From positions 62,001 to 126,000 of the forward strand of contig NZ_SZQA01000019.1 in assembly GCF_005233835.1 (NCBI RefSeq): a stretch of DNA of 64,000 bases, written 5' to 3'. This DNA comes from Herbidospora galbida (GTDB taxonomy: Bacteria > Actinomycetota > Actinomycetes > Streptosporangiales > Streptosporangiaceae). Positions 1 through 64,000 of the stretch are shown here, one piece after another (positions within the stretch are counted from its first letter, which is position 1; each line of letters starts with the position of its first letter). The translations under genes and the position numbers were made by a program. The notes below the pieces were generated by a model. It did no database searches and had not been told where the DNA came from. It saw nothing but the letters and a program-made list of their open reading frames with translations.

Positions 1-540
<540 letters not shown>

Positions 541-595
541 GGTGTCTCCCTGGCTCTCGACCGCTTCGAGGGTACGTGCCGCGACCGACGTTTTC

Positions 596-934
596 TCACC
601 GGTCCTGGATGAGACCGAGGACGTTCCCGTGGGGGTCGACGACGGTGGCGACGAGACGGCCGCCGCCGACGTCCTTGGGCGAGGACTTGAGGGTGGCCCC
701 GGCGGCGGTGACCTCGGCGATCTTGGCCTCGATGTCCGGGACGTGCCAGTGGGCGAGCGGCGAGGTCATGTCGCTGTTGGGGACCAGGCCGATCTGCTGG
801 CCCTCGCTCTCGTAACCGACGTAGTAGGGCGAGTCGGCCGTCGGCTCGACGCCGAGGAGGGCGGTGTAGACGGCCTTGGCGGCGGTGAGGTCGGTGACGG
901 GGTGCAGAACGGTCTTGATGCCCTGGACGGTCAT
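596..934 (-). CDS. VOC family (glyoxalase/bleomycin-resistance-like) protein
   Basis: A 112-residue protein starting MTVQGIKTVLHPVTDL and ending DPHGNVLGLIQDR. The ending DPxGNxxGL is the usual C-terminal signature of VOC-fold proteins, and one beta-alpha-beta-beta-beta repeat pair fits this length. A longer reading frame reaches 1132, but the added N-terminus has no family character and would overlap the divergent gene. The ATG at 934 is therefore chosen. VOC proteins bind metals and act as lyases, dioxygenases or drug-binding proteins; the substrate here cannot be predicted. It runs in the same direction as the UvrA-like gene, 55 bases upstream of it. Confidence 0.8.
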   Translation of the reverse strand: MTVQGIKTVLHPVTDLTAAKAVYTALLGVEPTADSPYYVGYESEGQQIGLVPNSDMTSPLAHWHVPDIEAKIAEVTAAGATLKSSPKDVGGGRLVATVVDPHGNVLGLIQDR

Positions 935-1067
935 GGCCGGATCCTTTTCGGTGGGGATGTTTACGCAGCTCACGCTATCGGCGGCCACGATGATCCCGCT
1001 TCTCCGATCCTGACCGGTTCGGGACTGCCCGCACAGAGCCCGGCGTTCCACCTGAAAGGGGGTAGAC

Positions 1068-1607
1068 ATGACCATCCAACAGGACCGCGTGATCGAGGTC
1101 GTGTACGAGGCCCACCGGCTGACCGTCGACACCGGCGTCGCGTTCGACGAGTTCCGGTGGCGCTACGAGGACGCCGTCCCGGCTCTCGACCGCGCCGTTT
1201 TCGACCGGCTCATCCAGGAGTCGGCCGACTGGGCGACCGTGCTCGGGGCCGCCGACCGCAACGCCCCGCACGGCTTCGTCATCTTCTGGTCGCTGGACAA
1301 CACCGAGATCATGGGCCTCTCGGGCGACTCGTGGCGGAGCGTCCAATATCTGATGGGCAACCACACGATCGCCCAGCGCATGTTCCACCACGACCCGGCC
1401 GTCATGGAGTACGCGCCGCTCCGCACGACCATCTACGAGGACGAGGCCGGGAACGCCCGCTTCGCCATCGACCAGCCCAGCCGGCAGTTCGCCGCGTTCG
1501 GCAACCCCGCCATCGCCGAGGTCGGGGTCGAACTCGACCGCAAGGTGGCCTCGCTGCTGGGGTTCCTGGAGGTGCCCGTACCGGCTCAGCTGCTCGACAG
1601 CGTGTGA
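1068..1607 (+). CDS. DUF302-like protein
   Basis: A 179-residue protein preceded by a strong AAAGGGGG ribosome binding site seven bases before the ATG. The C-terminal half (about residues 105-175) has the layout of DUF302 proteins: a short helix, then APLRTTIYEDEAGNARFAI, then a closing helix with VGVELDRKVASLLGFL. The N-terminal third looks like a separate helical segment. Function is not established for the family. It diverges from the VOC gene across a 133-base gap and its end lies four bases from the end of convergent purC. The DUF302 assignment is by appearance only. Confidence 0.6.
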   Translation: MTIQQDRVIEVVYEAHRLTVDTGVAFDEFRWRYEDAVPALDRAVFDRLIQESADWATVLGAADRNAPHGFVIFWSLDNTEIMGLSGDSWRSVQYLMGNHTIAQRMFHHDPAVMEYAPLRTTIYEDEAGNARFAIDQPSRQFAAFGNPAIAEVGVELDRKVASLLGFLEVPVPAQLLDSV

Positions 1608-1611
1608 CGGC

Positions 1612-2442
1612 CTACCAGCTGCGGCCGGTGATCTTCTCGTACGCCTCGATGTAGCGCGCCCGGGTCACGTCGACGACGTGCTGCGGCACCTCCGGCGCCG
1701 GGGCCTTCTTGTCCCATCCCGTCCCGGCCGCCCAGTCGCGGACGAACTGCTTGTCGAACGCGAACTGCGTCCGGCCCGGCTGCCATTCGTCGAGCGGCCA
1801 GAACCGCGAGGAGTCGGAGGTCAGCACCTCGTCGCCGAGGGTGAGCACCCCCTCCGCGTCCCAGCCGAACTCGAGCTTGGTGTCGGCGATGACCACGCCA
1901 CGCGCGCGGGCGATCTCGGCGCCCCTCTTGTAGACGTCCAGAGTGATCTTCTTGAGATCCTCGGCGACGCCCTCGCCCTCCTGCTTCACCACGTCGGCGA
2001 AGGTGATGAACTCGTCGTGCTCGCCGAGCTGCGCCTTGGTCGTGGGTGTGAAAATCGGCTCGGGCAGCTGGGAGCCTTCGAGCAGGCCCTCGGGGAGCGC
2101 GATGCCCGAGACGGCCTGGTCGCGCTCGTACTCCTTCAACCCGAGACCGGCCAGGTAGCCCCGCGCGATGCACTCGACCTGGACCATCTTGAGCGCCTTG
2201 CACCTGACCGCCCTGCCCTCGAACTCGGCGGGGACGTCGGTGGCGGAGATCACGTGGTTGGGCACGATGTCGGTCAACTGCTCGAACCACCACAACGACA
2301 GCTGCGTCAGGACCTTGCCCTTGTCGGGGATCGGGGTCGGCAGGATGACGTCATAGACGGAAACCCGGTCGGACGCGACCAGAATGATGTCGCCACGGTC
2401 TTCGTAGACGTCCCGGACTTTTCCGGAGTGGATGAGCTTCAC
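1612..2442 (-). CDS. purC: Phosphoribosylaminoimidazole-succinocarboxamide synthase
   Basis: SAICAR synthetase, 276 residues, catalyses ATP-dependent ligation of aspartate to CAIR in purine biosynthesis in the cytoplasm. The N-terminus has GKVRDVYE followed by LVASDRVSVYDVILPTPIPD, the family's ATP-grasp-like phosphate loop and first signature. VQVECIARGYLAGLG and IADTKLEFGWD are further conserved blocks. The start is a GTG at 2442 with AAGGAA six bases upstream. No other pur gene is visible in the window, so it is a single-gene unit here. Confidence 0.97.
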   Translation of the reverse strand: MKLIHSGKVRDVYEDRGDIILVASDRVSVYDVILPTPIPDKGKVLTQLSLWWFEQLTDIVPNHVISATDVPAEFEGRAVRCKALKMVQVECIARGYLAGLGLKEYERDQAVSGIALPEGLLEGSQLPEPIFTPTTKAQLGEHDEFITFADVVKQEGEGVAEDLKKITLDVYKRGAEIARARGVVIADTKLEFGWDAEGVLTLGDEVLTSDSSRFWPLDEWQPGRTQFAFDKQFVRDWAAGTGWDKKAPAPEVPQHVVDVTRARYIEAYEKITGRSW

Positions 2443-2660
2443 GGGGTTCCTTGCCTTTCAAGCCCGTAGCGCGGGGGTCGAGGTGTACCAGTACATCAGG
2501 TGACCTGCGGGACGGGTTCGGCGGGTCGGGAGACTGGTCATCGCGGACGCCAAAGAAATGCATATTTTGCTTTAAATCGAATAAGGATTTGGCAAATTGG
2601 TATTGGAGTCGGTCGTCCGAATTGAGTAGAGATGGAGGGGTGAGAAGCCGGAAGGACGAG
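2443..2660. promoter_or_regulatory. AT-rich divergent intergenic region between purC and the GAF kinase
   Basis: The stretch 2550-2640 is markedly AT-rich compared with its surroundings (runs such as ATTTTGCTTTAAATCG and GATTTGGCAAATTGG). It separates two divergent genes and should hold both promoters. I could not place a convincing -35/-10 pair, and no riboswitch fold was evident by eye. Confidence 0.45.
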
Positions 2661-4151
2661 ATGCTTCCGGTGGGCAAGCCGATCAGAAGCGCTGACCTCG
2701 AAGCGGCCGACCCGCTGCCGCGGGCCTTCTTCAACGCCGGGCGTCCAGCCCACAGGACGGAGATCCCGCAGGTGGTGAGCTCGGAACACGCCAGAGACGA
2801 TCACGCGATGGCGGCGACGCGGCCGGCTCCCGTGACCGACAGGTGGCTGCTCGCGGTGAGCGAGCCCGGAATCGGCCGACTGGCCCTGCAGGCCCGCGAA
2901 CGACTCAACCTGCTGTGCGCCGCCGGATCGACCATCGGCAGCTCACTGGACGTGACCCGGACCGCCGAAGAACTGGCGGAAGTCGCCGTCCCAAGATTCG
3001 CCGACTACATCGGCGTCGATCTGTGCGACCAGGTGCTGCGCGGCGACGAGCCCCCCACGGTCATCGAGGGACTCCGCCGGGTCGCGCTCTTGGGCGTACA
3101 GGAAGAGTCGGATCTGCATCCGGTCGGTGCGATCATGCAGCTGCTGCCCTCCACGCCGCAGGCCCGCAGCGTGGCCACCGGGCAGCCGGTGCTCGAACCG
3201 GTGCTGACCACCAGCCTCGGCTGGCTGGCACAAGATCCCGATCGCGGCCGGAGAGTCTGCGACCACGGCATCCACTCCCTCGTCTCGGTCCCGATGCGGG
3301 CCCGTGGCAGCACTCTCGGCGTGGTCAACTTCTACCGATCCAGGGCCAGAAACGCGTTCGAGGAGGACGACCTCGCCCTGGCCGAGGAGTTGGTCAACCG
3401 CGCGGGGGTGTGCGTCGACAACGCCCGCCGGTACACCCACGAACGCACGATCACCGCTGAACTGGAGGACGCCACCACGTCGCTGCGGCACGCACTCGAC
3501 CACCAGCGGCGGTTCACCGCCGACGCCTCCCACGAACTGCGCACTCCGCTGGCCGGACTGCGGGTCCAGCTGGAGGAGGCCCAGCTCCACCCGGACGAGA
3601 CCGACCTCGCCGACCTGCTCAGCCACGCGCTGACCGATGTCGACCGGCTGCAGGCCATCCTCACCGACCTGCTGTCACTGGCCCGCAGCGAGGCCACGCC
3701 GCTCCCCGCCGTGGAGCCCGTGGACCTGGCCGAACTGGTGGAAGCCGAGGTCGCGGTACGCATCGGCGACCCGCGCCCGGCACGCCTGGACCTGGCCCCC
3801 GGGGTGCTGGCCGACGCCGTACCCATACAGATCTGCCGGGTGCTGCACAATCTGCTGAACAACGCGCAACGGCACGCCGCCCGGCATGTCACCGTGGGGG
3901 TGCGCCGCACCGGCGACACGGTGGAGCTCAGCGTCACCGACGACGGCCCGGGGGTCGGCCCGGCGGACCGCGAGCACATCTTCCAGCCCTTCACCCGGCT
4001 CGACAGCGCCCGCAGCCGCGACAAGGGCGGCACCGGGCTCGGCCTGGCCATAGCCCGCGACATCGCCCGAGCCCATCGCGGCACCCTCCAGGTGGAGGAC
4101 GCGGCCCCCAACGGGGCCCGCTTCGTCCTTCGCCTGCCGGCCGCGTCGTGA
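2661..4151 (+). CDS. Soluble GAF-domain sensor histidine kinase
   Basis: A 496-residue cytoplasmic kinase. An N-terminal leader of about 75 residues is followed by a GAF domain (about 80-255), a dimerisation helix with the phosphoacceptor box SHELRTPL (His291) and a HATPase domain. The HATPase shows an N box HNLLNNAQRHA (396-406), a G1 box DDGPGVG (428-434) and a G2 box GGTGLGLAIA (456-465). No membrane segment is seen, so the GAF domain is the likely sensor. The ATG at 2661 is chosen because GGAAGGA sits five bases before it; the ATG at 2808 is a shorter option. No response regulator is adjacent, but a GAF regulator follows 34 bases downstream. Confidence 0.88.
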   Translation: MLPVGKPIRSADLEAADPLPRAFFNAGRPAHRTEIPQVVSSEHARDDHAMAATRPAPVTDRWLLAVSEPGIGRLALQARERLNLLCAAGSTIGSSLDVTRTAEELAEVAVPRFADYIGVDLCDQVLRGDEPPTVIEGLRRVALLGVQEESDLHPVGAIMQLLPSTPQARSVATGQPVLEPVLTTSLGWLAQDPDRGRRVCDHGIHSLVSVPMRARGSTLGVVNFYRSRARNAFEEDDLALAEELVNRAGVCVDNARRYTHERTITAELEDATTSLRHALDHQRRFTADASHELRTPLAGLRVQLEEAQLHPDETDLADLLSHALTDVDRLQAILTDLLSLARSEATPLPAVEPVDLAELVEAEVAVRIGDPRPARLDLAPGVLADAVPIQICRVLHNLLNNAQRHAARHVTVGVRRTGDTVELSVTDDGPGVGPADREHIFQPFTRLDSARSRDKGGTGLGLAIARDIARAHRGTLQVEDAAPNGARFVLRLPAAS

Positions 4152-4185
4152 ACCAGGTGCTCACAGGCGAAATGATGGAGTTGAA

Positions 4186-5016
4186 TTGAGCAGAATCTCC
4201 GCGGAGAAGGCGGTACGCGATCCGATCCTGAATTCGTGGCGGCGTTGTCAGGACGCCGGGCTCAACCCTGGCGCGGTCAAAGTGCGGCTGCTCGACGACC
4301 TGGACTCCGACAGCATTCTGGTGCGCGCGGCCCAGCCCGTCCTCAACCGGCTGCAGACCGTCATCGACGGCAGCCCGGCAGGGGTGTTCCTGAGCGACGC
4401 CTCCGGAGTGCTGGCCATGCGCGCCTTGGGCGACACGTCGATGCGCAGAGCGGCCGACGCCATCGGCGTCATTCCCGGCTTCAGCTACGCGGAGTCGGAC
4501 ATCGGCACCAACGCCGTCGGCTCCACGCTGCTGGAGCGGCGCACCTACCAGGTCTCCGGAGAGGAACACCTGTGGGAGGAACTGCAGAGGTTCTCGGCCG
4601 CGGGCAGCCCCGTGCTCGATCCCCTCAGCGGGCAGGTGGCGGGGGTGGTGTGCGTCGCCTCTCTGAGTGAGGGGACGAACGCGCAGATGACGGCCATGGT
4701 CCGGCGGTCGGCCTACGAGGTCGAGCAGCGCCTGCTCGACCTGAGCGCCAGCCGCGAGCGGGCCCTGTTCCAGCGGTTCCTCGACTCGGCGCGGGCAGGT
4801 GACGCCGCAGCCGTCGCTCCGACCTCCATGCCCGCGGACCTGCGGCTCTGGGATCGGATCGCGCTGGAGGACGCCGCGGTGAGGCTGGTGGCGCAGGGCC
4901 GGGAAGAGGTCGTGGAGATCGCCCTGTCCGACGGGCGCACGGCGAGAGTCGTCGCGGAACTGGTCACCGGTTCGGGGGACCTGACCGGCGTGGCCGTGCA
5001 GGCGTGGGTCTCATGA
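4186..5016 (+). CDS. GAF-domain protein resembling the sensory half of AcoR-type regulators
   Basis: A 276-residue protein starting at a TTG, supported by GATGGAG five bases upstream. It opens with VRDPILNSWRRCQDAGLNP, the conserved entry of AcoR/sigma-54 enhancer-binding activators. A GAF domain follows (about 50-165, with FSYAESDIGTNAVGSTL). The C-terminal part is a compact region of about 50 residues, LWDRIALEDAAVRLV onward. The AAA+ and Fis domains of real AcoR proteins are absent. Actinobacteria often carry such truncated forms, whose output is unclear. It probably shares a transcript with the preceding kinase. Confidence 0.75.
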   Translation: MSRISAEKAVRDPILNSWRRCQDAGLNPGAVKVRLLDDLDSDSILVRAAQPVLNRLQTVIDGSPAGVFLSDASGVLAMRALGDTSMRRAADAIGVIPGFSYAESDIGTNAVGSTLLERRTYQVSGEEHLWEELQRFSAAGSPVLDPLSGQVAGVVCVASLSEGTNAQMTAMVRRSAYEVEQRLLDLSASRERALFQRFLDSARAGDAAAVAPTSMPADLRLWDRIALEDAAVRLVAQGREEVVEIALSDGRTARVVAELVTGSGDLTGVAVQAWVS

Positions 5017-5020
5017 ACGA

Positions 5021-5061
5021 GAACGGCCCCTGACCAGCTTTGCGCTGGTCAGGGGCCGTTC
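5021..5061. terminator. Bidirectional intrinsic terminator
   Basis: A perfect 18-bp inverted repeat (5021-5038 with 5044-5061) and a 5-base loop. It lies four bases after the stop of the GAF regulator and seven bases beyond the 3' end of the opposing tRNA-Tyr. It can serve both converging transcripts. There is no long T tract, which is usual for high-GC actinobacterial terminators. Confidence 0.88.
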
Positions 5062-5068
5062 TTCCTGC

Positions 5069-5153
5069 TGGTGGCAGGTCCAGGGTTCGAACCTGGGTAG
5101 GCTTAGCCGACGGATTTACAGTCCGCTCCCTTTGGCCACTCGGGCAACCTGCC
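5069..5153 (-). tRNA. tRNA-Tyr (anticodon GTA), CCA encoded
   Basis: On the minus strand the 85-nt sequence begins GGCAGGTTGCCCGAGTGGCC and ends ACCTGCCACCA. The acceptor stem GGCAGGT/ACCTGCC is perfect. The anticodon loop CTGTAAA places GTA at the complement of 5117-5119. A long class II variable arm (GTCGGCTAAGCC region) precedes a T arm with GGTTCGAACC. The discriminator is A and the 3' CCA is genome-encoded. Confidence 0.97.
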
Positions 5154-5255
5154 GTGTCATCCGCCTCTCGGCGGCGACAGGTAAGAGAATAGCGGACTCG
5201 GGCCGTACACGTGACATCGGTTTGTCCCAGACGTCCATCGCCCAGGATGGTCAAC

Positions 5256-5729
5256 GTGATCAGACATCCGACCCCCGCCGAGCTCCCCGGCCTGGCCGCC
5301 ATCGAGCTGGCCGCCGACGCGCAGTTCGCCCGGCTGGGCATCGTCTTCCCGCCCGGCACCACCATGATCGAAGAAGTCTCCGATCCCGGGCGTGTCTACG
5401 TGACCGGCCGGCCCCCGGTGGGCTTCGCCCTCGTGGGGAGCGTCGACGGCCACGTACATCTCGACCAGCTGGCGGTGCACCCCGTACACGAGAGAAAAGG
5501 TCTCGGGACGGCGCTCCTGGAGGCCGTCTGCGCGCTGGGCCACGTCACGCTGACCACGTTCAGGGACGTGCCGTGGAACGCCCCCTGGTACGCCAGGCGC
5601 GGCTTCCACGTCCTCGACTCCGCTGAGTGGGGGCCCGAACTCGAAGCGCTCGTAGCACATGAACGGGAGCTCGGGATCGAGGTGGCGCCGCGAGTGGTCA
5701 TGAGACGGCTAAGGTCGGTAGGAACGTAG
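5256..5729 (+). CDS. GNAT-family N-acetyltransferase
   Basis: A 157-residue protein with the GNAT layout. It starts [17 protein letters not shown]. The acetyl-CoA binding core [25 protein letters not shown] contains the RKGLGTALL phosphate loop of motif A, and the strand and helix [11 protein letters not shown] make motif B. The GTG at 5256 is preferred because AGGATGG lies five bases upstream; an in-frame ATG at 5247 is possible. Substrate unknown. It is followed 17 bases later by the YajQ-family gene. Confidence 0.85.
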
Positions 5730-5746
5730 AGAGGACACGGACACCG

Positions 5747-6238
5747 ATGGCCGATAGCAGTTTCGACGTTGTCTCTGAGATCGACCGGCAGGAGGTCGAC
5801 AACGCGCTGAACCAGACGGTCAAAGAGGTCGGGCACCGCTTCGACTTCAAGGGCACGGGCGCGGAGATCTCCTGGTCCGGGCAGAAGGACATCGAGATCA
5901 AGGCGAACAGCGAGGAGCGGGCCAACGCCGTCCTCGACGTGTTCCGCGAGAAGTTGATCAAGCGCGGGCTGTCGCTGAAGGTCCTCGACGCGGGTGAGCC
6001 GAAGCTTTCCGGCAAGGAATATCGGCTGATGGTCGCCCTCAAGGAGGGCATCGACCAGGAGAACGCCAAGAAGATCTCCAAGATGATCCGCGACGAGGGG
6101 CCCAAGGGCGTGAAGGCCCAGATCCAGGGCGAGGAGCTGCGGGTGAGCTCCAAGAAGAAGGACGACCTGCAGGAGGTCATCACCCTGCTCAAGGGGAAAG
6201 ACCTGGACATCGCGCTGCAGTTCAAGAACTATCGCTGA
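5747..6238 (+). CDS. YajQ-family nucleotide-binding protein
   Basis: A 163-residue protein starting [20 protein letters not shown], the highly conserved N-terminus of the YajQ (UPF0234) family. It also carries RFDFKG and the C-terminal LQFKNYR. Family members bind nucleotides or RNA, and some bind cyclic di-GMP and act with a transcription factor. Whether this one binds c-di-GMP is not known. A GAGAGGACACGG ribosome binding site precedes the ATG. Confidence 0.93.
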
Positions 6239-6280
6239 CACCTGCGTCTTCGCGTCCCGCCGAAGATCAGAGGGCACATT

Positions 6281-6322
6281 CAGGGCACACGGTCGCCGAT
6301 CCCGAAGCGACCATGTGCCCTG
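6281..6322 (+). terminator. Hairpin terminator after the YajQ gene
   Basis: Arms 6281-6296 and 6307-6322 pair over 16 positions with a single C-A mismatch and a 10-base loop. The structure lies 43 bases after the YajQ stop and precedes a weakly T-rich stretch (GTCCTTT). Confidence 0.7.
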
Positions 6323-6453
6323 AGTCCTTTCCGGGTCAGCCGGGCGAGCCCCCGAACGCTAAAAACCGTCCCATCCCCCCGCACGCCACAACCCCGCCCT
6401 TCGCCCCTCTGGTTACCGTCGATGGCGACCAGCGAAAAAGGGCGGGTGCCGAC

Positions 6454-6725
6454 ATGTCATCTTCACTCGACGGTCGTACCGTCGTCGTGATCGGCCCTGG
6501 CAGTGGATCGTGGCCGGGCGCGATCAGGAGGCGCTCCGGAACGCCTACGACGACGAGCGGATCACCGCCGAGCGCGTCGACGTCACCGACGACGACAGCA
6601 TCGCCGCGCTGGCACGGCGGATCGGCGCGCCCAAGGACATCGCCGACGCGGTCATCTTCGCGATGACCAATCCGTTCTTCACGGGAGTGACGTTGCGGGT
6701 CGACGGCGGGGAACCGCTGACCTGA
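6454..6725 (+). pseudogene. Remnant of a short-chain dehydrogenase/reductase gene
   Basis: The first frame from the ATG at 6454 reads SSSLDGRTVVVIGPGSG, the start of an SDR Rossmann fold. The reading then shifts frame, and VAGRDQEALRNAYDDERITA (second beta-alpha unit) continues from about 6508. It next jumps directly from DDDSIAALAR to RIGAPKDIADAVIFAM and TGVTLRVDGGEPLT, which is a normal SDR C-terminus. The catalytic Ser-Tyr-Lys region, about 120 residues in intact relatives, is missing. So there is one deletion with frameshift near 6500 and one large in-frame deletion near 6620. The product cannot be an active enzyme. Confidence 0.85.
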
Positions 6726-7146
6726 TGGGCGCGGCCGAGGTCCGTTCGCGGCGGGACGCGTCGGCCAGCACGGCCCCGAGTCCCGCCGTCGCCAGCAGGT
6801 GCGGGACGTACCAGACCCCGTCCACGTGAAGCAGGACCGCGGTGACGGTCGTGACCACGGCCAGGGCGAAGGCCGCCGCGCCGTGCAGGTAACGCCCCAT
6901 CGCGGTCCACAGGATCAGCCCGTAGAACAGGATCCCGCCCCGGTCGAGGTCGAACGCCCAGATGTCCACCGACACGGTCGGCGCGTGGTCGACCACGTGG
7001 GGAACGTTCTGCAGCGGTGCGTACGACCCCCGGTGCACCACCTCGCCGCCGAACGGCAGGAAATACGACTCGCCGGTGAGGGCGCCCAGGAAGGTGACCA
7101 GAATTAGCAGGTCGCCCACGAAAAGCCGCAATCGCGTCATGGTCAT
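6679..7146 (-). CDS. Small membrane protein, paralogue of its upstream neighbour
   Basis: A 155-residue protein with four predicted membrane segments (about 9-27, 72-87, 91-108, 113-131) and an Arg/Pro-rich cytoplasmic tail. A loop of about 45 residues after the first segment is predicted to be outside. I do not recognise the family. Its ATG at 7146 overlaps the stop of the next upstream gene in a TGATG junction, so translation is probably coupled. The 3' end runs 47 bases into the SDR remnant on the other strand. Confidence 0.6.
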   Translation of the reverse strand: MTMTRLRLFVGDLLILVTFLGALTGESYFLPFGGEVVHRGSYAPLQNVPHVVDHAPTVSVDIWAFDLDRGGILFYGLILWTAMGRYLHGAAAFALAVVTTVTAVLLHVDGVWYVPHLLATAGLGAVLADASRRERTSAAPIRSAVPRRRPATSLP

Positions 7147-7664
7147 CAGATAAGGGCCGCGACTACGAGCAGGCCGAGAACTCCGGCGACGTACCCGATC
7201 GAAACGGGTCTCTCCTTGGCCTCGCGCCGGGAGGACACGACCAGGATCGCGGCCATGGCCAGAGTGGCGGCGAGGTGGGCGGCGAACCAGAGCGGGACGG
7301 GCGGGTTGCCCTCGCCCAGTTGCCATCCGGAGAAGGCCGCGGCCACGGCCAGGGCGAACGCCGGGAGGGCGTAGCGGAAGCGGCCGAGCACCGCCCAGAC
7401 CACCAGGCCGACGAGCAGGACGTTTCCGTACTGGCCGTGGAGTTGGCGCAGCAGCAGGCCGCCGGGGACATCAAGACTGATCGTCAGGACCGACTCGTAG
7501 GCGGCGGGCACCACGACGCCCTCGAGTTGCGGCGGGTACGTGCCGGAATAGGGCACCATCTCGTCGGTGATCGCATAGTGGCTGCCGAGATAGGCGCCGC
7601 CCGCTATGACCACCAGTGTGATGGCGATCAGGAGATCGCCCAATAACTGGCGTGCGCGTTCCAT
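7146..7664 (-). CDS. Small membrane protein, first of a paralogous pair
   Basis: A 172-residue protein with an N-terminal membrane segment (about 8-27), a loop of about 50 residues and four further segments (80-96, 98-113, 123-144, 154-172). The layout and the phrases GDLLI, YGNVLLVGLVVWAVLGRFRYALPAFALAV and LWFAAHLAAT match the downstream gene's GDLLI, LFYGLILWTAMGRYLHGAAAFALAV and YVPHLLATAG. The two genes are therefore tandem duplicates. No family is recognised and no role can be assigned. Confidence 0.6.
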   Translation of the reverse strand: MERARQLLGDLLIAITLVVIAGGAYLGSHYAITDEMVPYSGTYPPQLEGVVVPAAYESVLTISLDVPGGLLLRQLHGQYGNVLLVGLVVWAVLGRFRYALPAFALAVAAAFSGWQLGEGNPPVPLWFAAHLAATLAMAAILVVSSRREAKERPVSIGYVAGVLGLLVVAALI

Positions 7665-7768
7665 TCGCCAGATTCCATCACAAGTGGGTCCTCCTCATGC
7701 CGGTTACCGATTCGCTGCCAACTTCCGCGCCGGTTCCGGCATCTACTCCGGTGACGAAAGGAACGCAC

Positions 7769-8749
7769 ATGCAGAAGCGTGCATACGCGGCCGCCGTGTT
7801 GACGGCGCTCGCGGTCGTGTCGCCGGTGGCGGTCGCGGAGGCGTCGACGGGAGCCGCCTCCTCGCCCGCCCGGTACGTCTGGCTGAAGGCGTGCGCCAAG
7901 GCCGACTACTCGGTGCCCTGCGGGAAGTGGATGATCTATCGCCGGGACGGCAGCTCCACGTCGCTTCCGGACGCGCAGGTGCACCAGGTCACGGCGTCGG
8001 GGGGCGTCGACCGCGAGAGCTCGCTGCAGCCGGCGCTGAGCGGCGACGGCCGGCGCGTCGCCTATTTCACGACCGCGAAGAAGCTGGTGGTGCGCGACCT
8101 CGTCACCGGCAAGGTCCATCCGGTACGGGGCGCGGCGGCGAAGCCGCCCAAGGGGCTGCTGATCAACGACCTCGACACGATGCTGTCGTACGACGGCAAG
8201 CGGCTCGCCATCGACTACGTCCAGGGGACGCTGCCGTCGAAGGTGGTCGACGTGGCGTCCGGGAGCTACTACACGCTGCCCGCCGACACCTCGCTCCAGG
8301 GGTTCAGCGGCGACGGGTCGAAGGTGATGGTGACCGCCACCTCCGACCAGAACACCACGATCTTCTCCTCGTACGACGCCGACGGCGAGGTGAGCAGCCA
8401 GGAGGTGCCGCAGGTCGTCGACGGCAACTATCCGCTGGCCCTGGCCGACGACGGGCGTTCGATCGCGGTGTTCATCGAGGGCCGCCAGGCGGCGCTGCGG
8501 GTGTACGACCTGGCGTCCGACTCGGTCGGGCCGCCGGTGAAGCTGACGATGCCGAAGGGCGAGCGGGCCAACAAGCTGGCCTGGCAGAGCTCTGATCGGC
8601 TGCTGCTCTGGACGTACCGGAACAACGCGAACGGCGACGTCATCGGCGGCGGGCTGCGGACGATCGACGTCGACACCGGGGAGCTGAAGAAGATCGACAG
8701 CTGGACCCTGCGGTCCGGCCTGTGGATATGGTGGCTGCCGGGCGAATGA
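7769..8749 (+). CDS. Secreted protein, possible beta-propeller
   Basis: A 326-residue protein. GAAAGGA lies seven bases before the ATG at 7769; a longer frame opens at 7652 but has no family character. A signal peptide (MQKRAYAAAVLTALAVVSPV, cleavage near AEA-ST) directs export. The rest has repeated short beta patterns such as LQPALSGDGRRVAYFT, DTMLSYDGKRLAIDY, LQGFSGDGSKVMVTA and PLALADDGRSIAVFI, which resemble TolB/WD40-like blades. No catalytic motif is seen, so function is unknown. Confidence 0.7.
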   Translation: MQKRAYAAAVLTALAVVSPVAVAEASTGAASSPARYVWLKACAKADYSVPCGKWMIYRRDGSSTSLPDAQVHQVTASGGVDRESSLQPALSGDGRRVAYFTTAKKLVVRDLVTGKVHPVRGAAAKPPKGLLINDLDTMLSYDGKRLAIDYVQGTLPSKVVDVASGSYYTLPADTSLQGFSGDGSKVMVTATSDQNTTIFSSYDADGEVSSQEVPQVVDGNYPLALADDGRSIAVFIEGRQAALRVYDLASDSVGPPVKLTMPKGERANKLAWQSSDRLLLWTYRNNANGDVIGGGLRTIDVDTGELKKIDSWTLRSGLWIWWLPGE

Positions 8750-8756
8750 TCGGGGT

Positions 8757-8762
8757 TATCGT
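8757..8762 (+). promoter_or_regulatory. Candidate -10 box of a leaderless transcript (TATCGT)
   Basis: TATCGT ends six bases before the ATG at 8769 and no Shine-Dalgarno sequence lies between. This spacing puts the transcription start at the start codon, the usual arrangement of leaderless actinobacterial genes. Confidence 0.5.
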
Positions 8763-8768
8763 CCGGTC

Positions 8769-9344
8769 ATGGGCAAACAATATGACGTGATCAACGACCG
8801 GCTGCGGACCTTCGTGACCTCACAGCCGGTCTACTTCGTCGCCACCGCCCCCGAGAGCGGCGGGCATGTCAACGTGTCTCCCAAGGGCTACCCCGACACC
8901 TTCGCCGTCCTCGACGACACCACCGTCGCCTACCTCGACCTCGACGGCAGCGGCGTCGAGACCATCTCCCACCTGCGCGACAACGGCCGCATCACCATCA
9001 TGTTCGCGTCCTTCTCCGGGCCGCCGAACATCGTCCGCCTGTACGGCACCGGCGAGGTCGTGACCCCGGGCGACGCCCGCTTCGAGGCGTTGCTGAAGAA
9101 CTTCGGCCCGCATCCGGCCGTCCGGTCGGTGATCGTGGTGAGCTGCGACCGCATCTCGGACTCCTGCGGCTTCGCGGTGCCGTTCATGGCCTTCGAGAAC
9201 GACCGCACCCTCCTCGACGAGCACCACGAGCTCGACAGCTCGAAGAAGCGGCAGTTCCAGCGGTCGAGCGCCCCCCGCGAGAGCATCGACGGCCTGTTCG
9301 GGCTGCACGCCGGGGAGACCGACCCGGCGCACCGGCGCAGCTAG
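8769..9344 (+). CDS. Pyridoxamine 5'-phosphate oxidase-family flavoprotein
   Basis: A 191-residue protein. The core YFVATAPESGGHVNVSPKG, then a DD-T-VAYLDLDGSG strand, then IVRLYGTGEVV is the split-barrel flavin-binding fold of PPOX-like proteins, of the subgroup starting MGKQYDxI. Likely an FMN- or F420-dependent oxidoreductase of unknown substrate. The stop codon overlaps the stop of convergent htpX (shared CTAG). A leaderless promoter is likely. Confidence 0.82.
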   Translation: MGKQYDVINDRLRTFVTSQPVYFVATAPESGGHVNVSPKGYPDTFAVLDDTTVAYLDLDGSGVETISHLRDNGRITIMFASFSGPPNIVRLYGTGEVVTPGDARFEALLKNFGPHPAVRSVIVVSCDRISDSCGFAVPFMAFENDRTLLDEHHELDSSKKRQFQRSSAPRESIDGLFGLHAGETDPAHRRS

Positions 9345-10156
9345 CGCAGCCGTTCGAGGTTGGCGACCCGTTCGGCGGTGGTCGGCCGGGTCGCGAACGG
9401 CCCCGCGAACAGCATGTGGCTGGCGCTGGCGATCCGGCCGTTGCGCGGCAGCGGCCGGGCCCGGTTGCTGGCCTCGATCCGCCGCAGCGCCGACGCGAGC
9501 GCGAGCGGGTCACCGGTCATCCGCGCCGACGCCTCGTCGGCGGCGAACTCCCGGTCGGGCGGCAGCGCGAGCCTGACCAGCCCGGTCGCGATCGGCGCGA
9601 GCAGCGCGGCGACGAACCGGGTCAGCGGGGCCGGCGTCTCGTCGTCGGCGCGGCGCACCCCGAACACCGGGCCGAGATAGCCCGACGTGGTGAACATGGT
9701 CGCCAGCGCCCCGGCCACCGAGGCGAGCAGGGTGTCATGGTTGTGTACGTGGGCCAGCTCGTGCCCGATCACCCCGCGCAGTTCCCGCTCGTCGAGCAGC
9801 GTCAGCAACCCCTGCGTGACGATCACGGCGGACTTACGCGGCGTGCGGCCGGTGGCGTAGGCGTTGGGCTGGGCCAGCGGGGAGACGTAGAGGCGGGGCA
9901 TCGGGCGGCGGGCCTGCGTGCACAGCTCCCGCACGATCTCGTAGAGGGCGGCGTGCTCGACCTCCCCGACGGGCCGGGCGCGGAGCGCCGCGAGGGCGAA
10001 CCGGTCGGAGAAGAAATAGGCCACCCAGACGGTGACCCCGGCCAGCGGCACCCCCGCCATCAGGCCGGTCAGTCCCCCGAGCAACCCGGCGACCACGACG
10101 ATCAGCACGGCGGACGCGCCCAACACCCCCGCCGTACGCGTCCCGTTTCTCCGCAT
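9341..10156 (-). CDS. htpX: HtpX-like membrane zinc metalloprotease (M48)
   Basis: A 271-residue protease that degrades damaged membrane proteins in related bacteria. Two N-terminal membrane segments (about 9-29 and 33-52) are followed by the zinc motif HELAH (132-136) and a third-ligand glutamate in REFAADE. YVSPLAQPNAYATGRTPRK is also typical of HtpX. The ATG at 10156 has GGAGG ten bases upstream. It follows nuoN in the same direction after 65 bases, so it may be co-transcribed with the nuo genes. Confidence 0.92.
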   Translation of the reverse strand: MRRNGTRTAGVLGASAVLIVVVAGLLGGLTGLMAGVPLAGVTVWVAYFFSDRFALAALRARPVGEVEHAALYEIVRELCTQARRPMPRLYVSPLAQPNAYATGRTPRKSAVIVTQGLLTLLDERELRGVIGHELAHVHNHDTLLASVAGALATMFTTSGYLGPVFGVRRADDETPAPLTRFVAALLAPIATGLVRLALPPDREFAADEASARMTGDPLALASALRRIEASNRARPLPRNGRIASASHMLFAGPFATRPTTAERVANLERLR

Positions 10157-10221
10157 CGTCCACCTCCTCACGCTCCTCCCCTCCAACGTGGGCGGACGTT
10201 TGGGCGTTCCCGTCCCGAACG

Positions 10222-11637
10222 TCAGCCCAGCGTGGCGAGGACGAGCTGGGGCGCGACCGAGAAGCCCACCGCCACCGCCGTGGCCACCCCGACGGCGATC
10301 CAGGCCGGCCCGGACCCGGCGCGCCGGGTGGCGTCGGCGGGGGTGAACAGGCGGGCCGTCCAGGCGATGTAGTAGTAGAGCCCGATCACCGTGTTGACGG
10401 CCATCACCACCGCGAGCCAGCCGAGCCCGCCCGCGACGACCTCGCGGAACACCACGACCTTGGCGAACAGCCCGGCGAGGCCCGGGGGCAGCCCGGCCAG
10501 GCAGATCAGCGCGAACGCCAGCGCCAGCCCGGCGACCGGCCGGGCGGAGACCAGGCCCCGGTAGCCGTCGAGCGTGTCGTGGGGCACGGCCATCACCACG
10601 GCGAAGGCGGTCAGGTTCATGGCGGCGTAGAAGACCAGGTAGGCGGTGGCGGCCTGGGCGTCGGTGGTGGCGATGGGGGCCAGGACGTATCCCGACTGGG
10701 CCACCGACGACCACGCCAGCAGCCTGACCGGATGGGTCTGCCGGAGCGCCAGCACGTTGCCGACGGTCATGGTCAGCGCGGCCAGCACCGCCACGATCGG
10801 CGTCCAGGTGGCCGACTCGCCCGGCAGGGCCTGGGTGAGGACGAGGATGAGCCCGGCGAACCCGGCCGCCTTCGACACGACCGACAGCAGGGCCGCCACC
10901 GGGATCGGCGCGCCCTGGTAGACGTCGGCGGCCCAGAAGTGGAACGGCACGGCGGCGATCTTGAACCCGAACCCGGCCACGACCATGACGGCCCCGACCG
11001 CCACGACGGGCCCGGCCCCGGGGCGTTCGGGCTGCGCCAGCGCCGCCGCGATCGCGTCGAGGTGGACGGCGCCGGTGATGCCGTAGAGAAGACTGATCCC
11101 GAACAGCATCACGGCCGTGGAGACGACGGAGACGACGAACAGCTTGAGCGCCGCCTCGGCGCCGCGTCCGTCGTAGCGGCGCAGCGCGGTCAGCGCGAAG
11201 ACCGGCAGCGAGACGAGTTCGAGCGCGACGACCAGCATGATCAGGTCGCGTGAGGCGGGCAGGGTGACCGCTCCGGCCAGCGCCGCGAGCAGCAGGAAAT
11301 ACCACTCCCCGACGGGGATGTCGCCCTCGGCGAGCTGCCCCATCGACAGCAGGACCACGACGGCGCCGGCCCCGAGGGCCAGCCCGGCGAACACGACCGT
11401 GGTGGCGTCGACGACGTAAGAGCACCCGACCGACGGCACGCAGAACGTCTCCCGGACGCCCCGCTGGGCCACCACCACGGCGAACGCCGCCGCCAGCGCG
11501 GCCAGGGTGAGGCAACCGAGCGCGGTCCGGACCCCTGGCCGGGCGGGCAGGAAGGCCTCGAGCAGCAGGACGAGCCCGGCGGCCAGCGCCAGGATCAGGG
11601 GCGCGGCGATCGCCCAGTAGTCGATCGACTGGATCAC
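10222..11637 (-). CDS. nuoN: NADH-quinone oxidoreductase subunit N paralogue
   Basis: A 471-residue polytopic membrane protein of the proton-pumping antiporter-like family. Typical stretches are DLIMLVVALELVSLPVFAL, the charged helix turn KIAAVPFHFWAADVYQGAP and VRLLAWSSVAQSGYVL. It starts at a GTG (11637) that overlaps the nuoM stop in a GTGA junction. It is the last nuo gene of this cluster. The set lacks nuoD, E, F and G, so its electron donor is probably not NADH. Confidence 0.95.
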   Translation of the reverse strand: MIQSIDYWAIAAPLILALAAGLVLLLEAFLPARPGVRTALGCLTLAALAAAFAVVVAQRGVRETFCVPSVGCSYVVDATTVVFAGLALGAGAVVVLLSMGQLAEGDIPVGEWYFLLLAALAGAVTLPASRDLIMLVVALELVSLPVFALTALRRYDGRGAEAALKLFVVSVVSTAVMLFGISLLYGITGAVHLDAIAAALAQPERPGAGPVVAVGAVMVVAGFGFKIAAVPFHFWAADVYQGAPIPVAALLSVVSKAAGFAGLILVLTQALPGESATWTPIVAVLAALTMTVGNVLALRQTHPVRLLAWSSVAQSGYVLAPIATTDAQAATAYLVFYAAMNLTAFAVVMAVPHDTLDGYRGLVSARPVAGLALAFALICLAGLPPGLAGLFAKVVVFREVVAGGLGWLAVVMAVNTVIGLYYYIAWTARLFTPADATRRAGSGPAWIAVGVATAVAVGFSVAPQLVLATLG

Positions 11638-13115
11638 GGCACCCCCAGAAGCGCGTGGACGGCGGGTGTGGTCAGCCTGAGCAGCGCGGACGGCCACAGG
11701 CCGAACACCAGGATGAGCACGACGAGCGGCACCCATGCGGTGAGCTCGACCCGGGTGGCGTCGTGGAGAGTGGGGCCCGGCCCGCCCCACGGCCCGTGGG
11801 TGAGCCGCGACAGCATGACCAGGAAGTAGGCCGCCGTCAGCACCGCCCCGAGCCCGCCGATCACCATGAACGTGACGAACAGCCCCCGGGGCAGCCCGGC
11901 GGCCGGTTCGTAGGCGCCCTGGAGGGCGAGCATCTCGCCCCAGAACCCCGCGAGGCCGGGCAGCCCGAGCGACGCGACGCAGGCGAAGGTCAGCAGCGAC
12001 CCGACATAGGGCAGCCGCCCGAGCAGCCCCGACCCCAGCTGATCGAGGTCGGACGTGCCGTGCCGCTCCTTCAACGCCCCGACCAGGAAGAACAGCAGGC
12101 CGGTGATCAGCCCGTGGGCGACGTTCCCGAAGAGGGCGGCGTTGATCCCGACCGGCGTGAGGGTCGCGAACCCGAGCAGCACGAACCCCATGTGGCCCAC
12201 GGACGAATAGGCGATCAGCCGTTTCAGGTCGCGCTGCGCCAGGCAGGCCAGCGCGCCGTAGACGATGCCGACGACGGCCAGCGCCCCCAGCCACGGCGCG
12301 ACGGCCGCGGCCCCCTCGGGCAGGATCGGGATGGCCACCCGCGCGAACCCGTAGGTGCCCATCTTCAGCAGCACCCCCGCAAGCAGCACCGATCCCACGG
12401 TCGGGGCCTCGGTGTGCGCGTCGGGCAGCCAGGTGTGCAGCGGCCACATCGGCGTCTTGACGGCCAGCCCGAGCCCGATGGCCACGAACGCGAGGATCTG
12501 CGCCGTCCGGCTCATCGGATGCTCGGCCGCCAGCCGGACCATGTCGAGGGTGCCGGTCTGCGCCCAGACGTAGAGCAGCCCGACCAGCAGCACCGCCGAC
12601 CCGAGCAGCGTGTAGAGGATGAACTTGTACGCCGCCCGCCGCCGCCCCTCGCCACCCCAGACCGCGATGACGAAGTACATGGGGATCAGCACGACCTCGA
12701 AGAACACGAAGAACAGCAGCAGGTCGAGCGCGAGGAAGGTCCCGATCATGCCGAGTTCGAGCACCAGCAGCGCGAAGACGAGCTCCCTGACCCGTGGCGG
12801 CCGGTGCCCGGCCAGGTAGACGAGGCACAGAAGGGTCAGCAGCGCGGTCAGCACGACGAGCGGCAGCGAGATCCCGTCGATTCCCACGTGGAACCGCACC
12901 CCGAGCCAGGGGATCCAGGCCAGGTCGACGGTCCCCTGCACGCGCCCGGCGGCGGAGTAGTCGAACGCGGACGCCACCGCGACGGCGACCGCGAACACCA
13001 CCCCGGAGACCGCCAGCCCGAACCGCACGGCCACGGCGCCCAGCGGCCCGGGAACGAGCAGCGCGGCGGCCCCCAGCAGCGGCAGGACGAGCAGCACGAC
13101 CAGCAACACGTTCAC
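11634..13115 (-). CDS. nuoM: NADH-quinone oxidoreductase subunit M paralogue
   Basis: A 493-residue polytopic proton-pumping subunit. Characteristic segments include IAVWGGEGRRRAAYKFILYT, the lysine helix [20 protein letters not shown] and RDLKRLIAYSSVGHMGFVL. The start is a GTG at 13115, overlapped by the stop of the small upstream ORF (GTGA). Translation is probably coupled through the whole L-M-N chain. Confidence 0.96.
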   Translation of the reverse strand: MNVLLVVLLVLPLLGAAALLVPGPLGAVAVRFGLAVSGVVFAVAVAVASAFDYSAAGRVQGTVDLAWIPWLGVRFHVGIDGISLPLVVLTALLTLLCLVYLAGHRPPRVRELVFALLVLELGMIGTFLALDLLLFFVFFEVVLIPMYFVIAVWGGEGRRRAAYKFILYTLLGSAVLLVGLLYVWAQTGTLDMVRLAAEHPMSRTAQILAFVAIGLGLAVKTPMWPLHTWLPDAHTEAPTVGSVLLAGVLLKMGTYGFARVAIPILPEGAAAVAPWLGALAVVGIVYGALACLAQRDLKRLIAYSSVGHMGFVLLGFATLTPVGINAALFGNVAHGLITGLLFFLVGALKERHGTSDLDQLGSGLLGRLPYVGSLLTFACVASLGLPGLAGFWGEMLALQGAYEPAAGLPRGLFVTFMVIGGLGAVLTAAYFLVMLSRLTHGPWGGPGPTLHDATRVELTAWVPLVVLILVFGLWPSALLRLTTPAVHALLGVP

Positions 13116-13276
13116 GGCCCCACCACCCCGTCAGAGGAGCCGGGCGCAGCCCTGTCCAGGCCCACCCTCACGGACGCGGCCGTCGTCCGGCTCATCCCGG
13201 CAGCGCACCGGCGAGCACGCCCGTCATCCGCAAGTGCCCCGGAGACCACTGCGACCCCGGCCGTCGTCGCGCTCAT
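13112..13276 (-). CDS. 54-residue coupled ORF between nuoL and nuoM
   Basis: This ORF has no recognisable domain. Its ATG overlaps the nuoL stop (ATGA at 13276-13273) and its TGA overlaps the nuoM start (GTGA at 13115-13112), so it fills the L-M gap exactly. The peptide starts [19 protein letters not shown] and later repeats the theme as GMSRTTAASVRVG. Its middle is a degenerate copy of the 3' end of nuoL: 19 bases at 13208-13226 are identical to 13313-13331. It may be a duplication relic that keeps translation flowing from nuoL to nuoM, or a tiny accessory peptide. It is not notably hydrophobic. Confidence 0.5.
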   Translation of the reverse strand: MSATTAGVAVVSGALADDGRARRCAAGMSRTTAASVRVGLDRAAPGSSDGVVGP

Positions 13277-13331
13277 CCCAGCACCACCGCCCCGACCGCG
13301 ATCAGCAGCACCCCGGCGAGCACGCCCGTCA
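13178..13331. repeat. Partial tandem duplication of the nuoL 3' end
   Basis: The decamer GGCCGTCGTC occurs at 13178-13187 and 13259-13268, each followed by a similar CTCATCCC sequence. The 19-mer at 13208-13226 recurs at 13313-13331. The offsets are 81 and 105 bases, which fits a duplicated segment with a 24-base length difference. Confidence 0.7.
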
Positions 13332-15099
13332 CGTAGAGCTGGGCGTTGCCGTTCTGCAGGTGGCGGACCAGCCCCGACAGCCCGACCGTGGCCCGCCCGG
13401 TCGACCGCACCGCGCCGTCGACCACGTGGTCGTCGGCTCGGACCACCCCGCGCGCCAGCGCGAGCACCGGCCGGACGAACACGGCCGCGTAGAGCCGGTC
13501 GACGTAGAAGACCTGCTCGCACGGATCGCGGAAGGCCCCCAGCAGCCGGGCCGGGTCGCGTTCGGGCGCGCCGCGCCAGATCACGTAGACGAACGCCGCT
13601 CCGAGCAGCGCCACGACCAGCGCGGTCACCGCCGGGGCGAGGTGGAACTCACCGGCGTCGGTGAAGCCGAGGAGCAGGGCCGGGACGGCCAGGACGCCCA
13701 TCGGCCACAGCATCGACAGCGGGGCCTCCCGGCCGTCGAAGACGTGGGCGGTGCCGGGGGCGGGTTCGGGGAGCGCCTGGATCTTGCCGGTGCCGAAGAA
13801 GGTCATCAGCCACGCCCGGGTCGCGTAGGCGCCGGTCACGCCGACGGTCAGCAGGGCCGAACCGTAGAGGAGGAGCTGGATCGGGCTCGACGAGCGCTCC
13901 AGGCCGTAGAGAATCGCGTCTTTGCTGAAGAAGCCGCTGGCCGGGGGCAGGCCGATCAGGGCGGCGTAGCCGATGGTCATGGTCCAGAACGTGACCGGCG
14001 TCGACCGGCGCAGGCCGCCCATGTGGCCGAGCAGGTTGGAGCCGACGTGGTGGATGACCGCGCCGGCGCAGAGGAACAGCAGGGCCTTGAAGGCGCCGTG
14101 GGTGACCAGGTGGAAGACGGCCGCGTCGCGGGCCCCGCCGGCGAGGGCGGCGGCCATGTAGGCGAGCTGGCTGATCGTCGAGTAGGCCAGCACGCGTTTC
14201 AGGTCGTTCTGCGCGAAGGCGGCCAGGGCCGCGCCGAGCATGCCGATCGCGGCGGCGACGCCGAGCACGTCGAGGGTGGGCTGCGGGAACAGCACGTAGA
14301 GGCGGGCCACCACGAAGATGCCGGCCGCCACCATCGTCGCGGCGTGGATCAGGGCGCTGATCGGGGTCGGGCCGGCCATCGCGTCGGGGAGCCACGTGTG
14401 CAGCGGGACCTGCGCGCTCTTGCCGGCCACCCCCGCGAGGAGCAGCAGCGTGGCCAGGACCAGCGTCGAGTCGGGGATGTCGGCGGCCATGATGTCGGCG
14501 ATGCGGAAGGAGCCGGCCGCGAAGCCCAGGACGAAGATGCCGAACAGGAAGCCGACGTCACCCAGGCGGGTCACCAGGAAGGCCTTGATCGCGGCCCGCG
14601 AGTTGGCCCGCTCCTCCCACCAGTGGCCCACCAGGAGGTAGGAGCACAGGCCCATGATCTCCCAGCCGACGTACAGGACCAGGAGGTCGGCCGCGAACAC
14701 GACCAGCAGCATCGCGCTGGTGAACAGGCTGATGAAGGCGCTGAAGGAGGGATAGCGGGACTCGCCCCGCATGTATCCGACCGAGTAGACCTGCACCGCC
14801 AGCGCCACCACGCCGACGAGCATCGCCGTCAGCACCGACAGTTCCGCGACCTCCAGCCCGACGGTGATCGCGATCCCGCCGGTGTCGATCTTGGTCAGCA
14901 CGCTGGTCGACGGCGTGTCCTCCCAGGCCAGCCAGCCGATGAGGGCCGTCGACAGGGCGGTCGGCACGACCCCGAACCAGGCCGCGCGTTTGTTGGCGAC
15001 CAGGTCTTCGGCGGGGCTTCGGCCGTGGGGGTAGCGGGACAGCAGCAGGCCCAGCACGGCTCCCGCGAACGGCAGGACCACCACGAGGGACGCGATCAC
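13273..15099 (-). CDS. nuoL: NADH-quinone oxidoreductase subunit L paralogue
   Basis: A 608-residue subunit, the largest antiporter-like membrane protein of complex I. Typical motifs are [41 protein letters not shown] and [15 protein letters not shown], followed by [16 protein letters not shown] and the long C-terminal lateral helix region. The GTG at 15099 overlaps the nuoK stop. At the other end the ATG of a 54-residue ORF overlaps its stop. Confidence 0.97.
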
Positions 15100-15404
15100 G
15101 GCTCCCCCAGTTCGCGCAGTCGGTCGAGTTCGATGGCCTTGCGGGTGCGGAAGACGGCCAGCACGATGGCCAGCCCGATCCCGACCTCGGCGGCGGCGAT
15201 GACGATCACGAACAGGGTCAGCACCTGACCCGAGTGGAGCACGTCGCGCAGCCAGACGTCGAAGGCGACCAGGTTCAGGTTGACCGCGTTGAGCATGAGC
15301 TCGACCGACATCAACACGAGGATGGTGTTACGCCGGGCGAGGACGCCGTACACGCCGATGGAGAAGAGCAGCGCGGCCACGACGGCGGGATAGACGACGT
15401 GCAT
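15096..15404 (-). CDS. nuoK: NADH-quinone oxidoreductase subunit K paralogue
   Basis: A 102-residue protein with three membrane helices. [20 protein letters not shown] carries the conserved glutamate of the second helix ([13 protein letters not shown]), and [15 protein letters not shown] carries the third-helix glutamate. Start ATG at 15404 overlaps the nuoJ stop in TGATG. Confidence 0.96.
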
Positions 15405-15937
15405 CAGCGCCGCCCTTTGATGTCGGTGCGCGACAGCACGATCGCCCCGATGAGCGCGGCCAGCAACAGCACCGAGAGCGCCTCGAACGGCAGCACCCAG
15501 TTACGGAAGATGCTCGCGCCCAGCTCCTCGGCCGACCCGGCGCCCGGCCGCAGGTCGGCGTAGGCGTGCTGGAACCCGCCCACGACCACGCTGACCAGCA
15601 CCCCGGCGGTGGCGACGGCGACGACGGCCGCGACCACCCGGTTGCCCGAGTCGAGATCGTCGCTCCTGCCGATGGGCGCCCGGGTCAGCATGATCCCGAA
15701 CAGCAGCAGCACCACGACGGCGCCGACGTAGATCAGCACCTGCACCCAGGCGACGAACTCGGCCGTCAGCACGAGATAACACCCGGCGAGCGCCCCGAAG
15801 CACACCACCAGCCACAGCGCGGCGTGCACCAGCTGCCGGGTCGTCACCACCAGCAACGCCGACCCGACGGCCACCAGCCCGAGCAACAGGAAGACGACCT
15901 CAAGCACGGACGGCGGCCAGAAGCCGACGCCACTCAC
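15404..15937 (-). CDS. nuoJ: NADH-quinone oxidoreductase subunit J paralogue
   Basis: A 177-residue subunit with five membrane helices. The conserved block [19 protein letters not shown] and then [21 protein letters not shown] are diagnostic for NuoJ/ND6. A soluble loop of about 45 residues precedes the last helix. GTG start at 15937 overlaps the nuoI stop (GTGA). Confidence 0.95.
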
Positions 15938-16806
15938 GGCCCCTCCTCGTCAGGCCGCTCCCCGCCGCCGTCAGGCCGCTCGGGCAGCCGGCCCGGCGGC
16001 CGGATCGACCGCACATCACGGGGGGCCCGGGGCTTCGCAGGAGGTTCCTCGTCAGCCGGAGCCGGCGTCTCCTCACCGGGCGTCCGGTCAGGCAACCGGC
16101 CCGGCGGCCGGATCGAGCGCACATCACGCGCCGGACGCGGCTTGGCCTCGCCCGAGCTGCTCGATTCGTCACCGGCACCCTGATCGGGCAGCCGGCCCGG
16201 GGGCCGGATCGCGCGGACGTCGCGGGCGGGGCGCGGTTTGGCCTCGCCGGGACCCTCCGTGTCAGCCGGAGCGGGCTTGGCCGCGCCGCCGGTGCTCGGG
16301 CCTCGCGCCGGGCGCTTGCTCGCCGTCACTTCCTTGGGCGGTTCGGCGTTGGCCTCGTGGCGCGGGGGCGCCGGGACGCTGGAGACCCACTCGCCCAGGC
16401 GGTCCTTCTCGTGGAGGAGGTTGCGGATGTCGCCCTCGGCGTATTCGAACTCCGGCGCCCAGAAGAGCGCGTCGAACGGGCAGACCTCGATGCAGATCCC
16501 GCAGTACATGCACAGCGAGAAGTCGATGGCGAAGCGGTCGAGCACGTTGCGTTGCCGGGGACGGCCGCCCTCGGGGGCGGGCAGCGTCTCCTTGTGGGAG
16601 TCGATGTAGATGCACCAGTCGGGGCACTCTCGTGCGCAGAGCATGCATGACGTGCAGTTCTCCTCGACCAGCGCGATCACGCCGCGAGATCGGGGCGGCA
16701 GGTCGGGCTTGACCTCCGGGTACTGCTGGGTCACCGAGCGACTGAGCATGTGTCGCAGCGTTACGGCCAAGCCCTTGGCCAGGCCCGTTCCTGGTATGCG
16801 CGCCAC
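15934..16806 (-). CDS. nuoI: NuoI-like 2[4Fe-4S] ferredoxin subunit with a repeated Arg/Pro tail
   Basis: A 290-residue protein. Residues 1-150 are a normal NuoI with two 4Fe-4S motifs: Cys51, 54, 57, 61 and Cys99, 102, 105, 109. Bacterial NuoI proteins are usually about 140-220 residues. Here an extra tail of about 140 residues is rich in Pro, Arg, Glu and Ala and carries three copies of a 21-residue unit (189-209, 221-241, 257-277) built on [14 protein letters not shown]. The tail looks disordered and basic and could dock a soluble donor such as ferredoxin, which is speculation. The GTG at 16806 follows GGGGATGATG. This begins the nuoI-N operon, separated from nuoA-H by two opposite-strand genes. 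Confidence 0.93.
15976..16242 (-). repeat. Three 63-base coding repeats in the nuoI tail
   Basis: Copies at 16180-16242, 16084-16146 and 15976-16038 encode variants of [19 protein letters not shown]. Copies 1 and 2 are almost identical in protein sequence; copy 3 differs mainly at the start of the unit. Spacers are acidic and Ser/Pro-rich. Confidence 0.9.
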
Positions 16807-16893
16807 GATCCAACATCATCCCCTAGAACAGGCCACTCGTGAATGTGACGACCCGGCCCTATCGGTTTTCTCCAGGTCGAGACAGAAAGTCCG

Positions 16894-16899
16894 TATCCT
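16894..16899 (+). promoter_or_regulatory. Candidate -10 box (TATCCT), leaderless
   Basis: TATCCT ends six bases before the ATG at 16906 and there is no ribosome binding site, as expected for a leaderless mRNA. The next gene has the same arrangement. Confidence 0.55.
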
Positions 16900-16905
16900 T
16901 CGCAT

Positions 16906-17526
16906 ATGGACCAGGTGCCGCGGTCGGCGGCTCGCGGCTTTCTGTGGGCGGTGGCGCCCCTGGTCACCATTGGTTTCGCGACGCCGTTCACGTTCGGGTG
17001 GGCCGGTTTCCAGCGGCGAAGCTGGTGGCTGGTGCTCTCCTCGGTCCTGTACGCCGCCTCGATGGCCGCCTGGCTCCTCATCGGCAACGCTACGGGAACC
17101 CCGTCAGGGATCTGGGCCGGGGTCATGGTGCTCGGCCTCTTCGTGTCGTGGCTCGGCGGAACGCTCCACGCCTTCGCGGTCAGGAGGAGGGTGTTCGGCC
17201 CGGCCTGCCCGTTCGAGCGGGCGCGGCTGCTGCGCAAGGAGGCCCGCGCGCTGGCCACCCGGAACCCCGGCCGGGCGCGGCGGCTGGGGGTCGGCAGGCC
17301 CGACCTGGGGCGGCGGTTCGACGACGGCGGGCTGGTCGACATGAACCACGCGCCCGCGATCGTGCTCCGGACCGTTCCCGGGATGACGCCCGACCTGGTC
17401 GAACGGGTGCTGGAGGCGCGCAGCCGGACGGTCACCTTCACCTCGGCGGAGGACCTGTCCGACCTGCTCGACCTGCCGGTCACGAGCCGGGATGAGCTCT
17501 CCGAATACGGCGTCTATCTCCCGTAA
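16906..17526 (+). CDS. Membrane protein with C-terminal helix-hairpin-helix (ComEA-like) domain
   Basis: A 206-residue protein. Residues 10-90 hold about three membrane segments, and the same region opens the following kinase gene (compare VAPLVTIGFATPFTFGWAG with IVPLFTCGFGTPFAIGYAA). A basic linker leads to residues 144-206, which start VDMNHAPAIVLRTVPGMTPD and continue with VERVLEARSR and a second hairpin half. This is the pattern of ComEA-type HhH modules, which bind DNA or proteins. A cytoplasmic HhH at the membrane next to a kinase inside a nuo locus is unusual. Role unknown. Confidence 0.7.
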   Translation: MDQVPRSAARGFLWAVAPLVTIGFATPFTFGWAGFQRRSWWLVLSSVLYAASMAAWLLIGNATGTPSGIWAGVMVLGLFVSWLGGTLHAFAVRRRVFGPACPFERARLLRKEARALATRNPGRARRLGVGRPDLGRRFDDGGLVDMNHAPAIVLRTVPGMTPDLVERVLEARSRTVTFTSAEDLSDLLDLPVTSRDELSEYGVYLP

Positions 17527-17552
17527 TAGCGGCGCTTGGCGTCGGAAGTACG

Positions 17553-17558
17553 TATTGT
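17553..17558 (+). promoter_or_regulatory. Candidate -10 box (TATTGT), leaderless
   Basis: TATTGT ends seven bases before the GTG at 17566 with no Shine-Dalgarno sequence. This favours the GTG over an upstream TTG (17536) as the true start and implies that the kinase has its own promoter just after the HhH gene. Confidence 0.55.
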
Positions 17559-17565
17559 TCGCGCT

Positions 17566-18900
17566 GTGCATCCGTACTGGCAGCCGCCGCAGCAGCCCGC
17601 GTCGAACACGGCGGTGTCCTGGCTGTGGGCGATTGTTCCGCTCTTCACCTGCGGGTTCGGCACGCCGTTCGCCATCGGCTATGCGGCGGCGAAGAAGCGC
17701 AGCCCCTGGCTGATCGTCGCCACCGGGGTCTACGCCCTGAACTTCGTCGTCTTCATCATCGCCCTCGCCAGCTACGAGGACGTCAACACGTGGCCCGTGT
17801 GGCTCGACACGACGACGACGATCGGCCTGTGCCTGAACTGGTTCGGCGGGCTCGCGCACACCCTGATCATCCGGCGGGGGGTGTTCGAGCCGGGGTACGC
17901 CTGGCAGCCCGTCCAGCAGCAGCCCGTCCACCACCAGCAGCAGCAGCCGCAGTACCAGCCGCAGCGGCCGATGCCCATGCCGCCGCCGAGGGCCTACCCG
18001 CAGCAGCAGCCGCAGCCCCCGCGGCCGACCCACGTCCCGCAGCCGCACCTGAGCACCCCGCCGCCGCCCCGGCCGTTCACGCAGCCGACCCACCCCTCGA
18101 CGATGGGGGTGCAGCCGCGCAGCCAGGGGCCGCAGTGGCTGGGGCCCTACCGGGTGATCGGGGACCTCGGGCAGGGCGGGCAGGGCGCCGTCTACCTGGG
18201 GGTCGACCAGCGCGGGCAGAAGGTCGCCATCAAGGTGCTGCACGCCCACATCGCCAAGGACCGGGACGCCCAGGCGCGGTTCCTGCGTGAGGTCGACGCG
18301 GCCCGCCGGGTGGCGCCGTTCTCCACGGCCCGGGTGCTCGACGTGAACATCACCGACGACCTGGCCTACGTCGTGTCCGAGTACGTCGACGGGGTGTCGC
18401 TGGAGCAGCTCGTCAAGGACAAGGGCCCCCGCACCGAAGACGGGCTGACCCGGCTCGCCCTCGCGACGGCCGGCGCGCTGGCCGCGATCCACAAGGCGGG
18501 GATCGTGCACCGCGACTTCAAGCCGAGCAACGTGCTGATCGGCTCCGACGGCCCGCGCGTGATCGACTTCGGCATCGCCAAGGCCCTCGACCAGGTCAAC
18601 GCGACCGCGAGCCAGGTCATGGGGACCCCGGCCTACATGTCGCCGGAGCAGGTCGGCGGCCGGCCGGTCGGGCCGGAGACCGACATCTTCGCGTGGGCGG
18701 CCACGATGGTGTTCGCGGCGTCGGGCAAGAACGCGTTCGGGCAGGACACGATCCCGGCCATCCTCAACCGGATCATCAACCACCAGCCCGACCTGACCGA
18801 ACTGCCGGTGTCGTTACGGGCCCTGGCGGCGTCGTGCCTGGACAAGGACCCGGCGAACCGGCCCACCGCCTCGGACATCATGCTGCGGATCGTGCACTAG
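17566..18900 (+). CDS. Membrane-anchored Ser/Thr protein kinase
   Basis: A 444-residue protein. An N-terminal three-segment membrane module (about 18-104) is shared with the preceding gene. A Gln/Pro-rich linker (110-190) leads to a C-terminal Hanks-type kinase domain (191-444). Glycine loop LGQGGQGAVY, catalytic Lys223 (VAIK), HRDFKPSN (315-322), DFG (334-336) and GTPAYMSPE (353-361) are all present, so it should be active. The topology is reversed relative to PknB-type kinases, whose membrane helix follows the kinase domain. Position between nuoH and nuoI suggests a link to respiration, which is inference. The stop overlaps convergent nuoH by four bases. Confidence 0.92.
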   Translation: MHPYWQPPQQPASNTAVSWLWAIVPLFTCGFGTPFAIGYAAAKKRSPWLIVATGVYALNFVVFIIALASYEDVNTWPVWLDTTTTIGLCLNWFGGLAHTLIIRRGVFEPGYAWQPVQQQPVHHQQQQPQYQPQRPMPMPPPRAYPQQQPQPPRPTHVPQPHLSTPPPPRPFTQPTHPSTMGVQPRSQGPQWLGPYRVIGDLGQGGQGAVYLGVDQRGQKVAIKVLHAHIAKDRDAQARFLREVDAARRVAPFSTARVLDVNITDDLAYVVSEYVDGVSLEQLVKDKGPRTEDGLTRLALATAGALAAIHKAGIVHRDFKPSNVLIGSDGPRVIDFGIAKALDQVNATASQVMGTPAYMSPEQVGGRPVGPETDIFAWAATMVFAASGKNAFGQDTIPAILNRIINHQPDLTELPVSLRALAASCLDKDPANRPTASDIMLRIVH

Positions 18901-19844
18901 AGGACCTTCACGACCCCGGTCAGCGCGAGCTGCACCAGCGCCAGCGGCACCAGGCCGACCCAGGCGAGCCGCTGGAGCTGGTCTTCCCGCATCCGGGGGA
19001 AGCTGACCCTGACCCAGATGACCACGAAGGCCAGGGCGAAGATCTTGATGAGGGTCCAGACCGGGCCGGGCAGCAGCGGGCCCTGCCAGCCGCCCAGGTA
19101 GAGGACCGTCGTGAGCGCCGACAGGACCACGATCCCGGCGTACTCGGTCAGCATGAACAGGGCGAACCGGATGCCGGTGTATTCGGTCATCGGGCCCATG
19201 ATGATCTCCGACTCGGCGATCGGCATGTCGAACGGCGGACGGCGGAGCTCGGCCAGCCCGGCGACGAAGAACACCACCGCGCCGATCGCCTGCCAGGCCA
19301 GCCACCAGGGCTCCCAGGCCTCGACGATGCCCTGGAGCGAGAGGGTCCCGGCCGCCATGGCCACGCTGGAGGCGGCCAGAACCAGGGGCAGCTCGTACGA
19401 CATCAGCTGCGCCGCCGAGCGCATCCCGCCCAGCACGGAGTACTTGTTGCCGGACGACCACCCGGCCATGATCGACCCGAGCACGCCGACGCCCATCACG
19501 GCCAGCACGAAGAAGATCCCGGCGTCGAGGTCGACCCCGAGCAGGCCGGGCCCCACCGGGATCACGACCATGACGACCAGGTAGGGCACCAGCGCGACCG
19601 CGGGGGCCAGCTTGAAGACGGCCCGGTCGGCCGCCGCCGGGATGACGTCCTCCTTCTGCATGAACTTGACGCCGTCGGCGATGAGCTGGGCCCAGCCGTG
19701 GAAGCCGCCGGCGTACATGGGGCCGAGGCGCGACTGCATGTGGGCCATGGCCTTGTGTTCCAGCTGGCCGACGATCAGCGGCAGCAGCAGGAACGCCCCG
19801 ACGATCACGATCACCCTGATCGCGACTTCCAGCAGCTCAGGCAT
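18897..19844 (-). CDS. nuoH: NADH-quinone oxidoreductase subunit H paralogue
   Basis: A 315-residue quinone-site membrane subunit. The block [18 protein letters not shown], the loop [18 protein letters not shown] and [16 protein letters not shown] are diagnostic for NuoH. Its ATG overlaps the nuoC stop by eight bases. In standard complex I operons nuoD, E, F and G sit between nuoC and nuoH; here nothing does. Confidence 0.96.
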
Positions 19845-20358
19845 TGCGCCCCCAGTCGGTCGGCACGCCGGGCGGCAGCATCTTGCGGCGCGAGGGCGCG
19901 CTCGACTCGCCCGGCTCCTTCGCGCCGGGCCAGGTCTTGGCCACCCGGGCGGCCAGCACGAAGGACTTGCGCAGCGGGTGGCCCTCGAACCCGTCGGGGA
20001 GCAGCAGGGGCTTCAGGTCGGGGTGGCCGTCGAAGACCACGCCGAACATCTCGAAGGTCTCCCGCTCGTGCCAGTCGGCCCCCCGGAACACGCCCACCGC
20101 CGACGGCAGCACGGGGTCGGCCAGCGGCACGTGGGTGCGTACCAGCAGGCGGCGGTGGTTCTCCTGGTCGGCGAGGTGGGCGACGACGGCGAAGCCCTGG
20201 GGCGGGTCGTCGACGGCGGTGAGCCAGTCGAAGAAGGAGTAGCCCCGGTCGCGGCAGGAGGTGAGCACCTCGATCCAGTCGGCGGGGCCGACGTCGGCGG
20301 TCGTCTCGCCGAAGGACTCGGAGACCACGACCCGGGAGCCGAACTCGTCCAAGATCAT
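19837..20358 (-). CDS. nuoC: NADH-quinone oxidoreductase subunit C paralogue
   Basis: A 173-residue peripheral-arm subunit. The signature is [21 protein letters not shown] followed by [12 protein letters not shown]. It is not fused to NuoD: the protein ends about 45 residues after that motif. Its ATG at 20358 overlaps the nuoB stop (ATGA). Confidence 0.93.
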
Positions 20359-20840
20359 GTCAGCGACTCCCCCGCGATCTTCTCCTGGAGCTTCATGATC
20401 CCGTGGAGCAGCGCCTCGGGGCGGGGCGGGCAGCCGGGCACGTAGACGTCGACCGGGATGATCTGGTCGACGCCCTTGGTGACGCAGTAGGAGTCCCAGT
20501 AGGGGCCGCCGGTGTTGGAGCAGGCCCCGAACGAGATGACGTACTTCGGGTCGGGCATCTGCTCGTAGAGGCGCAGGACGGCCGGGGCCATCTTGTCGGT
20601 GACCGTGCCCGAGACGATCATCAGGTCGGCCTGGCGGGGGCCGTTGGCGAACGGGATGACCCCGAACCGGATGAAGTCGTGGCGGCTCATAGAGGTGGCG
20701 ATGAACTCGATCGCGCAGCAGGCCAGGCCGAAGTTGAAGACCCACAGCGAGTAGCGGCGACCCCAGTTCAGCACGAACTTCATCGGCTTGGGCGCCAGCC
20801 TCGCGGCGGGGCCGAACGTCGGAGTGGGCAGATCAACCAT
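20355..20840 (-). CDS. nuoB: NADH-quinone oxidoreductase subunit B paralogue
   Basis: A 161-residue subunit that holds the N2 iron-sulfur cluster. All four ligands are present: Cys41, Cys42 (LACCAIEF), Cys107 ([18 protein letters not shown]) and Cys137 ([12 protein letters not shown]). This indicates a functional electron path to quinone. Three bases separate it from nuoA. Confidence 0.96.
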
Positions 20841-20843
20841 GGG

Positions 20844-21233
20844 TCACGTCCAAGTGAGCACGCGCTTGCGCCACGCGTAGACGATGCCGAGCGCGATGAA
20901 CGCCAGGAACACGAACATCTCGACGAGAGTGGTCATGCCGTAGCCCGGGGCGGCGAACACGGTCGCCCAGGGGAACAGGAACACGGCGTCGACGGCGAAG
21001 ACGACATAAAGATACGTGAAGACGTAGTACCTGACCTGCGACTGGGCCCAGCCGTCGCCGACGGGGTCGACGCCGCACTCGTAGGTGGTCAGCTTGGCCT
21101 CGGTGGGCCGGTCGGGGCGCAGCAGCCGGTTGATCAGCAGGGCGCCGGCGAAGATCGCCGCCCCGATGGCCAGCAGCACGGCGACCACCGCGTACGACCC
21201 GAAGTATCCGTCCACCCCTTGATAATCGCGCAC
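20844..21233 (-). CDS. nuoA: NADH-quinone oxidoreductase subunit A paralogue
   Basis: A 129-residue membrane protein with three helices. TTYECGVDPVGDGWAQSQVR and YYVFTYLYVVFAVDAVFLFPW match the conserved loop and second helix of NuoA. A GTG at 21233 is used; the GTG at 21215 is an alternative start. This is the first gene of nuoA-B-C-H and is read divergently from the deacetylase gene. Confidence 0.94.
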   Translation of the reverse strand: MRDYQGVDGYFGSYAVVAVLLAIGAAIFAGALLINRLLRPDRPTEAKLTTYECGVDPVGDGWAQSQVRYYVFTYLYVVFAVDAVFLFPWATVFAAPGYGMTTLVEMFVFLAFIALGIVYAWRKRVLTWT

Positions 21234-21299
21234 CTGAACGCCGAACCAAAGAAGCTCACGGACACTGCCAAGTCACAGCAAACCACGCCCAAGCGCCAA

Positions 21300-21305
21300 T
21301 AATCT
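21300..21305 (+). promoter_or_regulatory. Candidate -10 box (TAATCT), leaderless
   Basis: TAATCT ends seven bases before the ATG at 21313 with no ribosome binding site between. This supports a leaderless transcript starting at the deacetylase start codon. Confidence 0.55.
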
Positions 21306-21312
21306 GACATTT

Positions 21313-22758
21313 ATGCCCGTTTTGCGATTCACCGGAGGAATCGCGATGCTCGCCGCCGCGTGTTGCGCGTGCGGCGTCGCCTTCAACTCCCCGGCAGACG
21401 AGGTGCCGCCGTCGTCCGAGCCGACGGTGCTGACCTTCGTCGACCCTGCCGTCGTCCCCGGCCTGCAGGTGCAGACCATCATCAAAAAGACGGGCAAGGC
21501 CAACTCTTACCTGACCTACCCTCAGATACCCGGCGCGACGCCGCTCAGCGAGCGGATGCGGGCCGAGCTCGTCGCCGAGGCCAAGGCCTTCAACGAGAAG
21601 AACGCCAAGGGCAAGGCCACCCTCCCCAAGTCCGAGATCAACGTCGACTGGCAGCTCACCGCCGTGTCGCCGAAGGTCACCGGCGTCCGCCTCCGCACGG
21701 GCCGCTTCGAGGGCGAGTCGTGGATCAACTCGACCCGGACCCTCTGGTACGACGGCGCCCGCGTCGTCACCTCCGACCTGCTGGTCAAGAACCTGAACGA
21801 CCTCGCGCGGGTGGTCGGGACCCGGCTGGCCGACGACACCGACGTCCACCTCGGGGCGATCAAGCCCGACCGGGCGCTGTTCGACTCGCTCGACTTCAAC
21901 TCGCGGGGCGACCTGGTGGTGGAGTTCGACGACTACGAGATCGGGCCGGGCGCGATGGGCCGGGTGGCCACGGCGATCCCCCGCCAGGAGGCCGCGCCGC
22001 TGCTGTCGGACTTCGGCAAGGCCGCCCAGCAGGCCGTCGAGTCGGCCCGGCCGACCACCCCGCCCGAGCTGCGGAACCCACCGGAGGCCACGGCGCCGGC
22101 GGTGCCGGGGAAGGTCGACTGCCGGGTCGCGCGCTGCGTCGCCCTGACGTTCGACGAGGGGCCGGGGCCGTACACGGACCGGATCCTGACCGCGCTCGGC
22201 ACCACGCGCGCCACCTTCTTCCTCACCGGCACCAACGCGGCCGCCCGCCCCGACCTGCTGCGCCGGATGGCCCGCGACGGCCACCTGGTCGGCAACCACG
22301 GCTGGTCGCACCGCGACCTGACGACACTCCCGGACAACCGCATATACGAGCAGCTGGCCCGCACCCAGGACGTCATCGCCCAGTCGACCGGCAGCCTCCC
22401 GGCCCTGATGCGGCCCCCCTACGGCGCCTCCAACCCCGACGTCGCCAAGATCGCCGGCGAATTGAAGCTCAGCCTGGTCACCTGGGACGTCGACGCCGGC
22501 GACGACGGCGACGCCACAGCGCAGGAGATCTGCAGGCGGGTCACCTCGGCCGTGAAGCCCGGCTCGATCGTGCTCCTGCACGACCTGGGCCCCGCCACCC
22601 CCGAGGCCATCCCGCTGATCCTCAAGGCACTCGAGGACCGCGGATACTCTTTTGTCACCGTTCCCGAGTTGTACGGAACACGCCCGATGCAGCCAGGCCG
22701 AACCTACGAATCGGCCGTGGACGTCGCCGTCTCGCGCTATGGGCGGCCGCTACCGTGA
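21313..22758 (+). CDS. Exported polysaccharide deacetylase with RsiV-like N-terminal domain
   Basis: A 481-residue protein. A short hydrophobic N-terminus with cysteines at 17, 18 and 20 suggests export, perhaps as a lipoprotein, although the lipobox is weak. Residues of about 50-240 resemble the DUF3298/RsiV-type domain. The C-terminal NodB domain has LTFDEGPGPYT, VGNHGWSHRDLT, MRPPYGASN, TWDVDAGD and VLLHDLGP, the five motifs of carbohydrate esterase family 4. The first motif has Glu where the metal-binding Asp of TFDDGP is expected. Likely substrates are peptidoglycan or surface glycan N-acetyl groups. Confidence 0.87.
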   Translation: MPVLRFTGGIAMLAAACCACGVAFNSPADEVPPSSEPTVLTFVDPAVVPGLQVQTIIKKTGKANSYLTYPQIPGATPLSERMRAELVAEAKAFNEKNAKGKATLPKSEINVDWQLTAVSPKVTGVRLRTGRFEGESWINSTRTLWYDGARVVTSDLLVKNLNDLARVVGTRLADDTDVHLGAIKPDRALFDSLDFNSRGDLVVEFDDYEIGPGAMGRVATAIPRQEAAPLLSDFGKAAQQAVESARPTTPPELRNPPEATAPAVPGKVDCRVARCVALTFDEGPGPYTDRILTALGTTRATFFLTGTNAAARPDLLRRMARDGHLVGNHGWSHRDLTTLPDNRIYEQLARTQDVIAQSTGSLPALMRPPYGASNPDVAKIAGELKLSLVTWDVDAGDDGDATAQEICRRVTSAVKPGSIVLLHDLGPATPEAIPLILKALEDRGYSFVTVPELYGTRPMQPGRTYESAVDVAVSRYGRPLP

Positions 22759-22772
22759 ATCCAGCGGGGACA

Positions 22773-22778
22773 TATAGT
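22773..22778 (+). promoter_or_regulatory. Candidate -10 box (TATAGT) of the kor leader transcript
   Basis: TATAGT ends eight bases before the GTG of the leader peptide. Transcription would begin at or one to two bases before that GTG, so the leader peptide is predicted to be translated from a leaderless mRNA. Confidence 0.55.
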
Positions 22779-22786
22779 TAGGCACC

Positions 22787-22870
22787 GTGACCCGAATCAT
22801 CCTCTTCGCTCGCCGGCACGTCGACCTGTGCCGCATCGCGTCGGGACTGTGTCAAGCCCTGCCCGACTGA
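22787..22870 (+). CDS. Cysteine-type leader peptide upstream of korAB
   Basis: A 27-residue ORF, GTG start, reading TRIILFARRHVDLCRIASGLC and ending QALPD. RRHVDLxRxxSxxC is the pattern of the short actinobacterial leader peptides often found before sulfur- and cysteine-related operons. In mycobacteria, leaderless Cys-containing peptides of this sort act as cysteine-responsive attenuators. Two Cys codons lie seven residues apart. The peptide ends 138 bases before korA, whose products carry an iron-sulfur cluster, so cysteine control would make sense. The regulatory role is inference. Confidence 0.75.
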   Translation: MTRIILFARRHVDLCRIASGLCQALPD

Positions 22871-23008
22871 CGCCCCATCCCCCCACACGAGCGACAAAGG
22901 TCACAACCCACGCGCATTCGTATAAGCGCGACAAAGGGATCTAGCATTGAATTCACACACGTGCCACGAGCAGACCGCGCCTTGGTCTGTCGAGGAGGAC
23001 TGAGCGCT
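22871..23008 (+). promoter_or_regulatory. Putative attenuator region between leader peptide and korA
   Basis: This C-rich, then AT-richer, untranslated stretch starts with CCCCATCCCCCCACACG, which could suit Rho loading if leader translation ends normally. I see no strong intrinsic hairpin. A GAGGAGG ribosome binding site for korA lies at 22992-22998. Confidence 0.4.
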
Positions 23009-24856
23009 GTGACCAAGCAGGTGCAGCAACTCGACCGCGTGATCATCCGGTTCGCGGGTGACTCCGGCGACGGCATGCAGCTCACCGGCGATCGATTCAC
23101 CGCGGAGACGGCGTCGTTCGGCAACGACCTGTCGACGCTGCCCAACTTCCCGGCCGAGATCCGCGCCCCGGCAGGCACCCTCCCCGGAGTGTCGAGCTTC
23201 CAGCTCCACTTCGCCGACCACGACATCCTCACCCCGGGTGACGCGCCCAACGTCCTCGTCGCGATGAACCCGGCCGCCCTCAAGGCGAACCTGTCCGACC
23301 TCCCGCGCGGCGCCGACATCATCGCCAACGCCGACGAGTTCACCAAGCGGAACCTGCAGAAGGTCGGCTACGACGTCAACCCGCTCGAAGACGAGAGCCT
23401 GGCCGAGTGGCGGCTTCACTCGGTGCCGCTGACCTCGCTGACGGTCAAGGCGCTCGAAGAGTTCGACATCTCGAAGAAGGACGCCGAGCGCGCGAAGAAC
23501 ATGTTCGCCCTCGGCCTGCTGTCGTGGCTCTACGGCCGCCCGGTCGAGGCGACGATCAAGTTCATCGAGACCAAGTTCGCCAAGAAGCCCGCGATCGCCA
23601 AGTCCAACGTGGCCGCCTTCAACGCCGGCTACAACTACGGCGAGACGACCGAGGCGTTCTCGGTCTCGTACGAGATCAAGCCCGCCCCCCTGAGCGCCGG
23701 CGTCTACCGGAACATCTCCGGCAACCAGGCGCTGGCCCTCGGGCTGGTCGCGGCGTCGGTCCAGTCGAAGCTGCCGCTGTTCCTGGGCTCCTACCCGATC
23801 ACCCCGGCCTCCGACATCCTCCACGAGCTGTCGAAGCACAAGCGGTTCGGCATCCGCACCTTCCAGGCCGAAGACGAGATCGCCGGCGTCGGCGCGGCGC
23901 TGGGCGCGGCGTTCGGCGGCGCGCTCGGCGTGACCACCACATCGGGCCCGGGTGTGGCGCTGAAGGCCGAGACGGTGGGCCTCGCGGTCACCACCGAGCT
24001 GCCGCTGATCGTGGTCGACGTGCAGCGCGCCGGCCCCTCCACCGGCATGCCGACCAAGACCGAGCAGACCGACCTGCTGATGGCGCTGTTCGGCCGCAAC
24101 GGCGAGTCGCCGGTGCCGGTGATCGCCCCGGCGACGCCGAGCGACTGCTTCGACGCCGCCGTCGAGGCCGCCCGGATCGCGATCAAATACCGCACCCCGG
24201 TGATGCTGCTCTCCGACGGCTACCTCGCCAACGGCTCCGAGCCGTGGAAGGTCCCGTCGCAGGCCGAGCTGCCCGACATCTCGGTGCCCTACACGACCGA
24301 GCCCAACGGCGACGACGGCACCACCTTCCTGCCGTTCAAGCGCGACGCCGAGACGCTGGCCCGTCCGTGGGCGATCCCCGGCACTCCGGGGCTCGAACAC
24401 CGCATCGGCGGCATCGAGAAGGCCGACGGCACCGGCAACATCTCCTACGACCCGAGCAACCACGACCTGATGGTCCGGCTGCGCCAAGCCAAGATCGACG
24501 GCATCGACGTGCCCGATCTCGAGGTCGACGACCCCGACGGCGACGCCCGGGTGCTCGTGCTCGGCTGGGGTTCGACCTACGGCCCGATCGCCGCGGCGGC
24601 CCGCCGGGTGCGCCGGGGCGGCGGCAAGGTCGCGCAGGCCCACCTGCGTCACCTCAACCCGTTCCCGAAGAACATCGGCGAGGTCCTGAAGTCCTACGAC
24701 AAGGTCCTGCTGCCCGAGATCAACCTGGGCCAGCTCGCGCTGCTGCTGCGGGCCAAGTTCCTGGTCGACATCATCAGCTACAACCGCGTGCGCGGACTTC
24801 CGTTCAAGGCCGAGGAACTGGCCGGAGTGATCCAGGAAGTGATCGACAGTGAGTGA
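23009..24856 (+). CDS. korA: 2-oxoacid:ferredoxin oxidoreductase, alpha (fused gamma-alpha) subunit
   Basis: A 615-residue subunit. The N-terminal gamma-type domain begins RVIIRFAGDSGDGMQLTGDRF, and the pyrimidine-binding alpha domain begins near SAGVYRNISGNQALALGLVA, with GSYPITPASDILHEL and GVTTTSGPGVALKAE. With KorB it oxidatively decarboxylates a 2-oxoacid (most likely 2-oxoglutarate) and reduces ferredoxin. The GTG at 23009 is used because GAGGAGG lies ten bases upstream; the longer frame from 22961 adds an unrelated N-terminus. It overlaps korB by eight bases. Confidence 0.94.
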   Translation: MTKQVQQLDRVIIRFAGDSGDGMQLTGDRFTAETASFGNDLSTLPNFPAEIRAPAGTLPGVSSFQLHFADHDILTPGDAPNVLVAMNPAALKANLSDLPRGADIIANADEFTKRNLQKVGYDVNPLEDESLAEWRLHSVPLTSLTVKALEEFDISKKDAERAKNMFALGLLSWLYGRPVEATIKFIETKFAKKPAIAKSNVAAFNAGYNYGETTEAFSVSYEIKPAPLSAGVYRNISGNQALALGLVAASVQSKLPLFLGSYPITPASDILHELSKHKRFGIRTFQAEDEIAGVGAALGAAFGGALGVTTTSGPGVALKAETVGLAVTTELPLIVVDVQRAGPSTGMPTKTEQTDLLMALFGRNGESPVPVIAPATPSDCFDAAVEAARIAIKYRTPVMLLSDGYLANGSEPWKVPSQAELPDISVPYTTEPNGDDGTTFLPFKRDAETLARPWAIPGTPGLEHRIGGIEKADGTGNISYDPSNHDLMVRLRQAKIDGIDVPDLEVDDPDGDARVLVLGWGSTYGPIAAAARRVRRGGGKVAQAHLRHLNPFPKNIGEVLKSYDKVLLPEINLGQLALLLRAKFLVDIISYNRVRGLPFKAEELAGVIQEVIDSE

Positions 24857-25895
24857 ATCCCTGAACGGCAAGGGCCTGGCCCTGGTGCCGAAGGCCGAGG
24901 GCAAGCAGACCCTGAAGGACTTCAAGTCCGACCAGGAGGTGCGCTGGTGCCCCGGGTGCGGTGACTACGCGATCCTGGCGGCCGTGCAGTCGTTCATGCC
25001 CGAGCTGGGGATCAAGCGCGAGAACACCGTGTTCGTGTCGGGCATCGGCTGCTCCTCGCGGTTCCCCTACTACATGAACACCTACGGGTTCCACTCGATC
25101 CACGGCCGCGCCCCGGCCATCGCGACCGGTCTGGCGGCCTCCCGCCCCGACCTGTCGGTGTGGGTGATCACCGGTGACGGCGACGCCCTGTCGATCGGCG
25201 GCAACCACCTGATCCACGCGCTGCGCCGCAACGTCAACCTGAACATCCTGCTGTTCAACAACCGGATCTACGGTCTGACCAAGGGCCAGTACTCGCCCAC
25301 CTCCGAAGTCGGCAAGATCACCAAGTCGACCCCGATGGGCTCGCTCGACAAGCCGTTCAACCCGATCTCGCTGGCCGTCGGCGCCGAGGCCGGGTTCGTC
25401 GCCCGGACCATCGACTCCGACCGCAAGCACCTGCACAGCGTGCTCCGCGAGGCCGCCGCCCACCGGGGCACCTCGCTGGTGGAGATCTACCAGAACTGCA
25501 ACATCTTCAACGACAACGCGTTCGAAGACCTGAAAGACCCCGAGAAGCGCGACGTGATCACGCTGCGCCTGGAGCACGGGCAGCCGATCGCCAACGCGAC
25601 CCAGGCGGTCAGGCTCGCCCCGACGGGTGGTCTCGAGGTCGTGGCGCGCGACTCGATCTCCCCGGAGGAGATCCTCGTCCACGACGTGCACAACCCCGAC
25701 CCGTCGCTCGCGTTCGCGCTGAGCCGGCTCGACGAGCCGGCCTTCCAGCACGTGCCGATCGGCATCTTCCGGTCGGTCGACCGGCCCTCCTACGACCACC
25801 TGATGAGCGAGCAGCTCGAGATGGCCGTGGCCCAGCGGGGCCCCGGCGACCTCGACGAACTCCTCCAGGGCGGCGACACCTGGAAGATCAACTAA
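24849..25895 (+). CDS. korB: 2-oxoacid:ferredoxin oxidoreductase, beta subunit
   Basis: A 348-residue thiamine-diphosphate and 4Fe-4S subunit. RWCPGCGDYAILAAV and SGIGCSSRFPYYMNTYGFHS supply cluster cysteines, and VITGDGDALSIGGNHLIH with LLFNNRIYGLTKGQYSPTS is the thiamine diphosphate site. The YGLTKGQ form is common in 2-oxoglutarate enzymes. It is translationally coupled to korA. Reduced ferredoxin from this pair is a reasonable electron source for the NuoEFG-less complex encoded just upstream. Confidence 0.95.
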   Translation: MSESLNGKGLALVPKAEGKQTLKDFKSDQEVRWCPGCGDYAILAAVQSFMPELGIKRENTVFVSGIGCSSRFPYYMNTYGFHSIHGRAPAIATGLAASRPDLSVWVITGDGDALSIGGNHLIHALRRNVNLNILLFNNRIYGLTKGQYSPTSEVGKITKSTPMGSLDKPFNPISLAVGAEAGFVARTIDSDRKHLHSVLREAAAHRGTSLVEIYQNCNIFNDNAFEDLKDPEKRDVITLRLEHGQPIANATQAVRLAPTGGLEVVARDSISPEEILVHDVHNPDPSLAFALSRLDEPAFQHVPIGIFRSVDRPSYDHLMSEQLEMAVAQRGPGDLDELLQGGDTWKIN

Positions 25896-26475
25896 GCGTT
25901 CTGTAGAAGGCCGTACAGGTCGCGAAATCGGGAAGCAGGCCCTCGTCGAGGGCCTGCTTCATCGTCGGCGCCCGTACGTCCTTCTCAGAGAGCAGCGGCT
26001 GCTCGAAGGGCCACTCGATGCCGAGCACCGGGTCGAGCGGGTTGATCCCCCGCTCCCGGGCCGGGGCGTAGGGCTCGGAGCACAGGTAGAAGACCGTCGC
26101 GTGGTCGGTCAGCGCGGCGAAGCCGTGGCCGAGGCCCTCGGAGATGTAGACGCTCTGGAAGCTCTCCGCGTCGAGAACGACCTTCTCGTGCCGCCCGAAC
26201 GTGGGTGAGCCCACGCGCAGATCGACGATCACGTCCAGGATCCGGCCCGACAGGCAGGTCACGTATTTGGCCTGGCTCGGCGGCACGTCGGCGTAGTGGA
26301 TGCCCCTGATCACCCCTCGCGCCGAGATCGAGGTGTTGGCCTGGGACAGGCGCAGGCCGTGGCCGGTGGCCTCGGCGAACTCGGCGCCCCGGAACGACTC
26401 CATGAACGTGCCCCGGTCGTCGCGGAACAGCCTCGGGGTGTAGAGGTAGGCGCCCTTGATCGGCAGTTCTTCCAT
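25888..26475 (-). CDS. rmlC: dTDP-4-dehydrorhamnose 3,5-epimerase
   Basis: A 195-residue cupin epimerase of dTDP-L-rhamnose synthesis. GVIRGIHYADVPPSQAKYV has the catalytic His, and GRILDVIVDLRVGSPTFG and YISEGLGHGFAAL are conserved core strands. It lies about 20 kb from rmlDBA at the other end of the glycan locus. Its 3' end overlaps convergent korB by eight bases. Confidence 0.93.
   Translation of the reverse strand: MEELPIKGAYLYTPRLFRDDRGTFMESFRGAEFAEATGHGLRLSQANTSISARGVIRGIHYADVPPSQAKYVTCLSGRILDVIVDLRVGSPTFGRHEKVVLDAESFQSVYISEGLGHGFAALTDHATVFYLCSEPYAPARERGINPLDPVLGIEWPFEQPLLSEKDVRAPTMKQALDEGLLPDFATCTAFYRTLS
25932..25960 (+). terminator. Perfect hairpin 36 bases after korB, inside the rmlC coding region
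   Basis: Arms 25932-25944 and 25948-25960 are perfectly complementary over 13 bp with a 3-base loop. It sits just after the korB stop, although it also encodes KQALDEGLLP of RmlC. It could terminate korAB transcription within the opposing gene. Confidence 0.55.
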
Positions 26476-26494
26476 GCGGACTCCTTACATGACA

Positions 26495-26526
26495 GATGCC
26501 CCGCCGGTCTGCACCGGCGGGGCATC
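26495..26526 (-). terminator. Terminator hairpin after the 1397-residue secreted protein gene
   Basis: Perfect 14-bp stem (26495-26508 with 26513-26526) and 4-base loop. It lies nine bases after the stop of the large secreted gene and 19 bases before the rmlC start, so it probably separates the two on the minus strand. No T tract is present. Confidence 0.8.
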
Positions 26527-26535
26527 AGCGCATTG

Positions 26536-29500
26536 TCAGGCGACGGTCACGGGATGGACCACGACAGAGGTCCGTCCGTCGGTGCCCGTCACGGTCAGGG
26601 TGATGTTGTAGGTGCCCGGAGCGGCGAACGTGTGGGACGCCGTCTGGCCGGTGCTGGGCGCACCGCCGTCGCCGTAGCTCCACGTGTAGCTCGCGATCGC
26701 CGTCGACCCGGCCGTCGACGCCGAGGCGTCGACGTCGCAGGTCAGGCCGGCGCAGGTCGGGGTGAACGCGGCCGTCGGGGCGGCGGCCAGGTTGCTCGCG
26801 GCGAGGTCGTCGACCGTCAGGGTGATCGGGGCGTTCGTCGCGGTGCCCGACAGGTAGGCGCCGATGCCCACGCCGCCCGCGACCTGCATGTTCGCGGTGG
26901 CGTCGGTGGTGGTCGCCTGCCAGGCGGCCGGCTCGGTCGCGGCGGCGTTCCAGACCTTGCCGGAGATCGTCGTCGGGTTCGTGCCGGTGACCAGCACCCG
27001 CATGTTGAGCACCAGGCCCGGCGTGTAGGTCAGGCCGGGGATGGTGGTCTCGGTGGTGATCAGGGTGTCGCTGCTGGCCCCGGTGGTGCGGATCAGCGCC
27101 AGGCCGACGCCCGACGGGAGCAGCCGGGCCCGGACCTTGTACTCGCCGACGCCCGCGACGCGGCGGCCGGTGGCGAACAGGTAGGTGCCGTTGCCGGTGC
27201 CCACCTTGTCGGACGCGATCGAGAACGACAGGTCGGAGGTGGTGCTGGACACCCCGTCGAGGTAGGCGCGCGGGTTGGCCGTCGTCGCCGGGAGGGCGAG
27301 CTTGGCCGCGTTGCCGTCGACGGAGAAGTTGCCGGCGCCGCCGACGAGCGTCCAGGGGCCGCCGGTCTGGGCGGTGCCCAGCGAGCCGTTGAGGGTCCGG
27401 CCGAACGTGTCGTTCGCGATGATCGACGGGGGGTTCGGGGCCGGGCGGGGCACGACCACGTCGCCGCTGGTGGCGGTGGCGTCGTCGTTGTCGGTGACCG
27501 TCAGGGTGACCGGGTAGTCACCGGCGGCCGGGTAGGTGTGGCTCGGCGTGGCGCCGGTGCCGGTCTGGCCGTCGCCGAAGTCCCAGGCGTACCCGTCGAC
27601 CGAGCCGTCGGCGTCGGCGGACGCCGAGGCGTCGAACGAGCACTCCAGGTCGGTGCAGGTCGAGGTGAACGACGCCGTCGGCGGCTGGTTGGCCGGGCCG
27701 GTGCCGCTGCCCTCCTGGTAGTGCTGGGCGACCTCGGCCGGGGTCAGCACCTTGGCGTAGATCGCGCCCTCGTCGAGGAACCCGTTGAAGTTGTCGGAGC
27801 TCGGGCGGTTGGGCCAGGAGTTCAGGGTGTCGCTGCCGAAGCGCCAGTAGCCCGAGTAGCTCTCGGCGCCGGTCTGCGCGTGGGTGCCCACGAGCGCGCC
27901 GTCGACGTAGAGCTTCATGCCGTCGGCGCCCTGCGTCGCCACGAGGTGGTGCCACTGGTTGTTGTTGTAGGCGGCCGTCGTGGTGATCAGGTTGAAGGCG
28001 CCGGTGTACGTGCCGAAGACCAGGCGGCCGTCGTTGCGCATGTAGACGTGGCGGTCGTAGTTGGAGCTGGTGCCGCTCGCGGCGTTGCCGAAGCCGACGA
28101 TCTTGCCGCCCTGGTTCGACGAGGTGCGGAACCAGGTCTCGGCCGAGTAGGTCGTCGGGTTGCTCGTCGCGTTGCCCGAGACGGCCCGGCCGCCGCTCTG
28201 CACCCGGACCGCGTTGTTGGCCAGGCCGACGATCGCGCCGGACTGGTTGTAGGTCACGCCGGTGTTGCTGAACGTGCCGTTGACGCCGCTGGTGCTGGCG
28301 TCGATCGCCGCCGGGCCGTTGGCCTCGTTGAACCGGAAGTAGGTCACCGGCTCGTCGTCGTAGACCACGCGGCCGTAGTCGTCGGCCGGACGCGGCGGGA
28401 TCGGGCTGGTGCGGCCCGAGGCGACGAAGTGGGCGTCGACCTTGGCCGGCGACAGGGCCGCCGGGTAGATCGCGACGTCGTCGATCTGGCCGTTCAGGTA
28501 GAGGCTGGTCGGGCGGTTCGGCCACCCGTTGAGGTTGTCGCCGCCGATCCGCCAGTAGCCGTTGTATCCCTGGGCCGTGGTGACCGAGGGGTCCTGGCCG
28601 ACGCGGCGGCCGTCGACGTACAGGGCGATGCCGCCGCTGCCCTGGGTGGCCACGATGTGGTGCCACTGGCCGTCGTTGAAGCCGGGGGCGCTGTTCACCG
28701 TGCGGACGGCGTTGGGGTAGACGCCGAAGTAGATGCGGCCGGCGTTGTCCATGTAGACGTGGCGGTCGTAGCTGCCCGACTCGCCGGTCGGCGCGTTGCC
28801 GTAGCCGACGATCTTGCCGCCCTGGTTCGACGTGGTCTTGACCCAGGCCTCGATCGAGAAGGCCGGGGTGGTGGGGACCGTGCTGTTGGTCTTCACCAGG
28901 CCGGTGCCGGTGCCGTTGAAGGCCGCCGCGGCGTCGGCGTCGCCGTTGATCGCGCCGGGGCTGGCCTGGGAGGTGCCCGCGTCACGGGTGGCGTCGGTGA
29001 AGGCGGCGTAGTCGAAGGCGGTCGTGCCGGAGGCCTCGCCGAGACGCCAGTAGGCGGCGGCTCCGTCGTCGATGACGGCTTCGGCGTAGTCGCTGAGCGC
29101 CCCCGCCGAGGAGATCGTCACCGGGTCGGAGGTGCCGCTGCCGACGGCGTTGCCCTGCGGGTCGACGGCGCGGACCCGGTAGGTGTGGACGGACCCGGGC
29201 GCGAGGCCCTCGTCGATGAAGCCGGCCGACGGGAGGGTCCAGAAGTTGGAGTCGACCTCGACCTCGCCGACGGGAGTGGTGCCGCCGTCGCGGAGGATCT
29301 GGTACTTCAGCTTCGCGTGGTCGCGGTCCCAGGTGGTCTTCCAGCTGAGCCGGGCGGTGCCCGCGTTGAGCGAGACCGCGGTCGGGGTCAGGTCGGCCGT
29401 CGGGATCGGCCCGGCGGTCTTCGGCGCGTTCGCCTTGACCGCGAACCGGGTGAGGCCCTGCTGCGCGCTGCCGTTGACGGTGGTGAACTCGCCGCCCATG

Positions 29501-30729
29501 ACCAGGTAGTTGCCGTTGCCCGACAGGGCCCAGCCGCCCTGGTTCATGCCGGTGTAAGAACCGGCGTTGACCTGCGGGAACCAGTGGAGCAGGGTCGGCG
29601 TGGGCTGACCGCTGTACTGGCTGTTGTTCGACGGCGGCATCGGGTCGGTGCCGGTCGGGACGAGCGTGGTGGCCAGGGCGCGCTGCCAGCGGGTCGGCGA
29701 GACCTCGGGGAAGCCGCGCAGCGACTCGCAGTCGTGGGCGTGGCCGACGCTGTAGAGCACCTGGTTGATCGGGAAGACGCTGTAGCTGGCGCCGTAGCAG
29801 TTGTCGAGCCAGATCAGGTCGCCCGTGTTGGGCTCGACCGCGAACCGGCCGTCGAACCAGTGCCAGCCCTCGCCGTCGGCGGCGGCGTAGATGTTGGTGC
29901 CGTCGGTGGTGAGGTCGTAGGTCATCGAGTAGTCGTTGCCGATCCGGGCCGGGATCGGGTTGCTGCTCCACGGGAGCGAGTCTCCCGTGGCCGGGTCGAG
30001 GGCGCCGATGCCGACCCGGGTGGCGTTGTTGAGCTGCTGGAACTTGCCGCCCACGATGACCCGGCTCTGGTCGGGCGACATGATCAGGGCGAAGACCTCG
30101 TCGTCGGTGTCGGGGGCCCACGGCTGGTTGGCGCCGTTGCTCCGGTTGACCGCGGCCAGGCGGTTGCGGCTCTGGCCGTTGACGTTGAAGAAGTTGCCGC
30201 CGATGTAGACGGTCGAGTTGGAGACCGTGATCGCGCGGACCACGTTGCCGACCGAGGGCGCCCACGATTCGAGGTTGCCCGTGGCGACGTCGAAGGCTGC
30301 GACCCGGTTGCGGGTCTGGCCGTTGACCTGGGTGAAGTCGCCGCCGATGTAGATCTTCGTCTGGTCGGGCGAGACGGCGATGGTGCGGGCCTGCGCGTTG
30401 AGCGTGGGCGCGAAGGAGGTGACGTTACCCGTGGTGATGTTGAAGGCCAGGATGTTCGACCGCACCACCTCGGCCGCGTTCCCCGGGGCGGTGCCCGGCG
30501 GGCGGGCGCGGGTGAAGCTGCCGACCGCGTAGACGGTGTTGCCGACGGTGGCCATCTTCCAGACCACGCCGTTGATCTGCCATGTGGGCAGGGCGTCGGC
30601 CGTGACGGTCTCGGGGACTCCCGGCGGCGGGTCGATGTCGGCCCGGGCGGGAAGGGGGATCGCCGCGAGCGACGCCCCCAGTAATGACGCGGCCAGGAAG
30701 GCGGCCACTCGCGATGATCGAATTACCAC
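26536..30729 (-). CDS. Giant secreted multidomain protein: propeller-like repeats, Fn3, two LamG, PKD, jelly roll, PKD
   Basis: A 1397-residue exported protein. A signal peptide (about 1-30, ending PLPARA) is followed by repeats of the form VYVGGxFTxVNGxxRxRLAAF/DxATGxxxxWAP (about 35-435), likely a beta-propeller. Next come an Fn3-like domain (about 445-540), two tandem LamG/concanavalin-like domains (about 545-775 and 785-1010, each with NQGGKIVG, YDRHVYM and NDGQWHHIVATQG-type strands), a PKD domain (SFDASASADADGSVDGYAWD), a jelly-roll-like segment and a final PKD domain. The LamG and PKD domains suggest glycan or surface binding. Its propeller is closely related to those at 32497 and 43064. 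No catalytic site is evident and no sortase signal is seen. Confidence 0.85.
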   Translation of the reverse strand: MVIRSSRVAAFLAASLLGASLAAIPLPARADIDPPPGVPETVTADALPTWQINGVVWKMATVGNTVYAVGSFTRARPPGTAPGNAAEVVRSNILAFNITTGNVTSFAPTLNAQARTIAVSPDQTKIYIGGDFTQVNGQTRNRVAAFDVATGNLESWAPSVGNVVRAITVSNSTVYIGGNFFNVNGQSRNRLAAVNRSNGANQPWAPDTDDEVFALIMSPDQSRVIVGGKFQQLNNATRVGIGALDPATGDSLPWSSNPIPARIGNDYSMTYDLTTDGTNIYAAADGEGWHWFDGRFAVEPNTGDLIWLDNCYGASYSVFPINQVLYSVGHAHDCESLRGFPEVSPTRWQRALATTLVPTGTDPMPPSNNSQYSGQPTPTLLHWFPQVNAGSYTGMNQGGWALSGNGNYLVMGGEFTTVNGSAQQGLTRFAVKANAPKTAGPIPTADLTPTAVSLNAGTARLSWKTTWDRDHAKLKYQILRDGGTTPVGEVEVDSNFWTLPSAGFIDEGLAPGSVHTYRVRAVDPQGNAVGSGTSDPVTISSAGALSDYAEAVIDDGAAAYWRLGEASGTTAFDYAAFTDATRDAGTSQASPGAINGDADAAAAFNGTGTGLVKTNSTVPTTPAFSIEAWVKTTSNQGGKIVGYGNAPTGESGSYDRHVYMDNAGRIYFGVYPNAVRTVNSAPGFNDGQWHHIVATQGSGGIALYVDGRRVGQDPSVTTAQGYNGYWRIGGDNLNGWPNRPTSLYLNGQIDDVAIYPAALSPAKVDAHFVASGRTSPIPPRPADDYGRVVYDDEPVTYFRFNEANGPAAIDASTSGVNGTFSNTGVTYNQSGAIVGLANNAVRVQSGGRAVSGNATSNPTTYSAETWFRTSSNQGGKIVGFGNAASGTSSNYDRHVYMRNDGRLVFGTYTGAFNLITTTAAYNNNQWHHLVATQGADGMKLYVDGALVGTHAQTGAESYSGYWRFGSDTLNSWPNRPSSDNFNGFLDEGAIYAKVLTPAEVAQHYQEGSGTGPANQPPTASFTSTCTDLECSFDASASADADGSVDGYAWDFGDGQTGTGATPSHTYPAAGDYPVTLTVTDNDDATATSGDVVVPRPAPNPPSIIANDTFGRTLNGSLGTAQTGGPWTLVGGAGNFSVDGNAAKLALPATTANPRAYLDGVSSTTSDLSFSIASDKVGTGNGTYLFATGRRVAGVGEYKVRARLLPSGVGLALIRTTGASSDTLITTETTIPGLTYTPGLVLNMRVLVTGTNPTTISGKVWNAAATEPAAWQATTTDATANMQVAGGVGIGAYLSGTATNAPITLTVDDLAASNLAAAPTAAFTPTCAGLTCDVDASASTAGSTAIASYTWSYGDGGAPSTGQTASHTFAAPGTYNITLTVTGTDGRTSVVVHPVTVA

Positions 30730-30826
30730 GGTTACCTACATCTCAGGAGATCGTTCTCACATCGATGCCAGAGTAATGGAACGGTTTAATCCAGCAAGGA
30801 GTAACCGATGGGACATGAAGTAACGA

Positions 30827-32500
30827 TTAAAGTTCACCTTCTGGAGCGCCGGTTTTAAGCACCGCTCCGGCTTCCAGACCGAACAAGTCGGCGACGTCGG
30901 ATGGCAACGGCGCTCCGTCGGGCAAATCGCCAATTTCCGGCTCGCTGCCATGGATTTCCTGACCGGTCATCCGGCGCAGATCGGCGAGCGTGGCCACGTC
31001 GGCGTCCGCTCGCGTCCAGTCGGCCCAGTCGGCGAGCGGCCCTGGTCCGCGCCGGTGGTAGACGTTGTGGTCGAGGCTGGCCATGTCGGCCGCGCCCTTG
31101 CGGCGGGTCAGATCGCGGACGGCCACGAGAGGTTCGGCGCCGGCCGAGGAAAGCACGTTGTTTCGCACCTCGACGCCACTCACATTCCAGGTCACTCCCG
31201 GCACGAGTTGCTGGCGCGCGCCGTCGATCGCATAGATCTGGCGGCCTTTGTTGTCGGTTACGGTGTTGTTCCAGACCCGTACATCGCTCGACTCGTTCAC
31301 ATAGACGCCGTGGGTGCCGTTGCCGGTCACCACGTTTCCGGCGATGAGCGCGCCGGCCGAGATCTCGAAATGGATGCCGTGGTGGGCGTTGTTCCGGGCC
31401 AGGTTGCGGGCGACCACGGCGCCGACGATCGATTCGTCGAGCCAGATGCCGGGGCCTCGGTTGTCTTCCATGAGGTTGCCGACGACCGTCATGCGCTTCG
31501 ACTCGGTGATCTTCAGGCCGCCGGAGACCGGGGCCATCATGAAACGCTCCACATTGTTGCCCCGGCTGACGTTGCCGATGATCGTGGCGTCGTCGGACTT
31601 GTGGCCGCCGATGCCCACCTGGCCGTTGCCCTCGAACAGGTTGTTCCTGACGGTGATCCGGGCGCCCTTCAGGGCCAGGCCGGTGACCGAGGTCTCGGCG
31701 AAGACGCTGTTCTCGATCGTCATGTCGTCGGCGAAGGCCTTCACGGCGGCGATCCTGGCCAGGGAGGTGGCGTAGCGGCGTACCCCCACGCCCTTGAGAG
31801 ACGACCCGTCGGCGCCCTCGAAGTAGAGGGCCTCGTCGAGGGTGGTGGCGCGGACGTCGCGGCCGGTGGGGTCGTCGCCGATGAACAGGCGGCCGGCCTG
31901 GTAGTCGACGAAGAAGGCGCCGGGGCCGACCTGATCGGCGGTCTGGACCTGGGTCAGCGGCCGGCCGTCGACGAAGACCTGGTCGGGCCAGTTGGCCATC
32001 GGGTGGGCGGGGTCGACCATGTGCCAGTCTTCACCGCCGCCCGCGGTGAAGTCGGTGTTGTCGAAGCGCACGTCCCAGTCGTCGCGGCGCCAGCGCGATC
32101 CGTCGCGGACCCAGTCGCCGACCGGTTCGCTGCCGTCGAACCAGACGACCTCGCCGGGGTGGTTCTGGATGGCCAGGCGCTTGCGGAAGATCTCGACCTT
32201 CTCGTGGTAGACGCCCTCGCGCAGGACGATCGTCGCGCCCTCGGGGGCGGTCTTCACCGCGTGGCCGAGGGTCCGCCAGGGTTTCGCGCCGTCGCCCGGC
32301 GCGTCGTCGTCGCCGTCGGTGGCGACGAAGAAGGCGCCCTCGGGGACGGGATAGTCGGCGGTGCCCAGCGGGGCCGGCCCGGCCGTCTGCCACGACGGCT
32401 GGGCCGGTCGGCCGGGGTCGGGCCGCATCAGCGCGGCCCAGATCAGGACGCCCGCCACCGCGAGGGCGACGGCCCCCGCGGCGGCGAGCCTCCGTCTCAC
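30827..32500 (-). CDS. Exported right-handed beta-helix protein
   Basis: A 557-residue protein. An N-terminal hydrophobic segment (about 6-26) gives a signal anchor or signal peptide. It is followed by FFVATDGDDDAPGDGAKPWR and VLREGVYHEKVEIFRKRLAI, the entry pattern of pectate-lyase-like beta-helix proteins. Asn-rich coils then follow (NNLFEGNGQVGIGGH, NLMEDNRGPGIWLDES, NTVTDNKGRQIYAI). Such folds usually cleave or bind acidic polysaccharides. The GTG at 32500 overlaps the stop of the upstream propeller gene (GTGA), so the two are co-translated. A paralogue lies at 59192-61609. Confidence 0.82.
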   Translation of the reverse strand: MRRRLAAAGAVALAVAGVLIWAALMRPDPGRPAQPSWQTAGPAPLGTADYPVPEGAFFVATDGDDDAPGDGAKPWRTLGHAVKTAPEGATIVLREGVYHEKVEIFRKRLAIQNHPGEVVWFDGSEPVGDWVRDGSRWRRDDWDVRFDNTDFTAGGGEDWHMVDPAHPMANWPDQVFVDGRPLTQVQTADQVGPGAFFVDYQAGRLFIGDDPTGRDVRATTLDEALYFEGADGSSLKGVGVRRYATSLARIAAVKAFADDMTIENSVFAETSVTGLALKGARITVRNNLFEGNGQVGIGGHKSDDATIIGNVSRGNNVERFMMAPVSGGLKITESKRMTVVGNLMEDNRGPGIWLDESIVGAVVARNLARNNAHHGIHFEISAGALIAGNVVTGNGTHGVYVNESSDVRVWNNTVTDNKGRQIYAIDGARQQLVPGVTWNVSGVEVRNNVLSSAGAEPLVAVRDLTRRKGAADMASLDHNVYHRRGPGPLADWADWTRADADVATLADLRRMTGQEIHGSEPEIGDLPDGAPLPSDVADLFGLEAGAVLKTGAPEGEL

Positions 32501-34128
32501 AGAACCGTCACCGACGCGCTGGTCGGGCTGGAGACGCGGTTGTTGTACGGGTCGATCGCGCGCACCCGGTAGGTGTGCGACGCGCCGGGCGTGAGCCCGG
32601 TGTCCTGGCACGACAGGTTCGGCAGGTTCCAGAACACCGAGAACGCCTCGGCGGTGCAGGCGACCTGGCCGTCGTTGCGCAGCACCTCGTAACGGACCTT
32701 GCGGTTGTCGAGGTCCCACGTGGCGCCCCAGCGGACGGTCACCTTGCCGCCGCCGTTGGCCTGCAGGGTCGGCGCGCCGAACCCGGCCTGGATCGGGCCG
32801 CCGACGTCGGGGCGGGTCTCGTGGAAGGTCCAGCGGGTGAGGCCCTGCTGCGCCACGTCGTTGACCTCGGTGAAGTCACCGCCGGCCCACAGGTAGGTGC
32901 CGTCGTTGGCCATCGCCCACGGGCCCTGGACCCACGGGTAGGTGGTGCCGGGGGCCGAGTTGGGGAACCAGTGGAGGATCGTCTGCTTGGCGCCCTGGGC
33001 CGTGCCGGCCGGCTCGGCGAGGTAGCGGCGGTGGGGCTTGGTCTCGGGGAAGCCGTCGCCGCCGTAGTAGGACTGCATGCTGCAGCGGTGGGCGTGGCTG
33101 CCGCTGTAGAGCACGCCGCCCATCACCGAGATCGCCTGGGTCGCGCCGAGACAGTTGTTGATCCAGATGCGCGAGCCGTTGTCGGGGTTGAAGGCCAGGC
33201 GGCCGTCGAAGGTGCCCTCGCCGTTGGCGCTGGCGTACATGCGGGTGCCGTCGGAGACGATGTCGGTCACCCACGAGCGGCTGGTGGAGCTGTTGGCCGG
33301 GATGTCGTTGCTGTTGAACGTGCCCTTGGAGCCGTCGCTCACGTTGACGGCCGACAGGCCGTGCTGCCGTACGCCGTTGATGCGGTCGAAGTCGCCGCCG
33401 ACGATGAGCCGGTTGCCTGCCGGGGTCAGCGCCATCGCGTTGACGCGCTTGTCGGCGGTCGGGGCCCACGAGGTGAGGGCGGCGGTGGCGGCGTCGAAGG
33501 CGGCCAGGCGGGTGCGGGTCTCGCCGCTCACGGTGGTGAAGTGGCCGCCCGCGTAGACGGTGGTGTCGGACACGGCGATGGCGCGCACCCGGTTGTTGAA
33601 CACCGGCTTGAAGTCGGGGTCGAGGGCGCCGGTCGCGGTGTCGAAGGCCGCCATGCGGTCGCGCCGCGAGCTGTCGATCTTGTTGAAGTCGCCGGCGACG
33701 TAGATCTTCGAGCCGTCGGGCGAGGCCTTGATCTCCCACACCGCGTCACAGCGGTAGGTGTCGGTGGCGATCTTGTCGCACTCGTTCTGCGCCTGGTCGT
33801 CGGTGAACGTCGGCGAGAAGGCCACCGGGTTCCACGGCAGCAGGTCGCCGGTGGCGGTGTCGAACGCGGCCAATCCGACCCGCGGCACCTCACCCGCGCC
33901 CCCCTTGGGGACGCCCGGCGGCCGGACGTTGTCGAAGTTGCCGCCCACGTAGGTCACCCCGTTGACGATCTCGATCGTCAGCACCACTCCGTCGGTCTGC
34001 CAGGTGGGCAGCGCGTCGGCCGTGACTGTGGCGACTTCCCCGGCGGCGGGGGCCGTGTCGGCCAGCGCCGCGGGGACGGGCGTCACCGCTAACGCGGCGA
34101 TCAGGCCCGATATCAGGGTCTTGCGCAT
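32497..34128 (-). CDS. Secreted propeller-like repeat protein with Fn3-like tail
   Basis: A 543-residue protein starting MRKTLISGLIAALAVTPVPA, a clear signal peptide. VTADALPTWQTDGVVLTIEI and TYVGGNFDNVRPPGVPKGGA closely match the start of the 1397-residue protein. Repeats such as IYVAGDFNKIDSSRRDRMAA and VYAGGHFTTVSGETRTRLAA follow, ending with an Fn3-like region (VTVRWGATWDLDNRKVRYEV). A pair of cysteines in the tail may form a disulfide. ATG 34128 is preferred over an upstream in-frame start because it has GGGGACC upstream and begins the signal peptide. It is coupled to the beta-helix gene. Confidence 0.83.
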   Translation of the reverse strand: MRKTLISGLIAALAVTPVPAALADTAPAAGEVATVTADALPTWQTDGVVLTIEIVNGVTYVGGNFDNVRPPGVPKGGAGEVPRVGLAAFDTATGDLLPWNPVAFSPTFTDDQAQNECDKIATDTYRCDAVWEIKASPDGSKIYVAGDFNKIDSSRRDRMAAFDTATGALDPDFKPVFNNRVRAIAVSDTTVYAGGHFTTVSGETRTRLAAFDAATAALTSWAPTADKRVNAMALTPAGNRLIVGGDFDRINGVRQHGLSAVNVSDGSKGTFNSNDIPANSSTSRSWVTDIVSDGTRMYASANGEGTFDGRLAFNPDNGSRIWINNCLGATQAISVMGGVLYSGSHAHRCSMQSYYGGDGFPETKPHRRYLAEPAGTAQGAKQTILHWFPNSAPGTTYPWVQGPWAMANDGTYLWAGGDFTEVNDVAQQGLTRWTFHETRPDVGGPIQAGFGAPTLQANGGGKVTVRWGATWDLDNRKVRYEVLRNDGQVACTAEAFSVFWNLPNLSCQDTGLTPGASHTYRVRAIDPYNNRVSSPTSASVTVL

Positions 34129-34138
34129 TTGGTCCCCT

Positions 34139-35413
34139 TCAGGGCACAGGTGAGACCACACCGGCCTCACGCGTATCGTGACGCTCCTCACGTCTCACAG
34201 GTTTACGTGTGATAACACAAGTCCACGCCACTATGAGAAACATCCAGATGGACGCGACGTTCGCCGCACCCGCCATCTGATCGGCGGTCAGGCCGTCGAT
34301 CACCAGAAACGTCATCAGACCCAGCAGCAGCGCGGCCTCGACCCGGACCTCTCCGACCCTGGTGAACGCCAGGTTCACCGTCAGCACCACGATCAGGAGC
34401 AGGCAGAAGATCGCCCCGCCGACGAGGCCGCCTTCGACGAGCACGTTGACGAAGATGTTGTGACCCCCGCCGAGCCCCAGGGCGTCGAGGAACAGCCCGC
34501 GCGCCGACGACATGCCGTTGCCGAACACCGGCCGGTTCATCACCGCCTGGTAGGCGAAGGTCCACAGGTCGGTACGCGAGTTGAGGCTCTCCAGCTGTTC
34601 GACGGTCTCGCCCCGGGTGGCGAACTCCAGGAGCTTGTCGCCGAACAGCAGCGGCAGCAGCACCAATATCGGCGTGCCGACCATGATCACCTCGACCCGG
34701 CCCCGGGTGCCCCGTGCGGTGAGCAGGAACGCCGCCACCCCCGCGAGGATGCCGACCGCCGCGCCCCGCGTGCCGGTGGCGACCAGCGCCGCCGCCGAGA
34801 CCGCCGCCGAGCCGGCGTAGACCGGCCAGGGGAAGCGTCGCGGCAGCCCGTTCGGCAGCAGGAACGCCAGGCACAGCAGCAGCGCGACGCCCAGGAACAT
34901 GCCGGCCGTGACGGGATGCACGTAGAGCCAGTTGAACCGGTCTTGCGTGTTGGGGGTGCGTTTGAGCGGCACCGCCACCCCGAACGCCACCGAGATCACG
35001 ACCAGGCCGACGAACACGTGGGCCAGCCGGTAGAGGTCCTCGCGCCGCGCCCGGGTCGCGATCACGTGGCAGACGATCGCGGTGACCAGGAGCTGGCTCG
35101 CCCGCACGGCGGCGAACGGGGGGAACGGGGTCCACAGCACCGACAGGGCGCAGTAGGCCGCGAACAGCCAGGCCAGGATCAGCGCGGCCGGAGCCGCCCG
35201 CCGGGGCGCCCGGAGGCCGAACCGGCGGTAGAGGTAGAGCGCGCACAGGCCGTAGACGCCGATCTCCAGCAGCACGGTGGCGTCGATGCCGCCGCCGACC
35301 GCTTCGGAGACGTCACGCGAACGAAACTTGTAGTCGCTCGCGAGGATCATGCCGAGAGGCAACAGCGTGGGCCACCACTGCGTGCGGAGCCGCCGGTGGC
35401 GCGCACCTCTCAC
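34139..35413 (-). CDS. O-antigen ligase/polymerase-like (Wzy-type) membrane protein
   Basis: A 424-residue protein with about 10-11 membrane helices. The late extracytoplasmic loop and GNGMSSARGLFLDALGLGGG then HNIFVNVLVEGGLVGGAIF match the Wzy_C/O-antigen ligase signature (HNxxxxxLxExGxxG). It probably polymerises or transfers lipid-linked repeat units at the outer face of the membrane. GTG start at 35413 with GGGGGGACC seven bases upstream. It lies ten bases from the propeller gene, in the same direction. Confidence 0.88.
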   Translation of the reverse strand: MRGARHRRLRTQWWPTLLPLGMILASDYKFRSRDVSEAVGGGIDATVLLEIGVYGLCALYLYRRFGLRAPRRAAPAALILAWLFAAYCALSVLWTPFPPFAAVRASQLLVTAIVCHVIATRARREDLYRLAHVFVGLVVISVAFGVAVPLKRTPNTQDRFNWLYVHPVTAGMFLGVALLLCLAFLLPNGLPRRFPWPVYAGSAAVSAAALVATGTRGAAVGILAGVAAFLLTARGTRGRVEVIMVGTPILVLLPLLFGDKLLEFATRGETVEQLESLNSRTDLWTFAYQAVMNRPVFGNGMSSARGLFLDALGLGGGHNIFVNVLVEGGLVGGAIFCLLLIVVLTVNLAFTRVGEVRVEAALLLGLMTFLVIDGLTADQMAGAANVASIWMFLIVAWTCVITRKPVRREERHDTREAGVVSPVP

Positions 35414-35510
35414 GCCGGTCCCCCCGAATCGCCGCTCCGCTTGGTGACGTGTGCCAGCATACGAGCGGTTAATAACTTTTCACTATGGACCGGTTGAGAG
35501 GACGAGTCAG

Positions 35511-36407
35511 ATGAAGCTCCCTGAACCCGTGATGAACGCGGGCCGGACCGCCATCCGGGGCTGGGGCATGGCGACGGCGGCGTTCCGGCCCGACCCCGAC
35601 TTCCTGCTCATCGGGGCCAAGCGCGGCGGGTCGACGTCGTTCTACTTCGCCCTGCTGGAGCATCCGAGGGTGATCCCGCTGTTCCCGGCGGCCGGGCTGC
35701 TGCCCAAGGCCAACCACACGAAGGGCGTCCACTACTTCGACTCGAACTACGCGCGCGGGATGCGGTGGTACCGCTCGCACCTGCCGAGCCGGTCGAGCCG
35801 AGCGCGGGCCGGGCGCAGGGCGGGCGGCCCGGTGGTCGCCGGAGAGGGCTCGCCCTACTACCTCCACCATCCCCTGGCCGCCGAACGCGCCGCCGGGAAC
35901 GTGCCAAAGGCGCGCATCCTGCTGGTGTTACGCGACCCGGTGGAGCGCACGTTCTCCCACTACCGCGAGCGGGTGCGCGCGGGCGCGGAGACCCTGACGT
36001 TCGAGGAGGCCCTGGCCGCCGAGGAGTCCCGGACCTCCGGTGAGGAGGCGAAGATCATCGCCGATCCGGCGTACCTGTCCTACGCCCACGAACAGCAGTC
36101 GTACGTCGCCCAGAGCGAGTACGCCCGCTGTCTGGAACGGTGGTTCGCCCACTACCCGCGCGACCGGTTCCACATCCTGACCAGCGAGGACTTCTACCGC
36201 GACCCGCAGGCCGCCTGCGACCGGGCGGCGGAGTTCCTCGGGCTGCCGCCCGCGCCCCTGCCCGCGGCGGGCAAGGTCTGGAACGCCGCCGCCCCGGGCG
36301 ACATCCCCGACGACGTACGCAAGAGACTGGCCCGCCACTTCGCCCCGCACAACCGGCGGCTGGAGGAGATGCTCGGCCGCAGGCTCAGCGACTGGACGGC
36401 CGGCTGA
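35511..36407 (+). CDS. Sulfotransferase (PAPS-dependent)
   Basis: A 298-residue cytoplasmic enzyme. The 5'-phosphosulfate loop is LLIGAKRGGSTSFYFALLEH and the 3'-phosphate site is VLRDPVERTFSHYRER. The remainder follows the heparan-sulfate-like sulfotransferase fold. The ATG at 35511 is chosen; an in-frame start at 35451 adds unconvincing residues. Located between the polymerase and the glycosyltransferases, it probably sulfates a sugar of the glycan made by this locus. Confidence 0.85.
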   Translation: MKLPEPVMNAGRTAIRGWGMATAAFRPDPDFLLIGAKRGGSTSFYFALLEHPRVIPLFPAAGLLPKANHTKGVHYFDSNYARGMRWYRSHLPSRSSRARAGRRAGGPVVAGEGSPYYLHHPLAAERAAGNVPKARILLVLRDPVERTFSHYRERVRAGAETLTFEEALAAEESRTSGEEAKIIADPAYLSYAHEQQSYVAQSEYARCLERWFAHYPRDRFHILTSEDFYRDPQAACDRAAEFLGLPPAPLPAAGKVWNAAAPGDIPDDVRKRLARHFAPHNRRLEEMLGRRLSDWTAG

Positions 36408-37242
36408 GCACCTCCAGCGCCGCGAGCATGCCGCCGTTGAGCGGCAGGTCGTCGTGGCGCTTGGAGATGACGGCCTCCCAGTGGGCGGCCGCCTCGGCGT
36501 AGCCCGTGGGCACCGGGTCGACCCCGAACAGGGTCGTCTCGGCGGCCCGGTAGTAGACCTCGTCGGCGCCGGGAGGCGCCCACGCGGCGTCCTCCCAGTC
36601 GATCAGCCACGGCACCCTGCCCCGGGTGCGGCGCAGGTTCCACGGAGTGAGGTCGCCGTGCATCGGCAGCCAGTGGCCGGGGGTGCCGGCCGGTTTGGGC
36701 AGCCCGGCGAGCAGGCGCTGGATGCGGCCGGTCAGGTCGACGACGTCGATCTTCCGGACCGGCCGGGCCGGGACCGGCTCCATCGCCGAGATGAGCAGCC
36801 ACGAGGGGCCCTCGCCCAAGACGACCGGCACCCGGAAGCCGTCGCCGCCGTCGAGCAGCCGCAGCACCTGGGCCTCGCGGTCGAGCCCCTCGCGCACCTT
36901 CAGGAACCCGACGGGCCGGCCCTTCTGGATGAGCAGCGCCGCGGCGCCCGGCCGGGACGCCTGCGGGCGCAGGTAGAGGGCGACCTCGTCGACCGGGCCG
37001 ACGACCTCGGAGACCTCGGCGAGGATCTGCTCCCAGCGCTCGACCGGAGGCGCCCAGCGTTCACGCCGGCCCGGCAGCAGCCACGGCCCGGCGACCAGCA
37101 CCGCCCGGTGCAAAATCCGCTGGGCCAGCAGCGGGAGGGGCTTGGAGAAGGTCAGCAGTGACAGCCCGGCGGCGGCCGACCGGGCGTCGCCGACCGGGAT
37201 CCAGACGTTGGCCCGGCCCGGCGGGTAGCGCACGAAACTCAT
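36385..37242 (-). CDS. Aminoglycoside phosphotransferase-fold kinase
   Basis: A 285-residue protein. The catalytic loop MHGDLTPWNLRRTRGRVPWL and metal site LIDWEDAAWAPPGADEVYY are those of APH/choline-kinase-fold enzymes. The N-terminal lobe is short and atypical. ATG 37242 overlaps the stop of the upstream glycosyltransferase (ATGA), so the pair is co-translated. It may phosphorylate a sugar or lipid precursor of the glycan rather than an antibiotic. The 3' end overlaps the convergent sulfotransferase by 23 bases. Confidence 0.75.
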   Translation of the reverse strand: MSFVRYPPGRANVWIPVGDARSAAAGLSLLTFSKPLPLLAQRILHRAVLVAGPWLLPGRRERWAPPVERWEQILAEVSEVVGPVDEVALYLRPQASRPGAAALLIQKGRPVGFLKVREGLDREAQVLRLLDGGDGFRVPVVLGEGPSWLLISAMEPVPARPVRKIDVVDLTGRIQRLLAGLPKPAGTPGHWLPMHGDLTPWNLRRTRGRVPWLIDWEDAAWAPPGADEVYYRAAETTLFGVDPVPTGYAEAAAHWEAVISKRHDDLPLNGGMLAALEVLSRPSSR

Positions 37243-38330
37243 CCGCGCAGGTCCAGGCAGAGTCTCTCGTAGCGGGCGGCGACGTCGTCCCACGTGTAGT
37301 GGACGCGGGCGCGCTCGCGGGCCAGGTCGCCACGGCGGCGGCAGGCGGCGGGGTCGTCTTCGGCCTGTTCGATCACGGTCGCGAGGTCTTCGGGGCCGGC
37401 GAAGAACGCGCCCGACTCGGCGAGGACCTCCCGGTTGAACACCACGTCGTAGGCGATCGTCGGGGCGCCCGCCCCCATGGCCCGCAGCAGCGACGGGTTG
37501 GTGCCGCCGACGGAGTGGCCGTGCAGGTAGGTGGCCGACCCGGCGTAGAGGGCGTCGAGCAGGTCCTGGTTCCAGACGGCGCCGACCAGCTTCACGCGCT
37601 CGTCCTTGGCGGCCAGGTCGTTGATCTTTTTCACGTACTCCTCGGCGTAGGGCGCCGAGCCCACGACCACCAGCGGCAGCCGGGCGGCGCTGCGCGAGTA
37701 GCCCTCGACGATCAGGTCGACGTGGTTCTCCGGCTCGAACCGGGCGACCACCAGGTGGTAGCCGCCGGGCTCATAGCCCTCGGCTCTGAGCAGGTCGTCG
37801 TCGCAGCGCTCCTGGACGGGAGCGCCGTAGGGGATCATGACGCTGCCGGCGGCGTAGGTCTCGCGGTAGTAGTCCTGGATCGCGACGGCGTCGGCGATGA
37901 TCTGCTTCGACCAGCGGACCGACAGCTTCTCGACCGCCAGGTAGTAGCGCTGCCCTGCACCGTTCCATTTGGCCCGCTTCCACTCCAGCCCGTCGACGTG
38001 GGTGGCCACCGGGATGCGCGCCAGCTTGAGGAACGGGAGTAAGGGCGCGTTGGCCGCGTTGAACACCAGCGCGACGTCGGTGCGATGCAGCAGCACATGG
38101 CCGACCGACAGCGCGGTGTGGCTGAGCGTCTCCATGATCTTGTGCTGCACGGCCGGCAGGTGGACGAGCGTCATCCCCTTGTACGCCGGGAGCTTCTCCA
38201 CCGCCCCCCGGCAGTAGACCCGGACGTCGTGCCCGGCGTCGGCCAGGCGAGCCCCGATCTCCTCGACGGCGGTCTCGAAGCCCCCGTAACGGGCCGGCAC
38301 CCCGCGAGTCCCGATCATGGCGATCCGCAT
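37239..38330 (-). CDS. GT4 glycosyltransferase, DUF1972/rhamnosyltransferase type
   Basis: A 363-residue GT-B enzyme. It starts MRIAMIGTRGVPARYGGFET, the hallmark of the DUF1972 N-terminal domain found in rhamnosyltransferases such as those of capsule loci. The C-terminal donor domain has LVVARFEPENHVDLIVEGY and GGTNPSLLRAMGAGAPTIAYD. dTDP-rhamnose made by the rml genes in this locus is a likely donor. Divergent from the next GT4 gene. Confidence 0.88.
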   Translation of the reverse strand: MRIAMIGTRGVPARYGGFETAVEEIGARLADAGHDVRVYCRGAVEKLPAYKGMTLVHLPAVQHKIMETLSHTALSVGHVLLHRTDVALVFNAANAPLLPFLKLARIPVATHVDGLEWKRAKWNGAGQRYYLAVEKLSVRWSKQIIADAVAIQDYYRETYAAGSVMIPYGAPVQERCDDDLLRAEGYEPGGYHLVVARFEPENHVDLIVEGYSRSAARLPLVVVGSAPYAEEYVKKINDLAAKDERVKLVGAVWNQDLLDALYAGSATYLHGHSVGGTNPSLLRAMGAGAPTIAYDVVFNREVLAESGAFFAGPEDLATVIEQAEDDPAACRRRGDLARERARVHYTWDDVAARYERLCLDLRG

Positions 38331-38402
38331 GCGTTTCCTTCGATGGATGACAAGATGAACATCCAACCGTAAACGGTAATCAAACATTTGGATGCGGCAA
38401 CG

Positions 38403-39521
38403 ATGGTTCGAGTGGTGATGGCCCACCCGTCGCCCGATCTGTACGGCTCCGACCGCATGCTCGTCGAATCGGTACGGGCCCTGGCCGAAAAGGCCGAAAT
38501 CACCGTCACACTGCCCACCGACGGCCCTTTGTCCGATTTGATTCGCGCGGCCGGGGCCGAGGTGGAGATCCTGCCCGTGCCGGTGCTCCGCAAGGCCTAT
38601 CTGAAGCCTGCCGGCCTCGTGAAGCTGACCTGGACGCTGGCCACCACACTCCCCCGCATGGTGTCCTACCTGCGGCGCGAACGTCCTGCCGTGCTGTACG
38701 TCAACACGGTCACCATCCCCTGGTGGCTGCTGGCCGGGCGGCTCGCGCGGGTGCCGAAGGTGGTGTGTCACGTCCACGAGGCGGAAGACGGCGTTCCCGG
38801 TCCGATCAGGCGGGCGCTGGCCCTGCCGCTGCGGCTGGCGCACACGATCATCGCGATCAGCCGGAGCGTGCGCGACCGAATCGTGGCCGACGGAGGCCCT
38901 GACGGCAAAACGACCGTCATCCACAACGGCGTCGCCGGTCCCCCGCCCACCGACCCCCGCCCGGAGCACGAGGGGCACCTTGTCCTGGTCGGCCGCCTGT
39001 CTCCCCGCAAGGGCAACGACGTCGCCGTCGAGGCGGCGAAACTCCTGGTCAGCAGGGGTCACACGATCAAGCTGACGCTGGCGGGCACCATCTTCCCCGG
39101 CTACGAGTGGTACGAGGCCGAACTCCGCGCGAAAGCCGCGGAGCTCGGGCCCGAGGTGGTCTTCGCCGGGTTCACCGACCCGGTGTGGCCACTTCTGGCC
39201 ACGGCCGACGTCGTGCTGGTCCCCTCGCGGGTCGAGCCCTTCGGCCTGGTCGCCGTCGAGGGCATGCTGGCCCGTCGTCCGGTGGTCGCCAGCGAGGTGC
39301 AGGGGTTGGCGGAAATCGTCAACGACGGGAAGAACGGCCTGCTCGTGGCGCCGGGCGACCCGGTCGCGCTCGCCGACGCCGTCGAAACCTTGCTTAACGA
39401 CTGGACCGCCGCGACAGCCCTCGCGAACAGGGGTTTCGACGATGCGACGTCCCGGTTCGGCCTAATGCGTTACACGACGGCGATGGAGCGGGCGATTCTC
39501 GGGCCGGACGCTGATGTCTAA
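38403..39521 (+). CDS. GT4 glycosyltransferase
   Basis: A 372-residue GT-B enzyme. Residues MVRVVMAHPSPDLYGSDRML form the acceptor domain start. VLVGRLSPRKGNDVAVEAA and the EX7E-like stretch PSRVEPFGLVAVEGMLARRP are the donor-site signatures. ATG 38403 is taken; a TTG at 38388 is possible and neither has a clear ribosome binding site. It probably adds one sugar of the repeat unit. Confidence 0.88.
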   Translation: MVRVVMAHPSPDLYGSDRMLVESVRALAEKAEITVTLPTDGPLSDLIRAAGAEVEILPVPVLRKAYLKPAGLVKLTWTLATTLPRMVSYLRRERPAVLYVNTVTIPWWLLAGRLARVPKVVCHVHEAEDGVPGPIRRALALPLRLAHTIIAISRSVRDRIVADGGPDGKTTVIHNGVAGPPPTDPRPEHEGHLVLVGRLSPRKGNDVAVEAAKLLVSRGHTIKLTLAGTIFPGYEWYEAELRAKAAELGPEVVFAGFTDPVWPLLATADVVLVPSRVEPFGLVAVEGMLARRPVVASEVQGLAEIVNDGKNGLLVAPGDPVALADAVETLLNDWTAATALANRGFDDATSRFGLMRYTTAMERAILGPDADV

Positions 39522-39597
39522 ACTGTGAATCGACCCTGTCTTTACGGCAGATTCGCAGCGCGAAGAGGAATTGCACAAGCGGGGAGAACAGGCATTC

Positions 39598-40785
39598 GTG
39601 GCCACAGACCAACGTGACGAGACCCCCGAGGTCGGTCTTCTTGAGGCCGTGTGGCGCTATCGGTGGTCGTCGCTCGCACTGATCCTCGTCGCCGCGGTCG
39701 CCGCGGGGGCGGCGACCTTCTTCGTCTTCGGCAACGTCGAGGCGACCGCCCGGTTCGCGGTCGTCGACCCGCGCAGCACCACCTACCTGCGCATGGGCGT
39801 GTCCTCCGACAGCAGCTACATCGCCTACACCGCCCAGCGGGCCGCGTTCGCGCAGTCGGCGGGCGTGCTCGACCGGGCCCGGCAGCTTCTCGAGAACGAG
39901 CAGAAGGTCGTCGTCGACCTCGAGACCCTCCGGCAGAGCGTCACCTCCTCGCCCGGCACGGCCGGCGGCATCGTCGTGGTCACCGCGACGGCCAAGACCG
40001 ACAAACTGGCCGCGCAGATGGCCAACTCGGTCGTGGCGGCCTACCAGATCCTCACCGAGGCCGACGCGCAGCGCGAGCAGGAGAAGCTGCTCAAGAGCGT
40101 GCGGTCCACCCGCACCCGCGTACAGGACGACCTGAAGCGGGCCCCCGACGGCAGTGCCACCGAGTCGTCGCTGACCGAGGCGCTGGTGCAGCTCCAGCTC
40201 AAGGAGTCGGAGGCGACGATCGACCTCGCCCAGTTCGGCGGCGGTGTCCGGTTCGTCGACCAGGCCAACCCGCTGAAGATCACCCCGAGCAAGGTGCCGA
40301 CCAACATCGCGATCGGCCTCGCGGTCGGCACGCTGCTGGCCATCGTCCTCGCGTTCCTGCGCGCCACCAACCCGATCGGCACGATCCGCGAGGTGACCAC
40401 CCCGACCGGCCAGCGCCACAAGCCCGCCCAGCCCCGGCGCCCGCTGCTGCCCCGGCCCGAGGTCAACGGCACGGCGCCGGCCAGGGCCGAATACGACGAC
40501 CGCCCGACGGCCGCCTTCGAACGCATCAGCCTGCCCGCCCGGCCACCGGAGCCCGCGGCCGCCGCGATCGAGAAACCCGCATCCGAGAAATCCGCACCTG
40601 GGAAGCCCGGGCCGGAAAGGACGACGCCTCCGCCGCCGATCCGGAGCTGGCCCGAACCGCCGCCGGCCAAGACGCCCGCCAAGACGCCCGCCAAGACGCC
40701 CGCGGCGAAGAAACCGGCCGCCGAGGAACCCCCGGGTGACGACTCCGAGCCCGTGGTGACCATCGACACCGGCGCCACCTCCTGA
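39598..40785 (+). CDS. Wzz-like polysaccharide chain-length/co-polymerase protein
   Basis: A 395-residue protein. Two membrane segments (about 24-44 and 235-255) flank an extracytoplasmic helical domain, the Wzz/PCP topology. The cytoplasmic C-terminus is long, Pro/Lys-rich and has three PAKT repeats encoded by 12-base units at 40666-40701. It lacks a tyrosine-kinase domain. GTG 39598 is chosen because GGGGAGAA lies about ten bases upstream. Stop and next start form TGATG, so it is coupled to the flippase. Confidence 0.82.
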   Translation: MATDQRDETPEVGLLEAVWRYRWSSLALILVAAVAAGAATFFVFGNVEATARFAVVDPRSTTYLRMGVSSDSSYIAYTAQRAAFAQSAGVLDRARQLLENEQKVVVDLETLRQSVTSSPGTAGGIVVVTATAKTDKLAAQMANSVVAAYQILTEADAQREQEKLLKSVRSTRTRVQDDLKRAPDGSATESSLTEALVQLQLKESEATIDLAQFGGGVRFVDQANPLKITPSKVPTNIAIGLAVGTLLAIVLAFLRATNPIGTIREVTTPTGQRHKPAQPRRPLLPRPEVNGTAPARAEYDDRPTAAFERISLPARPPEPAAAAIEKPASEKSAPGKPGPERTTPPPPIRSWPEPPPAKTPAKTPAKTPAAKKPAAEEPPGDDSEPVVTIDTGATS

Positions 40786-42053
40786 TGGCCGGTTCGCTGC
40801 GCAGGCTCGTCGCGCGGGCGGGCGGCTCCGTCACCTCCCAGGCCGTCACGGCGGGCGGGAGCGTCGTCTTACAGCTCATCGCGGTCCGGTTCCTCGGCCC
40901 CGAGGCGTTCGGCGCCTACGCGATCATGATGGCCGTGCTCGTCACGGTCACCACCGTCTTCTCCTCATGGGTGGGCGACTCGCTCACCGTGTTGGACCGT
41001 TTCAATCCGCGGGTGCGGGCCGCGCTGTGCGCCTCGATCCTCGGGCTGACCTCGGCCGGGACCGTCGTCGGCGTCGCGTTCGCGCTGGCGCTCCACCTGG
41101 CCGACGGGCCGGGTGTCGCCGCGTTCGCCCTGCTCACGGTGTTATGGCTGCCGCAGGAGAGCGCGCGGCGGCTGCTCAACGCGCGGCTGGAGTTCGGCCG
41201 CCTGGTGCTCAACGACCTCGTCTACGTCGGGGTGACGCTGGCGATCCTGGCCGGGCTCTGGCTGACCGGCACGCCGTTCACGCTGACGTGGATCCTGGGC
41301 GCGATGTGCGCCGGGCAGCTCGTGTCACTCGGGCTGACGCTGGCGCTGCTGCCGTCGGTGGAATACCGGCTGCCGCGTCCGAGCCTGGCCGGGCTCGGCG
41401 AGGTCACCACCTTCGCCGCGTGGCGATCGGCGCAGGCGTCACTGCGGCCGGTGGCGCTGCTGATCATGCGGGTGGCGATCGACACGTTCGCGTCGCGTAC
41501 GGTGCTGGCGGCCGTCGAGGCCGGGCGGCTGCTGATGTCGCCGGCGCTGACGGTCGTCCAGGGCGCGGGCTCCTATCTGCTGCCGACGTTCGTGCGGCGG
41601 CGTGACGCCGGGGTGCCGATCCGGCCCCGCAACGCGCTGACCGCCTCGCTGGTGCTCATCGCCGGCACGCTGGCCTGCGGGGTCGCGGCCATCGCGGTCC
41701 TCGGACACGTCGGGCCGCTCATCACCGGCGGCGCGTTCACCCTCGACGCGGTGACCGTGGGCGGCTGGGTGGCCTACACGGTCAGCTTCTCGGCGACGCT
41801 GCCGCTGGCGATGATGGCGGCCGCCTACACCCTGTCCCGCCTGGTGTTCATGGTCAGGGCGGCCGAGACCGCCATCGGCCTGACGGCCATGCTGGTCGTG
41901 CTCGCGGTCGCCCCCGACCTGGCCCACCTGGCCCCCTACTGCATCGGATTCGGCGGCCTGGCCTCGGGATTCCTCCTATGGTGGCACCTTCGCCGCAAGG
42001 CCCCCGTCCCGTCACGGAATGAGATCCCCCATGAGACGCACGCTGCTGAGTAG
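40785..42053 (+). CDS. Wzx-type polysaccharide flippase (MATE/MOP superfamily)
   Basis: A 422-residue integral membrane protein with about 12 helices. The N-terminus (VTSQAVTAGGSVVLQLIAVR and FLGPEAFGAYAIMMAVLVTV) is that of oligosaccharide flippases of the MOP superfamily. It should move lipid-linked repeat units across the membrane. It is translationally coupled to the Wzz-like gene and overlaps the next gene by 23 bases. Confidence 0.86.
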   Translation: MAGSLRRLVARAGGSVTSQAVTAGGSVVLQLIAVRFLGPEAFGAYAIMMAVLVTVTTVFSSWVGDSLTVLDRFNPRVRAALCASILGLTSAGTVVGVAFALALHLADGPGVAAFALLTVLWLPQESARRLLNARLEFGRLVLNDLVYVGVTLAILAGLWLTGTPFTLTWILGAMCAGQLVSLGLTLALLPSVEYRLPRPSLAGLGEVTTFAAWRSAQASLRPVALLIMRVAIDTFASRTVLAAVEAGRLLMSPALTVVQGAGSYLLPTFVRRRDAGVPIRPRNALTASLVLIAGTLACGVAAIAVLGHVGPLITGGAFTLDAVTVGGWVAYTVSFSATLPLAMMAAAYTLSRLVFMVRAAETAIGLTAMLVVLAVAPDLAHLAPYCIGFGGLASGFLLWWHLRRKAPVPSRNEIPHETHAAE

Positions 42054-43044
42054 CGCCGCCGTGGCGTTCGCCCTGACGGCGGCGGCGCCCGCGTACGCCG
42101 CGCCGGCCCCTCCGGCGCCGGTGAAGGCCACCTGGAAGCAGGATCGGGTCATCGACAACCCGAAGATCACCGAATCCAGCGGCCTGTACGCCTCCCCGCT
42201 CCACCCCGGCGTCGTCTGGACCCACAACGACGGCGCCGGACCGGCCACCCTCTACGCCATCGGCCCCGACGGCTCGACCCGGGCGACCGTCACCGTCGAG
42301 GGCGCGGCGGCCGTCGACACCGAGGCCGTGGGCGGCTACGTCGACCAGCGCGGCAACGCCCTCATCTACCTGGCCGACACCGGCGACAACGACAAGACCC
42401 GCCAGGCGGGGGTGACCCTGTTCGTCTTCCCCGAGCCGAAGGTCCTGGCCGACACGACGGTGACCGCCGAGCGCTATCCGATCATCTACCCCGACGGCCC
42501 GCAGGACTCCGAGGCCGTCCTGGTCAACCCGACCAACGGCAACCTCTACTTCGTCAGCAAAACCCCGACCGGCGGAGCCGTCTACGGCGCCCCCGCGTCG
42601 CTGGTACCGGGCGTGGCCAACCGGCTGGAGCGGCTGGTGGCGGTCCCCCACGTCATCTCCGACGGCCTGATCGGCTACGACGGCCGCATGTACCTGCGCG
42701 GCCTCAACAAGATCCGCGTCTTCTCAGACGTGACCGGCCACGTGGTGCAGACGATCGACGCGCCCAAGCAGCCGCAGGGCGAGTCGATGGCGCTCAGCGC
42801 CGACGGCACGACCCTGCTGGTCGGCAGCGAGGGCGAGAAGAGCGCGGTGTTCGCGTGGCAGCTGCCGAAGGATCTGGTCACCGGCCCGATCCGCAAACCG
42901 GGCCCGCAGCCCGACCCGAACGCGATCCAGCAGACCGCCAGGGCCAAGGAGCCGACGAAGCTGCCGCAGCTCATGCTGGGCGGGCTGACCGGAATCGCCG
43001 CGCTGATCGGGCTCGGCGCGCTCGTCCGTCGACTGAGGCGTTAA
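42031..43044 (+). CDS. Exported propeller-like protein with C-terminal membrane anchor
   Basis: A 337-residue protein. A signal peptide (MRRTLLSSAAVAFALTAAAP) is followed by a repeat-rich beta domain with ITESSGLYASPLHPGVVWTH, LIYLADTGDNDKTRQAGVTL and SEAVLVNPTNGNLYFVSK. The C-terminus has one hydrophobic helix (LPQLMLGGLTGIAALIGLGA) ending VRRLRR, so the body is outside and the tail inside. No enzyme motif recognised. Overlap with the flippase gene suggests a role in export or retention of the glycan. Confidence 0.72.
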   Translation: MRRTLLSSAAVAFALTAAAPAYAAPAPPAPVKATWKQDRVIDNPKITESSGLYASPLHPGVVWTHNDGAGPATLYAIGPDGSTRATVTVEGAAAVDTEAVGGYVDQRGNALIYLADTGDNDKTRQAGVTLFVFPEPKVLADTTVTAERYPIIYPDGPQDSEAVLVNPTNGNLYFVSKTPTGGAVYGAPASLVPGVANRLERLVAVPHVISDGLIGYDGRMYLRGLNKIRVFSDVTGHVVQTIDAPKQPQGESMALSADGTTLLVGSEGEKSAVFAWQLPKDLVTGPIRKPGPQPDPNAIQQTARAKEPTKLPQLMLGGLTGIAALIGLGALVRRLRR

Positions 43045-43063
43045 TCGGGTTCATACTCCGGCC

Positions 43064-44740
43064 ATGCGCACGCTTGTTCACGGCAGATTCCCGACGCGAG
43101 CCACGGCCGGCCTTCGGCCGTCCGCGTCTCGCTTGCTGGCCGTGTTATCGCTCTCGTTCCTGCTGACCGGGCTGCTCGCGGCCCCGGCGTGGGCGGCCGA
43201 CTACTCGGCCCAGCCGCGCGCCAACTGGCTGCCGAACGGCCGGGTCCTGGCCATCGCCCACACGGGCGACCGGGTGGTGATCGCGGGCGAGTTCACCACC
43301 CTGCGGCACTCCGCGACCGGCGAGACCGTCGGCCGCCAGCGCGTCGCCCTGCTCGACGCGGCCAGCGGCGACCTCATCCGCACGTGGTCGCCCGCGGTGA
43401 ACGGCGCGGTGCAGGTCCTCGCGGTCGGGAACGGCCGGGTGTACCTCGGCGGCGACTTCACCACGGTCGCCGGGCAGACCCGCACGCGGCTGGCGGCCGT
43501 CGACCTGGCCACCGGCAACGTCGTCGGCGGCTGGACGCCCGCCGCCAACAGCACGGTGCGCGGGCTGGCCGTGATCGGCGACACGCTCTACGCCGGAGGG
43601 GCGTTCACGCAGGTCGCCGGGCAGAACCGGACCCGGCTGGCGGCCGTCGACCTCGGCAGCGGCGCGCTGCGCGCCTGGAACCCGGGCGCCAACAACACGA
43701 TCATGGCCATGGCGGCCGCGCCCGACGGCGGCAGCGTGATCGTCGGCGGGCAGTTCCGCACCCTCGGCGGCGCGACGCGGCTGTTCCTCGGGTCGGTCGG
43801 GCTCAACGGCACGGTCACCGGCTGGGCTCCGCCCCCGAGTTGCGACCTGCCGAGCAACCAGTGCTGGGTGCTCGACCTGGCCGCCGACGCCGACAACGTC
43901 TACGCCGCCATCGCCGGAGTCGGCGGACGGCTGGCCGCATACCGCCTGAGCAACGGGTCGCGCCGCTGGGAGCGCACCGCCGACGGAGACGTGGAGTCGG
44001 TCGCGGTGCGCGGCTCCTACGTGTACGCCGCCGGCCACTTCTGCCCCGACTTCTCCGGGTTCCAGCGGTGTGACTTCGTGGCCGTCGACGCCGGGACCGG
44101 CGCGGTCGACACCGACTTCGCGCCGACGGCCAACGGGCAGGTGTTCGCGCTGCACGCCGGACCCGACGCGCTGCGCGCGGGCGGCGGCTACGGCCAGCTC
44201 AACGGGGTCTCCCGGCCCAACTACACGGAGTTCCCGCTGCTCCCGGCGTCGGGCGACGTGACGCTGGTACCGGCGGGCTCCTCGTGGCGCTACCTCGACG
44301 ACGGCAGCGACCAGGGCACGGCCTGGCGGGCGGCCGGGTTCGACGACTCCGGCTGGCCGCAGGGCGCCGCCCAGTTCGGCTTCGGCGACGGCGACGAGCG
44401 GCAGCAGGTCGCGCCGGGCCGGATCACCTACTACTTCCGCACGAGCTTCGGCGTCGCCGCCACGTTCGGCCAGGTCACCATGAGCGTGATCCGCGACGAC
44501 GGCGCGGTCGTCTACCTGAACGGGACCGAGATCTGGCGCGACAACCTGCCGACCGGCACGATCACCGCCGCCAGCCGGGCCGTGTCCACCATTTCGGGCG
44601 CGGCCGAGTCGCAGTGGACCGACGTGCCGCTGTCGCCCGGCCAGCTCCAGCAGGGCCAGAACACCATCACCGTCGAGATCCACCAGGATCGGCCCGACTC
44701 CAGCGACATCAGTTTCGACCTGCGCCTGCGGGCGCGCTGA
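43064..44740 (+). CDS. Secreted propeller-like repeat protein with C-terminal beta-sandwich
   Basis: A 558-residue protein with a long signal peptide ending PAWA. At least six repeats of the form VYLGGDFTTVAGQTRTRLAA / VDLATGNVVGGWTPAAN make the propeller (about 50-390). Residues of about 400-558 (WRYLDDGSDQGTAWRAAGFD, YYFRTSF, ITVEIHQ) resemble a galactose-binding-like sandwich. This is the third member of the family in the locus. CATACT ending six bases before the ATG hints at a leaderless start. Confidence 0.82.
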   Translation: MRTLVHGRFPTRATAGLRPSASRLLAVLSLSFLLTGLLAAPAWAADYSAQPRANWLPNGRVLAIAHTGDRVVIAGEFTTLRHSATGETVGRQRVALLDAASGDLIRTWSPAVNGAVQVLAVGNGRVYLGGDFTTVAGQTRTRLAAVDLATGNVVGGWTPAANSTVRGLAVIGDTLYAGGAFTQVAGQNRTRLAAVDLGSGALRAWNPGANNTIMAMAAAPDGGSVIVGGQFRTLGGATRLFLGSVGLNGTVTGWAPPPSCDLPSNQCWVLDLAADADNVYAAIAGVGGRLAAYRLSNGSRRWERTADGDVESVAVRGSYVYAAGHFCPDFSGFQRCDFVAVDAGTGAVDTDFAPTANGQVFALHAGPDALRAGGGYGQLNGVSRPNYTEFPLLPASGDVTLVPAGSSWRYLDDGSDQGTAWRAAGFDDSGWPQGAAQFGFGDGDERQQVAPGRITYYFRTSFGVAATFGQVTMSVIRDDGAVVYLNGTEIWRDNLPTGTITAASRAVSTISGAAESQWTDVPLSPGQLQQGQNTITVEIHQDRPDSSDISFDLRLRAR

Positions 44741-44793
44741 CGGCGGAGCGAATCCGGATTTTTCTGATCGAATTGGGCCTCTAAAAACGACCA

Positions 44794-44822
44794 TAGTCAG
44801 CCTTATTGTGGGTCGATACCTT
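44794..44822 (+). promoter_or_regulatory. Candidate promoter for the FkbM methyltransferase gene
   Basis: TAGTCA (44794-44799) and TACCTT (44817-44822) are separated by 17 bases in the AT-rich gap after the propeller gene. The match to -35 is partial (4 of 6), the -10 fits TANNNT. Confidence 0.4.
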
Positions 44823-44845
44823 TTGCCCCGATTCGAGAGAAGTCC

Positions 44846-45811
44846 ATGGCCGAAAAGCTCTCGCCTGTTCTGCGCGCCCGAATGCGGGCCCGAGAATTGC
44901 TCTCCCGCGCCCTCGTCGTGGTGCCGCCCGGAGTGACGATGAAGACCCGTTCGGGATTCCACTCCTCCTCCGGGCTCTCCCGCACCGTGCTCGGCCAGGT
45001 GGTGAAGGTGCTGCGGCACCGCCCGCTGGGCTTCGTCGAAGACTTCGCCCTGCCGGACAACCCCCGCATCCGGCTGGCCGCCGTCGAGTCGCGGCTGGTG
45101 CGCATCCTGTTCTGGTACGGCGAGCGCGGCTACGAGGGCATGGAGACGGCCTGCTGGCGGGACCTGTGCGCCAAGGCCACCGGCATCCTCGAACTGGGCG
45201 CCAACATCGGCTACTACACCGTCCAGGGCGCGGAGGCGGCCGGCACCACGCCCTACGTCGCGGTGGAGGCCAACCCCGAGGCGGCGGCCATCGTGTCGCG
45301 CAACGCCGACCTCAACGGGCTCGCCCACGTGAAGGTGGTCCAGGCCGCCGTGGTGCCCGACGACGCCCCCGCCACGCTGGAACTGTCGCTGCCCGACCAG
45401 GAGAGCTACGTCGCCCCCACGGGCGCCTACCTGTCGGAGGGCGGCGAGGGCATCAGCAACCGCCCGGCGTCCCGGACGATCACCGTCCCGACGGTGAAGA
45501 TGTCGGACCTGATCGAGGGCGCCGACCTCATCAAGCTCGACATCGAGGGCTACGAGGCCGGCGTGCTGCGCGCGGTCTGGCCGCAGCTGCTGGCCGCCCG
45601 GCCCACGATCGTCGTCGAGGTGCTCCGGAACGTTCCGGCGCTGCGCCAAGTGCTGCGCGACCTGCGCGCGGAGAACTACGAGATCCGCGCCATCGGGCAC
45701 GACGCGCTGCACGTCATCACCGACGCCGAGCTGGCGTCCGAGGAGCCGCTGCCGCGCTACGGCTCCCGGGACGTCATCGTCGTACCGGCCGAGAAGGCCG
45801 GCGCCCTCTAG
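44846..45811 (+). CDS. FkbM-family SAM-dependent methyltransferase
   Basis: A 321-residue protein. GILELGANIGYYTVQGAEAA is the SAM-binding motif I, and VAVEANPEAAAIVSRNADLN and LIKLDIEGYEAGVLR complete the FkbM methyltransferase domain (about 105-290). These enzymes usually O-methylate sugars or polyketides; a sugar of the surface glycan is the probable target. AGAGAAG precedes the ATG. Stop overlaps convergent rmlD by four bases. Confidence 0.88.
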   Translation: MAEKLSPVLRARMRARELLSRALVVVPPGVTMKTRSGFHSSSGLSRTVLGQVVKVLRHRPLGFVEDFALPDNPRIRLAAVESRLVRILFWYGERGYEGMETACWRDLCAKATGILELGANIGYYTVQGAEAAGTTPYVAVEANPEAAAIVSRNADLNGLAHVKVVQAAVVPDDAPATLELSLPDQESYVAPTGAYLSEGGEGISNRPASRTITVPTVKMSDLIEGADLIKLDIEGYEAGVLRAVWPQLLAARPTIVVEVLRNVPALRQVLRDLRAENYEIRAIGHDALHVITDAELASEEPLPRYGSRDVIVVPAEKAGAL

Positions 45812-46620
45812 AGCTCGGGCCAGGCCCGGTGCAGGGCCTCTCGCCAGTCGCGCATCGGCTTGAGGCCCGCCGACGCCCACGCGCCGTGCGCTAAGACGCT
45901 GTTCTTCGGGCGCGGCGCGGGGCGGGGGAACGCCTCCGAGGTGACCGGCCGCACCCTCTCGGGGTCGGCCCCCAGCAGGCGGAAGACCTCCTGGGCCAGG
46001 CCGTGCCACGTGGTGGCGCCGGAGTTGGTGCCGTGGAAGACCCCCCGCGCGCCCGAGTTCACCAGGTCGACGATCTGGCGGGCCAGGTCGTGGGTCCAGG
46101 TGGGCTGGCCGTGCTGGTCGGCGACGACGTTCACGAAGTCATGGGACCGTTCGAGGCGGGTCATCGTGCGCACGAAGCTGGGGCCGTGGGCGCCGTACAG
46201 CCATGCGGTTCTGACGACCGTGCCGTGGTGGGCGAGGACCGCCCGCTCGCCGGCCAGCTTGGTGCGGCCGTAGGCGTTGATCGGGCCGGTCGGGGCGTCT
46301 TCCGGCCAGGGCTCGGCGCCCTCGCCGGAGAAGACGTAGTCGGTGGAGAGGTGGACGAGCTTGCGGCCCGCCGTCTCGGCGAGCCTGACGGGCGCGTTGA
46401 CCTTGAGGGCCGCTTCCTCATGGGTCTCGGCGTCGTCGACCGCGGTCCAGGCGGCGCAGTTCACGACCACGTCGGCCCAGTTCACGGCCTCGTCCACGGC
46501 GGCCTCGTCGGTGATGTCGAGTTCGGCGCGGGAGGGCGCGCGGACGTCGGCGCCGTCGAGGACGCGTACGAGATCAGAGGCGAGCATGCCCCCGCCGCCG
46601 GTGACGAGCCAGCGGGTCAT
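45808..46620 (-). CDS. rmlD: dTDP-4-dehydrorhamnose reductase
   Basis: A 270-residue SDR-type reductase, last step of dTDP-L-rhamnose synthesis. It begins MTRWLVTGGGGMLASDLVRV, has LSTDYVFSGEG and the catalytic YGRTK, all standard for RmlD. ATG overlaps the rmlB stop (ATGA). Confidence 0.94.
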   Translation of the reverse strand: MTRWLVTGGGGMLASDLVRVLDGADVRAPSRAELDITDEAAVDEAVNWADVVVNCAAWTAVDDAETHEEAALKVNAPVRLAETAGRKLVHLSTDYVFSGEGAEPWPEDAPTGPINAYGRTKLAGERAVLAHHGTVVRTAWLYGAHGPSFVRTMTRLERSHDFVNVVADQHGQPTWTHDLARQIVDLVNSGARGVFHGTNSGATTWHGLAQEVFRLLGADPERVRPVTSEAFPRPAPRPKNSVLAHGAWASAGLKPMRDWREALHRAWPEL

Positions 46621-47558
46621 GCCCAGCCTCTCAGCGGCTTCCACCAGGCCGCGTGGTCGCGGTACCAGGCGACCGTGTCGGCCAGGCCCTCGTCGAAGGT
46701 CCAGCGCGGGGCGTAGCCGAGCGCCCGGAGCTTGGCGTCGTCGAGGCTGTAGCGGCGGTCGTGGCCCTTGCGGTCTTCGACGAAGTCGACGCTGTCCCAG
46801 GTCGCGCCGCACGCGGTGAGCAGGTGCTCGGTGAGCTCGCGGTTGGACATCTCGGCCGTGCCGGCGATGTGGTAGACCTCGCCGGGCCGCCCGTGTTCGG
46901 CCACGAGGCGGATGCCCTGGCAGTGGTCGTCGACGTGCACCCAGTCGCGGACGTTTCCGCCGTCGCCGTAGAGCGGCACCCGCCGGCCTTCGAGGAGGTT
47001 GGTCACGAACAGCGGGATGACCTTCTCGGGGTACTGGTAGGGGCCGTAGTTGTTGCCGCAGCGGGTGATCGAGACGTTGAGGCCGTGGGTGACCGCGTAG
47101 GCCCGCGCGATCATGTCGCCGCCGGCCTTGGCCGCCGAGTAGGGCGAGCGCGGGTTCACCGCGGCGCTCTCGTCCCACGAGCCGGTCTCGATGGTGCCGT
47201 AGACCTCGTCGGTGGAGACCTGCACGACCCTGGGGATCCCGGCGTCGAGGCAGGCCTGCATGAGGGTCTGCGCGCCCAGCACGTTGGTGCGCACGAAGTC
47301 GGCCGCGCCGTCGATCGACCGGTCGACGTGGCTCTCGGCGGCGAAGTTCACCACCAGGTCGTGGCCCGGCACGACCTCCGCCAGCAGATCGGGGTCGCAG
47401 ATGTCGCCGTGGACGAACTGGTGGTCGACGCCCTCGATGTTGGCGCGGTTGCCCGCGTAGGTCAGCTTGTCGAGGACGGTGATCTTCGCGTCGGGCAGAG
47501 TGCGCACGAAATGGGAGCCGATGAACCCGGCGCCGCCGGTGACCAGGACACGTGTCAT
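46617..47558 (-). CDS. rmlB: dTDP-glucose 4,6-dehydratase
   Basis: A 313-residue extended SDR. TGGAGFIGSHFVRTL binds NAD, and STDEVYG and the catalytic YSAAK (SPYSAAKAGGDMIARAY) are present. It dehydrates dTDP-glucose to the 4-keto-6-deoxy sugar. Its ATG overlaps the rmlA stop. Confidence 0.95.
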   Translation of the reverse strand: MTRVLVTGGAGFIGSHFVRTLPDAKITVLDKLTYAGNRANIEGVDHQFVHGDICDPDLLAEVVPGHDLVVNFAAESHVDRSIDGAADFVRTNVLGAQTLMQACLDAGIPRVVQVSTDEVYGTIETGSWDESAAVNPRSPYSAAKAGGDMIARAYAVTHGLNVSITRCGNNYGPYQYPEKVIPLFVTNLLEGRRVPLYGDGGNVRDWVHVDDHCQGIRLVAEHGRPGEVYHIAGTAEMSNRELTEHLLTACGATWDSVDFVEDRKGHDRRYSLDDAKLRALGYAPRWTFDEGLADTVAWYRDHAAWWKPLRGWA

Positions 47559-48622
47559 GCGGAGATCTGCACCTTACTGTGGTCGCCGAGCACCAGCCGG
47601 TGGGCCCGGGGCGTGTTGGGAGCCGGAGTGACCTCGACGTCGTGGCCGATCAGCGACGCCTCGACCCGGCGTACCCCGGTGATGGACGAGCGGGCCAGCA
47701 GGATCGAGTATTCGATCTCGCTGTCGGCGATGACGCAGCCGGCCGCCACCGAGGTGAACGGCCCGACGTAGGAGTCGCGGACGAGGGCGCCCGGCCCGAT
47801 GACGACCGGGCCGACGATGCGCGACCCGGTCACGACCGCGCCCTCCTCGACGACCACGCGCCCGATGAGCTCGGAGGCGGCGTCGACCTGGCCGCGCACC
47901 TCCGGCTGCAGCGACTCCAGCACCAGCCGGTTGACCTCCAGCATGTCGGCGACGTTGCCGGTGTCCTTCCAGTAGCCGGAGATGACCGTCGACTCGACGC
48001 GGCGGCCGTCGTCGATGAGCCACTGGATCGCGTCGGTGATCTCCAGTTCGCCGCGCGCCGACGGCTTGAGCTCGGCCACCGCCTCGTGCACGGCGGCGGT
48101 GAACAGGTAGACACCGACCAGCGCGAGGTCGCTCTTGGGGGCCTTCGGCTTCTCCTCCAGCGCGACGACGCGGCCCTGCCCGTCGAGTTCGGCGACGCCG
48201 AACTGCGTCGGGTCGGGGACCTGGGTGAGCATGATCTGCGCGGCCGGACGGTCGTGCCCGAACCTGGCCACCAGCGAGCGGATGCCGCCCACGATGAAGT
48301 TGTCGCCCAGGTACATGACGAAGTCGTCGTCGCCCAGGAAGTCACGTGCGATCTTCACCGCGTGCGCGAGCCCGAGGGGCGCCTGCTGCCGCAGGTAGGT
48401 GACGTTGAGGCCGAGCCGCGAGCCGTCGCCGACCGCCGCCTCGATCTCGGCCTGGGTGTCGCCCACGACGATGCCGACCTCGCGGATCCCCGCGTCGGCG
48501 ATGGCCTCAAGGCCGTAGAAGAGCACCGGCTTGTTCGCCACCGGTACGAGCTGCTTGGCCGACGTGTGCGTGATGGGCCGCAGGCGGGTGCCCGAGCCTC
48601 CCGCCAGAACCAGGGCCTTCAT
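47555..48622 (-). CDS. rmlA: Glucose-1-phosphate thymidylyltransferase, long form
   Basis: A 355-residue nucleotidyltransferase. MKALVLAGGSGTRLRPITHT and VMYLGDNFI are substrate-binding motifs. Beyond the usual about 290 residues it has a left-handed beta-helix extension (VVIGPGALVRDSYVGPFTSV), the long RmlA/StrD type common in actinobacteria. It supplies dTDP-glucose to rmlB, D and the distant rmlC. Confidence 0.93.
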   Translation of the reverse strand: MKALVLAGGSGTRLRPITHTSAKQLVPVANKPVLFYGLEAIADAGIREVGIVVGDTQAEIEAAVGDGSRLGLNVTYLRQQAPLGLAHAVKIARDFLGDDDFVMYLGDNFIVGGIRSLVARFGHDRPAAQIMLTQVPDPTQFGVAELDGQGRVVALEEKPKAPKSDLALVGVYLFTAAVHEAVAELKPSARGELEITDAIQWLIDDGRRVESTVISGYWKDTGNVADMLEVNRLVLESLQPEVRGQVDAASELIGRVVVEEGAVVTGSRIVGPVVIGPGALVRDSYVGPFTSVAAGCVIADSEIEYSILLARSSITGVRRVEASLIGHDVEVTPAPNTPRAHRLVLGDHSKVQISA

Positions 48623-48626
48623 GTCT

Positions 48627-50072
48627 TCAGTACGCTCCCCGTCCGCCGAACACGGCCGACCACGTCTTCCAGAGAATGAGCACGTCAAGGGTGAGCGACC
48701 AGTTCTCGACGTAGCGCAGGTCGAGCCGCACGGACTCCTCCCACGTCAGGTCGGACCGTCCGCTGACCTGCCACAGGCCCGTCATGCCGGGCTTCACCAG
48801 CAGCCGCCGCCGGACGTCGTCGCCGTACTGGGCGACCTCCTCGGGCAGCGGCGGGCGTGGTCCCACGAGGGACATCTCTCCTTTGATGACGTTGATGAGC
48901 TGGGTGAGCTCGTCGATGGAGTAGCGCCGGAGCCACGTTCCGAGGGGGGTGATCCTTGGATCGTTCCTGAGCTTGAAGAGCACCCCGTTGCCGTCGTCGC
49001 CGAACGTTCGAAGCGTGATCTTGCGGTGTTCGGCGTCGGCCGTCATCGTGCGGAACTTGTAGACGGTGAAGACCTCGCCGTCCTTGCCGACGCGGGCCTG
49101 CCGGAACAGCGCGGGCCCCGGGCTGCTGACCCTGATCGCCGCCGCGATGACGAGCATGAACGGCAGCAGCATCAGCAGGACCATGCTCGCCACCACCCGG
49201 TCGAACACGCTCTTCACGGCCTGCCGCATGCCCCTGATGTCGGGGTGTTCGACGTGCAGCAGCGCGAGCCCGGCGACCGGCCGGATGTTGATGCGCGGCC
49301 CCGCGACCTCCATGAGCGCCGTGGCGACGAGCAGCTCGGTGCCGCGTTCCTCCAGCTGCCAGGCCAGCCGCCGCAGCGCGTGGCCGTCGAGTTCGGGGCA
49401 GGCGAGCACGGCCACGCTGTCGGCCTGCGAGGCCACGACCACTTCCGGGACGTTCCCGAAGTCGCCCAGCACCGGGAAGCCGTCGACCTGCGAGGGCAGC
49501 TGCCCCGCCTGGTCGGGCGGCACGCACGCGGCCACGATCCGCATGCCGTGGTGGCGTTCCCGGGAGAACTGCGCGTGCAGGTCGAGCACCGAGGTCCAGT
49601 GCCCGACCACGACCACCCGCCGCAGGCACTCGCCGTTGCGGCGGCGGCGGTGCAGCCGCTTGCGCAGGGCGTAATGGACGCCGAGCGTGAGCAGCGCGCA
49701 GATCGGGATGCCGGCCATGACATAGGAGCGCGCGATCGACGTCTGGGTGACGTACGCGCTGATCGCGACGACCGACGCGAGGATCGCCGCGGAGTGGATG
49801 ATCTTTCGGTATTCGTCGGCGCCGTCACCGATGTGACGGCGGTCGTACCCCCCGACGAGCGCCACGGTGAGCGGCCAGCCGGTGGCGATGGCCAGCCCGA
49901 GAGGCACCTCGACGGGATGGGCGATCCCGAGCGCGAACCGCGCCAGCAGGACCCCCTGGATCGCCGCGGCGCCACTCAGGGCGTCCATGGCGACAGCGGC
50001 GCGGATGTAGCGCCGTGACCAGCCGGGATCGTTGACCCCGGAGCGAACCACCTCTTCAAGAGCAACATCCAT
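48627..50072 (-). CDS. Polyprenyl-phosphate sugar-1-phosphate transferase (initiating glycosyltransferase)
   Basis: A 481-residue protein. About four N-terminal helices and a Rossmann-like middle (VVVVGHWTSVLDLHAQF) lead to a C-terminal bacterial sugar transferase domain: FRQARVGKDGEVFTVYKFRT, GTWLRRYSIDELTQLINVIK, EMSLVGPRPPLPEE and KPGMTGLWQVSGRSD. It transfers the first sugar phosphate to undecaprenyl phosphate and so begins glycan assembly. The start is set at ATG 50072 with a GGGGGAAAGG site about 12 bases upstream; a GTG at 50096 is possible. Confidence 0.93.
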   Translation of the reverse strand: MDVALEEVVRSGVNDPGWSRRYIRAAVAMDALSGAAAIQGVLLARFALGIAHPVEVPLGLAIATGWPLTVALVGGYDRRHIGDGADEYRKIIHSAAILASVVAISAYVTQTSIARSYVMAGIPICALLTLGVHYALRKRLHRRRRNGECLRRVVVVGHWTSVLDLHAQFSRERHHGMRIVAACVPPDQAGQLPSQVDGFPVLGDFGNVPEVVVASQADSVAVLACPELDGHALRRLAWQLEERGTELLVATALMEVAGPRINIRPVAGLALLHVEHPDIRGMRQAVKSVFDRVVASMVLLMLLPFMLVIAAAIRVSSPGPALFRQARVGKDGEVFTVYKFRTMTADAEHRKITLRTFGDDGNGVLFKLRNDPRITPLGTWLRRYSIDELTQLINVIKGEMSLVGPRPPLPEEVAQYGDDVRRRLLVKPGMTGLWQVSGRSDLTWEESVRLDLRYVENWSLTLDVLILWKTWSAVFGGRGAY

Positions 50073-50344
50073 GTCGCAGATGCGCCTTTCCCCCACACTT
50101 GTTACCTGACGGACGCCCCACCTGTACCGTTGGTTTACCTAGATCACTGACTGATCTTGTTGACCTTGAAGTCTGTGAACGATGGAACGATCGTAAGATC
50201 GCCGCAACTTAGAGGGAAAGTTCATCTGAATGTCCACATAAGGCCATTTATACTTCAGGCGCGGCTCTGGACAGCTGCGCGCGTACACGCTTCGACCTGG
50301 ATTTTCTCGGCATCCCCGCAGCTCTCCACCCGGAGCGACCTGAC
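50073..50344. promoter_or_regulatory. Divergent intergenic region between the initiating transferase and LCP genes
   Basis: An AT-richer gap of 272 bases holding promoters for both directions. A TATACT hexamer at 50249-50254 is a possible -10 for the LCP gene, though the transcript would then have a leader of nearly 90 bases. The inverted repeat GATCACTGACTGATC (about 50141-50155) is a possible regulator site. Confidence 0.4.
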
Positions 50345-51358
50345 GTGACCCAAATCACAGACGAGCCAGTACCGAAAAAGCGTTCTACACGCAGACGTAA
50401 CATTTTCATTGTTTCCTTACTGGTTTTGTCACTTCCGCTGGCCGCCCTGTTCACGATCGCGATGGAGCGGCAGTACACCTACGACCGCAACATCACCCGC
50501 ATCGACGACGTCTTCCCGGCCGAGCCGGAACGTCCCGCCAAGCCCGTGGGCGAGGCCCAGAACTGGCTGCTCATCGGCTCGGACAGCCGTCCGGGCGAGA
50601 AGGGCTTCAACCGCGCCGACTCGATCATGCTGGTGCACCTGCCCGCCGACCGGGCCCGCGTGTTCTTCGTCGGCATCCCGCGCGACTCGTATGTGCCGAT
50701 CCCCGGTCACGGCAGTGACAAGATCAATTCCGCGTACGCGTACGGCGGCCCCAAACTCCTCATCTCGACCGTGGAGAAGCTGACGGGGGTGCGCGTCGAC
50801 CATTTCGCCGCACTCGACTTCAAGGGTTTCGTCGCCATGAGCAAGGCCATCGGCGGGGTGGAGGTCGAGGTCTCGCGGGAGACGTACGACTCGGCCAACA
50901 AGATCACCTGGCCGCAGGGAACGGTGCATCTGGAGGGCGAGAAGGCCTTGCTGTTCGTCCGCCAGCGCTACGGCCTGCCGGGCGGCGACTTCGACCGCAT
51001 CAAACGCCAGCAGGCGTTCCTGCGCGCGGTCGCCGACAAACTCATCAACGGCGGCGTGCTGACCGACCCGTTCGCCCTCAACGACTTCCTCGGCGCCCTG
51101 ACCACGTCGATCAGCGTCGACTCGGGCGTCTCCATCGGCACCCTGCGCGACCTGGCGATCGAACTGCGCAACATCCGCGGCGGCAGCCTGGTGGCCTCGA
51201 CCGTGCCGCTGGCCGGGACCGACACGGTCAAGGGCGCGAGCATCGTCCGCCTCGACGAGAAGGCCGCGAAGATCATGTACGCCGCCATCAGAGACGACAA
51301 GCTGGAGCAGTACTTCGACGACCACGGAGGGACGTCGAACACCAAGCAGGTCAACTGA
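50345..51358 (+). CDS. LytR-CpsA-Psr (LCP) family glycopolymer transferase
   Basis: A 337-residue type II membrane protein with a helix at about 20-42. The LCP domain shows NWLLIGSDSRPGE, RADSIMLVHL, VFFVGIPRDSYVPIPG and KINSAYAYGG, including the conserved Arg and Asp residues that bind polyprenyl pyrophosphate. LCP proteins ligate lipid-linked glycopolymers to peptidoglycan. Being divergent from the initiating transferase, it suggests that the locus product is wall-attached. GTG start with GGAG nine bases upstream. Confidence 0.92.
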   Translation: MTQITDEPVPKKRSTRRRNIFIVSLLVLSLPLAALFTIAMERQYTYDRNITRIDDVFPAEPERPAKPVGEAQNWLLIGSDSRPGEKGFNRADSIMLVHLPADRARVFFVGIPRDSYVPIPGHGSDKINSAYAYGGPKLLISTVEKLTGVRVDHFAALDFKGFVAMSKAIGGVEVEVSRETYDSANKITWPQGTVHLEGEKALLFVRQRYGLPGGDFDRIKRQQAFLRAVADKLINGGVLTDPFALNDFLGALTTSISVDSGVSIGTLRDLAIELRNIRGGSLVASTVPLAGTDTVKGASIVRLDEKAAKIMYAAIRDDKLEQYFDDHGGTSNTKQVN

Positions 51359-52253
51359 GGTAGACGCTCCGGTGCGCCGCCACGAACTGCTCGACGGTCT
51401 GCGCCGGCTGCCGGGTGACGCGGAAGACGTCGTCGGTGGCGCGGTCGTAGCGGTTCTCGCGGTGCAGCCTGGCCATCGTCGCGACGTGCTGCTGGGTGTG
51501 CGCCGGCAGACCCGTCTTCGGCAGCACCTCGGCGACCCACCGGTCGAGCGGGACGTCGCGGTAGGTGACCGACCGGTCGAGCGCCTTGGCGAACTCCTCG
51601 GCCACGCCGTGCATGTCGAGGGTGTGCGGACCGGTCAGCTGGTAGACCTCGCCGACGTGCGGCGAGGGATCGCGCAGGATCATCGCGACCACGCGGGCGA
51701 CGTCGTCGCTCGCGATGGGCGAGGTCCGGCCGGACCCGAACGGCAGCGCGATGGTGCCGTTCTCGCGGATCGACCGCGCGGCCAGCGTGGTGAACAGCGG
51801 ATTGTCGAGGAACACGGTCGGCCTGACGTGGGTCACCGGCAGGCCCGACCAGTCGAAGACCCGCTCGGCCAGGTAGTGCAGGCGCTGCTGGTCGGACTCG
51901 GCGGTGCTGGTCGCGGTCATCTGCGACACCGTCATTTGCGACAGGTCGACCAGCCCGTCGAGCACCCGCATGTCCTTGGCCACCGAGGCCACGACGGCGG
52001 CGGCCAGAAGATGGTCGGGCGAGACGGCCATCCCGAAGTACATCCGCGAGACGCCGTCGAGCGCCGCGGCGACGGTGTCTGGCTTGGTCAGATCGCCGAT
52101 CACGACCTCGACACCGAGGGCCCGCAGGTCTTCGGCCCGCTGGTCGTTGCGGCGGACCATGGCCCGAACGGGCACGTCCATGCGGTGCAACCGCTCCAGG
52201 ACCTTCCGCCCCAGCCCCCGGGACCCCGGGACGAGAACCAGCTTTCCGGCCAC
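51351..52253 (-). CDS. NmrA-like NAD(P)-binding protein
   Basis: A 300-residue atypical SDR. KLVLVPGSRGLGRKVLERLH is the nucleotide-binding loop, and the C-terminus has ASDDVARVVAMILRDPSPHV and YQLTGP typical of NmrA/SDR-a5 proteins. GTG 52253 is chosen because AGGGGG lies eight bases upstream; a TTG at 52259 is too close to it. Stop overlaps the LCP gene by eight bases. Likely a redox-sensing or reductase protein, substrate unknown. Confidence 0.82.
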   Translation of the reverse strand: MAGKLVLVPGSRGLGRKVLERLHRMDVPVRAMVRRNDQRAEDLRALGVEVVIGDLTKPDTVAAALDGVSRMYFGMAVSPDHLLAAAVVASVAKDMRVLDGLVDLSQMTVSQMTATSTAESDQQRLHYLAERVFDWSGLPVTHVRPTVFLDNPLFTTLAARSIRENGTIALPFGSGRTSPIASDDVARVVAMILRDPSPHVGEVYQLTGPHTLDMHGVAEEFAKALDRSVTYRDVPLDRWVAEVLPKTGLPAHTQQHVATMARLHRENRYDRATDDVFRVTRQPAQTVEQFVAAHRSVYLS

Positions 52254-52293
52254 CGCCAACCCCCTATGTCACTCTCTGTGATCATACGGAGCC

Positions 52294-53358
52294 TCAGGGA
52301 GCTGCGTAGACGCCGCCCTCCGACAGGACGTGGATGATCGCGGGGTAGATCGCCGGGTTCCACGACGAGCCGTCGAGGCGTTCCCGGTAGGCGCGCAGGG
52401 CCGTCTCCAGCAGGAACAGCCAGGCCACCAGCGGGCGGGCCTCCATTGGGACGCCCAGTTCGCCCAGCAGCCGGACCGCCGCGTCACCCGCGGCCGACGA
52501 CGCCTCGTGCAGCGACGCGCCCCGGGCGGTCAGGGCCTCGTGGAAGTGCCAGTGGAGGATGTCGAAGCCCAGGGGCACGTCGGGGGCGCTGAGGCCCCAG
52601 CCGTCCAGGCGCGGCCTGCCGCCCGTCCACAGGACGTTCTCCGGGACCAGGTCGCCGTGCCAGCGGCCGAAGGTCAGGGCCACGTCGCCGTAGCAGCGTT
52701 CCAGGCGTTCGGCCAGGCGGTCGGCGACGGCGGCCAGGCGGGGGGCCTCGCGGAGGGCGGCGATCTCGGCGCGCAGGCGCTTCCAGTACGCCGCCTCGCA
52801 CAGGATGACCCGGCTGCGGGGGCCGCTGAAGGCGACTTCCCTGATGATCTGGGGGGACGGGGCGGGATCGCCCTGGCGGTGAGGGCGGCCGGTCCACGAG
52901 GTCACGGTCACGGGGTGGCCCTGCCACTCCGACTCGGCCAGCAGGCGGGGGGCCAGCCGGTGGCCGTCGAGGGCCGACACGGTCACGGCCTCGTTCACGG
53001 CCAGGACGCTCGTCGCGGTGTTCCAGCCGACCGTCGCGCGGGCGACGGCGCGGCCCCGGGCGTGCAGCCACACATAGGGGCGCTCGGGGCGCAGGGAGAA
53101 CGTGGCCCGCAGGGGGCCGCGGCCCAGGAGGCCGGTGAGCCAGGAGACGAGCAGGTTCTCGCCTGGGTCGGCGTCGGCGCGGAGGCTGACGACCACCGGG
53201 TGGAGGGCGAACACGCCGCGTGGACGGAGCTGACCGCCGGTGTAGGAGTAGCGTTCGGCCTCGCGGTAGCCCGGTGGGATCTCTCCCGTGGTCACGCGGA
53301 CGACGTCGCCGGACGGTTCCCAGACGCGCGCGATGAGACTGCGCAGATCGGCGTTCAT
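52294..53358 (-). CDS. APH-fold phosphotransferase-like protein with unusual N-terminal region
   Basis: A 354-residue protein. RWHGDLVPENVLWTGGRPRL is an aminoglycoside-phosphotransferase-type catalytic loop, followed by LDGWGLSAPDVPLGFDILHW as the metal-binding segment. The first about 190 residues do not look like a standard ATP lobe (YSYTGGQLRPRG, LLVSWLTGLLGRGPLRATFS). The substrate is unknown and antibiotic resistance should not be assumed. It stands 40 bases upstream of the NmrA-like gene on the same strand. Confidence 0.62.
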   Translation of the reverse strand: MNADLRSLIARVWEPSGDVVRVTTGEIPPGYREAERYSYTGGQLRPRGVFALHPVVVSLRADADPGENLLVSWLTGLLGRGPLRATFSLRPERPYVWLHARGRAVARATVGWNTATSVLAVNEAVTVSALDGHRLAPRLLAESEWQGHPVTVTSWTGRPHRQGDPAPSPQIIREVAFSGPRSRVILCEAAYWKRLRAEIAALREAPRLAAVADRLAERLERCYGDVALTFGRWHGDLVPENVLWTGGRPRLDGWGLSAPDVPLGFDILHWHFHEALTARGASLHEASSAAGDAAVRLLGELGVPMEARPLVAWLFLLETALRAYRERLDGSSWNPAIYPAIIHVLSEGGVYAAP

Positions 53359-53429
53359 GCTCTGAATCCAAACCCAGGTGACAACAGACGCTCTTTGTCA
53401 CTCTATGTCGGATTCAGGGGTGATCTTGG

Positions 53430-53771
53430 CTAGTCGTATTCCAAATCTGGGAGCGGATGTGGCGGATCGGGGCTGCGCCAGACCACGACGAAGCCGTCGT
53501 CGGCGTTCTCGACGGCCCACGACAGACGGTCGAGATCGAAGTCGGGGAGATAGCGGAGGCGGGCCAGGAACGTCGCGTCGGTGGCCGACCGGGGCACCAC
53601 GCAGTTGTCGCCGGCGCGGTCTTCCAGGACGATGAGCACGTCGGACTCGGTGACGCCGCCGACCCTGACCTCTATGACGTCCTCCCACGCCAGCGCCTCG
53701 ACGGAGCCGTCGGCGTAGTGGCGGGTCACGCCTTCTTCGGTGACGTACACGTAGGTATCCGGCACGTGCAT
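53430..53771 (-). CDS. Small hypothetical protein
   Basis: A 113-residue acidic soluble protein beginning MHVPDTYVYVTEEGVTRHYA, with WEDVIEVRV and a DxD-rich end. It has no membrane segment and no recognised domain. The short beta-strand pattern resembles PH-like small proteins. CACAAT ending seven bases before the ATG at 53771 may be the -10 of a leaderless start; an in-frame TTG at 53807 is an alternative. Confidence 0.6.
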   Translation of the reverse strand: MHVPDTYVYVTEEGVTRHYADGSVEALAWEDVIEVRVGGVTESDVLIVLEDRAGDNCVVPRSATDATFLARLRYLPDFDLDRLSWAVENADDGFVVVWRSPDPPHPLPDLEYD

Positions 53772-53840
53772 GGGCGCGATTGTGTCGGGCTTTGAGTGGT
53801 CCGGCAAGATGGCCCGTTCTCGCGGTCGCCCACGTCTTGC

Positions 53841-54449
53841 CTAGATGCGCCAGACGAGATGTTCGCGGGCGGCCTCCGCCGCGTCCTGCGGGGTTCCCGC
53901 CTCCAGTCGTTCGAGCAGTTCGCGGTGCTCCGTCACCATTTCGTCTCGATCCGGGTACGCCTCCCGCAGGCGGACCACCCCGAGACGGGTCTCGGCCGAC
54001 AGCGACAGATAGAGGCGCAGCAGCCGAGGGCTCCCGGCGGCGCGGGCGAGGGCCTCGTGGAGGGCCATGTGCTGGGCGACGATGCCCGCCCAGGGGGCGT
54101 CGTCGGGGAGCGCGGCCATGGTGTCGAGGGCCCGCCGGGCCTCCTCGATCCGCCGCCCGGCCACGGCGGCGCCGACGAGGTCTTCCAGCGGGCGGCGTAC
54201 GTAGAGCAGGTCGTCGAGGTCGTCTCGGGTGAAGTCGGGCACGTACGCCGACTTGTTGCGCTCCCGGCGCAGGATGCCCTCGTGGACGAGCGCCGCGATG
54301 GCCTCCCTGACCGTCGGGCGGGCCACCCCGTAGGTCGCCGAGATCTCCTGTTCGGGGAACTGGGTGCCCGGGGCGACGTCACCCGACAGGATGCGGGTGC
54401 GCAGGGCGTCCGCGAGGGCTTCCACGGTGGAGACGGGGCGCAGCTTCAC
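53841..54449 (-). CDS. GntR-family (FCD type) transcriptional regulator
   Basis: A 202-residue protein. The N-terminal winged helix has LADALRTRILSGDVAPGTQF, then GVARPTVREAIAALVHEGIL as the recognition helix. The all-helical FCD domain follows (LLYVRRPLEDLVGAAVAG, HMALHEALARAAGSPRLLRL, HRELLERLEAG). GTG 54449 overlaps the stop of the EamA gene (GTGA). It probably controls that exporter through the palindrome upstream of it. Confidence 0.9.
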   Translation of the reverse strand: MKLRPVSTVEALADALRTRILSGDVAPGTQFPEQEISATYGVARPTVREAIAALVHEGILRRERNKSAYVPDFTRDDLDDLLYVRRPLEDLVGAAVAGRRIEEARRALDTMAALPDDAPWAGIVAQHMALHEALARAAGSPRLLRLYLSLSAETRLGVVRLREAYPDRDEMVTEHRELLERLEAGTPQDAAEAAREHLVWRI

Positions 54450-55300
54450 GCCGGAGAGCCTACTTTTTCCGGCCGGGCCACCACGAGCAGGCTGACCGCC
54501 AGCATCGCCAGGCCGGCCCACGAGGTCGGGCTCAGGGTCTCGCCCAGGACCGCGACGCCCAGCAGCGCCGCGACGGCCGGTTCGGCCAGGGCCAGGGTGC
54601 TGGCGGTGGCGACGGGGGTGCCGCGCAGGCCCCGGCCGTACAGGACATAGGACAGGGCCGTGGTGGCCAGGCCCAGGTAGAAGACGGTGGCGAGGCTGGC
54701 CGGGTCGGTGACCCAGGAGAGGTCGCCGGCCAGCAGGATCGGGATCATGATCAGGGCCGAGACGCCGAACATGACGGCCATCACCTCGTCGCTGGGGTGG
54801 CCGGCGACGATGGCTCGGGCGGCGATGACGGCGTACGAGGCGTAGATGAAGCCGCCGACCAGCGCCAGGCCGACACCGAGCGGGTCGACGGTGCCGCCGC
54901 CGGGGAGCAGCAGCACGGCGCAGCCGACGATCGCGGCGGCGGTCCCCCACATCCACTGGCGGCTGGGGGCCTGCCGGTCGAGCGCCCACGACAGCAGGCC
55001 GGTGAAGACGGGGCCGCTGCCGATGAGGATGACGGTGCCGATCGCGACGCCGGTCATGTTCACCGCGACGAAGAAGCAGAGCTGGTAGAGGGCCACACAC
55101 AGGCCGCCGAGCAACAGTGTTGGGCTGGGCCGGACCTTGGCGCCGGGCCGGAGCAGGACGAACCCGGCCAGCGCCGAGCCGCCGATGACGAGGCGGGCGG
55201 CGGCCAGCGCGACCGCCCCGGCGGCGGCGAAGGTGCCGGCCGTGCCGGCGGTCCCCCAGAGCACGGCGGCGAGCACGACGAGGAGAGCGGAGGTGCGCAT
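54446..55300 (-). CDS. EamA/DMT-family transporter
   Basis: A 284-residue membrane protein with ten helices in two EamA repeats. AAVLWGTAGTAGTFAAAGA and ARLVIGGSALAGFVLLRPG open the first repeat. Members export amino acids, sugars or metabolites; the substrate is unknown. It is followed in the same transcript by a GntR regulator. Confidence 0.9.
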   Translation of the reverse strand: MRTSALLVVLAAVLWGTAGTAGTFAAAGAVALAAARLVIGGSALAGFVLLRPGAKVRPSPTLLLGGLCVALYQLCFFVAVNMTGVAIGTVILIGSGPVFTGLLSWALDRQAPSRQWMWGTAAAIVGCAVLLLPGGGTVDPLGVGLALVGGFIYASYAVIAARAIVAGHPSDEVMAVMFGVSALIMIPILLAGDLSWVTDPASLATVFYLGLATTALSYVLYGRGLRGTPVATASTLALAEPAVAALLGVAVLGETLSPTSWAGLAMLAVSLLVVARPEKVGSPA

Positions 55301-55308
55301 GCGTCAGA

Positions 55309-55319
55309 TTGTCTGACAA
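55309..55319. promoter_or_regulatory. Candidate operator of the GntR/FCD regulator (TTGTCTGACAA)
   Basis: A perfect palindrome with arms TTGTC and GACAA around a central T, eight bases before the EamA start codon. It fits the TNGTNNNACNA pattern of FadR/FCD-type operators and would allow repression of the eamA-gntR operon. Confidence 0.55.
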
Positions 55320-55521
55320 CTAGACACTCGATCGCAAGCCATATACCGCCGACTGTCCTTTATGACCCCCAGTAAAGATCTGACAGGAATCATTGACGTG
55401 CCAGGCCAGAGCCCATGACAATGCAGCGAAAAAGCAGCGGATAAGCCAATAAAAAGAGTTGTTTTTACCCAGAAGATTCCCGGAGACGTGGGAAGTGCCT
55501 CTCTCGGGGAAGACCGCAACC

Positions 55522-55896
55522 ATGTTGAGTCGGTTTGTACGGGCTCCCCGGACCGTCGGGGTCGCCGCCGCCATCGCCGAGGTCAAGGAGCGGGGAGCCA
55601 CCCCCCACCTCCTCGACGGCGCCGAAATGGTCACCTCCGCCGCCGCTTTCGAAGCCATCGCCCGCGCCCTCGATTTTCCGGAAGGTTTCGGTCACTGCCT
55701 CGATTCCCTCTACGACCACCTGACGGACCTCTCGTGGCTGTCACCCGGCGAGCACGTCCTGATCTGGTCGAAGCCGTCGGTCCTCCGCAAGAGCGACGCG
55801 ACGTCCTATGACGGCCTCGGCTCCGCCCTCTCCGACGCCGCCACCGACGGCACCAAGGGCGAGGCGACGTTGACCGTGATCATGCTGGACAACTGA
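55522..55896 (+). CDS. Barstar-family protein
   Basis: A 124-residue protein. ATPHLLDGAEMVTSAAAFEA, then FPEGFGHCLDSLYDHLTDL and LIWSKPSVLR match barstar, the inhibitor of barnase-type RNases (the FPxxFGxNxDALxDxLxDL block). Cys replaces the usual Asn in FG-N-D. ATG 55522 has GGGGAAGA about eight bases upstream; a longer in-frame start at 55459 is unlikely. No barnase-like gene is next to it, so its partner is unknown. Confidence 0.82.
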   Translation: MLSRFVRAPRTVGVAAAIAEVKERGATPHLLDGAEMVTSAAAFEAIARALDFPEGFGHCLDSLYDHLTDLSWLSPGEHVLIWSKPSVLRKSDATSYDGLGSALSDAATDGTKGEATLTVIMLDN

Positions 55897-56289
55897 ACGC
55901 CTCGGAGCCCGCAGATTCTCCGGCCGTCCTCCAGACGGCCATCCGGGGGTCACCGCTGACCAGATGCGTCCACTACGTTGACCGAAACGTTGCTTTCGGG
56001 TGGTGTCCTACCTCACATCCGCAACCAGGGGGCTACACGGCGGAGTGTGACCGCCGTCACGCCCGTTTCACCTCGATTGGCCATCGATGCAGGTAGAGAG
56101 CGGGCTGGAAGGCGACAGAGCGTCATCATCGACCGGAACTTCATTCGGCGCCGCGACAGAGAAAGCCGCGAATCGGTGTCAAACCCGAATAGCCCCCATT
56201 TTGTTGCGAACGCCACCTAGTTCCACAGCTCACGCGTTGCTATTGTTTCGCCACTATTAACGCATGTGTTCGCCCTCTGCTGAGGTCTC
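55897..56289 (+). promoter_or_regulatory. 393-base gap between barstar and the conservon kinase
   Basis: No convincing gene is present. A 7-bp hairpin (55922-55928 with 55934-55940) may end the barstar transcript. CCGAAA/TTTCGG arms occur at 55982-55999. The last 80 bases are AT-rich (TTGCTATTGTTTCGCC, CACTATTAACGC) and probably hold the promoter of the downstream kinase. Confidence 0.4.
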
Positions 56290-58416
56290 ATGGCTGGCCG
56301 CAAACGCTCCATCCGGTTCAAGATCTTCGCGGTCTTGCTCGCGCCCGTGACCGCTCTCGCGGTCATCTGGGCGTTGACCGCGGCTATTACCCTCACATCC
56401 GGACGGGAATATCTCCGGGTCGGGAGGGTCTATGAGCACATCGTCCTCCCCTCACGCGCCGTGCTGACCGAGTTACAGCACGAGCGCCTGATGTCGGTCA
56501 CCTACCTCGGTGGCAGCTCCTCCTTCCACGCCGACCTCGACGCGCAGCAGAAGCGCACCGACGAGATCGCGGCCGGCCTCGCCGGGCACGCCGTCGCCGG
56601 CCGCGAGGCCGCGCCGCCGGCCCTCTGGGACCGCGTACAGGAACTGCTCCGGCAGCTCGACCGGCTCGACTCGCTGCGCAGCCAGGTGGAGAACCGGGAG
56701 ATCGGGCGCCTCGACGCGCTCACCCAGTACAGCGAGATCGCCGAGGTCGGCTGGCAGGTCTACGACCGCATGATGATCGCTCCCGACCTCGACCTGATCG
56801 GCCAGACGAGGGCCGTCGTGATGGTCGGCCGGGCCCGCGAGATCGTCAGCCAGCAGTCGGCGCTCCTCGCCGGCACCCTGGGCACCGGCCGGATGAGCGA
56901 ACGCGAGCAAGAGGTGTTCGTCGAGATGGCCGCCAAGCGCTCCATGCTCTACAGCCTCGGCTTCACCGACCTCGAAGGGTCGATGCGCGACCCGTACGTG
57001 AAGCTGAACGGCTCCGCGGCCTACCTCGACTTCGTGAAGCTCGAAGGGGCGGTCCGCGACAAGATCAGGCCGGAGGCGGCGCTGCCCCCGGAGGCGGGCC
57101 GCTGGCAGGCCACCGCCGAGGCGCTCTCGATCACCCTCGACAAGCTGGGCGGCCAGGCCAGCGTCGAGATCGGCAACCGCATGCAGCCGGCCGTCATGAC
57201 CGTGCTCATCCGGCTCGGCGTGCTCGCGGTCGTCGGGTTGATCGCCCTCGTGGTCACGCTGCTGGTGTCGGTCAGGTTCGGCCGCCGGATCTCCGCCGAG
57301 CTGGGCGCGCTGCAGAACGCCGCCGTCGACCTGTCGGACCGGCGGCTGCCCGACATCGTGCGGCGGCTCAGCCGGGGTGACGACGTCGACGTCAGGGCCG
57401 AGACCCCGCCGGTCGAGGTGCCCGGCAACACCGCCGAGGTCGCCACGGTCACCAACGCCTTCACCTCGGTGCAGGCGACCGCCGTCCAAGCGGCGGTCGG
57501 CCAGGCGCAGCTGCGGCAGGGCGTCAACAAGGTGTTCCTCAACCTGGCCCGCAGAAACCAATCGCTGTTGCACCGGCAGCTCGGCATCCTCGACGGCCTG
57601 GAGCGGCAGACCGAGGACCCGAACCTGCTGGAGCAGCTGTTCGGCCTCGACCACCTGACCACCCGCATGCGCCGCCACGCCGAGGGCCTGATCATCCTGT
57701 CGGGCGCGGTCCCCGGCCGCGGCTGGCGGGAACCGGTCGCCCTGTTCGACGTGGTCCGCGCCTCGGTCGAGGAGGTGGAGGACTACCTGCGGGTCGACGT
57801 CAACGTGCCGCACCACGCCAAGCTGGTCGGCCCGGCCGTCACCGACGCCATCCACCTGATCGCCGAGCTCGTCGAGAACGCGACGATCTTCTCCCCGCCG
57901 CACACCCGGGTCAGCGTCCACGGCGACCTGGCGGCGCGCGGGTTCGTCCTGGAGATCGAGGACCGGGGGCTCGGGCTGAACTCCGAGGAGATGGCCGCCA
58001 TCAACGCGCGGCTGGCCGACCCGCCGGAGTTCGACCTGGCCGACAGCGACCGCCTCGGCCTGTTCGTCGTCGGGCGGCTGGCCAAGCGGCACGACATCAC
58101 GGTCAACCTGCGGCCCTCGCCGTACGGGGGCACCGCGGCCATCGTGCTGATCCCGGCCGAGCTGGTCGTCATGCCAGACCCCGCGGAGATCGCGGCGGCC
58201 GAGCGCCTGGTGCCGGCCCAGCCGACCGAGGCGCCGGTGCTGTCGCCGGTATCGGGGCGGCACGGGGCGGGGCCCAAGCCGACGGCCGAGACGAACCTGC
58301 CCCGGCGGGTGAGGCAGGCGAACATGGCGCCGCAACTGCGGGAGGAGCAGGGCAAGCCCGACTTGTACTCTTCCTTCCAGGCCGGTTGGCGCCGAGCGGA
58401 GGATGACAAAGCGTGA
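56290..58416 (+). CDS. Conservon-type membrane sensor kinase (nitrate/sulfonate-sensing domain)
   Basis: A 708-residue protein. A first membrane helix (about 12-32) and a second (about 307-329) flank a helical periplasmic NIT-type sensor domain. A HAMP-like linker and a HATPase domain follow (LIAELVENATIFSPPHTRV as N box, LEIEDRGLGLNSEEM as G1, RLGLFVVGRLAKRHDI as G2). This is the CvnA component of actinobacterial conservons, which lacks a normal phosphorylatable H-box. In those operons it is followed by roadblock, DUF742 and GTPase genes; only the DUF742 gene follows here, by a GTGA overlap. Confidence 0.88.
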   Translation: MAGRKRSIRFKIFAVLLAPVTALAVIWALTAAITLTSGREYLRVGRVYEHIVLPSRAVLTELQHERLMSVTYLGGSSSFHADLDAQQKRTDEIAAGLAGHAVAGREAAPPALWDRVQELLRQLDRLDSLRSQVENREIGRLDALTQYSEIAEVGWQVYDRMMIAPDLDLIGQTRAVVMVGRAREIVSQQSALLAGTLGTGRMSEREQEVFVEMAAKRSMLYSLGFTDLEGSMRDPYVKLNGSAAYLDFVKLEGAVRDKIRPEAALPPEAGRWQATAEALSITLDKLGGQASVEIGNRMQPAVMTVLIRLGVLAVVGLIALVVTLLVSVRFGRRISAELGALQNAAVDLSDRRLPDIVRRLSRGDDVDVRAETPPVEVPGNTAEVATVTNAFTSVQATAVQAAVGQAQLRQGVNKVFLNLARRNQSLLHRQLGILDGLERQTEDPNLLEQLFGLDHLTTRMRRHAEGLIILSGAVPGRGWREPVALFDVVRASVEEVEDYLRVDVNVPHHAKLVGPAVTDAIHLIAELVENATIFSPPHTRVSVHGDLAARGFVLEIEDRGLGLNSEEMAAINARLADPPEFDLADSDRLGLFVVGRLAKRHDITVNLRPSPYGGTAAIVLIPAELVVMPDPAEIAAAERLVPAQPTEAPVLSPVSGRHGAGPKPTAETNLPRRVRQANMAPQLREEQGKPDLYSSFQAGWRRAEDDKA

Positions 58417-58754
58417 GTGACGAACCACCTCTGCTGCGCCCGTTCACCCTCACGCGGGGGCGGACCCGGCCCACCGGGCCGGAGTTCGAGCTCATGACGA
58501 TCATCCGGGCGGTGCCGGGCGCGCCGCTCGGGGGCCTCACACCGGAGGAGCTCAAGATCGTCCGGATCTGCCAGTCGCCCGCGTCGGTCGCCGACCTCGC
58601 CTCCGACGTGCGTCTGTCGCTGAACGTGGTCAGGATCCTGCTGAGCGGTCTGCGCGACCGGAACATCATCACCGCCCGGCCGCAGGCCACCGTGGCCCAG
58701 CTGCCGGAGGAGCGGATCCTGCGCGAGGTCATCCAGGGTTTGCGAGCCCTCTGA
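58413..58754 (+). CDS. DUF742 (CvnC) protein
   Basis: A 113-residue cytoplasmic protein. LLRPFTLTRGRTRPTG and APLGGLTPEELKIVRICQSP, then VADLASDVRLSLNVVRILLS form the winged-helix-like DUF742 domain. GTG 58413 overlaps the kinase stop. Neither the roadblock/LC7 (CvnB) nor the Ras-like GTPase (CvnD) gene is present, so the operon is incomplete. Confidence 0.9.
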   Translation: MSDEPPLLRPFTLTRGRTRPTGPEFELMTIIRAVPGAPLGGLTPEELKIVRICQSPASVADLASDVRLSLNVVRILLSGLRDRNIITARPQATVAQLPEERILREVIQGLRAL

Positions 58755-59124
58755 GGGCCTCGTCGAGATGCCGGCGCGCCGGTTCGAGCACCTGCTCGGT
58801 GTAGTGGCCGAGCAGGTCTTCCGGACCTTCGGGTAACAGAAGTAACTCCTCGCCGTCGAGGTCGACCGTCCCGTCGACGGTCCAGGCCGGGCCGTGGGGG
58901 CGGAGCCGCACCTCACAGACCAGTTCACGGCCGTCGGGAAGGGTGTACGAAACCCCGAGGCGCACCTTCCCCACGAGATCGGTGATCGGCGACCAGCGCC
59001 GGATGTCGGGATGGAAATCGAGGTAAAGGTCGCGACCGGCCTCGGAAAAAGCGCTGGCAGCGGCCATAACGGCCCGGAGAAGATCGTCGTGCACGGCTCG
59101 GTTAATCCTCGTTAATACAGGCAT
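58729..59124 (-). CDS. Hypothetical protein
   Basis: A 131-residue soluble protein with no family recognised. It is mainly alpha then beta (GRDLYLDFHPDIRRWSPITD, VRLGVSYTLPDGRELVCEVR) with an acidic loop DLDGEELLLLPEGPED. Its 3' end overlaps the DUF742 gene by 26 bases on the opposite strand. A GTG at 59094 with CGAGGA upstream is an alternative start. Confidence 0.5.
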   Translation of the reverse strand: MPVLTRINRAVHDDLLRAVMAAASAFSEAGRDLYLDFHPDIRRWSPITDLVGKVRLGVSYTLPDGRELVCEVRLRPHGPAWTVDGTVDLDGEELLLLPEGPEDLLGHYTEQVLEPARRHLDEALRGLANPG

Positions 59125-59191
59125 TCACTGTGACCTGAGGGACTCAGGCCGTTTTTGTAACTTCTGTGTACACGATCACGACCCTCTCGGT

Positions 59192-61609
59192 ATGAAAGGG
59201 CCTATGCCTCTTCGTTATAGAAGATTCGTCATCTGTTCGCTTGCCGTCAGCGGCGCGATCGGAGTCGACGTGGCCACTCAGGCGATCGCGGCCCCGCCCG
59301 CGTCGGACGCGGTTCACGTGTCGGCGAGCTCGGGTGACGACGCCAACCCGGGAACAGAGAGCGCGCCGCTGCGTACCGTCGCCGCCGCCCTCAAGCGCGC
59401 CAAGGGCGGGGTGATGACGACGATCGTCCTCCGCGGCGGCGAATACCGGGAGTCCCTGGGCAGCATCGCCAAGCCGGTGACGATCCAGTCGGCGCCCGGG
59501 GAGCAGGCCTGGTTCAAGGGCAGCACCGAGATCGCGCCCGCGAAGTTCGTCCGCGACGGAACCGCCTGGCGCCTCGACGGCTGGAACCCGGACATCTGCC
59601 GGACCGCCTGCGTGTACCCGCCCGACATCACGTCCGGCAACGTCATCGGCGGCGATCCGGAGATGGCCTTCTACGGCGGCAAGCCGCTCCGGCAGGTGAC
59701 CTCCCGCGCGGCCGTCACCGCCGGCACCTTCTTCTGGGACGGCCGCGGCACCGTCTACCTCGGCAGCGACCCCGCCCGTGCGCGGGTCGAACTGGCCTCC
59801 ATCGCCTACGCCGTGCACTTCCTGCCCGGTTCGGAGAACTCCGTGCTCCGGGGCCTCGGCTTCGCCCACTACGCGACCAGCCAGGACTACCGCAAGAAGC
59901 CGGCCGCGATCATCTCGCAGGCCAGGGGCGTGCTCCTGGAGAACAACACGGTCACCCTCAACGCGGCGGCCGGGGTGTCGGCCCTGGCCGACGACATGCG
60001 GCTGGCCGGCAACACCATCACCGCCAACGGCTTCACCGGGATCAGCTCCCACAAGGCCGCCAACCTCACCATGTACGGCAACGTCGTCTCGGGCAACAAC
60101 ACCGAGAAGATCGGCCTGGTCGCGGTCTCCAGCCTCGCCGGGGCCGGGATGAAGGCGACCTTCCTCGTCAACGCCAACATCCGCGACAACGTGTTCGACG
60201 GCAACCAGGGCGCGGGGTTCTGGTGCGACCTGTCGTGCGAGAACGTCCGGCTGGTCCGGAACGTGGCCAGGGGCAACGCCAAGCACGGCATGTACTACGA
60301 GGTGTCCTCGCGCGGGCTGATCGCCTCGAACCTGCTCGCCGGGAACGGGCAGTTCGGGCTCAAGATCAGCGGCTCGAACAAGGTCCGCGTCTACAACAAC
60401 ACCATGGCCGACAACGCCTCCCCGATCCAGGTCGCCGAGGACCCCCGTCCCCACCTGGATCGCTGCAACGCCGACAACTGTCCCGCTCCCGACGCGGTGG
60501 CGCGCGGGGTCACCTGGGACACCGCCGACGTGACCCTGATCAACAACATCTTCTCCGGCCGCTCCGGCGGCGGCGCCCTCGTGGACACGGTCGACGCCAA
60601 CAGCGCGTCGTCGGGCAAGCGGGTCGGCGCGGCGAAGATGATCCCCGCCGGGCAGATGGACAACAACGGCTACTACCGCCCGACGACCGCCTCCCAGGTG
60701 GCCAAGTGGGCGCTCCCGGCCGGCAACGACCAGGCGTTCACCAGCCTGACCCAGCTCAAGTCGACCGGCCGCGAGAGCAACGCCCACTACCAGGAGGGCG
60801 CGGAGGGCTACTTCAACGGCGGCGACTACAAGCTGAAGTCGGGCTCCCCCGCATCCTCGGCCGGCGCCCCGCTGCCCGAGGACGTCGCAGCGGCGATCGG
60901 CGTCGACGCGGGCAAGAAGGTCCCCCTGGGCGCCCTGCGCGGCCCGAGCGTGGAGACCACTCCCCCGCCGCCCACCCCGACGGTGTCACCGAGCGCCACG
61001 CCGTCGGTCACGCCCACGAAGTCGCCCACGGCCTCACCGAGCGCCAGCCCGTCGGTCACGCCGTCGGTCACGCCGTCGGTCACGCCGTCGGTCACGCCGT
61101 CGGTCACGCCGTCGGTCACGCCCACGAAGTCGCCCACGCCGACGCCCTCTCCGTCGCAGACGGTCGCGCCGGTGCTCGATCTGCTGCGCAGGCAGCTGTA
61201 CGTCGTCACGCACCCCACCCAGGGCCACTCGCTGCTGACCCTGAGCAGAGGCGAGGCCGACAAGGCCGTGGCCCGCTACGGCTACGTCGACCAGGGCGTG
61301 ACCCTGTTCGTCTCCGGGCGCGCGGCCAACGGGCTGGTCCCCATCCACCGGCTGGTCCACCCGACCTCGGGTGACCGCCTGTTCGCCCGCAGCACGGTCG
61401 AACGGGACAACGCGGTGAACCGCTCGGGTTACGTCTACGAGGGCGTCACCTTCTACGCCGTCAACCAGAACACCCCGGGCACGATCGCCGTCTACCGCCT
61501 CAGGAAGGGCGCCTACCACAACTACGTCGTCGGCCCGCAGGCCCGCGACGCGGCCGTCGCCGACGGCTGGACGTACGAGCACATCGCGTTCTACGCCCGC
61601 CCGGCCTGA
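59192..61609 (+). CDS. Secreted beta-helix protein with PSVT-repeat linker and C-terminal DUF5648-like repeats
   Basis: A 805-residue protein. A signal peptide (ending near AIAAPP) precedes a right-handed beta-helix of about 550 residues: VHVSASSGDDANPGTESAPL, VLRGGEYRESLGSIAKPVTI and many Asn-rich coils (NNTVTLNAAAGVSALADDMR, NVFDGNQGAGFWC). A Thr/Ser/Pro linker (about 590-650) contains six PSVT units. The C-terminus has three repeats such as LYVVTHPTQGHSLLTLSRGE and GYVYEGVTFYAV of the DUF5648 type, often attached to secreted enzymes. It is a paralogue of the protein at 30827-32500. A start at 59204 is possible. Confidence 0.83.
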   Translation: MKGPMPLRYRRFVICSLAVSGAIGVDVATQAIAAPPASDAVHVSASSGDDANPGTESAPLRTVAAALKRAKGGVMTTIVLRGGEYRESLGSIAKPVTIQSAPGEQAWFKGSTEIAPAKFVRDGTAWRLDGWNPDICRTACVYPPDITSGNVIGGDPEMAFYGGKPLRQVTSRAAVTAGTFFWDGRGTVYLGSDPARARVELASIAYAVHFLPGSENSVLRGLGFAHYATSQDYRKKPAAIISQARGVLLENNTVTLNAAAGVSALADDMRLAGNTITANGFTGISSHKAANLTMYGNVVSGNNTEKIGLVAVSSLAGAGMKATFLVNANIRDNVFDGNQGAGFWCDLSCENVRLVRNVARGNAKHGMYYEVSSRGLIASNLLAGNGQFGLKISGSNKVRVYNNTMADNASPIQVAEDPRPHLDRCNADNCPAPDAVARGVTWDTADVTLINNIFSGRSGGGALVDTVDANSASSGKRVGAAKMIPAGQMDNNGYYRPTTASQVAKWALPAGNDQAFTSLTQLKSTGRESNAHYQEGAEGYFNGGDYKLKSGSPASSAGAPLPEDVAAAIGVDAGKKVPLGALRGPSVETTPPPPTPTVSPSATPSVTPTKSPTASPSASPSVTPSVTPSVTPSVTPSVTPSVTPTKSPTPTPSPSQTVAPVLDLLRRQLYVVTHPTQGHSLLTLSRGEADKAVARYGYVDQGVTLFVSGRAANGLVPIHRLVHPTSGDRLFARSTVERDNAVNRSGYVYEGVTFYAVNQNTPGTIAVYRLRKGAYHNYVVGPQARDAAVADGWTYEHIAFYARPA
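61049..61120 (+). repeat. Minisatellite, six perfect 12-base units
   Basis: Six tandem copies of CCGTCGGTCACG encode PSVT in the linker of the beta-helix protein. The flanking segment CCCACGAAGTCGCCCACG also occurs twice (about 61012 and 61121). Loss or gain of units keeps the reading frame. Confidence 0.95.
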
Positions 61610-62709
61610 CGCGCCCCGAACAGTTCCCGCAGGTAGGGAATGCGCCGCACGACCTCGTACGCCGCCAGCGTCACCGCGAACGACACCGCGACGATGGCGG
61701 CGTACTTGACGAGGATCGGCGCCTGCCACCGGACCACGTAATAGGCGGCCACCACCACGACCGGCTGGTGGACGACGTAGACGAACAGGGCGGCGCGCGC
61801 CAGGTAGCCCTCGTTCTTCGCGCTCCACTCGCGCCGGTCGAGAAAGCCGAGAAGGGCCACGCAGATGCACCAGGAGGCCGCGCCGTAGAGCGCCCGGACG
61901 ACGATGTGGAGTGGCCCCATGTCGAGCATCGGATCGCCGTCGAGCAGCATGAAGCTGGGCGCTCCGACGGCGAAGAGGACCGCGCCGATCCCGGCGGCCA
62001 GTGGCGCGTCGCGGCGCATGGCCTCCCTCAGCCGATCGTCGGCGGCCAGGATGTAGCCGTACAGGAAGAAGAGCAGGTAGGCCCACCGGCTCCAGGCCGC
62101 GAACTCCTCTTCGAGGCCGTGGAACGCGCACACCAGCGAGATCGGCAGGAACGGCAGCAGGATCAGGCCCCGCCGGGCGAAGAAGCCATAGTCGGAAGGC
62201 ATCCATCGGACGATCAGCGCCAGGATGAGCGACCAGGCGATCAGCATCACCACGAAATAGAGGTGGCCGGTCTCGAAGTGGTCGCCGCGCACGATGAGGG
62301 GGAAGTTGCCGAGATCGATGTGGACGTCGAAGAACTTCGGCAGGAACTCCCAGTAGCTCTCCCTCGTCCCGGCTCTGATCCACTGCGGGATCGGGATGAT
62401 CGTCACGACGGCCACCAGGAGCGGCACACCGAGCCGGAGCAGCCGGTCGCCCGCGAACCCGGCGGCGGTGCGTCTTCTCAGGACGTGCCATGACGCCACC
62501 CCGGCGACGAGGAAGAGCATCGGCATCGCCCAGATGACCATGAACCCGGCGAGGATCATCGTGATCGAGGTGGTCTCGGCGTTCTTCACGTAGAAGTCGT
62601 CTTCGGCGTCGAACACCAGGGCCGCGTGGAAGAAGATCAGCCCGAACACCACGATGATCCGGATCAGATCGAGTTCCGGCCGGCGCGTGGACGTCCGCTG
62701 GATGACCAT
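61591..62709 (-). CDS. Acyltransferase-3-like membrane protein
   Basis: A 372-residue polytopic protein with about 10 helices. It starts with RRPELDLIRIIVVFGLIFFH, the catalytic-His helix of acyltransferase-3/OpgC-like families, and has the Arg of AGDRLLRLGVPLLVAV. Members O-acylate surface sugars or lipids. The ATG at 62709 is used; the longer frame to 63081 runs into the next gene. The 3' end overlaps the beta-helix gene by 19 bases. Confidence 0.82.
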   Translation of the reverse strand: MVIQRTSTRRPELDLIRIIVVFGLIFFHAALVFDAEDDFYVKNAETTSITMILAGFMVIWAMPMLFLVAGVASWHVLRRRTAAGFAGDRLLRLGVPLLVAVVTIIPIPQWIRAGTRESYWEFLPKFFDVHIDLGNFPLIVRGDHFETGHLYFVVMLIAWSLILALIVRWMPSDYGFFARRGLILLPFLPISLVCAFHGLEEEFAAWSRWAYLLFFLYGYILAADDRLREAMRRDAPLAAGIGAVLFAVGAPSFMLLDGDPMLDMGPLHIVVRALYGAASWCICVALLGFLDRREWSAKNEGYLARAALFVYVVHQPVVVVAAYYVVRWQAPILVKYAAIVAVSFAVTLAAYEVVRRIPYLRELFGARQAGRA

Positions 62710-62747
62710 GCCAGCCAGTGTCCGTCCCCGCGCCGCCGCGCGCCAGA

Positions 62748-63683
62748 TCAGGGCACGGTGAGAACGATCTTCCCGGTGGTGCGGCCCGATTCGCCGAGTT
62801 CCATGGCCTTGCCGAGCTCGTCGAGCGGGAAGACCGCCGCGACCGCGACCCGCAGCCGCCCGGCCTCGATCAGCGCCGCGAGGCTCTTCAGCGCCGACAG
62901 GTCGGGTTCGCAGATCATCGACTCGACCCGCACGCCGCGATTCTCCGCCTGTTCCGGCAGGTCGGCGACCTCCATGGAGCTGACGAGGGAGACGAGGACA
63001 CCGCCGGGCCGCAGCACCTTGAGCGAACGCGGCCCGTAGTCTCCGCCGATGGTGTCGATCACGGCGTCGAGCCCGTCGCACGCGGCGGTGAAGTCGGTCG
63101 ACCGGTAGTCGATCACCTCGTCGACCCCGAGCCGGCGCAGGAAGTCGTGTTTGCCGGCGCTCGCGGTGCCATAGACGTAAGCGCCGCGGGCCTTGGCGAT
63201 CTGGACCGCGAGATGCCCCACGCCGCCGGCCGCGGCGTGCACCAGCACCTCGCCGCCCTCACGGACCTTGGCGACGTCGACCAGCGCCTGCCAGGCGGTC
63301 AGCCCGGCCAGCGGCACCGCAGCGGCCTGGATGTGGTCGAACACGGCCGGTTTGGGAGCGAAGGTGCGAGCCGGCGCGGCGACGTACTCGGCGAAGGCGC
63401 CGTGTCCGACGGGGTAGCGCAGCATGCCGAAGACCTCGTCGCCGGGTTTGTGGATCGCCACCCCTCTGCCGACCGCCTCGACGACGCCCGAGACGTCCCA
63501 GCCGAGGACGAACGGCGGTTCACCGATCAGATAGCCGGTCGAACGGTGTTTCCAGTCGGTCGGGTTGAGCCCGGCGGCGTGCACTCTGACCAGCACCTCG
63601 GTCGGCCCGGGGGCCGGCTTGGGCAGGTCGATCGCGTGCAGGACGTCGGGTCCGCCCAGGGTGTCCTGGCTGATGGCCTTCAT
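62748..63683 (-). CDS. Zinc-independent MDR oxidoreductase (quinone-reductase type)
   Basis: A 311-residue NADPH-dependent enzyme. MKAISQDTLGGPDVLHAIDL and LNPTDWKHRSTGYL belong to the GroES-like domain, and VLVHAAAGGVGHLAVQIAKA is the nucleotide-binding loop. No zinc ligands are apparent. ATG overlaps the stop of the upstream VOC gene (ATGA), so both are probably one detoxification operon. Substrate unknown. Confidence 0.88.
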   Translation of the reverse strand: MKAISQDTLGGPDVLHAIDLPKPAPGPTEVLVRVHAAGLNPTDWKHRSTGYLIGEPPFVLGWDVSGVVEAVGRGVAIHKPGDEVFGMLRYPVGHGAFAEYVAAPARTFAPKPAVFDHIQAAAVPLAGLTAWQALVDVAKVREGGEVLVHAAAGGVGHLAVQIAKARGAYVYGTASAGKHDFLRRLGVDEVIDYRSTDFTAACDGLDAVIDTIGGDYGPRSLKVLRPGGVLVSLVSSMEVADLPEQAENRGVRVESMICEPDLSALKSLAALIEAGRLRVAVAAVFPLDELGKAMELGESGRTTGKIVLTVP

Positions 63684-64000
63684 TCGAGCTCCTCGAACAG
63701 GGTGAGTTGCAGCCCGTCGGGGGCGGTCAGCCGGGCATTGAGCGAGTTCCATGGGGTGCGGGTCGGCGGTGCGAGCACGTCGGCGCCGTGCTCCTCCAGC
63801 AGCGCCGTCGTCGACTCGGCGTCGGGGACCTCCAGGGCGACCCTGATGTGCCCGGCCACCCGCCGGCCGACCTCGACGCGGTCGATGAACTGCGCCTGGC
63901 GTACGTCGACGATCTCGACGGTGGCCCGCCCCGCCGACAGCAGGCGGACCCTCCCGTCGTCGGAGGAGAAGTCGGCGATCTCGTGGAGGCCGAGCACGTC
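63680..64000 (-). CDS. VOC-family protein, 5' end cut by window
   Basis: The visible 106 residues begin inside DVLGLHEIADF, the usual second helix of a glyoxalase-fold domain, so the true start lies beyond the window. The C-terminus NARLTAPDGLQLTLFEELE is standard for this fold. It is coupled to the MDR oxidoreductase by ATGA. Confidence 0.82.
   Translation of the reverse strand, partial: DVLGLHEIADFSSDDGRVRLLSAGRATVEIVDVRQAQFIDRVEVGRRVAGHIRVALEVPDAESTTALLEEHGADVLAPPTRTPWNSLNARLTAPDGLQLTLFEELE

Follow-up and report, generated by a model that had tools for sequence, protein, structure and literature searches.

A second nuo cluster with a detached nuoD2 as a probable KorAB-linked, NADH-independent complex I in Herbidospora galbida

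We analyzed a stretch of 64 000 nt from the Herbidospora galbida genome (the window), which carries a second, partial nuo cluster (nuo2) close to korAB. Our favoured reading, which we hold with some confidence, is that this cluster together with an orphan nuoD2 on another contig encodes an 11-subunit, NADH-independent complex I of a Trp-type clade of Actinomycetota, which would be fed by KorAB, reduce menaquinone and pump protons. KorAB would oxidize a 2-oxoacid and pass the electrons, either directly or via ferredoxin, to the two 4Fe-4S clusters of NuoI, from where they would reach cluster N2 in NuoB; menaquinone, probably the acceptor, would then be reduced at a site shared by NuoB, NuoD2 and NuoH, and the membrane subunits would pump protons. 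This reading builds on sequence comparisons that establish the subunit set, the cofactor ligands, the place and co-inheritance of nuoD2, the Kor linkage and the Trp clade, and from which we infer assembly into a single complex. The comparative data connect two questions, namely the acceptor of actinobacterial KOR (PMC2773412) and the role of Streptomyces nuo2, the function of which has been called unclear (PMC9239103).

As an earlier note on this DNA had stated, the window contains ten nuo genes (A, B, C and H to N; Table 1), and every one is an intact open reading frame that matches its Pfam or NCBIfam family. Among the open reading frames and family matches of the window we observed no nuoD, nuoE, nuoF or nuoG in the cluster, and the 8-bp overlap of nuoC2 and nuoH2 leaves no space for nuoD between these two genes. 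With nuoD2 added, the set A, B, C, D and H to N corresponds to that of an 11-subunit complex I; lacking NuoE, F and G, the cluster does not qualify as a canonical 14-subunit NADH:quinone oxidoreductase, which supports the earlier suggestion that the complex would be independent of NADH. The electron path from NuoI to NuoB, likewise described before as looking intact, is borne out by alignments: NuoB2 retains CC, GAC and PGCPP and thereby all four Cys ligands of N2, and NuoI2 retains the eight Cys of two 4Fe-4S clusters. A conserved Arg of NuoB (bovine FRASPRQ) is missing from NuoB2; this was considered as an additional quinone-site change and dropped, because NuoB1 of the same genome has no Arg there either. 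The nuoH2 and nuoI2 genes are split by two plus-strand genes on which the earlier note was silent, one for a helix-hairpin-helix protein and one for a Ser/Thr kinase; the kinase gene stands outside the complex, and maps of the relatives' loci show that such an insertion varies.

Table 1. Genes of the nuo2 cluster and korAB in the window
Gene or product	Position (nt)	Strand	Family match
nuoN2	10222-11637	-	Pfam Proton_antipo_M 9e-59; NCBIfam NDH_I_N just below cut-off
nuoM2	11634-13115	-	NCBIfam NDH_I_M above cut-off
nuoL2	13273-15099	-	NCBIfam NDH_I_L above cut-off
nuoK2	15096-15404	-	Pfam Oxidored_q2 9e-29
nuoJ2	15404-15937	-	Pfam Oxidored_q3 4e-39
nuoI2	15934-16806	-	Pfam Fer4 families
Helix-hairpin-helix (ComEA-like), between nuoH2 and nuoI2	16906-17526	+	Pfam HHH_3 just below cut-off
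Ser/Thr protein kinase, between nuoH2 and nuoI2	17536-18900	+	Pfam Pkinase 1e-44
nuoH2	18897-19844	-	Pfam NADHdh 3e-103
nuoC2	19837-20358	-	Pfam Complex1_30kDa 5e-37
nuoB2	20355-20840	-	NCBIfam nuoB_fam above cut-off
nuoA2	20844-21233	-	Pfam Oxidored_q4 2e-32
korA, fused gamma-alpha subunit, 2-oxoacid:acceptor oxidoreductase	22961-24856	+	NCBIfam OAFO_sf above cut-off
korB, beta subunit	24849-25895	+	Pfam TPP_enzyme_C 4e-30; NCBIfam PorB_KorB slightly below cut-off

The earlier note had reported NuoD as absent and proposed that it must come from elsewhere unless the complex works without a 49-kDa subunit. The absence holds for the cluster only: the genome contains the orphan nuoD2 (391 aa, contig C32:128333-129505, near folK) as well as a complete nuoA-N operon on contig C62, including nuoD, nuoF and nuoG, so that the first of these proposals is met by nuoD2 and the second finds no support. 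In other actinobacterial classes nuoD2 adjoins nuoH in 62 genomes, giving an 11-subunit gene set without the NADH module, whereas all 15 cases from the window's class have it apart from the cluster. Nevertheless it is inherited with the cluster: within this class NuoC2 was found in 63 of 198 genomes, all 63 of which have NuoD2, and each of the 42 genomes with NuoH2 has both. Five genomes of the class (G335, G356, G452, G478 and G487) show NuoD2 without NuoC2 above threshold, and in G028, a genome that is 77% complete, nuo2 is present and nuoD2 was not detected. In G061 nuoD2 at first seemed to be missing, yet its pieces sit at contig ends. We read the transfer of nuoD to the folK locus as a rearrangement of old date; relatives of other classes do have nuoD beside nuoH, as the earlier note had considered, but the lineage moved the gene and did not lose it. 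The position of nuoD2 outside the operon was counted against our reading, as co-expression is presumed.

A reduced form of the module was found in 22 genomes, which have no intact nuo2 membrane arm yet retain nuoB, nuoC, nuoI and nuoD2 with the Fe-S ligands, including the NuoB Cys, and the Trp described below. Three genomes (G023, G039 and G099) that first seemed to have NuoD2 only led to the discovery of these clusters. The reduced modules are under purifying selection, and korAB adjoins 14 of the 22, for which reason Kor and NuoBCDI look, at the level of gene order, like one functional unit. Neither these remnants nor their linkage to korAB was found in the literature searched.

In the window, korAB lies 1.7 kb from the nuo2 cluster and encodes the gamma-alpha and beta subunits of a 2-oxoacid:acceptor oxidoreductase (KorA reaches 658 bits against OAFO_sf, with a cut-off of 483). 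Family profiles matched no ferredoxin-like delta subunit with this korAB; NuoI2 gives a weak score against KorD/PorD, the subunit type that is missing. By analogy with the Mycobacterium tuberculosis enzyme the substrate would be 2-oxoglutarate, and the actinobacterial KOR has the same layout of fused gamma-alpha plus beta without delta; its physiological acceptor was reported as unidentified, and nuo2/NuoBCDI is the candidate here (PMC2773412). Two observations were counted against a KorAB-fed complex I. No Kor lies within 7 kb of nuoD in other actinobacterial classes, and nuo2 is, to our knowledge, absent from M. tuberculosis. This species does have KorAB (PMC2773412), so the enzyme also occurs without nuo2. 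A complex of the same composition might instead draw on the general ferredoxin or flavodoxin pool, with korAB as a mere neighbour; several donors are possible for 11-subunit complexes (PMC11238625), ferredoxin is the usual KorAB acceptor, and the missing adjacency in other classes would fit. We regard this as the less likely option, although one to be taken seriously, since, among the 18 full clusters with the flank present on the contig, 17 have korAB within about 4 kb of nuo2, and korAB also stays beside 14 loci stripped to their redox subunits. The linkage across relatives makes KorAB a plausible donor, as had been suggested from its distance.

It is improbable, in our estimation, that nuo2 forms no complex of its own and that its subunits, NuoL2 and NuoM2 in particular, are instead built into the canonical complex I as alternatives, resulting in a hybrid machine. 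Antisense RNA and expression data had led to this proposal in Streptomyces (PMC3765725, PMC8388888, PMC9239103), and nuo1 and nuo2 are close together in many genomes. However, nuo2 comes with A, B, C, H and I of its own as well as NuoD2, its NuoH2 is only 41% identical to the NuoH of nuo1, other classes have complete separate nuoABCDHIJKLMN sets, and nuoD2 shares both the inheritance and the reduction of the redox subunits while nuo1 remains whole.

The 11-subunit complex favoured here would be a variant and not a standard member of its type, because NuoD2 retains the quinone-site His and has Trp in place of the quinone-binding Tyr, a position on which the alignment leaves no doubt. This Trp occurs in every NuoD2-type protein examined, all of one Actinomycetota clade, and was not found in the literature searched. 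NuoH2 carries Ile in place of the PEAE-motif Glu (E216 in E. coli), and this Glu is lost in 43 of 43 aligned Trp-type NuoH. Both replacements make the identity of the acceptor uncertain. That the site does not reduce quinone at all, with the module feeding another acceptor and the membrane arm, if present, driven otherwise, would agree with the lost Glu and with a Trp that never varies, not even in modules that lack the membrane arm; we nonetheless give this little credence, as full complexes always keep the His and the quinone-cavity segment TP.FYAF.ERE, which relax only once the membrane arm is lost, which speaks for a cavity in use. A natural swap of Tyr to Trp where the quinone head group binds is relevant to the debate over whether this Tyr has to act as proton donor when quinone is reduced. 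An absent MEALIHHFK segment was dropped as a peculiarity of NuoD2, for it is also absent in most NuoD of clusters without the NADH module.

A more far-reaching and tentative idea is that KorAB docks on the NuoB-C-D-I module as a dedicated relay. In most lineages this module would be mounted on a membrane arm that pumps protons, and its Trp-type acceptor site would function with no Tyr to donate a proton; other lineages may possess a soluble Kor-NuoBCDI enzyme that has given up membrane quinone, in which the peripheral arm of complex I would operate with no membrane arm at all. If the membrane arm was lost repeatedly while the N6a-N6b-N2 wire was kept, this would show that the Q module can persist as a soluble enzyme. 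A decaying relic is very improbable: reduced clusters exist and nuoH2 is fragmented in G099, but all genes of the window cluster are intact, NuoH2 identity within the genus is 96-99%, the nuo2 set is conserved across the class, the reduced modules are under purifying selection, and Streptomyces expresses the operon (PMC3765725).

Fpo and the cyanobacterial and plastid NDH are complex I relatives that lack NuoEFG and use other donors. The window subunits fall far below the Fpo cut-offs (FpoD 310 of 600 bits, FpoL 292 of 1050) as well as those of the Ndh models, and the genes identified in the window cluster include no extra input subunit. A Group 4 NiFe hydrogenase does not fit, as NuoD2 has no CxxC pair and carries GPQHPSTHG and GDIDK at the nickel-ligand positions. 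The 11-subunit complex I-like enzymes of Desulfitobacterium (PMC11238625), Bacillaceae and Chloroflexota share nuoABCDHIJKLMN without E, F and G, and the donor proposed for them is ferredoxin reduced via a 2-oxoacid oxidoreductase, as suggested here; they differ in having a Tyr-type NuoD encoded inside the operon, whereas the Trp clade and the detached nuoD are features of Actinomycetota. The architecture of a partial nuo2 cluster without N-module genes and a separate nuoD2 is known from Streptomyces (PMC3765725, PMC8388888, PMC9239103), which agrees with the partial clusters near kor that the earlier note mentioned for that genus, and the NuoD2 and NuoH2 of Streptomyces share about 80% and 71-73% identity with those of the window genome. 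These papers leave nuoC2 unlisted, one of them stating that C, D and L are missing; they suggest a hybrid use and make no mention of the Trp site, of embedded nuoD in relatives or of reduced modules. As a minor observation, NuoI2 has a long, disordered-looking C-terminal tail with three repeats of 10 residues, and a search of the genome for the VR.IRPPG motif gave five DNA matches, three of them inside nuoI2.

The ten nuo genes of the second cluster in the window (nuo2: nuoA2, B2, C2 and H2 to N2) are all intact and each matched its own family profile; nuoC2 shares 8 bp with nuoH2, and nuoE, F and G were not found in the cluster. On these points and on the position of korAB the earlier note was correct on re-check. 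It had also stated that NuoD must come from elsewhere or else the complex is different. We searched the genome with the 49-kDa family and found two members, NuoD1 from a complete nuo operon (nuo1) and an orphan NuoD2, so that both the second nuoD and the full operon which the note proposed to look for are present (see table). In all 20 relatives whose NuoD2 loci were fetched, nuoD2 lies apart from nuo2, near folK and/or a SAM-dependent methyltransferase gene. NuoD2-type and NuoH2-type matches occurred together in 87 genomes of a phylum sample. The suggestion that relatives might carry nuoD between nuoC and nuoH held for other classes in that nuoD adjoins nuoH in 62 of the 87 genomes, every one outside the window's class (for example Ilumatobacter, Candidatus Actinomarina and other Acidimicrobiia-like genomes), but not for the window's class, where it is detached in 15 of 15. 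Together with 10 others this makes 25 detached cases, among them Streptomyces, Kitasatospora, Actinomadura, Micromonospora and Intrasporangiaceae; where nuoD2 and nuo2 share a contig they are 184–320 kb apart. As nuoD stands beside nuoH in other classes and is detached in the window's class, we infer from gene order that nuo2 is an 11-subunit complex I with a relocated nuoD. The puzzle of the missing NuoD is thus solved in an ordinary way, but less ordinary features came to light in the comparison that solved it.

Features of nuo2 and related loci (window positions unless a contig or locus is named)
Feature	Position	Strand	Remark
nuoA2-B2-C2-H2-[two genes]-I2-J2-K2-L2-M2-N2	21233 down to 10222	minus	two inserted genes on plus strand
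nuoI2	15934-16806	minus	low-complexity tail in C-terminal third
helix-hairpin-helix gene and Ser/Thr kinase gene	16906-18900	plus	split the operon between nuoH2 and nuoI2
polysaccharide deacetylase gene	21313-22758		separates nuoA2 from korA
korA/korB		plus	1.7 kb from nuoA2
nuoD1	contig C62		inside complete nuo operon
nuoD2 (orphan, 391 aa)	C32:128333-129505		between folK/DUF3180 and P450 gene
nuoH2 of genome G099	L185:10939-11286		three fused fragments
nuoC2 and nuoD2 of genome G060	L180:2272-3892		together on one contig

Some members of the family have the helix-hairpin-helix and kinase insertion and others do not. The deacetylase gene is found between nuoA2 and korA in the genus and in several family members. 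The NuoI2 tail holds three copies of a ten-residue repeat, at least one copy of which occurs in otherwise unalignable NuoI2 tails from several genera of the family; in other classes it is another motif, QIDEEVY...EGKSERVARAKAKAA-like, that is repeated.

Among 198 genomes of the class, NuoD2 was found in 63 of 63 with NuoC2, and no genome of any family had NuoC2 without NuoD2; five had NuoD2 without an above-threshold NuoC2 and 130 had neither. All 42 genomes with NuoH2 contained NuoC2 and NuoD2. The Fisher value for co-occurrence of NuoC2 and NuoD2 is 3e-46, ignoring the relatedness of the genomes. For Streptomyces it has been proposed that nuo2 is part of a hybrid complex (PMC3765725, PMC9239103), and a 2022 paper lists nuo2 as lacking NuoC, D, E, F, G and L, with unclear function (PMC9239103). 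Such a hybrid is less likely, as nuo2 has a complete subunit set of its own. The detached nuoD2 of Streptomyces was already known (PMC3765725, PMC8388888); the tryptophan clade, the embedded nuoD of relatives and the reduced Kor-NuoBCI loci described below are apparently new, with no mention found in the literature searched, which was covered in part.

NuoD2 carries a tryptophan at the quinone site: its NRHDWL aligns with PRMDYL (Y87) of Thermus Nqo4, a strictly conserved tyrosine that binds the quinone head group (PMC8119997). Of 146 aligned NuoD sequences 93 have Trp and 53 Tyr, and Trp was present in 20 of 20 further NuoD2 sequences, all from reduced lineages. In a quick-method tree with this column masked, the Trp rows form one side of a single branch (76 rows, SH-aLRT 100). 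Named Trp rows are Actinomycetota throughout, with the sole exception of one MAG labelled Acidobacteria; Tyr is kept in NuoD from Chloroflexota, Bacillota, Bacteroidota, Ignavibacteriota, Acidobacteriota and one archaeal MAG. The NuoD of the exceptional MAG (L110) is nested inside Acidimicrobiia, and the MAG is probably mislabelled or a mixed bin. The glutamate of the PEAE motif in NuoH (E. coli E216) is replaced by Ile, Val, Ala or Phe in 43 of 43 aligned NuoH of Trp-type clusters, and is present in 11 of 14 Tyr-type NuoH. The quinone-ligand His of NuoD is conserved across full complexes. Yarrowia mutants at the quinone-site tyrosine reportedly retain little activity when given a quinone analogue with a long tail, but keep some with short quinones.

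In 21 genomes of the class sample NuoD2 and NuoC2 occur with no NuoH2 match. We fetched the NuoC2 locus of all 21 and of G023 from the relatives sample. Except in G099, these reduced loci contain nuoB-nuoC-nuoI, and nuo2-type A, H and J–N are absent from the fetched stretches (in G337 the contig stops after nuoC). By whole-genome search each reduced genome has a single full-length NuoH (38–45% identity), which is nuo1 by location; additional distant homologues occur only in G039 and G099. In G099, A, B, C and I are retained and nuoH is interrupted by internal deletions. Its nuoH2 fragments are flanked by intact nuoC2 and nuoI2, J–N are gone, and the locus is possibly an intermediate in membrane-arm loss. 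On the KorA tree the state changes between full and reduced up to six times (bootstrap range 4–6; starred branches force at least 3), which indicates that the loss recurred; genus g224 holds both states (G377 full, G337 and G419 reduced). The reduced-module genes are not dead, since pN/pS of B, C, I and D is 0.12–0.54 in four pairs, versus 0.07–0.24 for korA. At least 90% of reduced modules keep all four N2 ligands of NuoB (C41, C42, C107, C137), all eight cluster Cys of NuoI, and R88, D90, W91 and H173 of NuoD. Relaxed are the NuoI N-terminal segment, NuoB 44–74 and NuoD T148–E156, and the quinone-ligand His (H42) is missing in three reduced genomes of family f90. This pattern of residues suggests that reduction freed the surfaces facing the membrane arm and the quinone tunnel while the electron wire was preserved. 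In the NuoD2 of G023 and G039 (L025, L034) the quinone-cavity segment TP.FYAF.ERE is replaced by Ala-rich sequence; the two proteins pair on the tree despite belonging to different families.

KorAB with CoA would oxidise a 2-oxoacid as electron source. It has no ferredoxin-like subunit; in the M. tuberculosis KOR study the acceptor was not found and a membrane-associated partner was suggested (PMC2773412). NuoI, with two 4Fe-4S clusters, scores weakly with KorD/PorD delta subunits. In 14 reduced loci a divergent korAB adjoins the nuo module; in the remaining ones none is on the fetched stretch, which is short in some. Against a link between Kor and nuo2 we count that mycobacteria have KorAB but are not known to have nuo2, and that in the other classes no kor was found at 7 kb or less from nuoD. 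The best candidate for the path that electrons would take leads from Kor by way of NuoI to NuoB/NuoD2, in view of the conserved adjacency and above all because korAB and the peripheral redox subunits outlast the rest. In full complexes the acceptor would most likely be menaquinone, with protons pumped. A korB homologue directly precedes nuoA in a Tyr-type 11-subunit cluster of a Balneolales MAG (L178), so that Kor-nuo linkage is found outside Actinomycetota too.

Two further arrangements were observed. In G060, nuoB2 and nuoH2 are adjacent on a different contig from nuoC2 and nuoD2; this is a separate relocation event, in which nuoC and nuoD moved together. At four loci of other classes (L067, L070, L110, L111) one nuo operon ends with L-M-N directly ahead of nuoA2 of a second, which suggests an old nuo1/nuo2 tandem.

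Follow-up and report, generated by a model that had tools for sequence, protein, structure and literature searches.

Gene content of the glycan locus

The window analysed here, 64,000 nucleotides of a contig from the soil actinobacterium Herbidospora galbida, carries the following genes in and around a glycan locus (Pfam or NCBIfam matches, or other grounds for the assignment, in brackets).

25888..26475, minus strand: RmlC, dTDP-4-dehydrorhamnose 3,5-epimerase (PF00908, 206 bits)
26536..30729, minus strand: long secreted propeller protein, 1397 aa (Pfam; close homologs adjoin Wzy_C elsewhere, in other genera)
30827..32500, minus strand: predicted GH120-like right-handed beta-helix glycosidase, secreted or membrane-anchored (Beta_helix, NosD, DUF1565)
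32497..34128, minus strand: short secreted propeller-FN3 protein, 543 aa (DUF5122 and Rax2, both over cut-off)
34139..35413, minus strand: Wzy_C O-antigen polymerase/ligase-type membrane protein (PF04932, 55.1 bits, cut-off 31.7)
35451..36407, plus strand: sulfotransferase (PF00685, 42.4 bits)
36385..37293, minus strand: APH-like kinase-fold protein (PF01636, 39.7 bits; conserved neighbour)
37239..38300, minus strand: GT4 glycosyltransferase, start approximate (Glyco_trans_1_4 / DUF1972)
38388..39521, plus strand: GT4 glycosyltransferase (Glyco_trans_1_4, 119 bits)
39571..40785, plus strand: tentative Wzz-like chain-length protein (two hydrophobic segments; homologs in at least 40 of 71 loci)
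40785..42053, plus strand: polytopic membrane protein, presumed Wzx flippase (about 12 hydrophobic segments, and position)
42019..43044, plus strand: fourth propeller-like protein, secreted and held in the membrane by a C-terminal anchor (weak YncE 7-blade match)
43064..44740, plus strand: third secreted propeller protein, 558 aa, ending in a jelly-roll-like domain (DUF5122, 27.3 bits)
44846..45811, plus strand: FkbM methyltransferase (PF05050, 48 bits)
45808..46617, minus strand: RmlD, start approximate (RmlD_sub_bind, 296 bits)
46617..47558, minus strand: RmlB-type dehydratase (GDP_Man_Dehyd/Epimerase)
47555..48688, minus strand: RmlA-type nucleotidyltransferase (NTP_transferase, 196 bits)
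48627..50096, minus strand: initiating phosphoglycosyl transferase (Bac_transf, 228 bits; TIGR03025, 415 bits, over cut-off)
50345..51358, plus strand: LytR-CpsA-Psr (LCP) protein, possible wall ligase (PF03816, 157 bits)

Two genes expected of a Wzx/Wzy locus, those for a Bac_transf phosphoglycosyl transferase and a Wzy_C polymerase (10–12 hydrophobic segments), are present, and the whole is a Wzx/Wzy-type exopolysaccharide locus with rmlABCD, in which the flippase and the Wzz protein are only weakly assigned. The preliminary description had placed the propeller genes among flippase, polymerase and glycosyltransferase genes; Pfam bears out the polymerase and the GT4 enzymes, whereas the presumed flippase has no Pfam match. 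The Wzz-like protein falls below cut-off (GNVR, E 0.0065; Wzz, E 0.21), its Kribbella counterpart passes, and the glycosyltransferase match of the open reading frame 37239–39062 begins at about residue 256.

The genes for Wzy_C, the short propeller protein, the beta-helix protein and the long propeller-LamG-PKD protein are consecutive in that order, all on one strand. The ATG of the short propeller gene, at 34128 as originally given, lies 10 bp past the Wzy_C stop codon, the GTG start of the beta-helix gene overlaps the short propeller stop codon by 4 bp (GTGA), and 97 bp separate the last two genes.

Secreted propeller proteins

All three propeller proteins are encoded by open reading frames of coding type (GC3 0.96–0.98), begin with signal-like segments and carry the core repeat VYxGGxFTxVxGxxRxRLAA, twice in the long and third proteins and once in the short one; a looser pattern occurs twice in each. 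The core repeat was found nowhere else in the six frames of the 64-kb window and in none of 1000 residue shuffles per propeller protein, which agrees with the original picture of three secreted propellers with a common repeat. Their reported near-identical openings hold for the long and short proteins, which both have TVTADALPTWQ and share 45% identity across about 535 aa, but not for the more distant third protein, which opens with YSAQPRANWLPNGRV.

The short protein passes the curated Pfam cut-offs of both DUF5122 (PF17164; 35.6 bits, cut-off 27) and Rax2 (PF12768; 31.1 bits, cut-off 28.8). The third passes that of DUF5122 (27.3 bits) and has no Rax2 match in Pfam, and the long protein passes that of Rax2 (34.7 bits) and misses that of DUF5122 by its own score (18.9 bits), despite its identity to the short one. 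The long protein consists of a signal, a propeller, an FN3-like domain, two LamG domains, a PKD domain, a jelly-roll-like region and a second PKD domain; the two LamG and two PKD domains proposed earlier are thus recovered by Pfam (Laminin_G_3 twice, 153 bits; PKD_4 twice, 131 bits). Orthologs of the third propeller lie near glycan genes in Herbidospora, Planobispora, Nonomuraea and one further genus.

The count of three proteins stands for the propellers proper but understates the module, as it missed both the GH120-like enzyme and the fourth propeller-like protein. The latter has one C-terminal hydrophobic segment, at 318, and its locus copy occurs in at least 37 of 71 loci; it is a paralog of a protein encoded by 200 of the 201 genomes of the order and was therefore rejected as a marker of the locus.

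A GH120-like protein encoded between two propeller genes

The beta-helix protein, whose gene sits between the short and long propeller genes, matches the GH120 beta-xylosidase XylC (PDB 3VST) both by profile (E 2.8e-16) and by structure, 3vst being its best Foldseek match (rank 1, E 3.5e-19, TM 0.63 to the query), although the two share only 16% identity in the fold alignment and the Herbidospora gene belongs to a biosynthetic locus. In the alignment with 3vst, its WLD and VE positions fall on D343 and E367 (numbering of a 545-residue piece of the beta-helix protein), the 3vst stretch that holds them being a weak second domain (10.5 bits). In XylC, we take the catalytic residues to be 382 and 405. 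The corresponding Asp and Glu are invariant in 33 of 33 relatives of the beta-helix protein; in GH120 enzymes, Asp is the nucleophile and Glu the acid/base (PMC6887791). The beta-helix protein, a predicted GH120-like glycosidase, keeps the GH120 catalytic pair. It is a non-obligate partner of the propellers, as its gene is missing from the corresponding spot in Planobispora and Nonomuraea.

Association of propeller relatives with glycan genes

The proposal that the propellers serve this glycan locus specifically, and that their family tracks with Wzx/Wzy loci in other actinobacteria, is well supported for the close homologs. In genomes from the order, a Wzy_C gene is found no further than 10 kb from 43 of 46 such homologs, and a Bac_transf gene no further than 30 kb from 41 of the 46; gene order is kept across genera. 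These homologs come from 24 genomes with about two of each of these genes per genome; proximity to Wzy_C is expected by chance for about 0.5% per gene, and under random placement, P is below 1e-60 per gene, or about 6e-13 on a count of the 7 genera alone. Of the seven genomes outside the order that gave hits over 200 bits, six have such a hit no more than about 17 kb from Bac_transf, and the association is also seen in Streptomyces, Kribbella, Nocardioides and Micrococcaceae. Propeller-LamG(-PKD) proteins, beta-helix proteins and glycan genes recur together in Kribbella, Nocardioides and a Micrococcaceae MAG. Among 71 named loci, homologs within 10 kb include Wzy in at least 39, Wzz in at least 40, GT4 enzymes in at least 49, beta-helix proteins in at least 43 and sulfotransferases in at least 27; these counts are lower bounds, as the gene caller relied on third-position G+C and does badly where loci are lower in GC (Arthrobacter, some MAGs).

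The propellers could instead be abundant secreted repeat proteins found close to a glycan locus by chance. A fourth member of the family in the Herbidospora genome adjoins a menG/ubiE gene, a few short propellers sit away from glycan genes, some of them beside an RHS-type protein, and weak DUF5122 hits alone track glycan loci poorly. Small propellers of a different subfamily with the same fold are mostly found elsewhere (3 of 18 near a Bac_transf gene), so that the circumstance named at the outset as counting against a glycan role, members mostly away from glycan loci, applies to these distant proteins and not to the close subfamily. For the latter, the co-location and the gene order conserved across genera and families refute incidental proximity, barring a strong sampling artefact in the survey, and it is most improbable as an account of the locus. 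As the propeller genes adjoin glycan genes here, and relatives of two of them do so in many other actinobacteria, the propellers very probably act on the exported polymer or hold it together.

Propeller fold and invariant site

Searches of solved-structure sequences with single propellers gave no match, and a propeller profile matched among PDB sequences only a designed propeller and an FN3-like region. The AlphaFold model of the short propeller protein has a pLDDT of 92.8. The fold search of the propeller returned generic WD40-type propellers and no carbohydrate-binding ones, a result that tells against a glycan-binding role. Eight residues of the short propeller are invariant in 57 relatives (Q44, R69, R205, C326, Y341, H345, C349 and W387) and H347 is 98% conserved, so that a His-Ala-His-x-Cys site characterizes the relatives. 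The cluster of H345, H347, C349, C326 and W387 looks like a functional site that could be catalytic.

This conservation raises the possibility that the propellers are hydrolases, lyases or esterases acting on the glycan through this site, with LamG and PKD domains for targeting. Propeller folds are common among glycosidases and lyases, e.g., GH43 and PL22, and the adjoining beta-helix protein is itself enzyme-like. However, the propellers match no catalytic family in Pfam, NCBIfam or PDB sequences, the fold search yields only WD40-type scaffolds, C326 and C349 may simply form a disulfide, and the motif is absent from the third propeller; an enzymatic role for the propellers appears unlikely. 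Binding or organisation of the glycan by the propellers is plausible given the lectin-like fold of LamG, the lack of an enzyme family match and the WD40-type results of the fold search.

Polymerase or ligase

The Wzy_C family spans polymerases and ligases, and the propellers might be glycan acceptors onto which Wzy_C, acting (also) as an O-glycan ligase, would build a proteoglycan-like surface layer. The short propeller gene follows that of Wzy_C closely, their pairing is conserved, and Wzy_C gives weak matches to PEP_O_lig_1 and to the oligosaccharyltransferase TfpM; these NCBIfam scores are nevertheless far under the cut-offs (37 versus 188 and 27 versus 600 bits). Moreover, this is the only Wzy_C gene found in the locus, which also has a Wzz-like gene, so that a polymerase is the simpler reading of Wzy_C; in Actinomadura, the propeller genes are divergent from Wzy_C, and the nearby LCP protein could instead attach the glycan to the wall. 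We consider the acceptor role improbable. Still less should be expected of its fuller form, in which the adjacent Wzy_C, as a ligase, would link a sulfated Wzx/Wzy polymer to dedicated secreted core proteins (the propellers and the LamG/PKD protein) or assemble it on them, and the GH120-like enzyme of the same operon would mature it.

Comparison with known systems

The propellers resemble DUF5122 and Rax2-type propellers in repeat and fold, but the subfamily found at the locus differs by its TADxLPTWQxNGVVW opening, its FN3-like domain, the invariant HAHxC site and the Wzx/Wzy setting. To our knowledge, DUF5122 has no assigned function. No published description of the module was found in the literature on DUF5122, the delta-60 repeat, propellers with Wzy or LamG, or Herbidospora exopolysaccharides.

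The locus recalls wps-1 of Actinoplanes missouriensis, which is required for normal sporangium formation and includes Wzy, Wzz-like and flippase-like genes, a sulfotransferase, a kinase-fold protein and a methyltransferase (PMC13390465). By contrast with the Herbidospora locus, no propeller, LamG or beta-helix proteins figure in the published descriptions of the wps-1, wps-2, wps-3 and imp clusters. In the same species, GimA and GimB both degrade the sporangium matrix, and gimB adjoins the matrix polysaccharide cluster imp (PMC12691653). GimA and GimB are secreted glycosidases, as is predicted for the beta-helix protein; no propellers are reported in the GimA/GimB system.

A putative accessory module for an exported polymer

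The following model can be drawn, to which we give a probability of about 60%: the propellers and the LamG/PKD domains would form a conserved extracellular accessory module that binds or organises the exported glycan, and the beta-helix enzyme would trim the polymer. The locus would produce, by the Wzx/Wzy route, a rhamnose-containing heteropolysaccharide that is probably sulfated and methylated, and several secreted accessory proteins specific to this polymer would be made alongside. Outside the cell, the long LamG/PKD protein and the propeller-FN3 proteins would bind the exported polymer and retain it as a surface matrix, and the beta-helix enzyme would trim or remodel it.

As far as we know, exopolysaccharide-specific matrix proteins have been recognized in only a few bacteria. 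The propellers provide a defined candidate family of such polymer-specific matrix proteins for filamentous actinobacteria, genetically tied to the polymer, and bring with them a conserved putative site for mutation and a predicted processing enzyme. They also connect with a recent study in which actinomycete sporangia were found to be shaped by a Wzx/Wzy cluster that includes sulfotransferases (PMC13390465).

The propellers and their locus

The features discussed here are as follows, the FN3-like and jelly-roll-like labels being assigned by reading the sequence:

21313-22758 (+), protein with a polysaccharide deacetylase domain, on the locus edge
22961-25895 (+), 2-oxoacid:ferredoxin oxidoreductase alpha and beta genes, adjoining the locus
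25888-26475 (-), RmlC
26536-30729 (-), long propeller (1397 aa): propeller, FN3-like part, two LamG and two PKD domains
30827-32500, beta-helix protein
32497-34128 (-), short propeller (543 aa): propeller and FN3-like part
34139-35413 (-), Wzy_C polymerase
42019-43044 (+), fourth propeller-like protein, anchored in the membrane by its C-terminus
43064-44740 (+), third propeller (558 aa): propeller, then jelly-roll-like C-terminus
45808-50096, RmlD, RmlB and RmlA (45808-48688, -) and a phosphoglycosyl transferase
59192-61609 (+), second GH120-like beta-helix protein (805 aa); its linker is rich in Thr, Pro and Ser, and DUF5648 stands at its C-terminus

The three propeller proteins of the preliminary description are all real and secretion-type in appearance. 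As it proposed, they have a repeat in common, whose core is confined to them in a six-frame scan of the window and has no occurrence in shuffled versions of the three proteins. The AlphaFold model of the short propeller, built with 57 relatives, is all-beta (mean pLDDT 92.8) and its fold neighbours are WD40-type propellers. In these relatives, H345, C326, C349 and W387 are invariant and H347 is near-invariant; this site could be sugar-binding, metal-binding or catalytic. The fourth propeller-like protein, absent from the preliminary description, is the locus's own copy of a protein that 200 of the 201 genomes of the order encode.

The locus also encodes two GT4 enzymes, a sulfotransferase, an FkbM methyltransferase, a kinase-fold protein and, mainly from topology and position, Wzz-like and flippase-like membrane proteins. 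Judging by the enzyme families of the locus, its product is probably an exopolysaccharide that contains rhamnose and carries sulfate and methyl groups. The rmlC gene lies at one locus end and the other rhamnose genes, rmlD, rmlB and rmlA, at the opposite end, with about 20 kb between them. The oxidoreductase neighbours are kept in Herbidospora, Planobispora, Nonomuraea, Microbispora and Microtetraspora, and a deacetylase gene is also near the locus in Planobispora, Nonomuraea and Microtetraspora.

Association with glycan loci

Short-propeller homologs occur in 36 of the 201 genomes surveyed in the order. Close homologs (at least 250 bits; 46 proteins from 24 genomes and 7 genera) track glycan loci in this survey, the check that the preliminary description had proposed: 43/46 have a Wzy_C gene within 10 kb (about 0.5% per gene expected) and 41/46 a phosphoglycosyl transferase (Bac_transf) gene within 30 kb (about 1.8% expected). 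Since genes of one genome and genomes of one genus are not independent, the genus-level count (7/7) is safer. Among weaker homologs, 19/22 are within 30 kb of Bac_transf; nine are third-propeller orthologs, and 10 of the remaining 13 are near Bac_transf. In a wider phylum sample, the coordinates place Bac_transf within about 17 kb of a >200-bit match in six of the seven genomes that have such a match, the seventh being a fragmented assembly. Small stand-alone DUF5122 propellers (about 400–470 aa) from the same genomes are near Bac_transf in just 3/18 cases, and that of the window genome adjoins menG/ubiE. Taken as a whole, the genetic link of the propellers to glycan loci is strong.

A scan of one genome per species (84,980 species) gave 457 relatives, from which 71 loci were kept; the top relatives are all from Herbidospora (92–97% identical), which places the window in that genus. 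A cassette of Wzy, propellers, beta-helix, GT4 pair, Wzz, flippase-like and fourth propeller-like proteins, often with the sulfotransferase and kinase-fold protein, is repeated in Herbidospora, Sphaerisporangium, Microbispora, Sphaerimonospora, Microtetraspora and Actinomadura (there with propellers divergent from Wzy). In Planobispora and Nonomuraea, the cassette lacks the beta-helix gene at this position. Four tandem propellers adjoin Wzy_C, Wzz, WecG and Bac_transf in Kribbella, Streptomyces loci have a short-type propeller next to RmlB and GT4 genes, and Nocardioides and one Micrococcaceae MAG combine propeller-LamG-PKD with beta-helix proteins. In one Nocardioides locus, a gene between two propeller genes encodes a PKD-containing calcineurin-like phosphoesterase (L132:13430-15337).

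The exceptions are four Actinomadura loci where the short propeller adjoins a divergent gene for a secreted protein of about 2200 aa (L076:2662-9471, L077:2952-9650, L078:3001-9726, L079:2633-9472), with no window-type glycan genes within 10 kb. Both such proteins scanned contain RHS repeats, one with a Pretoxin-HINT domain, and the short propeller possibly has a separate role there.

A GH120-like enzyme and the proposed module

The beta-helix gene between the short and long propellers was also absent from the preliminary description. Its GTG start shares a GTGA overlap with the short-propeller stop, a sign of translational coupling. A profile search matched its product to the GH120 xylosidase XylC, also its closest structure, whose WLD and VE residues (the catalytic pair, Asp382 and Glu405 in XylC numbering) pair with Asp343 and Glu367. 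All 33 relatives compared, the second beta-helix protein among them, keep these two residues as well as Glu306, Lys318, Trp341 and His362. In GH120 enzymes, the nucleophile is an Asp and the acid/base a Glu (PMC6887791). The second beta-helix protein, about 9 kb past the locus, has the same E/K/W/D/H/E residues and is likely another secreted glycan enzyme.

The best-supported reading is that the propellers and the GH120-like enzyme form a dedicated extracellular module for the exported polymer. The propeller/LamG/PKD proteins would bind and organize it after export, as their LamG, PKD, FN3 and propeller architecture suggests, and the enzyme would trim it. A minority reading, in which the propellers are glycosylation acceptors, draws on sub-threshold matches of the window Wzy_C protein to protein O-ligases.

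Relation to known systems

Actinomycetes are known to have Wzx/Wzy loci that include sulfotransferases, and such loci matter for sporangium formation (PMC13390465, whose text does not mention propeller, LamG, Laminin, PKD or helix). A secreted hydrolase adjoining a matrix polysaccharide cluster also has a precedent (PMC12691653, with no mention of propeller, beta-helix or LamG). Unlike the window locus, the wps-1 to wps-3 and gsf gene lists are devoid of propeller, LamG or beta-helix proteins. A search of open-access literature, where most subscription papers are missing, gave no other description of the module.
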